A stretch of 64,000 nucleotides of DNA from Pohlia nutans (lineage: Eukaryota; Streptophyta; Bryopsida; Bryales; Mniaceae). This document shows positions 1 through 64,000 of this stretch, piece after piece. Within the stretch, counting starts at the first letter, position 1; the number at the start of each line of letters is the position of its first letter. The stretch is from positions 14,185,501 through 14,249,500 of the forward strand of contig CM040107.1 of the NCBI GenBank assembly GCA_022496805.1, given 5' to 3'. The position numbers and the translations under genes were made by a program. Below the pieces are notes generated by a model. The model was not told the origin of the DNA. It saw nothing but the letters and a program-made list of their open reading frames with translations, and ran no database searches.

Positions 1-360
1 GGGAACCGTGTCTTATGTAGAATCTTTAAGACTCATTTGTCGAGCACTTTAAATACCTATTCTTGTCGTGCAAGTGGCGGACTTGGAGGTCGAGGCTTCA
101 CTGTTTGGAATGGCTTCAAAGCAGCAGATAGAGGTGGAGAGCATTGGTCAGGGGATCGAAGATGACTAGATGGAGACAAAGTGCACTGAGGATGAAGGTG
201 AGCCTTTGGGTCTTGTTTCACCTTCCTCAATAGCTAGAGTTTTGAGTATTTCGAGCATTCAGATTCTGAGGTTTCAAGCTCTGGGGTTTCAAGTTCTGAG
301 TGCTAGCTCTGACCTCATAGGTCAAGCTCGTGAGCGACTGAAGGTTTCAAGTTCTGAGTA
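1..360. other. Left edge, no gene recognised
   Basis: No conserved coding region is visible. The stretch contains short reiterations of a GTTTCAAGTTCTGAG-like phrase near 265-360 and leads into the 64-bp tandem array. Short open frames here look like by-products of the repeat. Confidence 0.4.
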
Positions 361-680
361 GTGACCATGTTTTGCTCGCCTTATTGGTGTGCTGGTACCA
401 GCATTGCGCTTAGGGTTTCCTCCGTTGTTCAAGTTTTGCTCGCGCTTTTGGTCTGCCGGTACCAGCAATGCAATTTTCGATTCCTCACGTGTTCAAGTTT
501 TGCTCGTGCTTTAGGTTTGCCGGTACCAGCACTACGATTTTGGTTTCCTCCAATGTTCAAAATTTGCTCGCGCTTTTGGTTTGCCGGTAGTGGCACTGCA
601 GTTTTGGTTTCCTCAAGTGTTCAAGTTTTGCTGGCGCTTTTGGTCTGCCGGTACTGGCACTACGATTTTGGCTTCTTCCT
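361..680. repeat. Five-copy 64-bp tandem repeat with palindromic core
   Basis: The core GCCGGTACCAGC and its variants begin at 391, 455, 519, 583 and 647, exactly 64 bp apart. Each unit also has GTTCAAGTTTTGCTCGCGC and a TTTGGTTTCCTC phrase. The core GCYGGTACYRGC is close to a perfect palindrome (GCCGGTACCGGC). The open frame spanning it carries the repeat and is not convincing as a gene. Confidence 0.85.
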
Positions 681-783
681 TTCCACAATGTCTTTAAAAT
701 TAGCGTGGCCAACATAAATTGAACAAAAAAGTATAAATACACATACATATGTAACCTCCAGCAGAATCAAACTTGAGGATTCT

Positions 784-1440
784 CAATCTTGTCACGGCCA
801 CTTCAAGAGCCCAACTGGACTGCCAGCACCAGCAGTCCTTTGTCCACAATTTCAAGGGCGCAAAATATACCATTGGAAAGGTATTCTCAAGCCCTTTCCA
901 ATGTTATATTAGACGCATCTAGATTCAAAAAATTGCAGTCGCTAAACCAAAAAGAAACTCTAGTAGAATCAAACTTGAGAATTTTCAATCTTGTCACGGC
1001 CGCTTGGGGACCCCTACCGGACATTCGGTACCGGCAGTCCTCTTTTCACAATTTCAAGGGCGCATAATATACCATTGGAAAGGTTTTCTCAAGACCTTTC
1101 TAACGGTATATTACACGCCCCAAGATTCAAAAAATTGCAGTCGCTACAGGGAAAAGAAACAGAATCAAACTAGATAATCAGACTAGCAGAATCAAACTAC
1201 AGAATTTTCAATTTTATCATGGCCGATTCGGGACCCCAATTGGACTGCCGGTACTGGCAGTCCTTTATCCACAATTTCAACGGTCATAATATACCATTGG
1301 AAAGGTATTCTTAAGACCTTTTCAACAGTATATTACACGTTTAAAGATTTAAAAATTGTAGTCCGTTCATCGCTAAGAAACTCTAGCAGCATTAAACTTG
1401 AAAATTCTCAATCCCGTTATGGCAGCTTCGGGACCCCATT
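784..1440. repeat. About 200-bp tandem repeat, four copies
   Basis: Units start near 784, 986, 1209 and 1409 with a CAATCTTGTCACGGCC-like phrase; the last is partial. Each full unit has an inverted repeat with arms GGACTGCC and GGCAGTCC around a GGTACY centre (best near 1233), then a conserved CACAATTTCAAGGGCG and an ATACCATTGGAAAGG block. The GGTAC-centred palindrome links it to the neighbouring 64-bp array. Confidence 0.8.
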
Positions 1441-1499
1441 CGGTTGTGACTGACCTTTTTGATTTTTGTAGAGAATAGTTTCTATTTTTTTAGATTAAT

Positions 1500-2320
1500 T
1501 TTAAGAACCCTGTGATAAAGATCAGGTGTCTACGTTGTGCTTGACAACGACCCCTGCTCACCTCATTCGGTGCCGGCTACCCTCCAAATAGGGTGTTTAA
1601 GTCTGTAGAACAAAATTTCAAGATTTTAGAATAAATTTTAAGAACCGAGTGGTAGAGAACAGGGTGTCTAGTTTGTGCTTGACATGGCCCCGCCCCCACC
1701 CTGGCGGATGCCAGCCACTTTCCAAATATAGTGGTTGAGTTTGTAGAAAAGAAATTTAAATTTTCAGAATCAATTTTTAGAACCATGTGTTAATGATCAG
1801 GGTATCTAGTTTGTGTTTGACAAGGGCCCCTGCCACCCCCACCGGTGCTAGCTACCCTCCAAACAGTGTTTTTGAGTTTGTAGAGAAACAATTTCAAATT
1901 TTTTGAATCAATTCTAAGAACCATGCGTTAAAGATCAATGGATCTAGTTTGTGTATGACATGGCCCCCCCACACGCCAGTGAATGAGAACTCGGTGTCTT
2001 GTTTGTGATGGCTACCCTCCAAACAATTTGTTTCAATTTATGAAAAAAAATCTCAAATTTTTATAATCAATTTTTTGAAACCAATGTGAAAGATCAGGGT
2101 GTCTAGTTTGTGCATCACATGGGCCCCTCCTACTCAAGCCGGTGTCGGCTACCATCCAAGTAGTGTGTTTGAGTTTGTAGAAAAAAATTCGAATTTTTAG
2201 ATTTAAGTTTATAAACAGAGTATTTGTGAACAGTGTCTAGTTTGTGCTTGACAAGGGCAGCCCCACCCCAGCCAGTGCTGGCTACTCTCTATTTATAGTG
2301 TTTGAGTTTCCATCATATAT
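1500..2320. repeat. Degenerate tandem repeat of about 130-145 bp, about six copies
   Basis: The phrase TCTAGTTTGTGCTTGACA recurs near 1527, 1667, 1802, 1940, 2099 and 2233. Each is followed by a GC-rich block ending CCGGTGCCGGCTACC, then GTGTTTGAGTTTGTAGA and a T/A-rich tail. The CCGGTGCCGG core is near-palindromic and resembles the GCCGGTACCGGC core upstream. No coding potential seen. Confidence 0.8.
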
Positions 2321-2779
2321 TTTTATAATCATGCTTTAGATATCATAACAACTCACATCAAGTGATTTTGTAAATACTTCAAGAATGGATGCGGATGGTG
2401 ATTCTCAAGAAAATGAAGATGACATTGAAGGTGCTCATTCATTCGTCATAATTTTGCTCTTTACATGTCGTGATTTGACCATTGAAACACTAAATTTTGT
2501 GACTATATTTTGTTGATGTTGACTTTGTTGACCTAAAAGAAAGTACTCAAAGAGGACGGCTAAGCGAGCGAGATGCTCATTCCTAGCTCAATTCCATTTT
2601 GTTGAGCGAGACTCCAAACATAAGATCTCAAATTGACTGTCTTTGATTCCAACCCTGTCACAAATCTAGGTTGCTCATTCACCTTTGTAGAATAGTATGC
2701 CTTCTTGTTGTGAGATCATTTCTCATGAATGACATTATGAAACTGACGTCACATTTTATAAAGACTGGATAGTTGGAAG
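2321..2779. other. Spacer, no gene recognised
   Basis: AT-rich unique-looking DNA between the tandem arrays and the ParB-gene remnant. It may include decayed 5' exons of that remnant, but I could not align any. Confidence 0.35.
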
Positions 2780-3690
2780 GCAATGGTGTTTTCTATGTGG
2801 CCATTGAAGATAACAAAGGTATTTAAGACTAAACTTGTTACTCCAAAGCTTACATTTATGAAGAGTTCACTCTCCACGAAATCAATTGGTACAATTTCTA
2901 TGACTCAAAGTTTGATATCGTCATGTTGCATTTCATCCTCTCAAACCGATACATGTTCTAATTTAATTGTTTCTGCAGGAGAAACAAGAAGTCCCATGTC
3001 ACTTCAAACCTTGTGCACCGACCCTATCGAGTTCCTAACATTGGTTCCCAACCTCTCTCATATTTCCAGTCTTTGGTGTCACCAGAAGAGCTTTGACTAT
3101 TTGAGATACTGCAGAAAGGTTCCAAGACTAATACTTGGTTCACACTAGCCGTTGACTCTCTCAATGCTCTTTTCAATCAGGTATACCACTCTTTCTACAA
3201 TACAACTTTTTTTTATCCTATTTTGGTTTCATTATCTTAGCAAATCTCCATGAGTTTTGTTGTATTTTAAATGCAACAAGAGATTAAAGAAGCCGTTGCT
3301 ATTGCTCAGAGGAAGTTCTATAAGAAGTATCCCAATCCAGAAGATTGGACCGCCAAAAGACTTGATGAGTTTGTAAACAAAGTTGTGAAGAAAACCAAGG
3401 TTCACTATAAGAGTGAGTTGAAGAAGATGCTTCTTGTTGTTGATCCATTCAACACTTCATCCTTCCTTGATGAAGTGAAATCTCACTATGAATGTCACGA
3501 TGAAGAACCAAAGATGAAAATTGAGAAGTTGTGGATGCTTGAAACATGCGCCATAGATCTTTCAAAGGAGGTTCTCTGGCTTGAACGCTGAAATCAACCT
3601 CTTGTTCTTTGAGTTCAACTCAGATTTCCCAAGGTTGGATTCAGTGATGACATGTTCTTAGTCTGGCTTCATGAAGCTACTTGGTGGTCT
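2780..3690 (+). pseudogene. Decayed paralogue of the ParB-like gene at 31-35 kb
   Basis: Translated segments align in order with the intact gene at 31034-34824. A segment at about 2977-3180 ends FTLAVDSLNALFNQ before GTATAC, matching WYHLTSDAFCNFLYQ before an intron. The 3271-3591 segment (EIKEAVAIAQ..KSELKKMLLVVDPFN..KMKIEKL) matches REISNAQETAIRE..KSDMERMLAIADPRN..EMHIEKL. After a frame break near 3590, KVGFSDDMFLVWLHEATWWSY before GTATGT matches LRPWVEIAAFWAG. The intron between the IADPRN and EMHIEKL parts of the intact gene is absent here, while the flanking introns remain. The ParB motif is not recognisable upstream. It looks like an old, partial copy. Confidence 0.65.
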
Positions 3691-4357
3691 TATGTATGTA
3701 CCTTAATTTCTTTGCAATCTGATTTGATTCAATGATTGTAGAATTGTGCATTGAATAACTTATCACACATTGTTATAACATCATACTCATTAAAATGAGA
3801 GTATACTCTGAAAATGAGAGTTTAGATGTGTCACAATATCCATGAATTTGATTTGAACATGCAACACAAATGGAGTGAAATCGTTACTTTGCAAGAGAAT
3901 TGAGACACTGGCCATTGAAATGTAACGTAATATATGTTTATTTATAGAAATTGCATTGAGCAATAGACAATTGGTGAAGAATTGTTGCTTATCATTACCA
4001 GAAGGAGCTACACTCTAATAGCATTTAGGTACAAGATACACAACTAAACTACGGTTCTGTACATCACTACAGTATACTACTTCTGTATAGTAATCGCAAA
4101 TACAATGCCAAATGGTATCATGAATGCGATCGCGTCTTAAGTTCAGCTAATTCCTTCAACCTAAGTTCAGCTGCTGCCTTCAACATCTGAGGATCACGAG
4201 TATAGCCAGTATATATCGAACATCGTTGTATCGAGATCTATCGCCTTTATTGCGCCAACATCCGTTCCTCCCACACATCTCGAACAGGAGGGGATCTCCT
4301 TCTGAAAAATTCGTCGTGTGACTGAGTCTCTCAAAGACCCTCATTCAATGAAGGGTG
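3691..4357. other. Spacer, no gene recognised
   Basis: AT-rich DNA with a local duplication of a TTCCTTCAACCTAAGTTCAGCT phrase (split here by a few bases) near 4140-4175. No coding region or clear repeat boundary seen. Confidence 0.35.
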
Positions 4358-5076
4358 TCAAGTACGCAAGGGAGCACGAGGAGGCACAAAAACACGGGAT
4401 AGGGTAGGTGGAGGCGCGACAATTGATTGCCCGATAGGTTTCGTAGATTGCCGGTTAGGTTTCGAAGATGCCCGAGGGCGTGGCAACGGCAGAACCTTCA
4501 AAGGGGAAGATGCGGAATAGGGTGTAGGATTCACAACCCGAGATTCGTATCCATTCGTTTTCAACTTGGATTCTCCACCTGCAGACTACATCCAAGTAAC
4601 AGACGTATGAGTATATGTGAATGTCTCATGACAATAAAAGCATGAGATGCAAGAAATGGATGAGTATTTAACTTCACGTGCACCTCTACGATAATAAGAT
4701 CCTCCTTCTCAGAATCATCGTAAAGCTTCCTCTGAGGCGGTCCAACAGCACTTGATCGGTTATTCGGGGAAGGAGGCTTGGCTCGTGCTTTCAGAGGCGA
4801 AGGTGAACTCACAGGTCGTGGTCTTTTACCACCGCAGGGTGGGCTGTCTTCAACACCATGATTGATTGGCTTGACAGAAAAGTCCATTGTCGATTGCGTA
4901 GTAGCTGCCGAGTACATGATATGCCCCAGCCCACTCTGCGAAATTGTGTATTGTCTGTAGTCCAAAATCGAATCAGCAGAAGTAGCGCAACGGCAATCAA
5001 AATCATTGTCCATATCCGAAAAAGAACGCAACACCTGAATACGAAAAGATTTCAGAGGAGATCTCAACAAGAATAG
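4358..5076 (-). CDS. Hypothetical downstream exons, Ser/Pro/Arg-rich
   Basis: An open frame from about 5060 down to 4670 encodes SFSDMDNDFDCRCATSADS, then a basic Ser/Pro-rich stretch (CGGKRPRPVSSPSPLKARAK) ending in the acidic/hydrophobic SEKEDLIIVEVH. It begins just after a possible acceptor (TATTCAG/GTGTTGCG) and ends at a possible donor. The end resembles that of the exon at 6347-6639 (DIPDAILLEVHISLP), so this could be a duplicated linker exon. A further open stretch at 4564-4358 is also Ser/Pro-rich. I recognise no domain. It may be a separate gene, a 3' extension, or non-functional. Confidence 0.3.
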
Positions 5077-5348
5077 AGTGATTGTGCTACTGTCGATTCA
5101 ACTCGACTCGAGTTAAAGGCAGCCAGCTATGACTAGGCAACAAGGATTACGAACAATGTCAAATCAACTTGACTCGAGTTGAATGGAGGCAGCAACGAAC
5201 ATGAATCATACAGATCTAAACCATGAACGTGGTAAATGAGAGAATACTCGCGTGTGATTCTATGATTAACACTGCGCTGCAACAATAGAGTCACACGCAA
5301 CACCTGAATACGAAAAGATTTCAGAGGAGATCTCAACAAGAATAGAGT
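5026..5348. repeat. 54-bp direct duplication (5026-5079 and 5295-5348)
   Basis: Two copies starting ACGCAACACCTGAATACG and ending AACAAGAATAGAGT appear identical and lie 269 bp apart. The right copy abuts the 3' end of the FCP1-like exon and the left copy abuts the hypothetical exon start. A tandem duplication of an exon edge is the simplest reading. Confidence 0.8.
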
Positions 5349-5369
5349 AACAATGTACTAAATCCATCA

Positions 5370-6176
5370 TCAACGAATTGACTGATCTGACATTAGAGTC
5401 TTAGAATTCTCTATGGCTGTCATGAGTTCATCATATTCTTGCATATCGGGCTCCACAATGAGCATCCGACACCCAATGTTATCTTCCCGGCGGAAAGACA
5501 GCAAGCCCTGACCCCAGCACTGATGCAGCCGTTGGATCCAAGGGAGGAGCTCGTCAACCAAGAATCTATCAACAGCATGATGCTGCCACCATGACATGGG
5601 CAGAACAACATTCTTTGGTTCATTAAGGACGTGCTTCTCACGGCTATCGTCTACGATGATGGTGTTTGAAGAGCTAAACTTGGAATTCTGGGGTTCAAAC
5701 AGTTTGTCCAAGGGTTTGAGGAATAAGTCCTTGTTAGTCCCCTTCACTTTCAGAATGGACAACTTATTCCGCAGTCTACAATACTTGATAACATCGCAGG
5801 AATCTTGCCCCATTATATGCAACGGGGGCTGTAGACCCCTGAATAAGTATTCGCAAATCAATTTAGTTGTGGTAGTCGCCATGGAACTCCATACGGAGAC
5901 ATATGCGACAAGCGATAACTCACGAAGGAACTCAAGACAGTGCAGACGAACATAGACGGCCTTGGGACCAACCACCGCGGGTAGAACAGAAGAATGGGGT
6001 TGCGAGATGTCATTATACACTTGGTCCTTGGCCATGTGTCTTCGTTCCAGACAGACACAAAGAATACCATTGAGATCCAGAATGACATTGAGCCATCTGC
6101 CTACCGCGCTGGATAGAAACGCATGATCGACAGTCTCCACTGCTGCACCTACCCCACTGTGCGATAGACTGGTCCC
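5370..6176 (-). CDS. FCP1/NLI-interacting-factor-like HAD phosphatase domain, catalytic Asp changed
   Basis: This exon, read right to left, starts after an acceptor (CTGAATAG/GGGACC) and ends in TGA at 5370. It encodes the HAD phosphatase order: motif I LNVILDLNGILCV; then VRLHCLEFLREL; motif II VSVWSSM; a conserved Lys in FLKPLDKLFE; and motif IV NTIIVDDSREKHVL followed by PMSWW. FCP1/SCP phosphatases use DxDx(T/V); here the second Asp is Asn (DLNG), so phosphotransfer is probably lost or altered. The fold is clear from motif order; the substrate is unknown. It joins the exon at 6347-6639 in phase 0. Whether it belongs to the same transcript as the ParB and methyltransferase-like exons upstream is likely but unproven. 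Confidence 0.65.
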   Translation of the reverse strand, partial: GTSLSHSGVGAAVETVDHAFLSSAVGRWLNVILDLNGILCVCLERRHMAKDQVYNDISQPHSSVLPAVVGPKAVYVRLHCLEFLRELSLVAYVSVWSSMATTTTKLICEYLFRGLQPPLHIMGQDSCDVIKYCRLRNKLSILKVKGTNKDLFLKPLDKLFEPQNSKFSSSNTIIVDDSREKHVLNEPKNVVLPMSWWQHHAVDRFLVDELLPWIQRLHQCWGQGLLSFRREDNIGCRMLIVEPDMQEYDELMTAIENSKTLMSDQSIR

Positions 6177-6346
6177 CTATTCAGAAGGAGGAGAGACAAA
6201 TGTGCAGACAATTAAGGACTGCACTAACACATTTTTGACTGACCCAAGTCATTGCAAAACGAATATGAAATCCCAACAAAGATCCAAAATCAAACGCAGA
6301 ATCGCCGAATGAAATAGAACCGTTTGCCATGAACATGATGACTTAC

Positions 6347-6639
6347 AGGATTGTCTGATGGATTGGTCATCGGTGCAGGATCGGGGACGACGACGGAGGA
6401 TGGAAGCGAAATGTGGACCTCGAGCAAAATAGCGTCAGGAATGTCGGAGTCACTCTTGTTGTCCACACGCATGGCGTCACAATTAGAAGTGGATGCTAGG
6501 CGATCACGTTCTACCCCGTTGAAGGACTCTGAAGCTACGACTTGCTCCATAGTAAGCAGACGCTGAGGACTACTCAAATGCCTCGGGGACGCAGCAGGGG
6601 ATGGATTTTCGCATGGTATATTCAGGACATTGGCAGAGC
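6347..6639 (-). CDS. Linker exon, low complexity, upstream of the FCP1-like exon
   Basis: Bounded by an acceptor (CATCGCGCAG/GCTCTGCC) and donor (AATCCT/GTAAGT). It encodes a Ser/Pro- and acid-rich stretch with DNKSDSDIPDAILLEVHI. It splices in phase 0 to the FCP1-like exon. The phase does not match the simplest donor of the exon at 6901-7796, so either a small exon is missing or there is a break between them. No domain recognised. Confidence 0.45.
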
Positions 6640-6900
6640 CTGCGCGATGCGAAAGTGCAATAGAATAATATGTAAGAAGCAGCATTATATTTCATTCTCG
6701 GTAAAAATGAGCAGCATTTACAAAAAAGGAGTAGCATTTACAAAAATGTCCAGCATAATTGTTTTAATAGTATTGTCATGTCCTAGTTCAGATATGAACT
6801 AACAAAACTCCTATATCCTGATGCTAGGGATCCCCGTGAAACTGAAAGCGAAATTCAACTCAAGTCGAGTTAAATGAAAAAAAAGATCACAAAGATGAAC

Positions 6901-7796
6901 CTTGGGGGCACATCTGACGCCTCAAGTTCCATCGCATCACAAGTAATGTCGACCTCCGGTTCTAGACCTGTATCTGGACTGGGGTCATTCTGAGATCGAT
7001 CTTCCTCTTGATCCGTCTGCCCGGTATTAGATGCTGGTGTAGGTGATGCACTTGAAGTCTCGCGGGTGACGGGGGCAGAAGGAGACTGACGAGTGGCAGC
7101 TCCACTATCGGAGGAGTTCGCCGGCCGATTTGACAGTAGGAGTTGTCCGCCATGACCATGCGCTGGATCGAGCATCATCATCGGCCTCGGTCCACATTCT
7201 GCAACCAACGTCTTTACCATTGAAAGGATCTTCTCCGTCATTAATAAGGTCCACTTGTCATCATGGGCCTTTCGCTGTCGCTCCATCATATCAAACATGA
7301 GCTGGTTCGTACGCTCCTCCATCTTCATCATCTTGTCTGAAAGGCGGTCGAATAGTGCCTCAGCTACATCAACACCTCCACCTTCCTTTCGTTTCTTCTT
7401 TCCTGACTTGGAAATGGGAGAAGGATCTGGCATCCACGAATCAGATGAGTGAGTCTCGCCATCTTCATTTGGCTGCGAACATGATCCGAGACCGGTATGG
7501 GGCGTCACAGGAACCTGCAATCCCGGCAGTCCGATGTCTTCATCCTCACTTGAAGAATGTAGTATGAATGGTTTAGTGATGTCCTTGCCACGGTTGGCTT
7601 GGCTAGACTCTCGTGGCCTCTTGCCCTTGCCGGATGAGGAGGCTTCTTTGTCGCCTCTCTTAGGATGTTGAGACTCATCAACGTTGTATCCGAGCTCAAA
7701 ATCCCTCCTGTCTAAGTTGACGACCTTCTTAGACAGGTCAAGAAACGCAGCGGTCTCGCTGCTTGGCCCGATGATGTAATTTTCCAACGAATTCAT
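6901..7796 (-). CDS. End of methyltransferase-like fold plus long charged linker
   Basis: The exon starts after TCATAATCCAG with MNSLENYIIGPSSET..FLDLSKKV. Joined in phase 0 to the previous exon's FGGGKLSCAAW, this resembles the stretch after motif I in beta-class DNA methyltransferases (FxGxG..AA..LGR.YIGIE). The rest is a basic, Ser-rich region with likely nuclear-localisation runs (KGKRPRE, KSGKKKRKEGG), a Met/Glu-rich helix (DRLSDKMMKMEERTNQL) and a Ser/Thr/Pro-rich tail. The donor is probably CCCCCAAG/GTTCATC; a palindrome copy lies just beyond it at 6854-6874. The role of the linker is unknown. Confidence 0.55.
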
Positions 7797-8140
7797 CTGG
7801 ATTATGAAACAAAATAGCATAAGAGGTTGGTGATTGAACGACACAAATCATGAAGAGTCAATACCAAGACATTTCAACTCGAATCGAGTTGAAAGTATCA
7901 TATAGAGTTACTCCCGAGACAGTTCAACTCGATTCGAGTTGAAAGTTCAACTCTACACTATTGAAGCCACGGTAAGCAGATCCTAAGACAGAATTGATTT
8001 AACTCGACTCGAGTTGAATCTCTCTAACAGTCAAATGTTGAGCAGAAAGTGTTTAACTCGACTCGAGTTGAATCCAACATAGAGATAATTATAGGACTAT
8101 TCAACTCGACTCGAGTTGAATGAGTTGGTTCGGTGAGTAC
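7797..8140 (-). other. 344-bp intron packed with five 21-bp palindromes
   Basis: Donor GTACTC and acceptor TCATAATCCAG join two phase-0 exons whose junction restores a methyltransferase-like motif, so the intron is well supported. Palindrome copies lie at 7873, 7923, 7998, 8052 and 8100 and make up about 30% of the intron. Each has arms close to TTCAACTCGA/TCGAGTTGAA around one variable base. Confidence 0.7.
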
Positions 8141-9502
8141 CCAGGCAGCACACGACAGTTTCCCACCACCAAACACGATCAGCACTGCGTCCCCTTCCTT
8201 GCAGAAAAGGTCTAATAACTTCAAGTAGAATTCCATTCGCAGCTCCGTGTTGTAAATCCGGTACTCCAATTCGTTGTAACCACTTGGAGTTGTGAATACC
8301 GTCGTTAATGGAGCCTCAAACAAATTGGGCAGGTTCTTGCGCCTAATCCTCAGTCCCTTCTTGAACATGTAGATAATCTGCACATTAGTGTGTGCACGCT
8401 TGCTGGTTGCGGGATGATCTTCTAACCGCTCATATTTCGCCGAAACATAATCAGCAAACTCCAGAGTGTAGTTATCTCCATATTCGGAAGCATGAAGGTG
8501 ATGCAAAATTTTTGCCTGTGCCACTTTGTCACCACAGATCCATACCCATACGGGAAGTTTAAAAACGTCGGGATCGTCGATCCCTGAGAACACGGAGAGC
8601 ACGCTGTAAAAGTACGGTGAGTCATTTGAAGACCCCGCCTGTTCAAGCGCACCAGAGAGATTTCTGAAGTCCATAATCGCCACCTTAATCCTCTTGGCGG
8701 TCGTCTCATCCCATGCGTCTGAAGTCCATTCCGTCAGGACATCCTCATCCAAATTATAGGGCCTGTAGTATGCATTGCCCTTGGGAATCTGAAACTTCCC
8801 CTTGTTGGCGAGGAACACCTTGAAGAATTCATTAGCATAGGGAGACATATCCTCAATGCTCTTTTTCTTATTGTGCGGAAGTTTGGCGGCTGTGAAGTAG
8901 TCCTCTCCAGAAGCAGTCAGCAGGACATTGAGAGCAGCTTTTGTAATTCTGAATTCCGCCTTAAAACGCTTCCAGCTGTCCTTCTTGAACTCGCCGCTGG
9001 AGCTGTAAAGGGCGAACTCTGACCGCATGCTCTGAATCTGCCTCTTCACAATGGTCTTCCTCTTGCATCTCTCCAGCCAATCCTTGTAGATGTAGCAGTT
9101 GGGATGCACACCCTTGATCTGCTTCATCGTGACTTTGGGGTAGTACTCTTTCCTTTTGGAGTCTGGCCTGTTGAGTAGGTGCTCGGCAAACCTCTTTACT
9201 TGCGCTTCGTTCAGGTTCCCCAACCACTTGAAGAACTCTCGGGTCATGACTCCATCCTTCTTCGGATTCCAACTGTTGAGTTCCTTAAACTTCTTCCCCG
9301 TATCAGGATCCATGAGTTCCCCCTGAGAGCATGCGGAAATGAGCTCGCCCCACAGGCTGTACACCTCCTCAGACGCAGTGATGATCTTCAGCTCGTTGTG
9401 AAGAGCCAGCTCCTGCTCTCTGGGCTTCTTCCCGCTCAATGCTTTCTGGGTCTTCTTTACGTCTATCAGTGCAAAGCGAAGTTTCACCGCGTCCTGGAAT
9501 TC
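8141..9502 (-). CDS. Degenerate DNA N6/N4-methyltransferase-like exon downstream of the ParB-like domain
   Basis: The exon runs from an acceptor (GCCACAG/GAATTC) to a donor (GCCTGG/GTACTC), in phase 0 at both ends. The first 270 or so residues are helical, basic and unrecognised. The last part follows beta-class methyltransferase order: KRIKVAIMDFRN at the place of motif IV (DPPY), LPVWVWICGD like motif VI, TNVQIIYMFKKG like the strand before the target domain, then LLDLFCKEGDAVLIVFGGGKL at motif X-I. A divergent copy at 61.0-61.9 kb has LMLVDY and PGDIVLDCNAMT..GASIHACRN, which supports the assignment. The catalytic DPPY tetrad is not present, so it may bind DNA or AdoMet without methylating. 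Assignment is by motif order only. Confidence 0.55.
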
Positions 9503-9657
9503 CTGTGGCATTCAATACTCGAGTACATGGATCAGTAAAACAACTCGAATCGAGTTAAACAATTTTGTCTGTCTATCCCGTGCTTAACATTAATTGAGCG
9601 TATGACCTACTCGGAATGAACGCATTCAACTCGAATCAAGTTGAACTGCATGATTAC
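9503..9657 (-). other. 155-bp intron with two palindrome copies
   Basis: Donor GTAATC after GAGAAGTACAAG and acceptor ATGCCACAG. The flanking frames join in phase 0. Palindrome copies lie at about 9539-9558 and 9625-9645; the second sits right beside the donor. Confidence 0.65.
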
Positions 9658-10598
9658 CTTGTACTTCTCTGCATCTTCCAGTTGCTTCTTTGTTCTCTTA
9701 GTAGGTAAGGCCCTGCCAACTTCTGTAGTCGCCTTCAAAGGTGTTGGACATTTTAGGCTTTTCCACACCGCACGAGCGCCTATGATGTTTGTGGCCCACA
9801 TCGCGTTGAAGTCCTGAAAATGGTTCACCCGGTTGTAGTAGGCAGAAATTTTTTTAGGATCGACTTGTCGTCATTCCACACGATGAAGCACTCCCACTTC
9901 TTGAACTTGTCCTTGATCTTTTTACTGATCTCAGGCCTTGTCCTCATAAGCTTTGATGCTTCGACGCTGTGCTGGCCGTTGATCATATAAAATTGTCCAT
10001 CCTTGATGTCCTCCGAGGTGCGCTGTTTAACCTTAAAGTCCTTGGGGATCGCGCACAATGTGAGTTTTTTATCCTTGTCCGGCATCTCGACAAGGAAATA
10101 CATTACTTGCTCCACCTTTCTCTGCTCCAGGCTACGAACATTGAGCTCTGCAGGGGGAGTCAGCAGCTCATCGATGGAAATCTCAAACGACTTTTCAATC
10201 CCCCATATGTACGAGTCGGTGCATTGCGACCAGTAGTTCTCGTACACCTCCATGGAGGTTTTGTAGTCAATCTTCTTCTTGTCGTAATCGGTTGGAATGT
10301 TTGTCAGTGCTGATTCCATGCTGAATTCTCCCTGGTGAGATGGCTAACCTTCGTCTGCTAAAAGGGACTTCCGAGTTTGGATAGCCCTCAAGTTTCTAGG
10401 AGTCACCGGTGTCCTCGGGGTCTGCGATGCAGAGGGTTTTCGTTTCTTGTTCCCACTCGTCCCAGTGTTAGGGGTTTCAAACAGCAAGGATTCCTGACTT
10501 CCACCCTGGCTACTTAATTCCCTGCTCAAATGTAATGGCTTCATCTGCTTCCTGGTGACGTCGAGCTTCATCTTGTACATCTCAAGAGCTGTCAGCAA
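9658..10598 (-). CDS. ParB/Srx-like domain exon with a stop codon and a frame break
   Basis: Read right to left, this begins with TALEELLTALEMYKMKLD and a basic Ser/Thr-rich segment ending RKSLLADEG. A TAG at 10346-10344 follows. The same frame continues into FEISIDELLTPPAELNVRS..DGQFYMINGQHSVEASKLM, the order of the ParB/sulfiredoxin-like superfamily (Arg on helix 1, then DGxHRxxA). Here the box is NGQHS, with Ser in place of Arg. The frame breaks at a run of seven A near 9848-9854; one base more would continue into AYYNRVNHFQDFNAMWATN and the donor GAGAAGTACAAG/GTAATC. Two defects suggest a pseudogene, though an indel in the A run could be a sequencing error. An alternative is that translation begins at the ATG at 10319. 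Confidence 0.55.
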
Positions 10599-10604
10599 CT
10601 CCTC

Positions 10605-11097
10605 AAGCGCGGTGTAAGGATATGCGCAAGGTGCTGGTCCCCGATTGCAGTTTTATATCGATAAGTATCAGCGTGAGCCTCCACATCCTTTACGAGGCTC
10701 TCAAAACCTGTGTCCTTGAGGCTGGCAATGTGTGGAGTTATGTTGCAGGGAGTCTTTTGTGGCTCCATCATGTACGTGAAGCGGTAGTGGTGGTCAGTCC
10801 CTTCATCCCGGACCACGCTTGTGACGCAAACGTAGCCTTTCGGACCAGGGGCTATTTCCACGACCGCCTCGTATAGGGAGACTGGTAGAGTAGGATCGCT
10901 ATTTTTGTATTTGTTGATAAGTGCCAGCTTCTCAGAGTTGGGCACCAGAGTAAGGCTCCACCACTCGACGTTCTCCGGATCGTGAAACTCCCAGCACTCG
11001 CCATGGGTAACCTCGTCGCCGAATGGTACTCCATCATCGCCGGATTGTTCAAACTGCTTGAAGAAGGCAGCAAGCCGAGCTTGTTGGTTGTGTGCGT
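10605..11097 (-). CDS. N-terminal exon of the ParB-methyltransferase-like unit
   Basis: Open frame from a likely acceptor (TATGTTGGTTCAG/ACGCAC) encoding AHNQQARLAAFFKQFEQSG, then ECWEFHDPENVEWWSLTLVP and KGYVCVTSVVRDEGTDHHYR..MMEPQKTPCNITPHIASL. It ends in another frame near 10605-10615, where the downstream frame (TALEELLTALEMYKMK) takes over, so a one- or two-base indel is likely there. No domain recognised. Earlier exons would lie in or beyond the palindrome array at 11.16-12.0 kb; I could not identify a start codon. Confidence 0.45.
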
Positions 11098-11162
11098 CTG
11101 AACCAACATAAACTAAGTATTAGTTTGTTATTCCTTCAGTTTGTCATTATTGATTCCTAGAA

Positions 11163-11998
11163 TTCAACTTGAATCGAGTTGAATATGCTTGCAACAATAT
11201 TTCATCCAAGGTTATTCACTGATATTTAACTTGACTCGAGTTGAATGATTGTTCAACTACATCTTGAATTTCTTTAATTATGATGTCATATTGTTAGAAC
11301 TAACCAAACCATTTAACTCGAATCGAGTTGAATGACTTTTCAACTATATCTTGCATGTCTCTCTGATATCAGATTTGTTAGAACTAATCTGAACATTTAA
11401 CCTGAATCGAGTTGAATTTTATTTATCTATTGGCTTACTATGTGAATGTCATTCACGGCTCGTGTAGAATTGTTTGAGTAGACAAAGACTATTCTGGTAT
11501 AGCAATCAATTCAACTCGATTGGAGTTGAATTAGTTGATGATTTGTATGTCTATAGGAAATTTTCACTAGTATTCAACTCGATGCGAGTTGAATGTTTTT
11601 CAACTTTGTCTGTTATCATCTTATTAGTGCTTGATTATCTCCATCTTTTATTATATTGTTTGATCGATGATGTAAATTTAACTCGATTCGAGTTGAATTG
11701 TCTGGTGCAAATGTCTGTGCTCGATCAATTCAACTCGAATCGAGTTGAATATTGTTAATATGTCTTCATTTTATGTGCAAATGCTTATTTAAAGTAGGAA
11801 ATTCAACTCGAATCGAGTTGAATTGATTTATTTACCTCTTGTTCCATCGTAATTATAGTCATGTATGCTATTCCACTTTCATTTATTTTTGAGGTCTCTG
11901 TCACAGGTTCTTGAAATCTATTCAACTCGTATCGAGTTGAATGTACCAGGTATGTTGTTTGATTATTCAGGTAGACATTCAGCTCGAGTCGAGTTGAA
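11163..11998. repeat. Array of 11 or more copies of the 21-bp palindrome
   Basis: Copies lie near 11163, 11224, 11310, 11395, 11508, 11573, 11676, 11728, 11801, 11921 and 11978. Arms are TTCAACTCGA/TCGAGTTGAA around one variable base, commonly with TTTAACTCGA as a variant left arm. Spacing varies (50-120 bp), so this is not a plain tandem repeat; the intervening DNA is AT-rich and unrelated. A run of half-sites follows at 12033-12075. The array lies directly upstream of the first visible exon of the ParB-methyltransferase-like unit. Confidence 0.9.
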
Positions 11999-12075
11999 TT
12001 TGAGATGCTCATACACCTTTTTCTGGCGACTTTGAGTTGAATTGATGTCGAGTTGAATTGCTCTCGACTTGAATC

Positions 12076-12885
12076 TACTGTTTGGTGTATTTGTTTCTGG
12101 TTTTCTATTAATTTACAAATTTTTAGATTTCAGTACCAAAAACAGTAGCAGTCATTCTGGAATGCTGCAACTTCATGCACATCGCAAATGTATACATTTT
12201 ACGTAATGAAACTTATAATGTCAAAAAAAATTGTCATACATTCCACGGTACACGATAATGCAAACACAGTGTCATACACCAAATTATAGTGCATGATAGA
12301 ACTCACCCATTATAAACTGCGGTGTTCTTCGCGAATAATCACGCGTCGTGCACGTTGACAGATTTGCTTCCTAGTACCTGTACATGTTGAATTGCACAAC
12401 TATCAACATAAAACTGCATTACTAATATTTAGAAACCCTAAATTGAATTGCTTGTTTTATATTGGACAAAGGATTCAAAAGAACTCGGACTAGTGGTCAG
12501 CTCTTTGTGACAAGCTTTGCTTTCCATTCCTTATTGTAATACTGCCATTCAGCTCTTTCAACTTGGTTACCAAGTGTTTGAACAGACAAACACAAGTACA
12601 TGCCAGCCTCCAAAAATAAAATAGCATGACTCAGATGTATATGACAGGACTATTACAGGCTTATCCCCAAACCCAACAAATTTGACATACTTGCATGTGG
12701 AGGCCTGTCTAATATCATTAACATCTCCCCAAATGAAAATCAACTGCAAAATGCGGTTATGGAATTACTTTAGACAATTGGACCCCTCCACCTTCTATTT
12801 GCGGCTACAAACTACTGCGTCAAACAACAGCTCCATTTCATCAAATTTCAGTTCCAAATCGTCAAATTGCAGCTCTTTGACTTCA
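12076..12885. other. Unassigned upstream region
   Basis: AT-rich sequence with no clear coding region. Short open frames are not supported. It sits upstream of the minus-strand ParB-methyltransferase-like unit and may hold its promoter. Confidence 0.35.
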
Positions 12886-12889
12886 CTTT

Positions 12890-13270
12890 TGCCTTAGGGT
12901 GTATAGAACCCTATGCACAATGACTGAAACCCTAAGCAGATCAAACCCTAAGAAAACCCACAATGACTCAAACTCTAAGCAAACCCTAAGCAATGACTGA
13001 AACAATGATTGAAACCCTAAGTTTAATGCAACCTGCCTGTTCCCATTTCAAGTTTTCAACTGAAGCTGCATGATTTTGTTAAAAATATTCTTACTGCCAC
13101 TTACATACTCAACCCTAAGCATATCTTCTGAATCTTAAGCACATCGAGCTACTTGGTCTCATTTCATTTGAAGCCTCTCTTTATTTCAAATTTCAAAAAC
13201 TGCCAAGCACAAAGATTTTGAACTCTAAGCACAATTATTGGGATTCAACTGCTGTTAGACTCTAAACCCT
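12890..13270. promoter_or_regulatory. Telo-box cluster (AAACCCTAA)
   Basis: AAACCCTAA or close variants occur about six times in 12900-13030 and again near 13262, separated by phrases such as GCAATGACTG. Telo-boxes are common in plant promoters and 5' leaders, and the spacing is not that of a telomeric tract. Position upstream of the minus-strand unit suggests a promoter or leader role; this is inference. Confidence 0.4.
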
Positions 13271-13419
13271 AGACAGTGCCCGACTTTTGAGTGAGTAACA
13301 TGTACCTGCTTTAAGGCAGCAGTGTTGGCTCGCAGAAGAGGAGAGCTCCGTGAAAACCGCCTTCCCAGCAACGACTACAGCCACGACCACAAATGGAGTA
13401 GCTTGGACACTCAGAAGAG

Positions 13420-13600
13420 AAAGTAGAGCAAGAGCAAGAAGCAGATAGCAATAGGGAAGAGATAGCAGCAGAGCAGAGCAGGAAGCATGCGCAAACAACA
13501 CAGCGAGAGAGAGCAGCAAGCATGCGCAACGACACAGCGACAGGAGGCAAGAGGTCGAGCGCCGCAGGAAAAAAATGAAACCCTAAGTTGGAGTCGGGGG
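13420..13600. other. Purine-rich GA/GCA low-complexity tract
   Basis: The plus strand is rich in GAGCAGAGCA and GAGAGA runs. The open frames read through it on both strands (Leu/Ala/Ser-rich on minus, Arg/Gln-rich on plus) reflect base composition. A CT-rich 5' leader on the minus strand is possible. Confidence 0.4.
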
Positions 13601-13649
13601 AGACAACCTCCTGTTGCCGCAACCCAGGGCATCCGGGCTGCTCGATCTG

Positions 13650-13790
13650 CCCGTGTATACACATGCAAGTGTACATACACGTGTATATACATGTGTATAT
13701 ACATGTGCATATACACGTGTATATAGACGTGTATATAAATGTGTACATACACATGTACACATATACACGCATGTATGTATGTACTCTCAC
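13650..13790. repeat. Alternating purine-pyrimidine microsatellite (GTGTATATACAT type)
   Basis: About 135 bp of nearly unbroken TG/CA/TA alternation with many GTGTATATACATG-type hexamer phases. Such sequence can form Z-DNA or cruciforms and is prone to slippage. The overlapping open frames in several phases are repeat artefacts. Confidence 0.85.
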
Positions 13791-13983
13791 CGTTCTAAAG
13801 TTATTGAATGTCCAACTTCTTTTGTTGGTATTTCTTTGAGTCAATTTCATTGATCATATTGTAAGAAACTAGATTTAGAAAAGGTTCCAAATTATATCAC
13901 CAGAATGATTGAAGAACATTGCATGTGTTAATTGCAATCGAAATAATTTTAGCCAGAAGGAATTATTCTTGTTGCCTACTTAA

Positions 13984-14784
13984 CCCATTAGTGACCAGTG
14001 CAGTTTTGGAGAAACCACGCTTTTTTGGGTGATGTTTTCTTAAAACTCTTGCTGTTGCAATTATTGATATCATTAACAATATCCAACCATATGAATGTAA
14101 GCATAGCTTAATGAAATACGCGTCGGTTAAATCTTGATACGATCGGGCCGTTGGATTGGAAGATTATAGTATGTCTTTGAACCGTATAATGCACACTCAA
14201 AAATGAGATTTTGGGGGGTGTGCAACTTCAAGGTTAAATAGAATTTGGCTTAAATTTTCAAATAAAAAAGTGAAGACATTCAGCAATAACTTGTGGCAAC
14301 ACCTCTCCATTGCAATCTTTCATGTCAAGAACGGATTCATACATAATTATTGTAGATTTTATAAGTGAGAGTGACTTATCCATGTACAATTTAGGACAAA
14401 GTTTATACATTCAATTAAGAAAGGAGTTGGTACATTGATTCAAATCGGACTACATACACTAATAGAGCATGAACAAGAGAACATAATCCAAAAAAAAAAT
14501 ACAACAAAACAAACTTCCAGACACATTAAATACCACATAGTACATGTGTTGTATTTGTAACTATTTGCTACATTTTGAGGTATTTGCGGTATTTAGGTGT
14601 TTTGTGCATAGGTATTTGGATAGTTAAGAAAGTCAGATCCCAAAATGTCTTTTTGCATCATCTGCAGAATCAAATGTTACACATCCGAACTTCAGACACC
14701 GGATTGAGATAATTTACAGATTTTCCAGGATTTCATTTTTTAATGATCCAGTGACCACTTAGTGGTTACCTGGGCATTAAAGGG
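13984..14784. mobile_element. piggyBac-like non-autonomous element flanked by TTAA
   Basis: The left end is TTAA/CCCATTAGTGACCAG and the right end CTGGGCATTAAAGGG/TTAA, giving 15-bp terminal inverted repeats with about three mismatches and TTAA at both flanks. TTAA targeting with CCC-starting ends is typical of piggyBac elements. It is 801 bp long with no transposase. Its interior (14300-14560) has a second copy split between 15100-15229 and 21241-21440. Confidence 0.6.
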
Positions 14785-15099
14785 TTAAAAAAGCACTTTC
14801 AAACATGACTTTCAAACATGACAATAACTTTAGGACGGATGGACTATATTAATAGAAGTATATGTAAGTACATATGTCTGCATATAAATGTATTTGCATA
14901 TACATACAATACGTGGAAGGCAAGGTTGGCAGAAAATACTTTTCCAGTAAATCCGCCAGTAAATGATGAAACAATAAAAAAGTTGTATAAAGTATATTGT
15001 TGACATCTAAAGAAATGAAGTTAACAAAATGCAAAAAATAAACAAAACCTTGTTTGAACAGAATTGGATTAAAAGTTAAATACAATATGGATCAAGCAC

Positions 15100-15229
15100 T
15101 AACCTATATCGACAACTCTTAGTTACAATCTTTCATGATTGTCAAGAATGGACTCACTCAAAAAACATTCGATTTTTATAAGTGATAGTGACTTATCCAT
15201 TAACGGTTCAGAACAAAAATATACGTTAA
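15100..15229. repeat. Left half of a paralogue of 14300-14416, split by an insertion
   Basis: Matches 14300-14416 along phrases such as CAATCTTTCATG, GTCAAGAAYGGA and AGTGACTTATCCAT. The homology stops at a TTAA (15226-15229) and resumes after another TTAA at 21241. Confidence 0.65.
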
Positions 15230-15663
15230 CCCATTAATGTCCCAATTCAACACTGTTTTCAAAGATTTGTTATAAAATGGTTGATGAAAAATGAAAATGG
15301 AGTTGATGTAGAAAACAAAGTTGTAAATGTCAATGTGTAGATAACATCCGTACGGTTGGATTCATCATATTTATTATTAATATTTTTAAATTAATTTTGC
15401 AAGGTTTTCTCTTGAAATTCAATTAAAAATCTAAAATTCACACAAATTTTTTTTTAAATATTGTAATGAAATTAGAATGAGATGCACTACGAGATGGTAT
15501 AGTTTCCATTATTTGAGTCTACTTACTATGGAAAATCATATTTAAGGTCTTCCTTTTTGAACTAAGATTGAAACTTGACACAATCCACTTTTGTAATTTT
15601 TCAAAAATTCACATTATCTTATTTGGAAGATCTATACCGTTTAAATGGTATTCAACTAGCACA

Positions 15664-15921
15664 TATTGAAGGTAGAGAAGATTGCACAAGGCACACACAC
15701 AAACACAAGGAATGCGTAGAAAGAGATGATCTTTACTCAAAGGCCTTCCACCTTAAGTAGTGTACACTAGGAGGTCACCATGGACAAACCATATGGGATA
15801 ACTCATCACAAGGACACTCTAGAGATCAGCCCATGCCTAACCCCTCCTCCCACACACCATTATTTAGCACCCGTACGTCTTTGGCTTCTAGCAATACTAC
15901 GTTGCATCAATTACCTCAATA
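15664..15921 (-). repeat. 3' LTR of the copia element
   Basis: 258 bp; seems identical to the right LTR. On the plus strand it starts TATTGAAGGTAGAG and ends TTACCTCAATA. The stop codon of the polyprotein falls about 25 bp inside it. Confidence 0.93.
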
Positions 15922-18900
15922 CTCCCACTTTGCGTAGAGCCAAAGCCTCTAAGTCCAAATGCTATTACTAATCGTTGGTGTCGGTCTCTACAAAGACCCT
16001 TTGTGAGCACATCCGCCACCATGTGCTCCGTTGGGCAATACTCCAAATGTATAACTCCCAATTCCAACTTCTCCCGAATGAAGTGGTATTGCACATCAAT
16101 GTGCTTCGTGCGTGAATGATGTGTAGGGTTCTTTGCAAGTGAAATGCACCCTTGGTTGTCACACATAATCGTTGTAGCCTCACCTTGTGTGCAACCCACA
16201 TCCACCATTAGTTGCCTCAACCAAATGGCCTCCTTCGTGGCATGGCTCGTAGCCATGTACTCGGCCTCCACCGTTGATGTCGCCGTCGTTTGTTGCCGCT
16301 TGCTATTCCACGACACCGCTCCCGATCCGACCTTGAACATGTAGTTCGTTGTCGATCTTCGATCGCTCGTGTCTCCCGCGTAGTCCGCGTCACAATAGCC
16401 GCTCAACACAATGTCTTTGCCTCCAAGACACAACTTCACATCGCTTGTGCCCCTCAAATAACGCATGATCCTCTTGACCGTCATCCAATGCATCGAGCCC
16501 GGTCTCGCCATGTGTTGACTCACCACGCTAATTGGATACGCGAGGTCGGGCCGTGTCGCAATCATCGCATACATCAACGACCCCACCGCTTGCTTGTATG
16601 GCACCTCCGCCATCGATTTAGCCTCCATCGCATACTCCTCCTCCGAAAGCTTGACGAGCTTGGAGTTTGCATCCAATGGTGTTGCCACGGGCTTACAATC
16701 CTCCATCCCGAATCTCTTGAGCACGTCCATCACATACTTGCCTTGACTCATGGTGATAGTGCGTGTAGCCCTATCACGCACAAACTCAACACCAAGACAA
16801 AAGTGCAATTCCCCAAGATCACTCATCTCGTACTCTCTCTCAAGCATGCCTTTTAATGCATTCATTAAACTCATGAGGCTTGCAAGAATGATCAAATCAT
16901 CAACATATATGATCACAATCACCACATGTTGCCCCTCTTGCATGAAGTAGAGACTATGATCCGCAATGCTCCTAGTAAACCCGTGTGCAAGCAAGAACGT
17001 GTCAATCTTTTGGTACCACGCTCTTGGAGATTGTTTCAACCCATACAATGATTTTTGCAACTTACAAACAAGGTGCTCTTTACCTTGTTGCACAAACCCC
17101 TCAGGTTGCACCATGTAGATGTCCTCCTCCAAATCGCCATTCAAAAATGCGGTCTTCACATCCATTTGATGCATCTCCAAGTCCAAGGCCGCTCCAATGG
17201 CAAGAATGCATCGAATGGTGGTGAACTTGGCCACGGGAGCAAATGTCTCGTGAAAGTCCACCCCATGCACTTGCGCGAACCCCTTGGTTACTAATCTTGC
17301 CTTGTGACGCACAACAATACCCGAAACATCCCTCTTTGTCCGAAACACCCATTTGCAACCAATGGGGTTGCGATCCTTTGGAATGGGAGTTAATTGCCAC
17401 GTACCGTTAGCAATTAGAGAGTCGTACTCCTCTTGCATGGCGCGCTCCCACTTGACCGCATCCTCACCTTGCATGGCTTCTCGAATGGTCAATGGACCAT
17501 CCGATAATGCCACATTCGCATGCTCGTCCTCCACTTGAGGGAAGATGTGGTTCTTCCACCATTCTCCAGGTGGCTTGCGCGATCTCTCGGGGTACCGCCG
17601 CTCGCTTGAAGAAACTTGCTCCTCTTGCGTGCCCTTTGCGCCATTCTTGGCCTTTGAGCTCGATGGCGCTTCAACAACCTCCGTGTCGCCAGCTTCGTCA
17701 TCACCGTCATCATCACCTACATCAACAACACTAGGAGACTTGGAGGGTGTGTCCACCAAAACGTCTCCACTACTCCCACTTGGACCAACCTCCAAAGGAG
17801 CCTCCATCGTAGACTCCTCACAAAATGTCACATCACGTGACCGAATGATCTTCCTCGTGTCCACCGACATGAGTCTATACGCCTTGGTACCTTCACAATA
17901 CCCAAGAAACACACATTTCAAGGCCTTAGCCTCGAGTTTCGTCCTCCGTTCGTCGGGAACCTTCGCATATGCAATGCATCCGAAGATGCGCATGTGTGCA
18001 ACACATGGTTGCCTCCCACTCCACGCTTGCTCCGGCGTCATGCCTTCAACCGCGCTTGTTGGACACCGATTGCGTGTGTATACCGCATTCACCACCGCTT
18101 CCGCCCAAAGGTCCAACTTCAAGTTTTGAGCGTGCAACATGCTCCTCGCCATCTCTACAATGGTGCGATTTGCGCGCTCCGCAACTCCATTTTGTTGAGG
18201 CGTGTACGGGGCCGAAGTTTGGCGTGCGATGCCTTCATTCTTCAAAAGCTCGTCAAATTTCTTGGACATGTACTCGCCGCCATTGTCCGACCGAAACACC
18301 TTGATCTTCAACTCGGATTGGTTCTCCACCAATGTCTTGAACTCCTTGAACTTCTCAAAGCACTCACTCTTGGCTTTGATAGGGTAGAGCCATATCTTCC
18401 TTGAAAAATCATCGATGAAGGTCACAAAGTACTTGCAACCTCCCATCGATGTGGTCTTCATGGGGCCACACACATCCGAATGCACGATCTCCAAAACTTT
18501 TGTGGCCCGTGTCGCCCCTTCACCCGCAAATGGCAACCGTTGTTGCTTGCCTTCAATGCAACCTTCACACGTGAATGTAGAAGCATCCACTTTCAATTGA
18601 TGAAGATCCATACCGCTTACCATGCCGCGTAGTGTCTTCACACTCTTGATGTTCAAATGGCCAAGTCGACGATGCCACAACGCCAACTTGTCGTCCTTCA
18701 AGTTTGAATGCGCCAACGCCGCCGATTCCTTCGAATGCACCTTGGAGAACTTGATGTGGTACAAGCCCTCGTGTTCTTCAATGATGGCCACCTCATCTCG
18801 ACTCGGTGACAACACATAACACCCCTTATCACTAAACTCAACCCTCAAGTGCTTTGCCACTAATTGCCTCACCGATAGTAAATTTGCCGTTAATTTGGGA

Positions 18901-20042
18901 ACGTGGAGGACATCTTGGATAGTGATTGTCTTCACACTACCCCTCACCTCGGTGTCTACAACAATTTGGCCCTTGCCAACGGCCTCAAGCACCGTATCAT
19001 CTCCCAAAATCACTCTCCTTGGATTAATGAGAGCATACGAATGAAAACAAGTTTTATGTGGTGACATGTGGCTTGTAGCCCCCGAATCAACAATCCAATC
19101 ACTCGTACTACCATTGCACGATACATTGCTTGCCATGTTTGCATACTCATCACCAACCTCAATCCAATCACTCATGCTTGCATCACCCTCGATACCATCA
19201 CTCATGCTTGCATCACCCTCGATGCCATCGCTCATGCTTGCCTCATATCTAGCCGTAAATGCGTACTCATCATCGTCACGAGTTTTAGTGTTGTTTGCAC
19301 TCTCCCCTTTCTCATCCCTCTTGCGTTTGAAGCAAAATTTGGCAATGTGGCCCTTCTTACCACAATAGAAGCACACCTTGTCGCTTGAGCTCCCACCGCC
19401 TCCATTCTTGGATTGCTTCGCCACGAGTGCCGCTCCATCTTCTCGAGACTCGTTCTCCTTTCGCCGCGAAAGCTCGTGCAACAACCGTGAGGTCACATAG
19501 TCCAATGTGAGCTCCGTAATGGGTCTTGACTCCATCGCCACGATGAGGTACTCGTATGATGATGGAAGGCTCTCCAAAAGTGTCATCACGATGTCACCAT
19601 CCGTAACCGACACGTCGCAACCGTTGAGTTGATCCGCGAGAGCTTTGACCTTGTTGATGTGCGCCAACATGTCATCTTCTTCGCCCATCTTGATGGTGAA
19701 GAACTTGCGCCTCAAAAACAAAATGTTGGCCAATGTTTTCGCTTCGTGAATGTTGCAAAGCTTGGACCATGCTTCCGCGGGTGTCTTGCACGAACGAATG
19801 TGCGCAAGTTGCGAATCCGCGAGGTTGAGTGCCAAAATGGCAAATGCTTTCTTCTCCCTCCTCGTGTACGCTTGCATGATCCTAGGATCCGTAGAAGAGA
19901 AAGGAGGTTCCTCACTACCCTCGACAATCTCCCACAACTCCTTCTCGGCCATCACCATCTCCATTTTGAACTTCCACAAGTGGAAATTCACCCCATCGAA
20001 CTTGTCCACGACCTTGGGACCCTCACCCTCAAAAGATGCCAT
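15897..20042 (-). CDS. Ty1/copia gag-pol polyprotein, intact
   Basis: A single open frame of about 1,381 residues from the ATG at 20042 (MASFEGEGPKVVDKFDG). In order: UBN2-type gag; CCHC knuckle CFYCGKKGHIAKFC near residue 225; protease WIVDSGATSHM near 317; integrase with HRRLGHLN..CEGCIEGKQ zinc region, then IVHSDVCGPM, FRSDNGGEYMS and PQQNGVAERANRT (D-D-E core); reverse transcriptase with HQMDVKTAFLNGDL and IIYVDDLII; RNase H with GYCDADYAGD, VEAEYMA and CDNQGCISLAKNP. Length and order are those of the copia family. Between knuckle and protease is a tandem DASMSDGIEG repeat (30-bp units near 19165-19245). The frame ends just inside the 3' LTR. Confidence 0.96.
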   Translation of the reverse strand: MASFEGEGPKVVDKFDGVNFHLWKFKMEMVMAEKELWEIVEGSEEPPFSSTDPRIMQAYTRREKKAFAILALNLADSQLAHIRSCKTPAEAWSKLCNIHEAKTLANILFLRRKFFTIKMGEEDDMLAHINKVKALADQLNGCDVSVTDGDIVMTLLESLPSSYEYLIVAMESRPITELTLDYVTSRLLHELSRRKENESREDGAALVAKQSKNGGGGSSSDKVCFYCGKKGHIAKFCFKRKRDEKGESANNTKTRDDDEYAFTARYEASMSDGIEGDASMSDGIEGDASMSDWIEVGDEYANMASNVSCNGSTSDWIVDSGATSHMSPHKTCFHSYALINPRRVILGDDTVLEAVGKGQIVVDTEVRGSVKTITIQDVLHVPKLTANLLSVRQLVAKHLRVEFSDKGCYVLSPSRDEVAIIEEHEGLYHIKFSKVHSKESAALAHSNLKDDKLALWHRRLGHLNIKSVKTLRGMVSGMDLHQLKVDASTFTCEGCIEGKQQRLPFAGEGATRATKVLEIVHSDVCGPMKTTSMGGCKYFVTFIDDFSRKIWLYPIKAKSECFEKFKEFKTLVENQSELKIKVFRSDNGGEYMSKKFDELLKNEGIARQTSAPYTPQQNGVAERANRTIVEMARSMLHAQNLKLDLWAEAVVNAVYTRNRCPTSAVEGMTPEQAWSGRQPCVAHMRIFGCIAYAKVPDERRTKLEAKALKCVFLGYCEGTKAYRLMSVDTRKIIRSRDVTFCEESTMEAPLEVGPSGSSGDVLVDTPSKSPSVVDVGDDDGDDEAGDTEVVEAPSSSKAKNGAKGTQEEQVSSSERRYPERSRKPPGEWWKNHIFPQVEDEHANVALSDGPLTIREAMQGEDAVKWERAMQEEYDSLIANGTWQLTPIPKDRNPIGCKWVFRTKRDVSGIVVRHKARLVTKGFAQVHGVDFHETFAPVAKFTTIRCILAIGAALDLEMHQMDVKTAFLNGDLEEDIYMVQPEGFVQQGKEHLVCKLQKSLYGLKQSPRAWYQKIDTFLLAHGFTRSIADHSLYFMQEGQHVVIVIIYVDDLIILASLMSLMNALKGMLEREYEMSDLGELHFCLGVEFVRDRATRTITMSQGKYVMDVLKRFGMEDCKPVATPLDANSKLVKLSEEEYAMEAKSMAEVPYKQAVGSLMYAMIATRPDLAYPISVVSQHMARPGSMHWMTVKRIMRYLRGTSDVKLCLGGKDIVLSGYCDADYAGDTSDRRSTTNYMFKVGSGAVSWNSKRQQTTATSTVEAEYMATSHATKEAIWLRQLMVDVGCTQGEATTIMCDNQGCISLAKNPTHHSRTKHIDVQYHFIREKLELGVIHLEYCPTEHMVADVLTKGLCRDRHQRLVIAFGLRGFGSTQSGSIEVIDAT
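15922..15931 (-). other. Polypurine tract of the copia element
   Basis: On the minus strand AAAGTGGGAG lies directly before the 3' LTR, the position and form of a copia polypurine tract that primes plus-strand DNA. Confidence 0.8.
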
Positions 20043-20862
20043 GATCCTCACTTACGTATGCCTCCCCACACAAATGAAACCTCAAACTCAAACACACAAC
20101 TTTGTTTTTGTGATTTTTTTGCTTTGATATTGCACCTTTGTGCACCCAATGGGTTTAAAACAACCCCAAACACTAGATCAGCACTTTTGTGCTCCACACA
20201 CGCCTCCCAACACTCAAATGTGAGAACCCTCACCCAAAAATGCAAAGAGGCTCACCAAAACCCCTCAAATCACTCAATGGAGCTCAAAACAACTCCAAAT
20301 GCTTCAATACGACGCCTTAGTGTCTCCAAACACTCAATGCACGTCAATGACACCTTTGTGTCCTTCAAGAGCACTCACTCAATGCACATGAACTCACACA
20401 AGTCCCTCAAAACCCCAATCGCATTGAAATTGCTCAAAACCGCACCTTTGTGCACAAACTAGCTCCAAATGAAAATTTGAGCACCCCAAGAGCATGAAAC
20501 ACATGCAACACCTCAAAGCAAGTGCCTAATCACTAGGATCAGATGGTAGACCCTCCACGAGAGCCTTCACACCTCACAAATCACTTGCATTTACTCAAAT
20601 GCTCACAATTGAACCAAACGAAGTTCCACTCGCAACGAAGAGATAGAAGAAAGAAAAGAAGGAGATCAAGGGAAGAAATTGACCAAAGAGAGTGCTCCAA
20701 CATGTAACTTCAGCCCATGCACACCTCCAAGAAACACCAACGCTTCAACAAGCTCCAAAACCTCCAACAATGCTCCAAAACCGCCCGTTGCGCACCGACC
20801 TCAAAATACTTGCACAAATGCAATCTAATACTCATGAAACACACATGAGTGGGCCCATAACC
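20043..20862 (-). other. Copia leader between 5' LTR and gag
   Basis: About 820 bp upstream of gag, rich in CACTCAAA/CCTTTGTG-type phrases on the plus strand. It would be the untranslated packaging leader. No conserved reading frame. Confidence 0.6.
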
Positions 20863-21120
20863 TATTGAAGGTAGAGAAGATTGCACAAGGCACACACACA
20901 AACACAAGGAATGCGTAGAAAGAGATGATCTTTACTCAAAGGCCTTCCACCTTAAGTAGTGTACACTAGGAGGTCACCATGGACAAACCATATGGGATAA
21001 CTCATCACAAGGACACTCTAGAGATCAGCCCATGCCTAACCCCTCCTCCCACACACCATTATTTAGCACCCGTACGTCTTTGGCTTCTAGCAATACTACG
21101 TTGCATCAATTACCTCAATA
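20863..21120 (-). repeat. 5' LTR of the copia element
   Basis: 258 bp, upstream of the polyprotein on the minus strand. The sequence immediately inside it, read on the minus strand, is GGTTATGGGCCCACTC. This is not the usual initiator-Met primer site TGGTATCAGAGC, so the primer is uncertain. Confidence 0.93.
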
Positions 21121-21240
21121 GCACAAGAATGAAAAAAACAAAAATGGATGAAAACCATCCGGTACCTACAGAAGTCGAGCTGCTTAAATTCATCCGGCGT
21201 CCAAAATGTGGATGCCGGCGCGCTATAGGGTTAAAGTATA

Positions 21241-21440
21241 AAAGATGTTCGTACATTGATTTAGATCGAAATACATACACCTATGAAATTTGAACAAGAG
21301 AATACATTCCTCAAAAATATAACAAAATAACAAACTGTCTTCCGAACTAACCCTAGAACTACCGCATAATACATGTGATGCATATATATTAAGTATGTAT
21401 TGTATTTTGATTCGCGTATTTGCAGTAATATGACGCTTCC
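21241..21440. repeat. Right half of the split paralogue of 14416-14590
   Basis: Continues the homology broken at 15229: GTACATTGATTYARATCGRA, TTGAACAAGAGAA and ACATGTGNTG phrases match 14430-14560. This shows the 15230-21240 block was inserted into an older repeat. Confidence 0.6.
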
Positions 21441-21449
21441 TTAAGTAAT

Positions 21450-24400
21450 ATTTTGATAGTAAGTTACACAACTCCAATGGAAATTGCATAAATTTGTGCG
21501 AAAGATGTATATTATAAGTGTCCAACTCTGAACATTACAATTCCAAACCATTTTTATTGATCTGCCAAAAATTGAAATATCGTTTTATGAAAAATAAAAA
21601 ATTATTAAATACGTTATCAACTTTATTTTTATACAAAATCTGAATTATGTCTATCATTCAAAGAAAAATCATTTTCTAAAGATACATATTATAACACATT
21701 TATGTTTTGTCCAATAGTACACAAGATTTTATTTGTTAAAAAATATTTCAATATTCATCCTTAAATAAATATATCATCTTTATATATTAATATTTTATAA
21801 TATATACACTACGTTGAATGCATGTGAACTTTGAAATATTTCATACTTTTTTAAGATGTACAATGAGTACTAAAACTCAAGTTTAGAGCTACCTCAGTCT
21901 TTTTGAATAAGCTCAATTATTATATTTTCGAGAGCAAGAAAAGCGCTTTTATAGGAGTGTGAAAATATAGTATGAAATCGTATAAGTTGCAAATAATGTC
22001 TACGTTTAAAATTCATGGACCTTTATGTAATCCACTGTTTATATTATTAATAATGTTGAGGAAAACTTAAAGTACAGTGTTTGCTGTAGTTTAATTAATG
22101 CATATAAAAATTAGAATGTTTTAATGAGGCAAATTATATCTTCAAAATCATGGAGGATCGTACAAGTTGTAAACACATTGAATAAGTAAAATGCATGAGA
22201 AAATATAAGGATTGGAAAAAAAAATTACAAGGAATAATTTGTTTAAAAATTTAAATGTCAGCAGTAGCGAAATATTTAAGGACCAAATTATATTTTATTA
22301 CAACTCTAAGTACAAAAATTCAAAATAACGAACCCTACAAGTTGCAAATAATGTCGACTACTAGAATCCATGAGAATTTTAAATTCATGCAAGTGTTTGT
22401 ATGCTGAATAATGCTTTAAATAAATCATTAAATTAATTAAAATGACGGTTCTTGTTGTAGTGAACTTCATTAATGCATTCATTAAATAGTCGTATTAGAA
22501 AAAATTAAATCTTACAAATGAGAAAATCGTCGAGTAGTAAATACTATGAATATGTTATCGGCATTATTAACAACATTATTGAAAATTATGGAAGGATTTT
22601 AATGGATGATGTGTAGTGCTAAAAAAATTAAATTTTAATGATGTTGTAACATTTGATACTTGTCATTTCACGTTTAACATTAAACATTACATATTAAACA
22701 TTAATAGAATTTGACATTGTGGATGCATTTGCATAATTAATTTGTGATTTTGAGCGATTTACAAAAGAAAAGTCATTTAGATCTTACTTTAAAAAATGAC
22801 TATAAATTTTGTCACCATTGTCAAAAGAAAATATGCAATGTATATGTAAAAATACATATCATATTCCTAATTTGAACAACATTTGAGGAAGTAATGACGT
22901 TTTGAAAATTATGACGATTGGTTGTTTCGTTCATTGAACTTTTAATGAAGTACTTGATGAGTGCATGCAATTTAGGTGAACTAGACATAACCAGTGTTTT
23001 CACAAATACATTAATTTTGCCAGTATAATGTATATGGTGTTACATAAGTAAAGCGATCGAATTGTTGTATATTATTGCAAATCTTCAATTAAAATGTTAT
23101 ACGAAATGAAATTGAAGTAATTATCCTAAACAAAGCTCATGACAGTCACGTGTATAGTAATTTTGAAATTGTGGGTCCATAAAATTTAAATTTTAACTCA
23201 TTTGCAATAATGTTAATCAATCATTACTTAACAATATATCATTAAAAGACATGACAAAACATTTCCCATTGTGAAGTTTAATTTTGACCATAACTATCTC
23301 AATACTATACAAATACAATCGCAACTGAAGAAAATATGAACAAAGTTCATTTACTGTCGAAGAAGATAATACATGCAATTCTTGTACAATTGAAACACTC
23401 TCAAATTTAGGGAGAGCTATGGATTTATAGAAAGTGTTGGAGAAGAGGGTCTTACCAATACAAACCATCTTGTAGATTTGAATGACTGTAAGTTTCTTGA
23501 GAAAGCAAAGAAGTTAAGAAATTTTTAAAGTTTTATTCTCATGTGCTAATGTCTAATGTCTACTTAATGTCTTATGTTTAATGTTACCAAATCTACATTA
23601 GGTATTCCCCGTTGTCCTTGGGATTTGCGGTTAGAGCTAGTGACAAGTTTCAGCATAGATACATTTGATTTTCTGGTCTGCATGCATGGATACTGTGTCT
23701 ACTAGGCAAAAGTGGTTAATGGCAAGGTCATCTGAATATATATTTGTAAAAGGTCATGTTCATGCATGATGGAACCGCTCGGCCTATGCATGCATGTACG
23801 TGAAAAGCAGTGCCATCCGTATTTCTTGATGTACATACTCCTATGATATATCTCCACGCATATTCAATTGAGACTGTAAACACTGATTGACAACAAGGAT
23901 TAATTGCTAGGCCAAACAGACATATAAAGACATTATACATTAGAATATTCCTTGCATGATTTCACTGTTATCATGCATTTTACTTAACTATTCAAAATAT
24001 TTTGAACTTCTCTATTCATTGTTTCGTTCCATAGATCTAATGTCCTCGTAAGGCATAGAATCTTGGCCCTAATTTCATAATTGTCCTAAATGTTTAATGT
24101 TGAAATTATTTACAACTTGAATTTTTTTTTACCATACTTGTCTTCATAGATTTAATTGCCCTCGCTATAACCTTTTAATTAATCTAACACATAAAATTAT
24201 TGCTAGAACTGTACTTTATTTTTTTTTAAACGTTAGAAATCATACATACTTAAGTTTTGCATCGAGGTTTAATGTTTAAATAATGTCTAATGTCTAATTA
24301 TGTCTAAATAATGTTTAATGTTTAATGTCTAATGTCAAATGTCTAATGTGAAATGTATGAAGTCTAAATATTTTCAATTTTTCCGAATGTTTAATGTTAG

Positions 24401-25270
24401 TACTGTTAGTACTTTAATGTGACTACTATCACTATTGTAATGTCACTAATGTCATTTTTGTAATGAACAGCGATAGGCTGTGGGCGATGGAAATGATTGG
24501 CTTCTGAAGGAACAATTCAATTAGTGTTATGAATCAAGAGATAATGCACAACCGCTTATCGTAGTAGCCGCATTTGTGTAACTTAATGCAAATAGTGGGA
24601 CATTATTTGTTTAGTAAAAGTAGCATGGCTTCATTTCAATCTTAATTTTTTACTCTAAAAAATTTAAATTTAAATTATTACTTTTACACACGAATCGCAT
24701 TGTTTAGCAATTGGGAATTAAAAGAGCTGGACTACTACTGCTGGTGTAGTTACCATATAAGTATCGATGATTGACATCATGGTATAAGAAAGAACAACAA
24801 TGTATCGCCTTTCTAGAACAAATGCGAAGTTACAAAGTCTCTTTAACCACTACCAAATCGAAATAATACATATTTTGAACGTCCGGTATGAATGATGACC
24901 TTCACACTCCATAAGTATCGATGATTGATATCGAAGTATTAATAGCACAATCTCCAGGTTTTTGTCCATGCATACTCATAAAACTTGATAGCAAAATCCG
25001 CAAAATATAAAAACCCTAAAGTGCAGTATAAAACGATCTATCTTGCTATGCAATCATAAAACATTAAAATAATATGAAATTGACGATTTGAACACTTATC
25101 ATGCAAGTAAAGGTTTTAAGTATTTTCAAAGCAATTACAACATAATTATACTATACTCGTTAAATTTAAAGGATTTCCAATTCATGAATTTATTGACAAT
25201 TTATCTCGAATCGAGCTACAATGCACCCATTGAATGGGTACTTCACTTAAACTGAACAAAACAACCAATC
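21450..25270. repeat. AT-rich degenerate repeat arm (left)
   Basis: About 3.8 kb with no credible gene. It holds reiterated phrases such as TTTACAACTTG, CTCATGAATT and GTTTAATGTCTAATG. The part 22000-22540 matches 35540-36130 in inverted orientation over several hundred bases (for example GCATTAATTAA and AACAGTG..AAATTTTAAACG on the opposite strand). Other phrases near 24100-24260 match 36900-37080 in direct orientation. Confidence 0.55.
24268..24372. repeat. Simple repeat of TAATGTC/TAATGTT
   Basis: About a dozen near-contiguous 7-bp units (TAATGTC, TAATGTT, AAATGTC). A smaller patch occurs near 23545-23590. Confidence 0.8.
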
Positions 25271-25304
25271 GTTTAACTTTTCAAGTAGCCATGAATTACC
25301 AGCG

Positions 25305-25329
25305 GCGCAATCTTGTGAGCAGCGAGCAG
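25305..25329. repeat. Putative transposon terminus (left), inverted partner of 35381-35428
   Basis: GCAATCTTGTGAGCAGCGAG plus AGCAG here is the reverse complement of the end of the block at 35381-35428 (CTGCTCCCTGCTCACAAGAT..). The pair brackets the transposase gene and the ParB-like gene, so these may be element ends. No clear target duplication was found. Confidence 0.45.
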
Positions 25330-25646
25330 GAAATCTATTTTTAGGATAATTTTTTGAGAATATTCAAGAAATTTTCTACTTTTATGAGAGAATTGATGTT
25401 TTCGACTAGGTTTTTTGAGACTTGGAGAAAATAGTCTAAATAAAGTAAAGATTCTAATTCCGTGGAATAGTAAAAACATGAAGAATTTGTGCCAAATTTC
25501 TTGAAATATCCTATGGTTTCCAAAAATGGGATGACAACGTCATTTTGAACAACTAAACTCCGTTGTCGTCCAATTATAGTTCAAATTGAGCATTTTTTTG
25601 GTCACATTTTTGTAATTTTTTAAAGAAAAATATTGGCGTTCCAGAG

Positions 25647-25715
25647 GGTCCTTCGGATCCGAAAGACCCCTGGGTTGGCCACTGCCAAATAGTCATTTAG
25701 ATCCGAAGGACACTT
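25647..25715. repeat. GGATCC-centred palindromes beyond the transposase gene
   Basis: GTCCTTCGGATCCGAAAGAC at about 25649 is an almost perfect palindrome; a half-copy ATCCGAAGGACAC follows near 25700. They resemble, but are not identical to, the TCTCGGATCCGAGA copies in introns of the ParB-like gene. Confidence 0.6.
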
Positions 25716-25878
25716 TACAACCACAGAAAACCCTATTTATTTTTGCGATTACCTCTCTTGATTCAGTGCAAAGTTGATAAAAAAACTCATGAAGGCTCTT
25801 TATTTCATCCAGTTCAAATCAATTACAAATCAAATCCACTTCAAATAACTGGTACAGTTATGCAATACGAGCCTATTT

Positions 25879-28800
25879 CTAAGACATACACTCAGGGAAG
25901 GCAGCTATAGTAACGCGATAGACACTATCCCGCCCACAGTCGATTGTTGCAACACAACCATATCCAGGATATGGAATTGCAGTAAGGTTTGTTAAACGGC
26001 AGCTCGGTATCACGGCTGCACTCTCCCACTTGTTGCGATGATCCACAGTTGGAACATCCGGGTTCCTCCTGATATGCTGATTGTTATGAATCGTTGGATG
26101 AGCGTCTGGATCTACAGGCGCCTTGAATTGCGATCGTGGCAAAGGCATGTTCGATTGAAATTGAACTTGACGACGTGGAGATAGAGCTCCACGTTGCTCT
26201 AATTGAAACCCGGCCTCTTCGAGAGAAAGAACTTCTTGGCGAGTTAAGTTTGTGCCAATCTTCATAGGCCAAACCAGGGGAATCATTGGCCAATCCACAA
26301 CCCAAGACTTTGGTCCCCCTTTAACACAGCGATTGATGTCATCAGGGCAGAACCAAAATTCACTAGCGATTAAGCGTCTAGTGTGAAAGTCCTTTTTCTG
26401 ATCTGAATATGTGGGCGCTGGTGTGCCACGCGCTCCCCTCGAAACTTTTGCATCACACTTTCTTCTTGTTTGGGCTTGGAGATCTTGACATTTTCGTGCT
26501 GATCGATTTGGGAGACGTGCAATATGCCACTTCGAAGGGTCACACTCCAATTCTTGAACAGATGTCGTACGCTGGACGCCGTGTGTCGGATCCGAGAGTG
26601 CCTCTTCGATTCGCGCTTTGGTTGACCTCGTGTTCATTGCTGGAATTGAATAGTTTACCTTATCTGAGCGGTGGGAGTCGTGCGTGGATCGTGGAGGAAG
26701 ATCAATCTTCCTCTTTGTTGAACCAAATATCTCTGCTCCTTCAAGACCTTTCTCCTTTGTGAGCACATCTGCAGCCCCTGGGTACGCCTTCATTGCTTCA
26801 GCGATCATCATAGGATCCAGACTTCGTTGTGCTTGACGGAGACGAAGCTCAGCCCGGACAAAGCTCCCACCTTTGAGATATTTTTTGTATTGCGTGATCT
26901 GCATGAATGCACGCATCATGTCGTCGACCGTGGCAGCGTACAGACAATCGCCGGTGTTGCCAGATTGTTGTAGCCATCTATTGTGGATAGTCTCCGCAAG
27001 GTTGCAAGAAGGCATGTCCGCCATCTCATCTAGAGAGAGGTTCTGTTATTCACAAGAGTAGACGTTTAGTACTCGTACACCGTGATACATAAAACTGCAC
27101 AACAAGTTTATACTGATTTATTGCTTACCAGTTGCATCGAGCCACCCCACTGTCTATAGCGGTAGTGCCAAAATATCATCCAGTCATTAAGAGCACGTTT
27201 GGCAGCCTCAGATGAGACACACCCCCCCGACTGCCACCATCCTCGGATTACATTATACATGTCCTCTGCCTCCTCTTGAGTCTTCGCATCCTTCCATTGC
27301 TTGCATAGAGACCGCATTTGCTGCTGAAATTCAGGCTTTATGTGAGCAATAGTGACCCTTTCTAGGCACTTTGCCCAGTGGAAAAGACATGTATGTTCTC
27401 GACCTTCCATCTTCTCGTTCACATCTATATTGCTATACACCTTCCAAACGACATGCCAATTTGCTCCGGCGCTGTCTGCCATGAAACCTTTAAAATTCGG
27501 TTTCCCGTGTCCATTCTCCTCCATCACAGTGTTCAAGTTTTCCCTAAACAAAGTTTGTGCAGTTGCATCCTCAGATTGCATATCACAAAGAGCTATCGTC
27601 ATAACCTTGCAGTATTTACTATCATAGACATGACAGGCCATAGTTGTCCACCCTTTCACTCGTTTAACGTGATCAAACATTATCCACGAATCTTGGAGGT
27701 CTCTTCCTGGCTGCATACGCTTCACCAAGTCCGTCCCGGAACCCGGCATGTCCACTGACATCTTGAAGACGAAGACCTTCCCCTTTGTCTGTCCAGGGAA
27801 ACGATTTTCGTGAACGAATTTGAAGGCGTTGTAGTCTTTGAGACGCATGATGTTATCAATGAGGCCGTTGTCTTGGCGGAGGAATTTCTTTGTACCTGCA
27901 ACAAAGTGCCGAATGTTTGAATTTGACATAGTTTCGAACTTGTCCATCACCTCAGCCATGGGGATGCCACAATGATGACCTTGACCAGGAGTAGCTCGAA
28001 TGAGGTAGTCCGCTAGAAAGATCTTGCTTGCCCCCAACATGATCGCAGAGTTCTTCGCATTTGGAGTACGGAGGACTTGCTCGCCGATACATTCATACAT
28101 GTGGTCAAGGGACTCTTGGCAGGTACAGTCAAAAACAGGATGTTTATGACTACCAAGATGGATGGCGGCACGAGTGACATCAGGATCTCTACAAGTGACA
28201 TGGAAGATCTTTGCAGGACACAACTCTACACAAACTGGAGGCGTATGGCACACCTTGCAAACAAGAGTAGAATTGGGCGGATGTTCTCCTCCTACTGGAA
28301 TCTGGCTTAGAGTAAGTCCCGTCCATTCAGTTGAATTGACTTTTCCTGAATTTCTATCAATGAAATCACAAGTTGGATTAGGACATTGAAGGTGACCTGT
28401 GCAAGCTGACTTCCGAAACTTCAAACCATAGTCATTCTGAACGTTGGTGGTCATAGTCTTACACCAAGTGTGGCCATCGTATTGCTTTCCCATTCCATCC
28501 ATATCTCCACTGAATGTAGTCGGGGTCTTTTCAGGAAGAGGAGGTAACTCAAAGATCTTGTCTCCATCATATGAAGCAGGAAGGTACTTCACCTCTACGT
28601 GCTCAAGACTACCAAGATTAATAGACAGAACTTTGGATCGAGAACCCTTTCCACCTGCAGTCTTCTTGATTAACTCCATGATACTACGAGGCCTCCGTGA
28701 AGCTGGATGGACTGGAGGGCGACCAATAGAAACGGAGGGAGACCGAACTAGACCCCTGACAGGTAGTGAATGTGTGGATCCCACAGAGGATCGATGAACA

Positions 28801-29581
28801 AAAACATTCACCGATGTATTAGCAAGGTTAATACCTCGGGGAGGTCACTCCCTTGTATATTTTGTATACACGTGCAATAATGACCTATTTATTTGGGGGG
28901 TTATTTTAGCAGAAAATTTTAGCAAAAAATATTATTAGGTGATGGTATTTTACAGATAAAAAGCCTGAGAATATTATATGTGATGGTATTTTACATGTAA
29001 ACATGTTTCACTTTTTTAAAATCCCCTATTTTACATGTACATTTTTTACAAAATTTATCTACAATGAATATATTGGACCCTATTTTTTATCGCACGTTGT
29101 TTCTAAAATTTTCGCCAATTAACCCCCCGAGGTTAATCCCAGGAACAATATCATCATCAGAATCACTAATGACGTGAACATCTGTACGACTTCCTTCAAT
29201 CTTGACCTTGGCTAATGCAGGAACCTGAACAGTGGAAGTTGAAGTAGGGGGAGTCAAAATCACGGTAGACATTGACATCTGAGAATCGGAAAGACCAAAA
29301 ACTTTGTATGTCCCACTAGATAAAGTCCAAGCAAATCCCTCACTGTCCATGGACTTTAATTGCAGTATTGTCTCCGTCAACACTCCACTGTCATCAAAAA
29401 TCTCCTTCTCCACATACATAGATCCCATCCGAAAATGAAATCTAAGACTGAGAAGCTGCTCAGAGATAGTGACATTTCCATCCTCTCCTACAGGCGCTGT
29501 AAATGGAGTTTCATGACCGTGGGCACGAAGAGAGGCCATCCTAAGGACCTGGTAGAAAATGGGGGACTTTGAGTCATGCAT
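25879..29581 (-). CDS. MULE-like DDE transposase, frame interrupted by a MITE
   Basis: Exons 29581-29134, 28828-27129 and 27042-25879. The 86-bp intron (donor CAACTG/GTAAGC, acceptor AATAACAG/AACCTC) joins in phase 0. N-terminal part: an acidic, SUMO-binding-like TDVHVISDSDDD. Middle: Cys-rich GHLQCPNPTCDF and STLVCKVCHTPPVC. RNase H-like core: SWIMFDHVKRVKGW (first Asp), FKGFMADSAGANW (second Asp) and HTCLFHWAKCL, the C..H pattern of Mutator-like transposases. The third acid was not placed. After the intron: CNLAETIHNRWLQQSGN. A 301-bp MITE sits in the first exon; without it the frame is continuous, so the gene is broken unless the MITE is spliced out. The start is uncertain (MHDSKSP or MASLRAHG). 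It is divergent from the ParB-like gene. A domestication-type role is possible but unsupported. Confidence 0.7.
28833..29133. mobile_element. MITE inserted in the transposase exon
   Basis: Starts ACCTCGGGGAGGTCACTC and ends CCAATTAACCCCCCGAGGT, with inverted ends ACCTCGGGG and flanking TAAT on both sides (28829-28832 and 29134-29137). Removing it and one TAAT gives a continuous coding frame (..VPGINLANTSVNVF..). The 301-bp body is AT-rich with no ORF. The boundaries also resemble possible splice sites, so a MITE-derived intron cannot be excluded. Confidence 0.7.
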
Positions 29582-30394
29582 AGGAAGGAACTAAGACAAG
29601 AGAGGACCAAGAACGATGAGGGCAAAAGAGTAGAATGGACATTGATATAGTGGAAGAGATATGCAGTGTTGGTGCACTCTCGTACCCAATATAAGTAAAA
29701 CTTTTGAGTACAACAAATATAAGGATGTTCGTTAGGCATCGGTGTTATGCTGATTGTATGGTGAAGACAAATTTTGTTCTTCTAATAGTTCGTTCTTCAA
29801 GTAAAGCTACATGTGAATAAGATTTCCTGAAATGGCAGTGGAAAGGTGGCCGTGCCAAATGTGTCTTGGATACGAGACATGATCATGAGTCCTATTAGCG
29901 TCAGTAGAAGACGGCCTCTATCAGAGAAACTGTGACTGTAAAGGCACACATATGTAAAATTAAAGGTATGACACCACATCATTGTAATGTATTTAATATA
30001 TAATAGCATTCAGCAAATATAGAATGACGGCAAGAAACCTAAAGTAACAATCCAACCATTCGATGTTGTAATAAGACGGGCATCTTACTTTTCTTTCATA
30101 GCCTCCACTGCATGTCCAAATACCACCTCACTAATATTGTCAAGGAAGTCGTGAGTGCTCCAATGGTCTTGGTCATCCATTCATCTAAAATTTAAAATTT
30201 ATTTGAATTTGAAATACTGCATGATGGCCCATTATTTCTGCCATGTCGACAAATCTTACATGCTGCACCAATTATTTAGTCTGTCAGAAATCAGATTGTG
30301 TGACGCCTTACAACAAAGCCGGCCTATAAGTATTAAGAACTTTGAATGTCATGGCATTATCAGTGATAGGAAAGACAGAGCGGAGAGTTAATGG
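29582..30394. other. Intergenic spacer between divergent units
   Basis: About 0.8 kb between the transposase and the small plus-strand ORF. No conserved coding region. It may hold the promoters of both. Confidence 0.4.
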
Positions 30395-30853
30395 TTGGAG
30401 GTTGGTTGTAGACACATGAAGGCGAAAAGGGACAACCTCCCAGTAGGACTAGTCACACCTAAACCAAATAGTGGGAAGAAGAGAAAAGCTAGATATGTCT
30501 ACACAAGCTCAAAGGGTAAGCGAGCTGCATTAGCCAGGAAGAAGCAGAAAGTTATAGTCCAGGATTTAGAGGGCACAACGAGGAGCTTGACGTTTGAAGA
30601 CGTTAGTGATAATGAGAATCACTCATCAAGACTTGACAGGATAGAAGAAGTGGTCATTGTGTCCGACTCATCAGGAGGGTGTGCAGAGGCGGCGCCAAGT
30701 GAACAGGGCATTTCATTGGAGGAGGCACTCGAGTTAGAGCAAGTGAAAGAGGCGTACGAGGAGCTAGGGTTTGAAGAGGGGGTGCAAGTTGTTTCAAGAG
30801 GAAGCACTTGGCCATTCAAGGGAGGAGGTCCCGCGCGAGGCAAGTGGAGTTAA
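30395..30853 (+). CDS. Small basic/acidic hypothetical protein with SUMO-binding-like motif
   Basis: Uninterrupted 152-residue frame. The N-terminal half is very basic (SGKKRKARYVYTSSKGKRAALARKKQKV), a probable nuclear-localisation or DNA-binding tail. The middle has EEVVIVSDSSGG, a hydrophobic core followed by Ser/Asp as in SUMO-interacting motifs. The C-terminal half is Glu-rich and helical (SLEEALELEQVKEAYEELG). No family recognised. It lies between the divergent transposase and ParB-like genes, 180 bp before the latter, and could be an accessory protein of the same element. Translation is not proven. Confidence 0.4.
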   Translation: MEVGCRHMKAKRDNLPVGLVTPKPNSGKKRKARYVYTSSKGKRAALARKKQKVIVQDLEGTTRSLTFEDVSDNENHSSRLDRIEEVVIVSDSSGGCAEAAPSEQGISLEEALELEQVKEAYEELGFEEGVQVVSRGSTWPFKGGGPARGKWS

Positions 30854-31033
30854 TGCATCCTCTCTACTTTCTCTACCACTTTGTCGGCCTTAAATGCTAT
30901 CATTAACGTTTCTTCCTCTCTACAAGAGCGCGCAAGGTTCTGTGAGTTTGCATTGAGCTTGTCGTTTTGGTGTAAATTTCCTTACGTTGTTGAGAGTTGT
31001 GGCTAGGGTTCACAGCGTTATTAGAAATCCAGA

Positions 31034-34000
31034 ATGGCGGAGGAAGAGATTACAAGAGGTGTCGCGGAGATGGTAACACTAAGTGGATCCGGTAGAAGTG
31101 ACGATAACCCTTCCTCTAATCCAATCGGGTCTGTTGGTGGGTTTCAGGAAAACGCGATTGAGCGAAGCACGTCAAGACGGAAGGGGAAAGAGCCCGTAAG
31201 GGGTGGAAGAAAGATGGCGTCTTCACGTATTCGTGAGTCTCCGTCAACAGCCGGCGCCACATCGGCCATGGACGAAGACCAGTGTGAAGAAGTAAGCATC
31301 GTCTACATTCACCTTCATTGCTGTCTTGGGTCTGTGTGTGTTTAGGGTTTGCGGTCATGCGCCTGTGCGCGTTGCTTAGTTAGCGGACTTGTGCCTGTGC
31401 GCGTTGCTTTGTTTGTTGTCTTGTAAGATCTAGTGCTTTGTTGATCGTCTTCTGTCAGTGCTGGTAAGGTAGTTAGGGTTGAAAGTAAAATCAGTGTCCG
31501 GGGTAGTGCGTCCCGCGGATCCGAGACATGGGTTGAGGTCAGAGTTTCTTTAGCGGAGAGTTGTAGGTTAAGCAGCAGAGCAGGCGGAAATGTTGAGGAA
31601 GCTAAAGTACTGTTCGCGTTTTTTGACATTGCATGTATGTTGAATGTATTGTTAATAAAAATAGGCAGAAGAATATGAATCAATGGAACTAGAGGTACCT
31701 GCCGCCGTAGGAGCTGGAGGCGTGGATCCGGGGATACAAGCGACGGAGCAGCATTTACGGCGCCTGATACATGGAGACACCTTTTCTGTAATTGAGAATA
31801 ACTTGGAGAGCCCTGTATCAGAGCTTGACATTCCCCTTTGCCGAATGATTCCGATGACAGACGTCAGAACCCCCCTCCAACATGATATTGAGAAGCTGAA
31901 AGCGGAGTTTGTGAATGGGTATAAGCGAGGTGGGGCGTGCTTCTATGTGGCCCTCAAGAGTTACAAGCTACAGACACAAGAGGTCACTGATGAAGAACGC
32001 AGTAACTGGTCACCTATTTGGAAGAATGTGGACAAGGCATTTGAGGAAGGTCTGAAACTCTCCCACGGACTTCAGAAGTTTTCCAACAAGAAGTTCTATG
32101 TCTGGGACGGAAACCATCGGCACTTGGCTTGGATGGCATTGATCGATGAGTTCCATTCTAATAAACCGGACTTCCATGTAGCTGCCAGGTCTACTCTACT
32201 CAACGTGACTGAGAAGAACAGTCAGCAACTTCTGAACGCAATGACACAATGGAACAAGTATGCTTCTAAACCCTAAAAAAGACGTGTTGTATTATGCATG
32301 GTAGTTATTGTTTTTATTTATAAATGAAGTATATGCAGGAAGAACGAAGTGGACCACGTCGCTCAGCACTGGACTCATGAGCTTCGTCTCATCATCCAGT
32401 TTGGCAATATGCCATTTGAGCAGCTAAAGCCTCTCATAAGCGAGCGTGACTACAACGCTAGTTTGGCTGAGTGGAATCGCCAAACGAAGAAGAAGAAGTG
32501 GTACCATTTGACTTCGGATGCCTTTTGCAATTTCTTGTATCAGGTAACCATGACTGTTCATTCGTTCACCTGTAGTTTTACTTGGGGACATTATAGAACT
32601 AGTGGTTGATAATAGAATGTGATGGCTAAACATGTGTTTATAATACTTTGTAGAGGGAGATCTCGAACGCTCAAGAGACAGCGATTCGCGAGTACCGGGA
32701 CTCGCTACTGAAATACACGGGAGAAAGAGACACTGGGAGTTCCGATGAGCTCGTAAAGAGAGTAACTCAAGCAGTGAAAGCGTGCAAGACGAGTCTCAAG
32801 TCTGATATGGAACGCATGCTTGCAATTGCAGACCCCCGTAATGGGGAAGGATTCATTTCAGAGGTATGTTAGAAATTCACATCTCTAGATCATTCAGCCC
32901 TGTGTTCGTATTTTTCTAGTATCTTATCTCTGAATTCTAAGCTCATAGAGGCACATATTTCTACTTCATGGGCTCTTAAAACTTGTGAAATGCAAAACTA
33001 ATTTGTTTGTGCTCCAAGAGTTAATGGCTATGAGGTCCCCAATATCTGTATTTTGGATGCGAGAGACATAATTGCAGGCGCAAAAAGCCACACAGTTTTT
33101 TGAGGTTTCATCATCTGCAATTCCATTTGTTTGTTTGTGAGAGGAAATTTGAGCCTGGAAATCTATCTCTCGGATCCGAGAGATATATCATCAAGCCCTC
33201 ACAACCACTCAGAAACGGCAGATGGACCGGAATATAGTGAATTTGTTGCATTTTCTGTATGCATTCTCGCTTGAGTTGCGTTAACATAGTACTTGCTCTA
33301 TTAATTTCTTTTTCGGAGCAATGAGGACATAAATCTGATCACTTATGTTGCTATTTCATCTAGATTCTTCACCACTATAACATCTTCCAGACCAAGCCAG
33401 AAATGCATATCGAGAAGCTTCAGCTACTTGCCACTGCTCAAGTTGATGGAAAGTACAAGCAGCGGTGGCTGAAATGGTGGAACATGAGCAAAGACGGGCG
33501 TCAAGCATACAACTTCCCGGACAGTCCTTGCTCAACATTATCATTAAGGCCTTGGGTTGAAATAGCAGCCTTCTGGGCGGGGGTAAGATTTTGTAATTTC
33601 TGAATCGTCTTAATTGTCTCTCGGATCCAAAAGACTGTCTGTTGTAAGATATGTTGTCCATTGTTGTCACTTACGACTTATATGAATTCTCTGGTGAACT
33701 GATGTTGTGACTAAATGCTGCAATCAAACTATGTATCTCGGATCCCAGATACAATGTTTGTTGATGGTTTGCCTTGTATATTTTCGTTAGTAGGGAATAA
33801 TTATTTTGTCTGCAGCTTTTACTAACGCATATACTTGCTACTCGGATCCGAGAACAAGTATTAGAGTGCAGAATGTGTTATGCAAATTCCCAGTAGTTTA
33901 TACGTTTTAATGGCTAATTAGAGTTGTTATGTCATGCAGTTGGAAGAGGAGTCTGGAATCCAGTATTCCAAAATCCTTGAAGACGACAGTATTGTGATTC

Positions 34001-34824
34001 CCACTCGAGCTCCCGGTGGTCCTATTGTCGAAATTCAAACCTTCGTGATGAATGGTGGGCTTAAAATCTGGAGAAGAGGGTTCCCGGAGATCATTGGGAA
34101 GCATGGGACTTTTTCCAAATTGAAGAAATTTACGGAGCAAGCCGAAACCAAGACGGCGGTTTCTCGGATGATTGTGAGGTACTTCTATGTTGAGCTTGTG
34201 AAGAAGGAAGCAATCACTGAGGATTTACTTCCCCCACGGTTTGCAAAGTGGTTGGATACATCCAGCAGTGATTGTATCTTCACCAACTACCAGAGAAAAT
34301 CTTTTAGTCGCCCTCACCTTCGCCGCTGCCCATGGTACCTGGAGCTTCGACCAGGTGAACAGTGTCCCGACAGTGAGAAGGACTTGAAGTCTCAGTGTGA
34401 TCGAGAGACGCAGGAGTTGGAAGCAACAGGATTGCAGACACAGAACCCCACTGCTGAGGAGGGGATGACGGAGAAGGGGAAGAGGAAGGCCGCCAACAGA
34501 CAAGCGAAAGTGGAAACTCGTAAGGCAGAGAGGCTTGAGAAGGCTAAACAAAAGGAGTTGGCCAAGAAGCAGGAGAAAGAAGAGAGGGAGCAGAATCAGA
34601 GGCTTGTGAAGCTTGTCAGGAAGAAGGGTCTCAAAGGAGCTCTACAAGAAGAGGGCATATCTCCTTCTGAAGAAGGAATTCCAAATGTGGCCACCATGTT
34701 GATTGATATGTACAGCGGTGAGGAAGAGGGTTTTCAAGAGAATGATTGGGCGGAGGACTGGTTTGGAAGAGAGACTGATAGCGGTGAAGCAGATTATATG
34801 TGCCCTTTCTGTCCCGGACCCTAA
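31034..34824 (+). CDS. ParB/Srx-like domain protein, six exons, apparently intact
   Basis: Exons 31034-31291, 31665-32257, 32339-32543, 32654-32863, 33364-33582 and 33940-34824. All introns are GT-AG and phases match, giving 789 residues. Residues 1-90: low-complexity, basic. About 110-280: ParB/sulfiredoxin-like domain with SELDIPLCRMIP, DVRTPLQHDIEKLKAEF and FYVWDGNHRHLAWMAL; the DGNHR box is the family signature (nucleotide-handling in ParB). About 285-500: conserved helical region with Trp-rich WLKWWNMSKDG. About 600-700: Lys/Glu coiled coil (KAERLEKAKQKELAKKQEKEEREQ). The C terminus ends CPFCPGP. No helix-turn-helix was recognised. Paralogous remnants lie at 2.8-3.7 and 59.2-59.7 kb. It diverges from the MULE-like transposase and is probably carried by the same element. 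Confidence 0.75.
31514..33853. repeat. Intronic TCTCGGATCCGAGA palindromes
   Basis: Copies at 31514 (CGCGGATCCGAGAC), 33167-33182 (CTCTCGGATCCGAGAG, perfect), 33616 (TCTCTCGGATCC), 33733-33750 (TATCTCGGATCCCAGATA) and 33841 (CTCGGATCCGAGA). Each lies inside an intron of the ParB-like gene (introns 1, 4 and 5). Confidence 0.7.
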
Positions 34825-34863
34825 ACCAACATTGAGGTGATAAACCTTAGTGATGATGAGTAA
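34825..34863 (+). other. In-frame extension after the stop: SUMO-binding-like motif
   Basis: Immediately after the TAA at 34822-34824 the frame stays open for TNIEVINLSDDE and ends in TAA at 34861. IEVINLSDDE has the hydrophobic core plus acidic tail of a SUMO-interacting motif, echoing VHVISDSDDD and VVIVSDSS in the neighbouring genes. The first stop may be a recent mutation or a readthrough site. Confidence 0.4.
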
Positions 34864-35380
34864 ATGTTTTAGGGTTTTTAACTCTAGTATGTTTACACCT
34901 AGGTTATGATATTTTGAATAGTTTTATTCTATTATCTATATTGGGTTTCCTGCAATTTATCTTACCTTACCCCTTACCCTCAACCCTATTGAAATTTTAG
35001 GATGAGTTTGGAATTAAAATGGTGGTGTATTTTATGTCGACATTCTAAGAAACATGTTTGAATTAAAACTTTGCGTGACATCAAATCCATATTGAAAATT
35101 TGTAAATATATTACAACTATAAGCCTTTGTATTTGAGCGTACAAGCATATAAGGACTGGCTTTCCTAAACGTTCTGTACTCTCTCCATCTGTGTGAAGAA
35201 CCCTAAACCTAAACTCTAAACCCGAAAAATCAGGGTACCACTATCATGGCCTTCAAAGGTTTTCTTTTTCGAATTTGTCTACAATATTCTTTTAAGATTC
35301 CTGTAAGATTCCATAGTAATATGTACAACTACTTTTTTTATACAAAAAAACAAAAAAATCGAAAAAAAAACTGGTTTTTT

Positions 35381-35428
35381 TGCTCGCCGCTCGCTGCTCG
35401 CTGCTCCCTGCTCACAAGATTGCATTCC
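35381..35428. repeat. Putative transposon terminus (right)
   Basis: A run of GCTCGCC/GCTCGCT/GCTCGCT/GCTCCCT/GCTCACAAG 7-8 bp units after A- and T-tracts. Its end matches 25305-25329 inverted and 43550-43599 direct. Confidence 0.5.
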
Positions 35429-35449
35429 TCATGAACCACTCACATGTTG

Positions 35450-37900
35450 TTCAAATTGGGCATATAAGGTGTATTTTGATATGTTCTTTAAGATGTTTCT
35501 GTTGACAAGGTGACCAAGTTCTTGCAAATCCTTGCATAGCTTTAATATTTTCAATAAACCATTTAACGTATTCATAGTACTTACTACTTCACTGTTCTCT
35601 CATTTTCAGCATTTAATTTCTTTTCATACGACTATTGAATGAATGCATTAATTAACTACAACAAACACCGTACTTTAATTTTCTTAAACATTATATCGTG
35701 CAAAAAAGCGTGCATCAATTTTAAATTCTCATCAATTTTAAATTCTCATGAATTATAGTGGTTTACTTTATTTGCAACTTGTAAGGTCTGTTATTATAAG
35801 TCGTTGTACATAGAGTTCTAATTAAATATAACTTGGTAGTAAAAAATTACGCTAGTGCTGAAATTTAAATTTTTGACCAAATTATTCATTGTTAATTCAT
35901 TTGATGACTTCAATTTTCTCATGCATTCTACATATTTAATGTAATTACAACTTGTACGTTACTCTATTTTCAACATATAATTTGCTTCATTAAAACATTC
36001 TAATTTTTTAATTGCATTAACTACAGCAAGCCCCGTACTTTATTTTAATTAAAGCTTATGAATTATATAAACAGTGGCGTAAATTTAAAAGTTCCCATGA
36101 ATTTTAAACGTATACATTATTTGCATATTCTCAAATTCTTGAAATTTTCCCATTACAATGAATATGCTGGTTAACTCCATGAACCATGAATTCTTACAAG
36201 TAACTTATTCATGCAATATCTTCTAAGAGTAGAGTCAAGATTTGACCAGAAGTAGTTTATTGTTTATTAGCTCGGATTTAACAAACCCCTTGCGCACCAC
36301 CGTTGTCGCTAGGACCGAGGGTCTTTTCAAAATATAAAGCTTTTTTTGCAATTAGGGAAGCACTTCGGCACTCAATGACGTAAGCTACTTGCGTTTCGCC
36401 ATGAATTTCTGTCGTAGTCATGATCAAACAGTTAATGCAGCCTTCTTGTTAATTCTCAAGACTATTTCATCTTAGTGTTTCTATGTTGTTCAAAACTATC
36501 AGATCAAATCAAATGAATCAAGTAAACATTAATCACTTATCAAAATCCTATAATTGTTAAAAGTGCTAGCATTGTACAATTGCTTCAATTTGTTTTTGAA
36601 TAAGAAATAGTGCACAATTTATTTGCTAATCTCATTGTTCATTGTTGTCCCTATTATTGGTCATATTCGGTTATCAATTCTTTAAGAAGTGTTAATTTTA
36701 AATGTTGAAGACATTGTGCATCATAACGAACTTTGCATGGCTTTATGTTATTTAAGTTTTAACGTATTCAAAATATTTTTAAGTTATACGATATCAGTCT
36801 TTACATCGTTAATTGTATTTGCTGTAATTTTTTAAATGATGCGTTGCAAATAAATACTACAAGCACTTTGATTTTTGTTTTAAACGTTATAATTTTTACA
36901 TACGGTTTGAATTACTTACAACTTGATTGTGCGGTGATTTCTCTCATACATTTAACTGCCCTCATTATAAGTTAATCTTAAGATTAATCGAATGTATAAG
37001 ATTATCACAAACATTGTATTTTATCTTTTGTAAACGTAATAAATCATACACACGTTTGCAAAAATATAATATTCTCATGAATTCTACATATTGAAACTAT
37101 TTTCAACTTGTGAAGTTTCTTGATTACTTTAGAACTACTAAATCGCTTAATGAATTAGTTAAATGTGTTCAATAAGTTGCAGCTAGCGCTAAATTTTAAT
37201 TGTTGCGCTAAATTTTAATTGTTATCGCGAACACTGTATTTTATCTTTTGTAAACAAAAGAAATCATGCGCAATGTTTGCAAAAACCTAAAATTCTCATG
37301 AATTCCACACATTGAAATTATTTACAACTTCTAGGGGTTTTTGGTTACTTTGGAACTAATAAATTGCCTTAATGAATGATTTACTTCTGTTCAATAAAAT
37401 ACATGTAGCGCTAAATTTTAAGTCTTTGTAAAATTTATTACTAAAAGTATTTCAAAAAATTGAAGTTTTCTTATGAAGATGTACTTTATAAGGTGAAGCG
37501 ATTATTATAATTATTATGTAGTGAGCACTTCAACGTATAGCTAAAAATAAACTAGTTTGATAACAAAGTTTGAATGTATAAGTTGAATTAAACCTGAAAG
37601 GCTCACACTACAGAGCCACGGCCCTTCACCTAAAAAATTGGATGGAAAACATCTAGGTCTCAGTCAGAATTGACAAATTCTTTCCATGGACGAATGATAT
37701 TTTGCATGTCCAAGATTAAACATGAACATGGGACATCGTGTCGTAAATAAATGTATTGAAAAATAATGACGCATACGCTTCATAGGAATATGTCGTATAT
37801 ATAAAAATTTGGAATAGAACGTTTCATTACTTTTTCAGCAGTACAAGGGCACTTAATATCACCTACCTCGACGTTGTAAAAATAGCAGGCTAAAGTTTCC
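35450..37900. repeat. AT-rich degenerate repeat arm (right)
   Basis: No credible gene. It contains partly tandem units of roughly 170-260 bp with CACTGTATTTTATCTTTTG, AATTCTCATGAATTC and TTATTTACAACTT phrases (clearest at 36950-37340). The part 35540-36130 is an inverted match to 22000-22540. Confidence 0.55.
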
Positions 37901-38560
37901 TGCCCTTGTCACATATTAGCCCCCAATAAAGTCACATACTGTAAAGGGTCCCGGAGCCCTCGTCACCGGCTGTGAACAGTGAATTTGAAATCGACCGTTT
38001 GAACTTGTCGATTCCATTCCCGCTGAAATTCTCCCGCCATTTCGCCTGTAAGTGCCTTTGCGGAGCCGGGGCCAACCTTTCTTCCATTCGGTCTCACGCT
38101 CACGCGCTTGCGCTATTTGAACTTCGTTTCTCTTGCATCGCTTTACAAGTAGGTCTTTCTTTGCGAAAGCGTAGTATTTGGTTATTATCAGTAGACAGTA
38201 GTTGTTGAAGGTGTTTTGGACTGCGCACTAGCAGTGGTCACCGCTTTGAGAGTTCAAGGTACAACAACTCATTCCGGGTGGCTTTGCGCCGAATTTCGGT
38301 ATGGTTTCGTGGCCAAGGGTTTCAGTTTCTTCGTTTGATGCATGCTGTTGTCTTACGTTCGATCAACTCTAGCAAGGAAATAAACTATGAGGTTAGGGTT
38401 TGTGTGATTCATGTATTCTGCTGTAGACACGTTTCTTGAATTGTAGAATTCAGAATTGCGGTACAATGTAGCGTGGAATGCGACTGGATTCATTGTACCC
38501 GATTTTTTCGCCGTAAATTCCGGGAGTTGTTATTCAAGTCTCTTTTACTATGGCTGACAA
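37901..38560 (+). other. Leader/promoter region of the DUF7869-like gene
   Basis: Base composition shifts from AT-rich to balanced at about 37950. No conserved coding frame was identified. The next block is the palindrome array, followed by an acceptor-like GAGTACGCAG/GG just before the first ATG, so this may be a 5' untranslated exon plus intron. Confidence 0.35.
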
Positions 38561-38563
38561 TAG

Positions 38564-39291
38564 TTCAACTCTACTCGAGTTGAATTGCTTGATTTAGGAA
38601 CATTTCACAGAAAACTAGGAGGACGCCTATGCATTGTCGGCAGGATTCAACTCGACTCGAGTTAAAGTTGCGGAATAGAGTCTGGACAACCTTATTCATA
38701 AATTGCTAAATTCAACTCGACTCGAGTTGAATTATAAGTAAATCATATAAATTGGCAGATCTCTGCGTAACAAGACAATGAAGATAACTCCCAACATTCA
38801 ACTCGACTCGAGTTGAATTGTACCAAATCTGTCAACCCAGTGCCAGTTAAATGATCTGATCCCATTTAACTCGAATCGAGTTGAATGTGCTGGACCCAAT
38901 CAACTAGACTCATGTTATATGAGATTGACAAATTCAACTTGATGAGAGTTGAACGGCCCATTCAACTCGATTCAAGTTGAATGAGCTGGTCCCGTTCAAC
39001 TCGAATCGAGTTGAATGAGATGTTCTTGTTGAACTCCACTGGAGTTCAGTGGTCTGGACCATTCAACTCGATTCGAGATGAATGGGTCCAGCCCATTTAA
39101 CTCGAGTCGAGTTGAATGGGCTGGACCTATTCATCTCGAATCAAGTTTAATGGGTCCAGCCCATTCAACTCGATTTGAGTTGAATGGGCTAGGCTTGTAT
39201 TATTTTTAATTTGTTCAAAGGAATCTTGGAGAGAATGCGATACAGTTTTTTGATCCCAGCATTTAGGGTATTTAACTCGAGTCGAGTTGAA
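38564..39291. repeat. Array of about 14 copies of the 21-bp palindrome, partly in 33-35-bp register
   Basis: Same palindrome as at 7.8-12 kb (arms TTCAACTCGA/TCGAGTTGAA around one variable base). Copies near 38564, 38645, 38710, 38797, 38866, 38937, 38960, 38996, 39030, 39061, 39096, 39130, 39164 and 39271. From about 38937 to 39180 they are packed every 25-35 bp with spacers GGGTCCAGCCC or its complement, so the array is almost pure inverted repeat. It directly precedes the coding start of the DUF7869-like gene. Confidence 0.9.
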
Positions 39292-39351
39292 TTGTTTGTT
39301 CAGTTACCTGGTGATTAATACTATTGATGTCTTTGAGTACGCAGGGTTATT

Positions 39352-42161
39352 ATGGATGCGGTGAACGTTCCAATGGTTACTCATGAGTTCTCTTCCGATG
39401 TAGAGGTTGACGCCAGACCGGAAGAGTCACACGACATTCCGAACTGCGAAGGTATTCCACGGAGGCTATAGGTTTCCAAGTTCATAACACTATACAGCGA
39501 TGGAGGCTCTCCTGTAGGTGAAGGCTTATATCATAGTGTAAGCTCCGACCTTGTGATCGGGTGCAACGGGGCACTTGGGGACACTCATGTGGCCGTTCAG
39601 ATCTCGAAGAGCCTCTCCACTGCTGATGTGCCAGATGATTGGAGATACTCCGTTCGGGCTTGGCCGATTGAGTTTGTCTACTGTAATGGTGCTAGCCTAA
39701 GAGACCACGATCTGCGGTACAATTACAATTGCCGTTTAGCAAGTCTTACCCAGCCGGGATCGTCGCGTAGCACACGTTACACCAGTACTGTGAGGAACCC
39801 GCCACGTGAGACATCCGTCAAAGCAAAAGGTTTGCTAACACAGGAGTCGATAAACGCTGTTTCCAGCAAAGTCTGTTGTTCCAAGAACTGTGTTCAGCCA
39901 TTCCCTAGGTATAAGATTCGCGCATTCCGAGAGCGTATGTAACGTGATACTTCCTTTCAGTTCAGATTCCATATAAAGCTAGATGTCCACAGGCAGATTC
40001 ATCGTGACGCCCAGGGAAGGAGGGTCGCCACTGTCGAGGGCATTGACGTCTGCATGCTTGCATGGAGGCACATTGCTGGAGTGTCTGAAGCGACTTTCCA
40101 TCGCTTCCAAGGGTTTGCTGTTGAAGGTCTTCAAGCACAGCCTCATGGGAACACGAGTTTACTGAAGCCTCGAAAGCATACGTCTCAGGCCACTCCTACT
40201 TTGAGGTGCATTTTAGAAAACTGTGCAGATCATATGCCACACAGAACTCGCACTCTTAAATCGGGAGAGAAGGTTGTGTCCATGATTCTTCCGGCCACAT
40301 GGAAATGGAAGAATACCATCCTGGAGATCAACGCTGCAATTGCGTCATTCGGTTTGCAGAAAGTGTCGCCCTCTAGTTTGAGCAGGATTCGGAGGTTAAA
40401 CTTTCCTCAGTACGACGCAAAGAAACCGGGAGATAATTTCGCCCGGTGCTCCAAATGTGATAGATTGCACGCTCTTAGGCGGGGCGCCACAGCAGGGTCG
40501 CAGCAGGCTCTGCTGTGGGCAAAGAAGCTCGAGGTGCATTTGTCTACAGCCCGAGCTCATAGAGAGTTATATTACGCAAACCGGTACAGATCCAGTTCTT
40601 TCCCGCACGAATGCTTGACCATTATGCACGACAAAATGGATCATGCCAAAACCGCTTCTTCCGTCTTCTCTCACAAGAGTAAGGAGCTTGATGGTTTGAT
40701 TAAGTTGCCAGTGTTTGTCACGGGTATGGTCGCCCATGGTCATAAGGATGTCCGCTTCGCGCATTACGGGCTTGATAATTTTGCTCACGATTCGAACTAC
40801 ACAGTGGGTTCTTTCGCAAAGCTATTGCGAGATCTCGAATTACCTCAAAATACTCGTCTAGGGAATTGTTCGTTGGGTCAGAGTCCGCTCCAATCTTCAA
40901 TGTTGTCCTTCAAGGAGCTGACATGTGCAAGTCCTCTCTTCGACCTGCTCTAGAAACTATCGTTCCAGCAACTCCACTTCCTCTCATTATGAATGTGCAG
41001 ATGGACAATGCCACTGGTGACAATAAGAACAGATATGTGTTCTGTTTTTGGTCACTTCTTGTAGCCAAGAAAATCTTTCGTGAGATGTATGTTAATTTTA
41101 TGTTGGTGGGTCACACCCACGACGACATCGACGCTCTGTTCGGAAGGTGGAGCATGTTGTTGATGAAAGATAACTTCCCTACAATTCCTTTGCTCATGAA
41201 GTCTTTCATAGATGTGGAATCAGTACCCACTATTCCCCATCTTGTCCAGGAGGTGCCCGATTTTAAGGGTTTCATTGAAGGTTTTATCAGAGATGGAGAT
41301 GAGGCTCTTGTCGGTCACACAAAGGCTCAACAATTCAAGTTCTTTCTGGACTCCACTGGTTGCCCCGTCATGAAGTACAAGATATCTTGCACTGATGTCG
41401 ATTGGTTGCCAAAGGATTGCACTGGGATTAAATTGTGGAGGGAGGATTCGGAAGGTCGTAGTTTATGGCCTTGTAGGGAACCGGTTCCCATCACGCACCG
41501 TGCAATGAGAGGTGTGGAGGACATTGTGAAGGGCCTCTCGGGATTTTTCAAGTACTAGGAGACAATGTCCGCTGAAGACAGATCTGGAGAGTATAGAAGA
41601 CGCTATAAACATTTGCTGTTCTACTGTCGAGCTGTGAAGGCAGCGTTGGAGGAGCCTATTGAACCATCCATTGCACTCAAAGACGGATTTTGGCCATCCA
41701 CTCGTGTTGCTGTGAGGGTCGAGGATCAATTTGCTGAAGATGGTGGGCTTCCTGAGGAGTTTCCGGAGGATGATGCGTACGTTGGAGAGTTGCGTGATCG
41801 TCCATTGCAATCCTTTCAAGTTGGACGTGATGTCTTTGAAGGCTATTTTGTTGCTATACGGCCCGCGGATGGTTATTCTAGACCCGTATGGATTGCAAGA
41901 GCCTTGTTAGATCCAAACACAAACCCGGATCATCCGAATTGGGTACTCATTCAGTATTTCCGGCCCACATCCAGAGATGAAACTGTTCAAGAAAGCTACA
42001 CTGGGTGGGATTTCTCCAGAGGATTGTGTTGGAAGATTGATGAAAGTCAACCTCCGGTGTGGGAGCATACGGATTCTCTGATGACAGCGTGGAAGTCAAG
42101 AATCAAGAAGGACACAACGGAATGTATGTTGAAAATCCCAGTGGCCCAATTGCTTGTGTAG
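39352..42161 (+). pseudogene. DUF7869-like, transposon-type protein broken by three stops and a frameshift
   Basis: From the ATG at 39352 one frame runs to about 40857 with in-frame TAG (39469) and TAA (39940). It then shifts to another frame through 41558 (TAG) and on in that frame to 42161. About 935 codons in all. Recognisable order: cysteine pair VCCSKNCVQPF; VCMLAWRHIAGVSEATFHRF; FARCSKCDRLHALRRG; FVTGMVAHGHKDVRFAHYG; then IMNVQMDNATGDNKNRYVF and FMLVGHTHDDIDALFGRW, the pattern of DUF7869 proteins found in transposon contexts. The C-terminal part (GYFVAIRP..PVWIARALLDPN) resembles a small chromatin-reader-like fold. Few defects over this length imply recent decay. Family naming is from memory of the motif. 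Confidence 0.6.
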
Positions 42162-42480
42162 ATAATCCTTTGGCCCAATTGCAAAGGATTTTATGTATCT
42201 ACTCTAAGAGTAGACGTATTAGTATTGTGTGTTGCGAAATTTAGTAGTATAGAAGTTACGTGTAATAGTTTGATGTTATTTGTTGAACTGTGTTTTTCTA
42301 TTCTATTGTATTTGGTTTGTTTTAAATATGCAAGTGCATTCTACGTATCACATTAATATATTCATTGTTTCATTGTACACGTGCATTTGTTTTTGGTAAC
42401 TTCTTTACATGATTTATTTGTGGTGTATGTTTGATTGTATAATACTTTTGATTTATAAAAAAAAATTGGTAGTGGTTAGG
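42162..42480. other. 3' flank, no gene recognised
   Basis: AT-rich, includes a duplicated TTTGGCCCAATTGC phrase around 42143-42185. Nothing else recognised. Confidence 0.35.
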
Positions 42481-42489
42481 ACCACTATT

Positions 42490-42710
42490 TATTGTTTTTT
42501 GTTAGCGCATGAAGCACTTGTCACAGTTTATGGTACGGGGCTGGTTGGTTGTTACAACTTTCCTGCCTGCCAAAGCTCACTTAGCAGTACCAAGTCATGT
42601 ATATCTCATAGCCGCTCAAATGAGTCCAGCGGGAATCGAACCCAGACCACCTATATGAGATAAACACCCCCTTACAACCAACCACTGAGCTCATGACTTG
42701 GTGTCCGGTA
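42490..42710 (-). mobile_element. tRNA-derived SINE
   Basis: On the minus strand the head reads CATGAGCTCAGTGGTTGG (A-box) and, about 37 bp on, GGTTCGATTCC (B-box), the internal RNA polymerase III promoter. The tail continues about 130 bp past the tRNA-like part to an A-rich AACAAAAAACAATAAATA. The acceptor stem does not pair well, so it is not a functional tRNA. Confidence 0.6.
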
Positions 42711-42965
42711 CACGAATAATTTAGACATTGTACACGAGATTCGCAATCAAAAATCAAAAGTTTGACGGTCAGAATGTCTTCTTCTATATAAAACTCTCAA
42801 TTTAATGAAAACTGCAAGTTTCTTTTACTATTTATATTATCCATTAATTCCCATACATCCACTTGAAATTTCATAATACTATTTTGAGAGGTTCCCATTC
42901 TCTCATTTTAATGAATATGATGTTTTATCATTACATTTTATCCTCACAGTTTAGTTTTCTCTTCT
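42711..42965. other. Spacer, no gene recognised
   Basis: AT-rich, nothing recognised. Confidence 0.3.
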
Positions 42966-42969
42966 GCAG

Positions 42970-43419
42970 TTGATCGTCGAAGTTGGGGTCATTTTTAAGG
43001 GCCTTATTTGTGATCAAAAAGCCACCAGACGGTGGTGATCCGATTCCCACTATCTTTGACTACATCAAACAGGTACAAATTTCCCTTTGGAACACTGCCT
43101 TTACAGAGAATTTGTTGTTGATAAAGACATCAACAAGAACTATCAAATTGAGAAGCAGTACCTTTTCAAGCCTACTTTGCACCGTGTTTTATATCGATAT
43201 TTCAAACACATTGTATTCCCCGCAAAAGCCATTTCTAGATCCCCTCCTGTCTTTGTGAATTACCTTAAGCAGGAAAAGAAGGACTTTGTGCTCACTGAGG
43301 AGATCATGAAAGCTTGGGATGAATGGGAATTATTTTTGTTGAATGGGATGAAAATTTCAAATGCTTTGAATGTTTTCATTGTTTTGAAGCTTTTGAATGT
43401 TTTTACTACGCGGCAATAA
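42970..43419 (+). pseudogene. Unrecognised exon pair, probably a gene fragment
   Basis: After an acceptor-like CTTCTGCAG the frames give LIVEVGVIFKGLICDQK, then (shifted) KKPPDGGDPIPTIFDYIKQ before a GTACAA donor. From about 43090 an open frame encodes YREFVVDKDINKNYQIEKQY, TLHRVLYRYFKHIVFPAKAI and KKDFVLTEEIMKAWDEWELF, ending at 43419. Codon use looks coding, but I recognise no family. It may be a fragment of the element ending at 43600. Confidence 0.35.
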
Positions 43420-43549
43420 GTCCTTTAAGGCGCGGCAATAGATCCTTTTATTAAACGCATTAACTTAAAATTTTCTTTTATTACACTCTAAAACCACGGT
43501 AATAGGAGGTGGTTCATAAAAAAATTGCGGATTTTTTTTCCAAAATCTC

Positions 43550-43599
43550 TGCTCACCGCTCACCGCTCACTGCTCACTGCTCACAAAATAGCATTTCCC
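43550..43599. repeat. Third copy of the GCTCAC-repeat terminus
   Basis: GCTCACC/GCTCACC/GCTCACT/GCTCACT/GCTCACAAAATAGC after A- and T-tracts; same layout and orientation as 35381-35428. The gypsy remnant begins abruptly at its outer edge, as expected if an element ended here. Confidence 0.5.
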
Positions 43600-43866
43600 G
43601 CTGTCCAGTTGTAGTAGTCGGAGTAGTTGGGTCTGTCCTTGTCTGATCAGCTGTCAACTTTGTAGCTAGGAAGTTCCTGTCGATTGTGCCCACTGTGTGA
43701 AAGGTCGTGTCGGAGGACAACAAGATTTCCTCTCCCGTTCGGTGATGCCTTCCACAAAGTTGTAACTGACGAGCGCATGCGGTGTAACTGCCTCGTACTC
43801 CAATTTTTGACTGATCTTGACGGTCTTGACGGTGTCGTTGCTCATAATTTGCACCTCGTTGTTGCC

Positions 43867-44412
43867 CTAGTCGTGTATGACTTTGGCGTGTCGAAGCCAG
43901 GGTCGACTGAGTAACAACCGGTAGTCCGATTTGACTGTCGAGCAGTCGATTACTATAAGAGTGATTATGTAGGAGATGCCATGAATATGAATTTTGACAT
44001 CCCTTATCAATCCTTTGGGCCGTGCTATGGTGTCGTTAGCCATCTTGAAGTTGAACGGTGCGGGCGAGGGTTTGGAAAGTCCTAGGCGTCGGCGTTCGGG
44101 TTCGGTGATCACATTGACGCCAGATCTGCCATCTTTCAAAACGTCGTCTACCATGTTTTTGCCGACTAAGACCAAGATTACCGGCATGTGCTTGTCCATA
44201 ACTACAGCAGCGGCAATCGTCACCTCCTCCGTGGTCGAGTAGAGTGACTCTGAAGTCGACTTTGGGTCGGAATGAGTTAGCTGGTCCCGAACAAGTGTGT
44301 TGAGGTCAGCGATAACTTTAGTAAGTCGCGGATGGACACCCGCAATTTGCAGTCTTGTAGTTGATCGAGGATGTGTTGCTGGACGATGCCAAATGCGATG
44401 CTCCCTAGTCAA
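43867..44412 (-). pseudogene. Retropepsin-like protease domain
   Basis: Encodes KDGRSGVNVITEPERRRLGL, PFNFKMANDTIARPKGLIRDVKIHI and YRLLLSRPWLRHAKVIHD. This is the layout of plant gypsy aspartic proteases (D-G-G-S-G-V-N-x-I, then I-L-L-G-R-P-W-L). The first box is D-G-R-S-G and the second L-L-S-R-P, both altered at conserved Gly, so it is likely inactive. Confidence 0.7.
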
Positions 44413-44918
44413 CCGAGGCCAAAGTCAATTGCGTTGGATTGTCTCGAGGGGTGATTGTTTGCTGCGGTAATGCATCCGCGGCCCAGTGGACTGCGGGTGA
44501 GTTTTCTGTCGACTTTGGGTCTTTAGTGGAAGTCGTTTTTTCCAACTCAGTTGGAGTTGATGAACTTCCTGCATCATTTGATCACGTAGTAATTCCTGGG
44601 TAGTCCAGTCGGTCGTCTATGTGGTTTTGTCAGGAGTCGACTGCTCTGGAATCGACTGGCTTCTGGTAATCGCTGCGACCGTCGAGACACCAAGTGTAGA
44701 GTTCGGTAGTTCTTCGATGACATCGGAAGACGTGTTGGGCTTGTTCTCCATCTGTTGACAAAGGAATTTGGCAACCTTCGGATCGTTCAGCATACGACAC
44801 ATGTGTGTCGGGTGGTCAAGGATCTTTCAAAGAGAACAGGGGAATATCCGTCGTGGTGTGCCATCCTGGGACGGTCGACCCCTCGATTCGGATGTAGTCG
44901 ACACTGGAGTAGCTGCCG

Positions 44919-45821
44919 CTACCACGACTGTCGCATTTGCCACTCAATCTCGCTCTCTGGATTGAGCAAGCAATCGCGTTCGGGATGGCCTGTCTTCTTG
45001 CATTGGTTGTAGAATACTCGTTGGGTGTTCTCGGCTCGCTCGGTAGTAGAGGTTGAGTCGGGTTCCTTGGGGAGTCCACTTTTTGCTAGCTTGGCCGACT
45101 TCTTGGCCTGAGCTAGTGTCAATCAGGGTAGTCCGATTGTGGCTACCTGCAAATTCTTCAACAAACTAGCTCGGAAATTGCTTATAAGGAAATCATCAGC
45201 CGAAAGGACCTCAAATTGGCTGGAGAGTTTCATCATCCGCTCATAGTAACCGTCAACGGACTCGTTGGCATCTTGTTTCATACTTTGGAAACGTAGATAT
45301 GCTTGGTCGGCATTGTCGATATCCTGGTAGCGGTGTTTGAAGGCATCAAGAATGCCATGTAAGTCTCGGTGTGGGTAAGACGTTTGTTGAGTCGAGAACC
45401 AGTTGTAGTTTGCTGCGTCGACTAGCGAGTTTCCAAATAATGCTATAGTAATAGCAGCGACTCTTTCTCCATTCAAAGTAAGGGCATTGAGAAATCGATG
45501 GATATGAGTAATGGCACACATACCTACCTTGTAGGTAGGCATAGCTACCAGTTTCTGAGCAGTCGTTTGTGTTGGGAGTGTTGCTGCTGGGTAGGAAGGC
45601 TGCGGCTGGATCTGGGCTGCAGGTACCGAATAGGCTATCGATCGGGGGTTGTATATCGCGCAGTGTTCAGTGAAGTGTACGTAAGAACCAGAAGATGTAT
45701 ACATGGGTATTGTGGGTTGACAATCGGTAGAACCAAAGGCTCGGAAGCTATTGGTCGACTGTAAGTGTTCTGTGGTAGAGGCTTGGTGGAGGCCTGTAAG
45801 AACGATGGTTGGATATTGCAC
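44919..45821 (-). pseudogene. Gypsy gag with degenerate zinc knuckle
   Basis: The gag core HRFLNALTLNGERVAAITIA..YQDIDNADQAYLRFQSMKQ..SVDGYYERMMKLSSQF is typical of the retrotransposon gag domain. After a frame break at 45122 comes FYNQCKKTGHPERDC: the CCHC knuckle with its first Cys replaced by Tyr. The element is defective. Confidence 0.75.
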
Positions 45822-46598
45822 TGAGTAATGAGAATGCCTATTGTGGGCTGGTTTTCGTAACTAGGTGGTAAGCTAGTCTTGGGTGTCGGCACTCAGGGGG
45901 TTGTAGTTTGGGCTACCCCCGACTCTTCTAAGTTTAGAATATTTGGCTCATGAGTATGAGTACGAATAATCGGCAGAGTGGATCGAGCTGCTACCTGGTG
46001 ACTTCATTGGTTAGATTGAAAGATCTCTCTGATCCTTTTGACTAGGTCAGTCTCGATGTCTTGTAAGCCAATAGGGTACTGGTTTTCGTTTCTAGGTGAC
46101 CCTGGTCGACTATTCATTTGACTAGGAGAACTAGATTCCTGATGAAATGGAGCCTACTGGTCTAGTCAAGCTGGTTGGGATTCGGACTGGAGTTGCTGAG
46201 ACGCCGGGTTCTGGTTTCATTAGAGATATGGAAGACTGGAGTCTAATTCTTCCTTACTACGTCGTAGTTGATTTATATTTATCTGGCGTTGATGAAAAAT
46301 GATGAGAGGTTCGATAGTGTACCTTACTAGTCTTTGATACACACTGGACGGTGTTCCAGTAGTTGAGTATGTCATCTGGAATCCTTCGCGGAGAAGACGG
46401 CTTGGACATCGTCTGGAACGCCACACTCTGGCGCGTGTACTGATGAGCCGTGGTACACATAGTCGGCAGTATAGCCAAGGGTCGGGTCGGGAGAGTCGGG
46501 ATGCCTCGTCCCATATGTACAGAAGTTTTGTGAAAAATGGTACCCTCCGGGGTATCCATCATTCCTTGTGTGAATTCCATGTAATGTTGTAAGAATGG

Positions 46599-47200
46599 TG
46601 TCAAACCTCGTTTTCTCAAAAACGAGCAGTTACGGTATTTTAGGGCAGCTAGGAGTAGCCCAGCTGCCATAATTAGGAGAAGTAGTGGCCTTAATGGCCT
46701 AATTATTTATTTGGAGAGAGACTGGCGCTCGCATGCACCCTAGAGGGATTACTGCAGGACCGGATTGGCAGCGCGTTCCGGTAGGAAACCGGATGGGCGA
46801 CCGGATAGAGGGGAACGGGTCTCTGACAAACCCGGCCACGATCTGCGCCTTAAAATGGGCCGCCCTAAACTGGGCGACTCACTGTTCATTTGCTCCCAGC
46901 GCTTCCAGTCCCCTTCGTCAACAAAATTTTGTGTTTCCGGATAGCATTAGGGTTGATAGTGCGCGACCGGAGTTAGAGAAGAGAGAGCGGCAGAAACTTA
47001 GGCGTAGTTCGCAGAGAAGAAGAAGTGTGCGCCTGGAGTCTATAGAAATGGTGCGGAGAGAAGAGAGTTCTGCAGGGTTCAAAATCGCCGAGAAGAAAGT
47101 AGATCCGGTTGTTCCGCAGCACCTGGGCAATTTTGAAATGTTGCGTGCATATCTCGCAACCATGGGGTGCGAGGAACTCTTCTACCAGACCTAGGAAATC
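46599..47200 (+). mobile_element. Terminus A (plus orientation) of an unclassified retroelement
   Basis: Starts TGTCAAACCTCGTTTT and continues with GGAGAAGTAGTG, TTATTTGGAGAGAG, then an Arg/Glu-rich coding start (ERQKLRRSSQRRRSVR) and LGNFEMLRAYLATMGCEEL. The whole block matches the reverse complement of 59014-58300, and less closely 53892-52900. The TG..CA-type ends suggest an LTR start followed by gag. Confidence 0.55.
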
Positions 47201-47540
47201 CAGGACACGGGAATGCTGGCTTTCCAAGCGCGGTTGCAAGAGATAATCCGGGTTAGTGGGTGAGTGGATAAGAGGAGGAACTCCGGTTCTCTCAAAACTC
47301 TTGGACGGGTAGTCCGGTAGAGGTGCCAGCATCTGGGTAGATTGTGTAATAGCAGGGTACGGAAAAGCCAAAGTATAATAGACCATTAGGAACCCAATCG
47401 ATTCCGGACACCCAGGATATTGTCCACCCTAGTTAGCAAGTCGTTGTAGTATTTTAGAAGAAGGGAAACCGGAATGCGCTTGTGTGACCGGCTCTAGGTT
47501 TCGGATAAATCTGCAGTTGAAGTGCAGTACGAAAAGTACT
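47201..47540 (-). repeat. Block B (minus orientation), part 1
   Basis: The reverse complement matches about 55075-55340 closely (for example AAATACTACAACGACTTG, GGACAATATCC, GATGCTGGCACCTC and GAGAACCGGAGT). Block B continues at 51832 after the CACTA insertion. Confidence 0.75.
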
Positions 47541-47569
47541 CACTACAAGAAAACCAGCCCAATGTGACT

Positions 47570-48470
47570 AGGTTTTATGACTACAATAGGGCATAAACCA
47601 AAATGTGACTAGCACTGTTTGTAGTCATTTCGACTTAGTCGCTTCGAACAATCTGACTGGGGGTCATATTGGACACTTCTTGTTCCCAATGCTGCGTTCC
47701 CACAGCGTTTTGGGACCTCAAAACAAGACCTGCAGTGGGACTTGGGACCATATGACTCTAAATAGTCATACATTTATGACTACACGTAGTCATCTATATG
47801 CAAATAGCGACTGATTGGCATGACTATTTTTAGTGAGGTATGAGTCAATACATGACAGGTTTTATCACTACGCATAGTTGTGAGATGGTGACTGAATTGA
47901 GTCATACATTGAGTTGGGAGAATACGACTCTTTGGAGTCACATTTATTTGACACCCCATAGTCACAAATAGTGAAATAGCTTCTGAATGATATGATGAAT
48001 TGTAGTGAGATATTAGTGACAGCATCAACGGTGCATCGAAGTGACTATACATAGTCTCCAATGCTGAAATCATGAGATGGACATGACTAATTATAGTGAG
48101 GTATCAGAGAATATAGCAATGGTTTGATCACTACGTATAGTGATGTGGTTGTGACTGTATTGCATCATACACACACGTGGGATAATACGACGCTGTAAAG
48201 TCAAATATGCTTCACTACACATAGTCACCCATATCATCTGATGATTGCATGGAGTCCTTGTATACTCGTTTCTTTCACTACTGGGAGTCAAATTTCAATA
48301 TTAAATTGGAAGCATCTGACTAGGACTTGACTGTCCGTAGTCTAATGCAAACGTATGCCATGCAGTCGAATCTGCCATTCTTACGGTGCGTAGTCATAGA
48401 TTTTAGTTTCAGATTAGGGTGATAATGAGATCTGTTGACTATTACAAGTCAACCGTGCGGTTGTGAGCAC
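47570..48470. repeat. Subterminal TGACTA/TAGTCA repeats of the CACTA element
   Basis: Dozens of TGACTAC, TAGTCA and GTCACA motifs in both orientations, often as inverted pairs such as GTGACTATACATAGTC. A matching cluster occupies 51470-51800. Confidence 0.8.
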
Positions 48471-48563
48471 TGCGTCAGGTCGTGCAAATGATTTTCACAC
48501 ATTTCATTGAAATAGAAAATTCGGTGCTGAAATAGGATGTACTGCAACTGGAACTCGATCAGT

Positions 48564-48886
48564 CTAAACTGCTTGGGAGAAGGACAGATCAATGTCCATG
48601 AACTCTGTAGGCCACAGTACAAAGTGCCCTACTTCTTGTCCTACCAAGGTCACGGGTGGATCATCTAGATCTACGGGTGCAAACAAACTGTAGTCGTCAT
48701 CTAGGCTTTTCTGCACTTCTACAGACACGGTTCCTGCAATTATGGTTTTCCCGTGTAGAGAAGCCCCAGCTACATTCTGCACTTTCCCGAGTGCCACAAC
48801 TTTATCCTCCTCCCCTTCTTTAATTCCCTTGAGTCTCACAGGGTCACCCTTCTTGAACTCCGGGTCCTTACCTTCTTGTACAACCT
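48564..48886 (-). pseudogene. CACTA gene fragment, DUF8039-like
   Basis: After an acceptor-like TTATTATAG the frame encodes VVQEGKDPEFKKGDPVRLKG, then KVVALGKVQNVAGASLHGKT, VSVEVQKSLDD and GQEVGHFVLWPTEFM. The order 'A-x-G-x-V .. G-x-x-L-H-G .. G-x-x-V-x-W-P' is typical of a C-terminal domain in CACTA-linked plant proteins. Only this exon remains. Confidence 0.55.
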
Positions 48887-50009
48887 ATAATAATAAAAAA
48901 AACACAAAACAAGGATCAGTAGGGACTAAATTGCTGCTTTGATACAAAGATGTACTTCTCCAAGGCTTATAGCACTTATTCAAATTCTATGACTGTGAGA
49001 AGTCACATATTCTAACGTCATTACTAATATCAGTCACGTATTCTAACTTCGTGACTGAATCTAGTCAAGCCTGGTCACTCGTTCCATATGAATGACTACA
49101 AACAGTCACGAACTTGGCATAATGAATTTCTAAAGAACTAAGGTACAACATTCCAGGAAGTGGCTCATGGCACTTACATGTTCACTTATTGGTGCGTTCA
49201 TGTTTTTCTTTGAAACTTTGATCTGCAACAAATTATAGCCTAAACAGTCCCTAGAAACACAAATATATCACTATAATCTTTGCCATTACAATTTTGTAAC
49301 CTCATCCGCCTAATACATAGATCAAACAAATCCATAGAATTATGCAGTCCAAAATCCACGCATGATGTGATTTCACCCTTAGTAGGGGCTGAAAACCTTT
49401 ACTAACACACACAAATGTATACAATCCTACACTAAGACTCCTTCCACAGCACCTCTGCCCCTCTCTAACTTTCCTAACCAAGTTACAAGTGGACAAAATG
49501 AGAGAGAAGGTTCAAAAGCCCCTTAAGAAGGAGCCGCCACCCTAATCTCCTCTGAAACCCTAGCCGCCACCCTATTCCATAGCCCTAATTAGCTGCAACC
49601 CTAATCTACAGTCAATGAAATAGTCATGATAACTAACCAGAGTAAATGAAATAGTCATGATGACTAGAATCTCTTCACTTGATAAAAAATAAAGTGAGTT
49701 TATTTTAGATTTGGTAAATTCAGTTTCAACATAAAAGAAGGTTTTTTTGAGCTAAGGAGGGGGGCGGGGGATCAGCCTTCAAACAATGTGTTGTATAATG
49801 CAGTCATGTTTTTTAAAATGTAGTAAAAAAATGATGTGAAGTTTCGTGTGGACTACAATGACGAGTCCGCACAGTGAGGAAAGACCAGTGTTGCACTGCC
49901 TAAGTTTGCGTAACAATGGTGAACATCAGGGGTTGATGGCACAGATCATCACAGATGATAATGCAGCAGTGGCGCCTTTGTTATCGGATTCCAAGGAACT
50001 TTCTAGCAA

Positions 50010-51300
50010 CGAAATGTAATTTTGCAATCATTACCAATATAAGTAAAGAAAACTATGCACATGACTACAGTATTTTGCAATCACTTTGACATCTCAAAAA
50101 AGTACGGAAAGGTGATCAGTAATAGCTCATTTGTCAACATGGGAAACCAATTTTTGGACTCTCTTGCAATTAGTTACTAATTTTTGAGGTTGTATTTATA
50201 GGTGTTACTAAAATGCAATTCATTACCAATATTAGTAAAGGAAACTGTGTCAATGACTATGTTATATCGCAGTCATTACTAATTCCAGTAAAGAAAACTG
50301 TCCACATGACTACGTTATTTTGCAATCACTTTGACATCTCAAAAAAGTATGGGAAGGTGATCAATAACGGCTTCTTTGTGAGCATGGGAAATTTGTAGCA
50401 AAGTTAAGCATACAAGGCAATTTCGTGCATCTGGATTGCAAGTGGAAAGATAGAGCAAGTGGAATCATGATTTTTGGACGCCCAACCCAATTACTTACTA
50501 ATTTTTGAAAACTATGCACATGACTACAGTATTTTGCAATCACTTTGATATCTCAAAAAAGTACGGAAAGGTGATCAGTAATAGCTCATTTGTCAACATG
50601 GGAAACCAATTTTTGGACTCTCTTGCAATTAGTTAGTAATTGTTTGAAGTTGTATTTATAGGTGTTGCTAAAATGCAATTCATTACCAATTTAAGTAAAG
50701 GAAACTGTCTAGATGACTATGTTATTTTGCATTCATTACTAATTTAAGTAAAGAAAACTGTCCACATGACTACGTTATTTTGCAATCACTTTGACGTCTC
50801 CAAAAAATATGGGAAGGTGATCAATTATAGCCCAATGTCTCAGCCTGGGAAATCTAAAGCAAAGTTAAGCATACAAGGCATTTTCGTGCATCTGGAAAGT
50901 ATGTGGACAGATAGAGCAAGTGCTAATCATGATTTTTGGACTCTCGTGCAATTAGTTACTAATTTTTGAGGTTGTATTTATACGTGTTACTAAAATGCAA
51001 TTCATTACCAATATAAGTAAAAGAAACTGTGTAGATGACTATGTTATATCGCAGTCATTACTAATTCCAGTAAAGAAAACTGTCCACATGACTACGTTAT
51101 TTTGCAATCACTTTGACATCTCCAAAAAGTATGGGAAGGTGATCAATAACGGCTTTTTTGTGGGCATGGGAAATCTGTAGCAAAGTTAAGCATACAAGGC
51201 AATTTCGTGCATCTGGATCGCAAGTGGAAAGATAGAGCAAGTGGAATCATGATTTTTGGACGCCCAACCCAATTACTTACTAATTTTTGATGGTGTATTT
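50010..51300. repeat. Internal tandem repeats of the CACTA element
   Basis: The phrase TGTATTTATAGGTGTTACTA starts units near 50190, 50651 and 50972 (spacings 461 and 321 bp); partial units lie at 50010 and 50510. Each unit contains ATGCAATTCATTACCAAT, GGAAGGTGATCA and CATACAAGGCA blocks. Short open frames are repeat-borne. Confidence 0.8.
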
Positions 51301-51831
51301 AGTAGTGTTTCTAGAATGGTGCCCTAAAATGACATCCTATAATGTTTGCGCGCAGACATGGTAGTGTTGAATAGACAAGCTATTATGTAAGTGAAGATTA
51401 TGGACCTACTCCTATTTTACAGCACTCACCCATTGAGCCAACGAGTAGAGGACTTCAAAATCATCTGATTGAAATATATGACTACTATTAGTCAGGTTAT
51501 TTACTACATGACTTCATGTAGTCACCCAAACCAACTCTATTACTACACTAAGACATGCATAAACCATATACCCATACAATCCGACTACATTAGTATGACT
51601 ACACATAGTAAGCACTCAGAGCATGACTCTGGGAACCGGGCAGGAGAACATATGTCCCGTTCCCGTAGACGTTCCCACCCAGGTCCTCAAAAATATGACT
51701 ACTTATATGACTAGTCCATGACTGGACCCTCTTAGGACTGATTTTAGACTAAACCAATGACTGAGGTGACAACATAGTCTTATGCGCTTAGTCACATCCG
51801 GTCACATTGGGCTGGTTTTCTTGTAGTGACT

Positions 51832-52560
51832 CGGATCAAGGAGTTGAGATAGGATAACCAGAAAGTAGTGAAGTTCCCATCACTGAAATCAGTAGGGAAG
51901 GGTGTGTCTTCAAATCCAGCACCACTAAATGCAAATGGAAAATCCTCTGAGGGAAAACAGAGGCTAAAACAAACCGGATTAAGTTGTTAGAATAGACTGG
52001 GCAAAGTAGGGTTGGATAAACTTTCAATCCGGAAGGAACCAAATCTAGTCATCACCGGATCAGTCAACAGTAAAAGATCCGGTTTAGTATGGAAAGAGGA
52101 AGTTAGTTGGTGATATAAGGAGAGAAACCACCAACACGGACTAATCTCCGGATACCACCCACTTCACAAAGTCTCCACGGAATGATAACCCGGAATTCAC
52201 CTCTACGAGCATTTTTAATACGAAAAAGTGCGCTATAGGGGAGTATTTGGTATCACGTGCTATGACAGATGGGTCGGTAGAAGTCGATGCTGGGACTTGC
52301 CGCCGAATCTCGTAGGGCGGTCCGGGATCCATTTCCGTGGTGGTATCACGTACTACTGCAAGTGGAATGGCCTTTGAGTGCAAGTTTCGCCTCTCAATGG
52401 AAACGGGGGTTCGAGAGCTGGTCGGAAGTTAGCTCTAGTGGTAAGGGAGAACCGGTAGCTTGTGTACGCGGTCCTTCCATACTAGTGACGTGGCAGATTT
52501 CCGATCTGGATCTAAGATTTAGATCTGGATCAGGTAGGTAGGGGTCAGGCTCTAAGATCT
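51832..52560 (-). repeat. Block B (minus orientation), part 2
   Basis: The reverse complement of 51832-52250 matches 54600-55080 (GCGCACTTTTT, GTATTAARAATGCTCGTA, GGTTATC and CTATCACCAA-type phrases). It shows that the CACTA element split one copy of B. Confidence 0.7.
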
Positions 52561-53892
52561 GTTTGGCTAGTCTTTTGTGGTGATTTAGTCAGTTGCTCTT
52601 TGGCACTGTGAACCTTTTCCACACATTGCTCTTACAGATTCCTGGTCAGCAGTATTATGGACTGTTTACTACCCTGGCCGACTATCACACACAATGATCT
52701 CCGAGGCGTTTTACGGCTACTCGGGCTCTGTATTTTCCTCAACACTATGATGTTTGTGTAGGAAGCAGATGACTGCTGTTTCCCAGGGACGTATAGCGCC
52801 TAGCGATAGTCGACACGATCGACTACTGAGTAGCCTAATAGAAAGACTGGTTTTTGAGCTGAACTTTGCATGGTCGCCATATGGTAAGGGGGTTTTCTAG
52901 GAACCGACTTTAAACTAATGAGACTACTTCTCGCAATAACACCCGACTTTAGACTAGTAGGTGGAGATTGGGAGGAGTAATTAGAGAGTTTCAATGAAGA
53001 ATAATATCCTGTCGACTAGGATTAACACCAGTATGCCTTCAAGTCTACTCCTGCATAACTCACAAACGATTGCAACTAGCCAAGATTCAAATACAATAAG
53101 CAATACAAGAGTTAGCCTAAGGGAATATCCAACGAGTATTTGGTTAATAGGGTTCACAAACCTCTTTTTGACCCACCTAACATCTTGTTACGCCTCATCG
53201 TAGCCGATAGGGCTATCCGCGAATTTATAAGTCGCACGCCAGTGCACCACCTTCCAATTCTTCGGCCATCCCCGGATTCCTGATTTCGGATATCCGCTAC
53301 CACCTTCCCTCCGGCTAACCCGTGCAGCACACTCTCGATAAGGATGTCCCACGGTAAGCTAAGAATCTCCTCGCATCCTATCTTCCGCAAATCCTTCCGT
53401 AGCTGCTCCTTATGCTCCGTGTTCTTTGAGATGACCGGCCGCACTCCCCCTTCCTCTCCATAGCTACCAGCTCCGAACTCTCCCTCTCGTGCTTGCGCGT
53501 GCTTTGCCTAAGCTCCCAAAAGACTCACTCGCCGCCCGGTCGATCATCCCCAACGCTCGCAAAGTCCGGAAACACAATTTTCGTTGTTGGCGAGGGCTAG
53601 AAACGCTGCGCTGGAATGAAAAGTGATTCGCCCTATTCAAAGCCGCTTATTTCAAGGCGCGAAATGCGGACGGGTCCAGCATAGACCCGTCGATCTCCAC
53701 CCAGTTCCAGTTCGGATTCCACACCCAGTCCGGACCCTAGCAATAACTCTTCAGCACGTGCGAGCGCCCCTTTCGCCCAAATAACTAAATGCGCCATTAT
53801 GGCCACTTCCACGCTCATTTATGGAGATTTTGACTATTCCTAGCTACCCTAAATTCCTTATTGGCTAATTTTAGGCAAAACGAGGTTCGACA
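52561..53892 (-). mobile_element. Terminus A (minus orientation), older copy with gag-like frame
   Basis: Read on the minus strand from 53892: TGTCGAACCTCGTTTT, then the same landmarks as the other A copies. From about 53444 a coding stretch EHKEQLRKDLRKIGCEEILS and LPWDILIESVLHGLAGGKVV corresponds to FEMLRAYLATMGCEEL in the 46.6-kb copy. More diverged than the 46.6/59.0 pair. Confidence 0.55.
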
Positions 53893-54550
53893 AGAGCAGC
53901 GCGTGACAAGGAATCTGCTATCGGGATCAGACGCCTCGTTCCCCGGAGGGTTAGACTCTGCCGGAGGAAGTTGCAACTCCTCAAGGTTTTAAAGCCTCTA
54001 CGTCCTCTAATCGGCCACAAACGCTGCATCTACCGCAATCGACTTCTCCAACGAGAGTGTGGACGATTGTGTTGTCAACATCCTTCCCAGTTGAGGCCTT
54101 GTCAGAAAATCTGTCTGCTCCCCTTTGCCGCTGAAGTATTTGGACGTCCACTTCTCTTATCTATTAACAACTATCTTTGAGGTGGTTTGATGTATAGAGG
54201 TTTCATAATATGAAATTTGTCTCAATTTAATGAGCATAAAATTTATTTGTTTATCTTTGATTTTTGTAAGGTCAAAGTAACTACAACTTCTTTTATATCA
54301 TCAGTCAATTTTATTCAACCTTTAGAATACTGTAGATTCACAGCTTTGGTATGCGGCTGTGAGTAAATCAGTATCGTCTATTTGCTGTCATCGTGTTGGT
54401 TGTTATTTGGCTCAATCTTCCTAATCTCTAAATTGGTTTATTTCAATTCATCGATGCCGCCATTGTGTTGTTCAACTCAATTGCAGAGAAGGATGGCTTA
54501 CACATCGATTGTTCTCTTGCTGATTCTATTGCTTCTTATTCTGAGAAGAG
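53893..54550. other. Spacer between retroelement blocks
   Basis: No recognised gene. A short patch AAATTTGTCTCAATTTAATGAG near 54210 loosely resembles the MITE at 61970, split here into its own sequence; nothing else seen. Confidence 0.3.
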
Positions 54551-54559
54551 GAGGATGAA

Positions 54560-55700
54560 GTAAAATTGGCAAATGGAAAATTGGCTTTGTCGTAGCACGT
54601 GGTACTGGATACTCCCCTAGAGCGCACTTTTTTGTATTAAGAATGCTCGTAAAGGTGATTTCCGGGTTATCGTTCCGCGGAGAGTCAATGAAGTCGGAAG
54701 TTTCCGGAAATTGGTCCAGATTGGTGACTCCTCTCTTCCTATCACCAATTAACTCCCTCTTTCCGCACTAAAACCGGATCTTTTCTACTGACAAATCCGG
54801 TTATGGCTAAATCCAGATTCTGTCCAGGTTAGAAGATTATCCAACCCTACTCTACCCGGTCTATCCTAACCATTTAACCCGGTTTTACTCAACCTCTGTT
54901 TTCCGTCAGAGGGTTTTCCATTTGCATTTTTAAGGATGCTAGATTTAAAGTCACACCCTCCCGTACTGATTTCAGTGACGGGGGCTTCATCACCTCCCGG
55001 TTATCCTAACTCAACTCCCCAATCCAGGTACTTTCCGTATTGCTCTTCAACTATAGATAAATCCCAAACCCACAGCCGGTCACACAAGTGCAACCCGATT
55101 TCCCCCTTCTTCCCAAAATACTACAACGACTTGTTAACTGGAATGGACAATATCCGGGGTGTCCAGAAGAGATTGGTTTCCTCACGACCTGCTTTACTCT
55201 AGCTTCCCCGTATCCTGCAATTACAAGATCTACCCGGATGCTGGCACCTCAACCTAACTACCCGTCCAGGAGTTCTGAGAGAACCGGAGTACCCCCTCCT
55301 GTATACTCAGCCACTAACCTGGATTATCCCCTGCAAAAGGTTTGCTCGGAAAACCGTACGTTCAAACAATCCTAATTTCCCCAAATCTTCTACCCGGTCT
55401 CTTAAGTGATTCTACACCAGAACCGGTTGGTCCATCCGGTTACCAAGGGACTAAATGGACCACTGTTTCAAGCAACAATACAAGCACACACTCACACACA
55501 CACACAACTTTGTGGAAAAGAACATGCGCATGTACTCATTAACACGGAACAGTGGTAGACAAAAAGACCCAAGGAATGAAGAACATTCCTTGATAAGAAG
55601 CGACCCCAAACGCCCGGATCTAGGAAATCCTCAGATCCTACAATCCCGGGATCCGGAAATCCAGGGAGCTCTCTCGACGGTTCAGTTTCTATTCTAAACC
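54560..55700 (+). repeat. Block B (plus orientation)
   Basis: Inverted copy of 47201-47540 plus 51832-52250. The frames give Pro/Ser-rich text such as YPAITRSTRMLAPQPNYPSR, which might be gag N-terminal sequence. Multiple breaks. Confidence 0.6.
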
Positions 55701-55789
55701 GCCACTAACATTTAAATCCTAAGAAGTCTATTCACGAAAAGTCTTCTAATCTACCTACTCAAAAAACCTATCCTAACCGGCCGGATCCA

Positions 55790-58690
55790 CTAATCCCGCA
55801 TCCAGCTCACCCCCGGAGTTCTTAGGCAGCGACTCTTCCGTTCTCCGTTCTTCCACTTGCTGCCCCTCCTGATTCTCCGGGTTCTCCACCACATTTGGAA
55901 CGGCTCGTTTGCTCCCATGCGCACCGTGCTCCTCCTGCCACTCCACGTCCGGTTCGCTCCCTCGCGCACCCTCCGGTTCACCGTCCGGGTTACCTTTAGG
56001 CCCACCCTCTAGTCCTCCTTGCCCGGTTGGACACCCATCTCCCTCATCTCTTCCTCCGGGTTCAGGAAATCCGCCAGGCTTGCTCCTCCGGGGTTGACCA
56101 CCTGAATCGGCTACACTTCTTCTACCGGCCGGGAAGTATGCTCCTAAGTCGAACTTCCGGTCCTCAACAGCCTGTCCAAATCCCCTGCCTGAGATGCATC
56201 CGCAGACAACCAGAAAGTCCCGTGCATCTCATCCCCGGATCTTACTCTCTCGCCCCGGTTGTTGGTCTCCACCACATCCGGTTCACAGACGGAGGGGCCC
56301 TCCGTGATCACCTGTTCCGCCAGCGCTCGGAACTCCACCAATGCCTCCTCTACCTTGGCAGCGTAATCCCTCATAATGTTCTTCACCCGGGCTGCCCAAT
56401 GTTCTTCACCCCTTCCATTCCCGGTTGGGTGATCTTCGAGTCGTACAGCCGGGCCTTGGTCTGCACCTCCCCTTCCGGTTGGAATAACCCGACAACCTTC
56501 GTGATGCAGGTCCGGTCGGTCTCCTCCGCCCGTTGAATGAGCTACTCCTGCTTTTAGATTGGTTGCTTCTGTTTCCGGATATGGTCCTCCATCTTCCAGA
56601 TATATTCCTTCTTGTTGCGCAGCTCCTCCTTCTGCTCTAGCGCAAGAAGGATCGCCTGGTTCGCCTGTTCCCGGTCCCGGTTGGCCTTCTTCTTGAGCTT
56701 CTTGACCAGCCCCAGGTACTCCAGCACATCCTTGCTCCAGAGGAGGTTTCCCACTTCCCTCAACGAAGTGTATAGAGGGGTGTACCTCTCCTCTACGACG
56801 TCGAGGAGGCTACCCGTGCGGTCAAGAGGATGTCTTTTACCGCGAGGATGAGGACCTCCTCCAATGCCTCCTCGGGTGGTCCTGCTTCTCGGACTAGCTC
56901 CGTTCCCGTGGTTAGCCCCTACTCCCAGTCACCTTTGTCTCCGGATTCCTCTTCATCGGAGCCCTCGTCCTTCCCATCCTCTTCGTTGTCCTCCTCCGTA
57001 GAACGGGCTCTTTAGCTGTTCACCATAGTTGTCTTCTTCCGGCTCTGACTCCTCTTCCGGAGCGGAGTAACCTCCTAGATGTCTGGGTCTTCCTTCCTGT
57101 CGCTCCCGAGGATCAACTTCCTCTTCCGCACTTGCTGCTCCCGGGGGCACACTCGGGAGGGGACTCCCTCATCCGATTTGGCCCCCGCTGCCGGATCGTC
57201 CTTCTTCTTCTTCCTCAGCTCCGTTTGCGGCCCTTCCTCCCCCGGTCGGACTCCTTCCGGGTCCTCCCTTCGATTCGACCTCTCCTCTTGTCGAGGCCTT
57301 GCTCCACCCGGTCGGCCTTCCTCCGGGTCTTCCCTTTTTTTCTACCGCTCCTCCCGTTGCGGCCTGGCACCACCGGTTGTCCTTCTTCCGGGCGGTCCTC
57401 CTTCTTCTTCCTTCTCTCCTCCGGAATGGCCCTGGTGCCACCCGGTTGCTCCCGCGCCGGATCCTCCCTTTCCTTCCGGCGTTCCTCCCGGATGAATCCC
57501 CTATCTGGTTCGGGCGTCCTCGGCCGTTCTCTTCCCACCGGGAGGGCCATTTCCCTCTTTTCCGATTGCAGTGCATGCCTTGGCCGATTCCGTGCTTCTC
57601 CGGGATGCGCTGCCTTCCTCTTGGCCGGACTTCTCTCTCCCAGAATGGGTGGAACCTCCAACCTCTTCTTCTCATGTTCCGTGATGCATCCGTGCTTCTC
57701 GTACAGGTGATAAAGGAAAGGGGCAAGAGGACAGCCCTTCTTACCTCCGAGACTGGTTGCCATCCGTTTGGCGTTCCGGTGCACCAAGAAGCCCCACTTG
57801 ATCTTCTTCCGGTAATGCAGCGCGGAGAGGATGCCCTTCGCCAACGTGACCGTGACGGTCGTGGGCTTCTCCGGGTTGAGGATGGGCACCACGAATTTGA
57901 GAAGACGCTGCTCCCGGGGATTCAGGCAATCCCCCACCTTGAATCCGTCGTGATCCGAGAGGAAGCTGAAACGTTTCTTCACCCACTCCGAGTCTCCCTT
58001 GTTGCCCGGTTCCAAGTCTTGGTCCGTCTCCGAGAAGCCATACGTGTAACGCCAGTGCTCCCGGGTCCAATTCCCGTACTTCGCCTAGATGTAGCTCGAC
58101 CAGAAGGCTAGCGCCATAGCTCCGTTCTCAATCTCCGCCAACATCTTCGCGTCCTGCAAATTCCACACCCTGCGAAAGAGTCCTATGCATCCTATGGTCG
58201 TGAGATCCGTGATCAAGTCCTCAAAATCCTCCGACTGCTGTGGAATGGCCGGAAGCACTCTCTTCTCCGAGATTTTTGGACCCTAACTCCCTGCGCGCCA
58301 TAGCCGCTGCCTCTGGATGCACCTCTCTCCTCCACCGTAAGTTGCGTGTCTCTCTCTCCGGGTGCGCACTCTCTTTCTTCCGTGAGTTGCGCGTCCCTCT
58401 CTCTCTCTGGGTGTGCACTCTTTCTTCCATGATTTGTGCCTAACTTCCTAGAGCCCTCGCGCCTCACTCCCCGGGTGTGTACTCTCTCCCTTCCGTGAAC
58501 TCCGCCTAAGTTTCTGGCGCTCAATCTCCGGACGCTCACCCTTCTCTATCTCCGAGTGCACACTGTTCTCTCTCCCCGGGCGTTCACGTTCCTCAATCTC
58601 CGGGCGCTCACATTCCTCTATTTCCAAGCGCACATTGTTCTCTCTATCCGGGCGCACACTGCGAACCCTAACACTATCCGAAAACACAAA
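55790..58690 (-). pseudogene. Degenerate gag-like polyprotein of the A element
   Basis: Minus-strand order: Arg/Glu repeats (58690-58300), then FLSDHDGFKVGDCLNPREQR, LLKFVVPILNPEKPTTVTVT, YRKKIKWGFLVHRNAKRM and GCPLAPFLYHLYEKHGCITE (58015-57700), a very basic Arg/Glu/Pro segment (57650-57215), and a coiled coil (LVKKLKKKANRDREQANQA, 56763-56554). Frames are broken between blocks. It resembles gag-like ORFs of plant LTR elements lacking pol; I cannot place it more precisely. Plus-strand open frames over 57079-58111 are antisense shadows. Confidence 0.5.
58300..58690 (-). repeat. Coding minisatellite, Arg-Pro-Glu-Ile-Glu units
   Basis: About 30-bp imperfect repeats such as CGCCCGGAGATTGAGG, encoding RPEIEERERPGREN-type text. 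It is part of the gag-like frame start and also occurs, in a shorter form, near 46970-47040. Confidence 0.7.
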
Positions 58691-59014
58691 TTAGGGTGCG
58701 CAAGGACGGTTGGAGGAACCGGGGGAGAATGAATAGTGAGCTGCCCAATTTAACGCGGCCCAATTCAAATTTTGGATTGTGGCTGGGTCTGTCAGGGGCC
58801 CGTCCCTTGATGCCCGGTTTCCTATCCGGTTTCCTGACGGGTCCGCCGCCATTCCCGGTTCCGTATCACTTAAGCGCGCGTGAGAGCGCCACTCTCTCCA
58901 AATAAATAAAAAGGCCATCATTGACACTACTTCTCCTATTTATAGCGGCCGGGGCTATCCCTTACTGCCTTAAAAACCCTAACTGTCCGTTTTTGAATAA
59001 AACGAGGTTCGACA
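58691..59014 (-). mobile_element. Terminus A (minus orientation), closest partner of 46599-47200
   Basis: Read on the minus strand: TGTCGAACCTCGTTTT, CAAAAACG, GGAGAAGTAGTG, TTATTTATTTGGAGAGAG and GGAAACCGG landmarks, each matching the 46.6-kb copy in the opposite orientation. Confidence 0.6.
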
Positions 59015-59179
59015 GGCTTTACTGACATGTTCCAAAAATCCAACTTTAAGAAGATAGAAGAATTTGCCAAACACGTCGATGCATTGCTGTTGGTCAATCG
59101 TATTATTTATTGGTTTGTATTCCAAATTCAAAAATTCTCTTCCTTCACAATTATTTTTAATTTTTTCGTGACGTTTCAT

Positions 59180-59740
59180 ATTTTGATAATGTTGATTCTA
59201 CACAGGTACTTCATGTTGGAGTTGATTCCAAAGAAGGCTATTATCAAGGATGATCTACCTCCTTTCTTGTTCTCATGAAGTGATATGTTCAGCCCAACTT
59301 GCATGTTCAATTCGTATTAGATGAAGACGTAGACGTCTGCTCACCTTCGCAGCGCTGGCAGGTACCTCGAGTATGGTCCTAAACACATACCAGAGGCTCA
59401 GCAAGCTCCCTACAAAGCAGCAGAAAATGCGGAAGACATCATTCACCTTGATGAAAACTACGGCTCTCTACACGGGGCTGCGAAAACTAAAGCAATTACT
59501 TGAAGGCACTTTTTGAAAAAGAGGTTGCCAAGGAGGAAGCACGGATTACAAAGTAGGCCAAGAAGAATCAGATGAAGGACGAGAAGGGCAAGGGGAAGAA
59601 AGTCAAGGCGGATGTTGTTGCCAACACAAACAGCTCTACGGTGGTGGGCAAGGCCTAGAGCAACTGTGCTTTAGAGGAAGTGGGCAATAAGCGAGGGTCT
59701 CCTGTGATTTCTATCACCCACGAGTGATTGACTCAAGGTT
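59180..59740 (+). pseudogene. C-terminal remnant of a ParB-like gene
   Basis: RYFMLELIPKKAIIKDDLPP matches RYFYVELVKKEAITEDLLPP of the intact gene. HLRSAGRYLEYGPKHIPEAQ matches HLRRCPWYLELRPGEQCPDS. A Lys/Glu coil (KEVAKEEARITK..KDEKGKGKKVKA) then follows as in the intact protein. Several frame breaks and stops. Another copy of the same gene family, separate from the 2.8-kb remnant. Confidence 0.65.
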
Positions 59741-60960
59741 TAATCATCGCAAAGGTCGCCGATGACGCTGATTTTCCAAACAACTAGCTCTTCATGAACT
59801 TCTCGCTTGGAGCACTCTTACCAGAGGGTAAACCTACACTTCCTGCCTTGCAAGAAATCTCTACATTCCTCGAAAAGGAATTACTAATCCTGTAACAATT
59901 TTTCTGACCCATTTCTAAATTCATAACATTCAAATTACTTGTAATAAATCTCTAATGTTTTCCACTATTTTGTATTGTTAGTCTGGGTAATTGTATAGAG
60001 ATGACTCAGACCAAAAACAAGCCAGCAAAGCTGCCTAATCAGAGAAGACAAGGGTAAGTAAGGGGTTATATGGTCAAGTTAGCCTTTATCAGTGAGTAGT
60101 CTTGGAGAGGTGAGTATCCCAGTCCCAAGACGTGCTTTGGTTCCCCAGGATAATATATATTTATGTATATATACGCTTGGGTCACTTTAACATACGGTCT
60201 TGAACTACCTTGGCGTACTTGGACTCCTTGGAAGTTAAACAAGGTAAGAGAAGAGTATACTATTGCTGAGGTAGTTAGTTTACTAAGTATGAGTACTGGC
60301 TCAAGTAAAAGTCCAGTTCCTAGATGTCCTTGGTGCCATTGAATGATGAGTGTTTTGAAGACAGAATGACAGGGGTTAAGTGAGTTTGACTTATGCACAT
60401 GGAGGAGGAGATCAGAGTAAGGACAACTCGGCACGAGGAGTAGTTAGAGAGCAGAAATACTCGTCCTAAGTACCTACATTAGTGTTAGCGAGAAAGACAG
60501 GAGACATTGTATTCTAGTCTTCCAAGTTAGATAGCAACAGAGTAAGATCAATAATTGAGACAGAGATTGCAAGAAACAAACGTTTATTCAAAGAATGTAA
60601 TAGTAGACTTGTACAGTAAAGAGGCTAAATCCGAGGAACTATGTTAAACAAAGGATTTGAACCCATGTATTACATAAAGGCACAACCATGGAGTCCATGT
60701 TTAATAAGGAGTATACAAGGAGTGACATGCTGGTGTAAGACCCGAGCATAATAGCAAAATACTCATAAGTCTCAAAAACCAAGAAGTGTTTCTTCCCAAT
60801 CGTACAACTACTCTTATACTTAAGCTTGGTCCGCTATCTAAGCTAATCACTGCCAGTGCCAGTGTCCACCTATCCCTTGTCCTTCATGGCGGCCGTGTGT
60901 CTTGGTCCGGAAATAGTTATATACCTTATGTAGCATCGAGGAGATAAAGATCGCATGATC
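59741..60960. other. Unassigned, possibly an inserted repeat
   Basis: Lies between the ParB remnant and the methyltransferase-like remnant. It has no clear coding region. Phrases such as ACTACTCCTCGTGCCGAG-type text and GGTAAGAGAAGAGTATAC look repeat-like, but I found no second copy in the window. Confidence 0.3.
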
Positions 60961-60984
60961 AATGGCCGCCGCAATGCAAAGGCA

Positions 60985-61900
60985 TTACTGACCTCATGTT
61001 GGTGGACTACTAAGAGGATTTGCGCGTCTTGACTGTATCTAATTTTTCCGACAAGAAATTGCTTCGGAATAAATTCTCACAATATAATTTGGATGCCATT
61101 TTCGACTGTGCTGATAATCACATTCAGGAAAATGGAGCCATAGTCGTCATCCACCCTTACGACGTCGAAGCGAAGTCGGCCGTTCTCTGATACGCAGAGA
61201 CTTATAGATTCATGGAACGAAAAAATTGGGTGTGCAAGAATCGTTTGCATTTGTGTTATCCGGCTAATCCACAGTTGACGGTACGTTTGACTTGGTTCTT
61301 TATCAAAGTCTATAAATTCTCATTAATGACCTTCTAATAGCATTTACTTCATTCGTTTGTGGTTTTCATTGTCTCGTGATGTTTCAAACACAGAGATTTG
61401 GAGCCTACTTGTTGGTGAGGAAGGAAGGCTCCAACTTCCAATTCAATCCAGTTTCATCTATGCACAAGGTCAGAGTGGACATTGGATTAGATGAGTGGCT
61501 ATATAACTACACCACTAAATCTAACTAGGCAATGAACAAGACCAATCCGTGGCGCGGACCCTGAGAAAAGAACAGAGGCCTTTGACAAATTCTCATTGAG
61601 GCTTGTTCTAAACCGGGAGATATCGTTCTTGACTGCAACGCCATGACCGAGAATCTTCAGTCATCCAGTTTTTTCCATTCATTTGCAACTTGTTTAATGA
61701 ATTCCTTTTGTGCACGGAAAATCTGCTTATGGTCTTTGTGTCTGTGTGTATTCTAGGCGCTTCCATTCATGCTTGCAGGAATGTCAACCGCCACATTGTG
61801 GCTTTGGAGGTAGACATAGCTATCTATAATGCACTTATCGCTCTTTTAGTGCTTGCTATAGCTACGTCTATTACAGCGCGCCCTTCAGCATCGTAGCGCT
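60985..61900 (+). pseudogene. Methyltransferase-like remnant related to 8.1-9.5 kb
   Basis: Exon 1 (to 61280): TDLMLVDY at the place of motif IV, then NGAIVVIHPYDVEAKSAVL and RFMERKNWVCKNRLHLCYP, ending before GTACGT. Exon 2 (from about 61394): RFGAYLLVRKEGSNFQFNP, then LIEACSKPGDIVLDCNAMT, the motif X-I region of beta-class DNA methyltransferases. Exon 3 (from about 61758): GASIHACRNVNRHIVALEVD, which continues motif I and II. The frames carry about five in-frame stops, and the donor of exon 2 has decayed from GT. It follows the ParB-gene remnant in the same orientation, echoing the ParB-methyltransferase order at 8-10 kb. Confidence 0.6.
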
Positions 61901-61969
61901 CCCACAATCCACATACCATGGAGATTGTACCGACACAGATCAAGAGAAGACATCAGTGTAGATAAGTTT

Positions 61970-62224
61970 AAGGCCTTATTCGTTAAATTGAGACAAAATG
62001 GTCATTTTGAGACTTCAACCCTAAAACAATTATTGTCATTTATCGTCGAGTCGAAGATAAGATGAGACTGTAACCTTTGGGCAATCAAAGGTTTTCATAT
62101 TTATTAATATATTAAAGTCTCAAATTACCAAATAGTCGCAAACCTGAACAGGTATAATGGTTTATCCTCGAGTCGAAGATAAAATTGAGTCTACACTTTG
62201 TCTCTTTTTAACGAATAAGGCCTT
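61970..62224. mobile_element. MITE with AAGGCCTTATTCGTT ends
   Basis: 255 bp with terminal inverted repeats AAGGCCTTATTCGTTAAA and a GAGACAAA extension. Inside are two copies of a near-palindrome around TCGAGTCGAAGATAA (62040 and 62163). No ORF and no certain target duplication. Confidence 0.7.
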
Positions 62225-62298
62225 GTTTGATTGAATCGAATTTGCTTGCTACATGATGATTTCAATTTTAAGCAGCCCAAAGTACTAATTTTATTTAT

Positions 62299-62601
62299 TT
62301 GTTTTATATTGGACTTTTGATCAGATCGAGCCTTCTTGGACAGAAGCCTTTTTTTGCTGCCCACGGTTTCTTCCTAGGTCTGTTGAACTCGTTTAAGCTG
62401 CTTGTGTACGTGGAGCCACTTACTAAGCCATTTATTGAGCACAGTCTTGATGACGTGGAAATGACAGAGGGAGCTGCTAATATCGAGATTTCACGGTTCA
62501 TGGATGTACAAGCTGCGGAGTTTTCTCGCACCTATAGTTCTAGCTCTTTTTCTAGGACATCATCTTCTACACATAAAGACTCATTTGATGATTCCTCATA
62601 G
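62299..62601 (+). pseudogene. Possible last exon of the methyltransferase-like remnant
   Basis: An open frame after an acceptor-like TTTGATCAG: SSLLGQKPFFAAHGFFLGLL, YVEPLTKPFIEHSLDDVEM, then a Ser-rich tail SRTYSSSSFSRTSSSTHKDS. No domain recognised. Its position downstream of the 61-kb remnant and the Ser-rich end suit a C-terminal exon, but the link is unproven. Confidence 0.3.
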
Positions 62602-64000
62602 TGAAGTGTATTTTTCATTTTTATGTTTTTTATAATTGGTAGTGAGACTAAAAGAACCACTAGACTTATATTTTCATAGCAGCTTTCTTTTTCACGTCAA
62701 TGTCTTTTGTGATCTTTGATGCCTTCATGAATTGCTGCATTTTCTACAATATTCATTCGAAATCACGGTCAATCTCACCCTAAATCCTAAACCCTAAACC
62801 GAATATTGAATTTATTCTACATGGATCCAATATCTAAAACCCTAAATTGGTAAATCATCATCTCTAAAAGTTCTTGAATCCTACACCCTAGTCCAATGGT
62901 CATAGGTATTTTAAAAATAAATAAAAATCTCAAAAAACCCCAAGCTCTCAGATTCTCCTGCTCTTATGCGCTCCGCTCTTGGACTCACATACTAGCACCT
63001 TCGACACACTATCCTCTAATCACAACATGTCATATGCATTATTTATTGTTTATACTTAGTAAATCATATAACATCATAGTGTTTTACAATCATCATGTAC
63101 ACTTTGAAATATAAATTCCACCCTTTTGCCCAAAATTAATTAAAAATTTTCTATTGAATCCAATATTTGGAAATTAATACTATAATATGAATGTCTCTAA
63201 TCATAATCCTATCAAGATTTGAAATACATTAGAAAGAATATTATTATTGAAAACTCTAAATGACTCTATTTTTAAAATCTTTTACATATATATTTTATCA
63301 ACATTGGGAACTATAATACTGAACATATGTTCTCTTTTATAACATTTGAAACATCAAAATTATAATTCTTTTATATAAAAGAATTTTCATCAATAAAAGA
63401 ATGATCTTTGGACACCAAAAACTAGTGAGAGTTTGGAGCCTATGGACCCCTTTTCTACTATTTTTTTTACACAAAAAATACTTATTTTGCACCAAAGCTT
63501 TCTATTATTTCCTTACAACTATTTGATTTGATCCACGATCTACTCCATTACTATTTATATCTACATGATTTCCAAAATTGAAATTCACCTTAATATAAAA
63601 ATGTTGTAACCAATATAACTGACAAAATTATGATTCCCTTTAAAATATGAATGTTGTGACTTATAACTTAAGTCATAAAATTTGAATTCCCTTATGATAA
63701 GAACCAAAATTATAATTTCCAAAATTATTATTCCCTCAAGAATGAAAATAAGAACACAATGATGATTAATAACAATTTAGCATGAGTGATTATGAAAAAC
63801 AATTTAACATGAGTGAAAGTTAGAATGCACGGGACCTGGGGCATTTTAAGTTTTCTTAATCGCTATAAGTCAACTATGATTGCTTATGAAGCATTTTTGG
63901 GATACCCATAGCCCCACCATAGGCATTCGACTTTAAAATTTTCAATAACACATTTAATCGGAATTTTTCTTGTTTCACTTGGATTTGGCTTTACTAATGA
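62602..64000. other. AT-rich right edge, no gene recognised
   Basis: Contains a short telo-box patch (CCCTAAATCCTAAACCCTAAACC) split across 62778-62802 and long A/T runs. I see no coding region or element boundary. Confidence 0.4.

Follow-up and report, generated by a model that had tools for sequence, protein, structure and literature searches.

The window, by which we mean the whole 64,000-nucleotide stretch of Pohlia nutans DNA that was analysed, contains three nested elements (EL1, EL2 and EL3), each combining a ParB-like gene with its own short motif (Table 1). We propose, at a rough probability of 0.55, that the ParB-like protein regulates its own element specifically, evolves together with the motif it targets and likely acts in anti-silencing. 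An earlier note on this DNA reported ParB-like genes at four loci; all are present, but they do not form one family. The 31-kb gene (P31) has diverged relatives at 2.7-3.7 and 58.9-59.4 kb, while the 9.8-10.3-kb exon belongs to a separate, fused ParB-like family, unlike the P31 set. The three palindrome families that the note placed with these genes are indeed co-located with them, but represent three separate nested elements. Chance as the source of the motifs was ruled out by shuffles and reversed controls.

Table 1. Features of the window (positions counted from its first letter).
Feature	Position	Strand	Basis or remark
EL3 GCCGGTACCGGC-like sites, in or beside three tandem arrays	391..2282
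EL3 ParB-like gene (P31 relative), broken	2665..3690	+	tblastn E=1.8e-13 and 3.4e-4
EL1, DUF7869-type DNA transposon, 39.1 kb, two later insertions inside	3777..42924		TIR and TSD
EL1 gene B	4564..11119	-	in-frame stop and frameshifts in window copy
Three 21-bp palindromes (5097, 5163, 6854), between gene B exons	5097..6874
Gene B NIF/FCP1-like phosphatase exon	5373..6176	-	PF03031 E=8e-12
Five 21-bp palindromes, intron after methyltransferase-like exon	7873..8120
Gene B exon, helical middle part and beta-class amino-methyltransferase-like fold	8140..9511	-	fold of homologue
Two 21-bp palindromes, intron between ParB-like and methyltransferase-like exons	9539..9645
Gene B ParB-fold exon	9852..10319	-	NGQHSVEAS where Box II GxxR expected
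Eleven 21-bp palindromes, 5' side of gene B	11163..11998
Nested Copia element, 261-bp LTRs 100% identical	15661..21120		without EL1 or EL2 motif
EL2, nested in EL1	25307..35423		ends GCAATCTTGTGAGCAG, inverted
TCTCGGATCCGAGA-like sites 25651, 26584, 29864, 31513, 33051, 33168, 33619, 33736, 33840	25651..33853
TP28, EL2 transposase-like gene	27111..28844	-	named by eye
P31, open six-exon ParB-like gene, 789 aa	31034..34824	+	WDGNHR motif
Thirteen 21-bp palindromes, 5' side of DUF7869 gene	38564..39291
EL1 gene A, DUF7869 transposase	39472..42161	+	PF25273 E=1.6e-33, above curated cut-off
Probable 3' part of EL3 ParB-like gene, past EL1	43060..43416	+	BLASTP, P31 last exon
Further P31-like remnant	58949..59404	+	tblastn E=1.5e-8

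Anatomy and genes of EL1

EL1 carries the TIR AACATCATAYTCATTAAAATGAGA at both ends and the TSD TTAT at 3773-3776 and 42925-42928. EL1-type ends AACATCAT with 4-bp duplications were present in all four elements examined, each with both ends; the TSDs of the three other copies are ACAT, AATT and TTTC. Gene A is broken in the window by in-frame stops and a frameshift, and further copies occur in the elements E12, E26b and E42. Gene B encodes, in order, an N-terminal domain, a ParB-like part, a methyltransferase-like part, a further part, a NIF/FCP1-like phosphatase and a tail. Its continuity was judged by eye: the proteins P0001 and P0007 span the N-terminal to methyltransferase-like parts, and P0021 runs from the methyltransferase-like part into the beginning of the NIF part. 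In support of the methyltransferase-like exon, the spliced query matched 25 proteins at E<=10 (best 2.2e-249). Physcomitrium also carries a gene B homologue.

Structure prediction for this homologue gave both a ParB-N fold and a beta-class amino-methyltransferase fold. Its residues 235-363 share their predicted fold with ParB, KorB, Noc and sulfiredoxin, and Foldseek matched the phage ParB/Sulfiredoxin A0A6J5MMM5 (E=2.6e-5). Box II GxxR is absent from all 26 aligned members of the EL1 family (alignment A3), which read NGQH or NKQH at that position with S, C, K or I as the next residue; a CTP switch is therefore doubtful in this family. The catalytic motif of beta-class amino-methyltransferases is (D/N/S)PP(Y/F/W); as judged by eye, most rows of alignment A1 show (I/V/L)D(F/L)(R/C) at the end of the methyltransferase strand.

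The EL1 palindrome in the window and genome

EL1 carries 34 copies of TTYAACTCGANTCGAGTTRAA in the window, close to the roughly 35 first reported: 8 are perfect, 27 have at most one mismatch, 30 at most two and all 34 at most three. They are confined to 5.1-12.0 and 38.5-39.3 kb, and relaxing the pattern brings in one more, at 25.2 kb; 20 dinucleotide shuffles gave 0.00 such palindromes. Across the 698-Mb genome the exact 21-mer occurs 1195 times (reversed control, 0). The first 50 of these sites form four clusters on contig C1, all four of which were examined in sequence. E12 and E26b contain both genes, in E42 gene A is accompanied by a broken gene B without a match to the ParB exon, and E26a retains its palindromes with remnants of genes.

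Palindromes with a 1-nt spacer and the TCGANTCGA core also occur in neighbouring introns at 10/10 further gene loci, picked from 94 matches, and the same spacer and core are found in introns of three contigs ascribed to another moss. Sites were defined by a core and outer arms with at most one mismatch each, and a few counts reflect a shifted centre; all 20 intron fragments scored hold sites, 54 in total against a shuffled sum of 0.2.

The arms change with the protein clade: they are CAAC in genes at 100-65% identity, CAAC or CAGC at 59-60% and mostly TAGG at 43-44%, with CAGC in loci L001 and L002 and ATCC in the sole site of L005. The TAGG type TAGGTCGANTCGACCTA has 940 exact genome copies (control, 0). 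A first look at the genome gave 1387 and 937 ParB-like candidates; scoring covered 150 and 93 of them, respectively. Of the 11 TAGGTCGANTCGACCTA places listed on C1, none falls on a listed CAAC cluster; two are next to scored genes of the 44% clade, and the other nine have no scored gene nearby, at 93 of 937 candidates scored. The match between motif variant and protein clade partly supports the earlier proposal that each ParB-like protein reads its own palindrome, but a role in partition or pairing found no support. Inheritance is linked, so the transposase clade would track the motif as well.

EL2, EL3 and the P31 family

Long inverted repeats (21988-22578 and 35543-36125) were rejected as the bounds of EL2 because they align with intergenic DNA that belongs to EL1 itself, as seen in E12, and the ends were thus set at 25307 and 35423, where no target duplication was recognised. 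TP28 matched no Pfam family at E<0.1, and loci L034 and L035 have DNA related to it next to their P31-like genes. The introns of P31 are all GT-AG, and GNHR recurs in 6/7 P31-clade sequences, its equation with Box II being made by eye. The single-sequence structure model of P31 has a pLDDT of 34, its match to a PHROG ParB-like family is weak (E=0.3), and profile comparison left a relationship to the EL1 family unsupported.

The palindrome TCTCGGATCCGAGA occurs nine times at up to three mismatches within 25.6-33.9 kb of the window, one of these copies being perfect. Six of the nine sites lie in introns of the intact 31-kb gene, where the earlier note had placed this family, but three lie outside it, and since site 26584 falls in an open frame, the EL2 motif is not only intronic. 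In the window stretches scanned, the motif is confined to EL2; an extra match with three mismatches at 58.3 kb (58259) is the only match to any EL1, EL2 or EL3 motif near the remnant at 58.9 kb. Genome-wide there are 30 exact copies versus 2 for the control. TCTCGGATCCGAGA lies near 13/18 P31-like loci at 45% identity or above and near 0/129 below. Five of the 18 close loci have no exact copy nearby (three of these are 91-92% identical), and 8 of 21 TCTCGGATCCGAGA clusters have no scored P31-like exon nearby. A third, P31-like clade, that of loci L033, L037 and L038, has an asymmetric motif rather than a palindrome, and the L036 array consists of tandem repeats.

In EL3, the GCCGGTACCGGC-like sites reported upstream of the 2.8-kb remnant are present, but none is perfect: 8 have at most two mismatches (0.00 in shuffles) and 11 at most three, at 0.39-2.28 kb. 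These sites occur within three tandem arrays (64, 202 and 138 bp) or immediately outside them and are therefore not independent. The 2.8-kb gene seems to resume at ~43.1-43.4 kb, judging from similarity to the last exon of P31 (E=5e-4, 28% over 50 aa), and would have been split by insertion of EL1 in its intron.

Proposed role and alternatives

On our reading, both EL1 and EL2 are DNA transposons made up of two genes, one for a transposase and the other for a ParB-like protein, which in EL1 also carries a methyltransferase-like fold and a phosphatase-like domain. As a dimer, this second protein would bind the motif that recurs upstream and in introns within its own element family, and would serve as an element-specific regulator. 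Its likeliest job would be to keep the element transcribed despite DNA methylation, as VANC does for VANDAL; protein and motif would change together, so that every family would target copies of itself.

The arrays could instead be sites for a transposition complex, as in CACTA subterminal repeats, bound by transposase or accessory proteins with the ParB-like protein as co-factor. This would suit motifs that are family-specific, that persist in E26a despite mostly lost genes and that lie at the 5' side of both genes. We consider it unlikely, since in 4/4 elements the nearest palindrome is ~1.3 kb or more from any end, a gap that fits regulation better than end-pairing, and since many sites lie in gene B introns. 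Moreover, no likeness was detected between the transposase-like genes of EL1 and EL2, and yet both types share the ParB-like gene and the motif pattern.

That the motifs are functionless repeats merely spread with the elements would agree with the tandem nature of some arrays and with shared descent of introns in close copies. It is very unlikely given that genes at 30-44% identity still keep the core and spacer in their introns. In L001, whose gene B exon is 42% identical to that of the window, palindromes occupy the same intron positions and, among the alignments listed, are the only non-coding DNA that aligns. Over the sites the central base is free (A40 G34 C33 T27) while the arms are nearly fixed, and coding sequence, which makes up 20-72% of the stretches, is avoided (0/111 sites centred in it).

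A true ParB-parS system, in which a nucleotide-dependent clamp loads at palindromes and spreads for element pairing or maintenance, would account for the predicted fold of the gene B homologue, the dyad sites and the GNHR kept in the P31 clade. It is highly improbable: the Box II arginine is missing from all 26 aligned EL1-family members, an integrated transposon needs no partition, and one clade's motif is asymmetric. A role at the RNA level, with the palindromes forming hairpins or splicing signals in gene B transcripts, is hardly credible and hairpins were rejected: many palindromes are intronic, but arrays also lie upstream of genes, a 1-nt spacer permits no loop, and 134 sites show only 5 pairing-restoring double changes over ten column pairs (1, 3 and 1 at pairs 1/21, 3/19 and 9/13). 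Double changes as a whole are about as frequent as independent change predicts.

Returning to the regulator that co-evolves with its motif, a bolder version, which we regard as rather improbable, would have a new moss class of sequence-specific chromatin regulators, encoded by transposons, arise from phage-type ParB-methyltransferase proteins, loading on dyad sites that combine an invariant TCGA-N-TCGA core with clade-specific arms. The P31 clade, with GNHR, might spread along the element like a clamp, silencing would be excluded or reversed, and protein and site would have diversified jointly into many mutually exclusive pairs in a single genome.

Comparison with known systems

Among the matches listed in a search of open-licence PMC literature (titles and abstract openings), none described moss transposons with ParB-like genes or matched palindromes, and the term DUF7869 appeared in none of them. 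The EL1 family shares its fold with ParB, KorB, Noc and sulfiredoxin, and differs in the absence of GxxR and in having many sites rather than few parS. CACTA elements have CACTA ends and a 3-bp target duplication, whereas EL1 ends in AACATC, has a 4-bp duplication and carries its arrays away from the ends. TnpA of the maize CACTA element Spm is described as a transposon-encoded regulator tied to demethylation of its own element (PMC10398659); the likeness would lie in a regulator encoded by the transposon, and the link to demethylation is that of Spm. Phage and bacterial fusions are reported that join a ParB-CTPase fold to an N6/N4 methyltransferase fold (PMC12704722). Gene B likewise has both folds predicted in one protein, but it sits in a plant transposon, has introns, has lost the Box II arginine and has gained a phosphatase-like domain.

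The VANC proteins of Arabidopsis VANDAL elements offer a further parallel. VANC21 is described as binding arrays of motifs that lie within introns and between genes, and as diverging with its targets (PMC5735166). Common to both, on that account, are a transposon-encoded second protein, related proteins with different targets and a short motif, specific to the family, that recurs through the element's own introns, intergenic regions and other non-coding sequence (PMC5735166), a trait that we find here. Unlike VANC, the moss elements have predicted ParB and methyltransferase folds, mostly palindromic motifs and DUF7869 or another transposase; DUF1985 and DUF287 were absent among the 23 Pfam families matched at E<=1 by any of 57 members. 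VANC binds its motif and brings about hypomethylation, as the moss proteins would on our reading. If true, our reading would put a bacterial ParB fold to this use in a plant nucleus. With many ParB-like genes, and the motif readable beside those sampled, divergence of DNA-binding specificity and of selfish-element identity would be directly testable, and mosses such as Physcomitrium, which carries gene B, are good bench organisms for such work. The moss elements would then be a further, independent case, after VANC, of transposon proteins co-evolving with a short motif.

Nested elements and their motifs in the window

The window holds three nested elements, EL1, EL2 and EL3, each with a ParB-like gene and its own short motif. 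Genes A and B of EL1 form a divergent pair, and both are broken by in-frame stops and frameshifts in the window copy. Three other EL1 copies on contig C1 are flanked by target duplications ACAT, AATT and TTTC; a 4-bp duplication agrees in all four EL1-type elements for which both ends are in hand. The third ParB-like gene, that of EL3, is broken and has EL1 inserted in one of its introns; its 3' part probably lies at 43.1-43.4 kb, judging by its match to the last exon of P31, the ParB-like gene of EL2 (E=5e-4).

Features of the nested elements in the window
Feature	Position	Strand	Description
EL1	3777-42924		terminal repeat AACATCATAYTCATTAAAATGAGA; 4-bp target duplication TTAT
Gene A (EL1)			DUF7869 transposase (PF25273, E=1.6e-33)
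Gene B (EL1)	4.6-11.1 kb	minus	ParB-like, methyltransferase-like and NIF/FCP1-like phosphatase parts
Copia element inside EL1	15661-21120		LTRs identical
EL2 inside EL1	about 25307-35423		ends GCAATCTTGTGAGCAG
TP28 (EL2)			transposase-like, named so by eye; no Pfam match
P31 (EL2)	31 kb		open ParB-like gene, six exons
EL3 ParB-like gene, 5' part	2.7-3.7 kb

The earlier note had described three palindrome families in or upstream of the ParB-like genes; in our scan of window stretches, each motif is confined to its own element (shuffled means ≤0.75). The EL1 21-mer occurs 21 and 13 times in two parts of EL1 and is absent from EL2, EL3 and the right part, while the EL2 core (seven copies) and the EL3 12-mer (eight copies) have no matches in other window stretches. 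Looser limits add an EL1-like site at 25.2 kb and an EL2 14-mer match at 58.3 kb, each with three mismatches. Single matches to the EL3 12-mer occur in three of the fetched loci: two P31-like ones (L033 and L036) and the EL1-type cluster E42.

Elsewhere in the window, a GCTCACC tandem with an EL2-like end sequence, CTGCTCACAAAATAGC (43551-43592), may be the right end of EL3, and inverted repeats (222 and 77 nt, 82%) at 47234-55336 may bound another element. At 61000-61900, the 59-kb P31-like remnant is followed by what reads by eye as a broken methyltransferase-like frame (EACSKPGDIVLDCNA, RHIVALEVD).

The EL1 palindrome across the genome

The window is part of contig C23 (14185501-14249500) in the 698-Mb assembly G000, which contains 1195 exact sites of TTYAACTCGANTCGAGTTRAA, with about 0.003 expected at equal base frequencies and none for the reversed control. 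The first 50 of these fall into four clusters on C1, all of which were fetched. Genes A and B are both present in E12 and E26b. In E42, gene A is accompanied by a gene B that is broken and gave no ParB exon match at E≤1e-4, while E26a shows the two genes as weak remnants, plus an inverted duplication. E26a (G000:C1:26526352-26544076, L024-L026) is largely that duplication, at about 96% identity, and has kept 45 palindromes with almost no gene content; it is perhaps a non-autonomous form.

None of 111 palindromes is centred in coding sequence (window 35, including the 25.2-kb site; E12 35; E26b 33; moss-like contig L001 8), where the coding shares are 20%, 35%, 39% and 72%, respectively; some of the exon bounds were placed by hand. 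Across 134 palindromes, the centre is unconstrained (A40 G34 C33 T27) and the arms hardly vary. In four elements, the distance from element end to nearest palindrome is about 1.3 to 3.8 kb.

Palindrome arms and the gene B clade

The spliced gene B protein (8-10 kb) matched 25 proteins at E≤10, including P0001 from Ceratodon purpureus (59% identity over 69% of the query) and P0007 from Physcomitrium patens (39% over 98%); on these matches we regard the window as DNA of a moss. The NIF/FCP1-like phosphatase domain (5373-6176), an odd cargo for a transposon, seems to belong to gene B in mosses because in a second P. patens protein, P0021, the methyltransferase-like part is joined to the start of this domain. 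In three homologues (P0010, P0016 and P0019), the database frame continues beyond the exon into intron sequence, where, on visual inspection, the residues could correspond to translated palindromes with different arms.

Searched against prokaryote genomes, a gene B exon matched two contigs, L001 and L002, of the cyanobacterial metagenome bin AVDCRST_MAG81. Because the genes on them are interrupted by introns and have homologues of moss type, we infer that both contigs are moss DNA. The public bin looks contaminated, since L001, L002 and a third contig, L005, hold intron-bearing, moss-like transposon genes. The L001 exon is 42% identical to that of the window, and its palindromes, TTCAGCTCGANTCGAGCTGAA, occupy the window's intron positions on either side of the methyltransferase-like exon; among the nucleotide matches listed between the two, palindromes are the sole non-coding ones. 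All 12 copies of CAGCTCGANTCGAGCTG in the 4.8-Mb bin are on L001 and L002 (control 0). L005, with exons only 28-30% identical, carries a single perfect palindrome in the corresponding intron, GTTTATCCTCGA-G-TCGAGGATAAAC, its arms 12 bp long.

Within the Pohlia assembly, the gene B exon gave 94 matches, with 93 of 937 first-look candidates scored, and we picked 10 loci across identity classes, taking the DNA that flanks the exon to left and right (17 kb). In each of the 20 fragments there is at least one site in which palindromic outer arms flank a TCGANTCGA core (≤1 mismatch in the core and ≤1 in the arms); the total is 54 sites, a few of them shifted-centre counts, and the shuffled sequences sum to 0.2. 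At 85-65% identity the outer half-sites read CAAC, with some TAAC; at 59-60% CAAC and CAGC are mixed, and at 43-44% most are TAGG (also CAGG and TAGA). L001 and L002 have CAGC, and the one L005 site has ATCC. The assembly contains 940 exact copies of TAGGTCGANTCGACCTA (control 0), the first 50 of which lie at 11 places on C1, none overlapping CAAC clusters among the sites listed. Two of these (38.355-38.364 and 48.935-48.945 Mb) adjoin 44%-clade genes (C1:38366460 and 48945641); at the other nine, no scored gene was found nearby, with 93 of 937 candidates scored. This half-site survey, with the TAGGTCGANTCGACCTA placement, shows that palindrome core and spacer are constant and that the arms track the gene B clade.

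Motifs of the P31 clade

There are 30 exact sites of TCTCGGATCCGAGA and two of its reversed control. From 1387 first-look candidates for the P31 exon, 150 were scored, all significant. The earlier note had asked for the distance of each palindrome to ParB-like genes to be measured genome-wide; for this motif, an exact site lies within 2.2 kb at 13 of 18 loci of at least 45% identity and within 5 kb at 0 of 129 matches of 36-44% identity (Fisher p=6e-15). Much of this is owed to descent of close copies, and the informative cases are the four motif-bearing loci of 48-71% identity. Three of the five ≥45% loci that do not have an exact site are 91-92% identical. At 13 of the 21 site clusters a scored P31 exon lies close by; the other 8 have none.

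Six further P31-like loci were read (L033-L038). The P31-motif core, within one mismatch, has 21 sites in L035 (48%) and six in L034 (45%). L036 (39%) has a different palindrome, ACTCACNGTGAGT, whose 23 sites lie within a tandem repeat (about 149 bp) next to the P31-like gene; here too the central base is variable. No recurrent palindrome was found in L033, L037 or L038 (40-41%), which carry 20, 6 and 8 copies, respectively, of the asymmetric 12-mer TTGGTGCTCGTC (within one mismatch); all 34 lie upstream of the ParB-like exon, in the same orientation as the gene. Thus, each P31-like locus read has a recurrent clade motif, which is not always a palindrome.

Candidate reader and possible function

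The DUF7869 transposase and TP28 have no detected likeness, and EL1 and EL2 have in common ParB-like second genes and clade-specific arrays; this makes the ParB-like protein the likeliest candidate reader of the motif arrays. In PMC5735166, VANC proteins of Arabidopsis VANDAL transposons are described as inducing methylation loss and as binding arrays of motifs that lie in introns and between genes. Among possible functions of the moss arrays, a role in transposition ranks second and a role in partition is the least likely. By analogy with VANC, anti-silencing or activation would be the most likely function, because the moss motifs likewise lie in introns and upstream of genes, are absent near element ends, and change with the protein.
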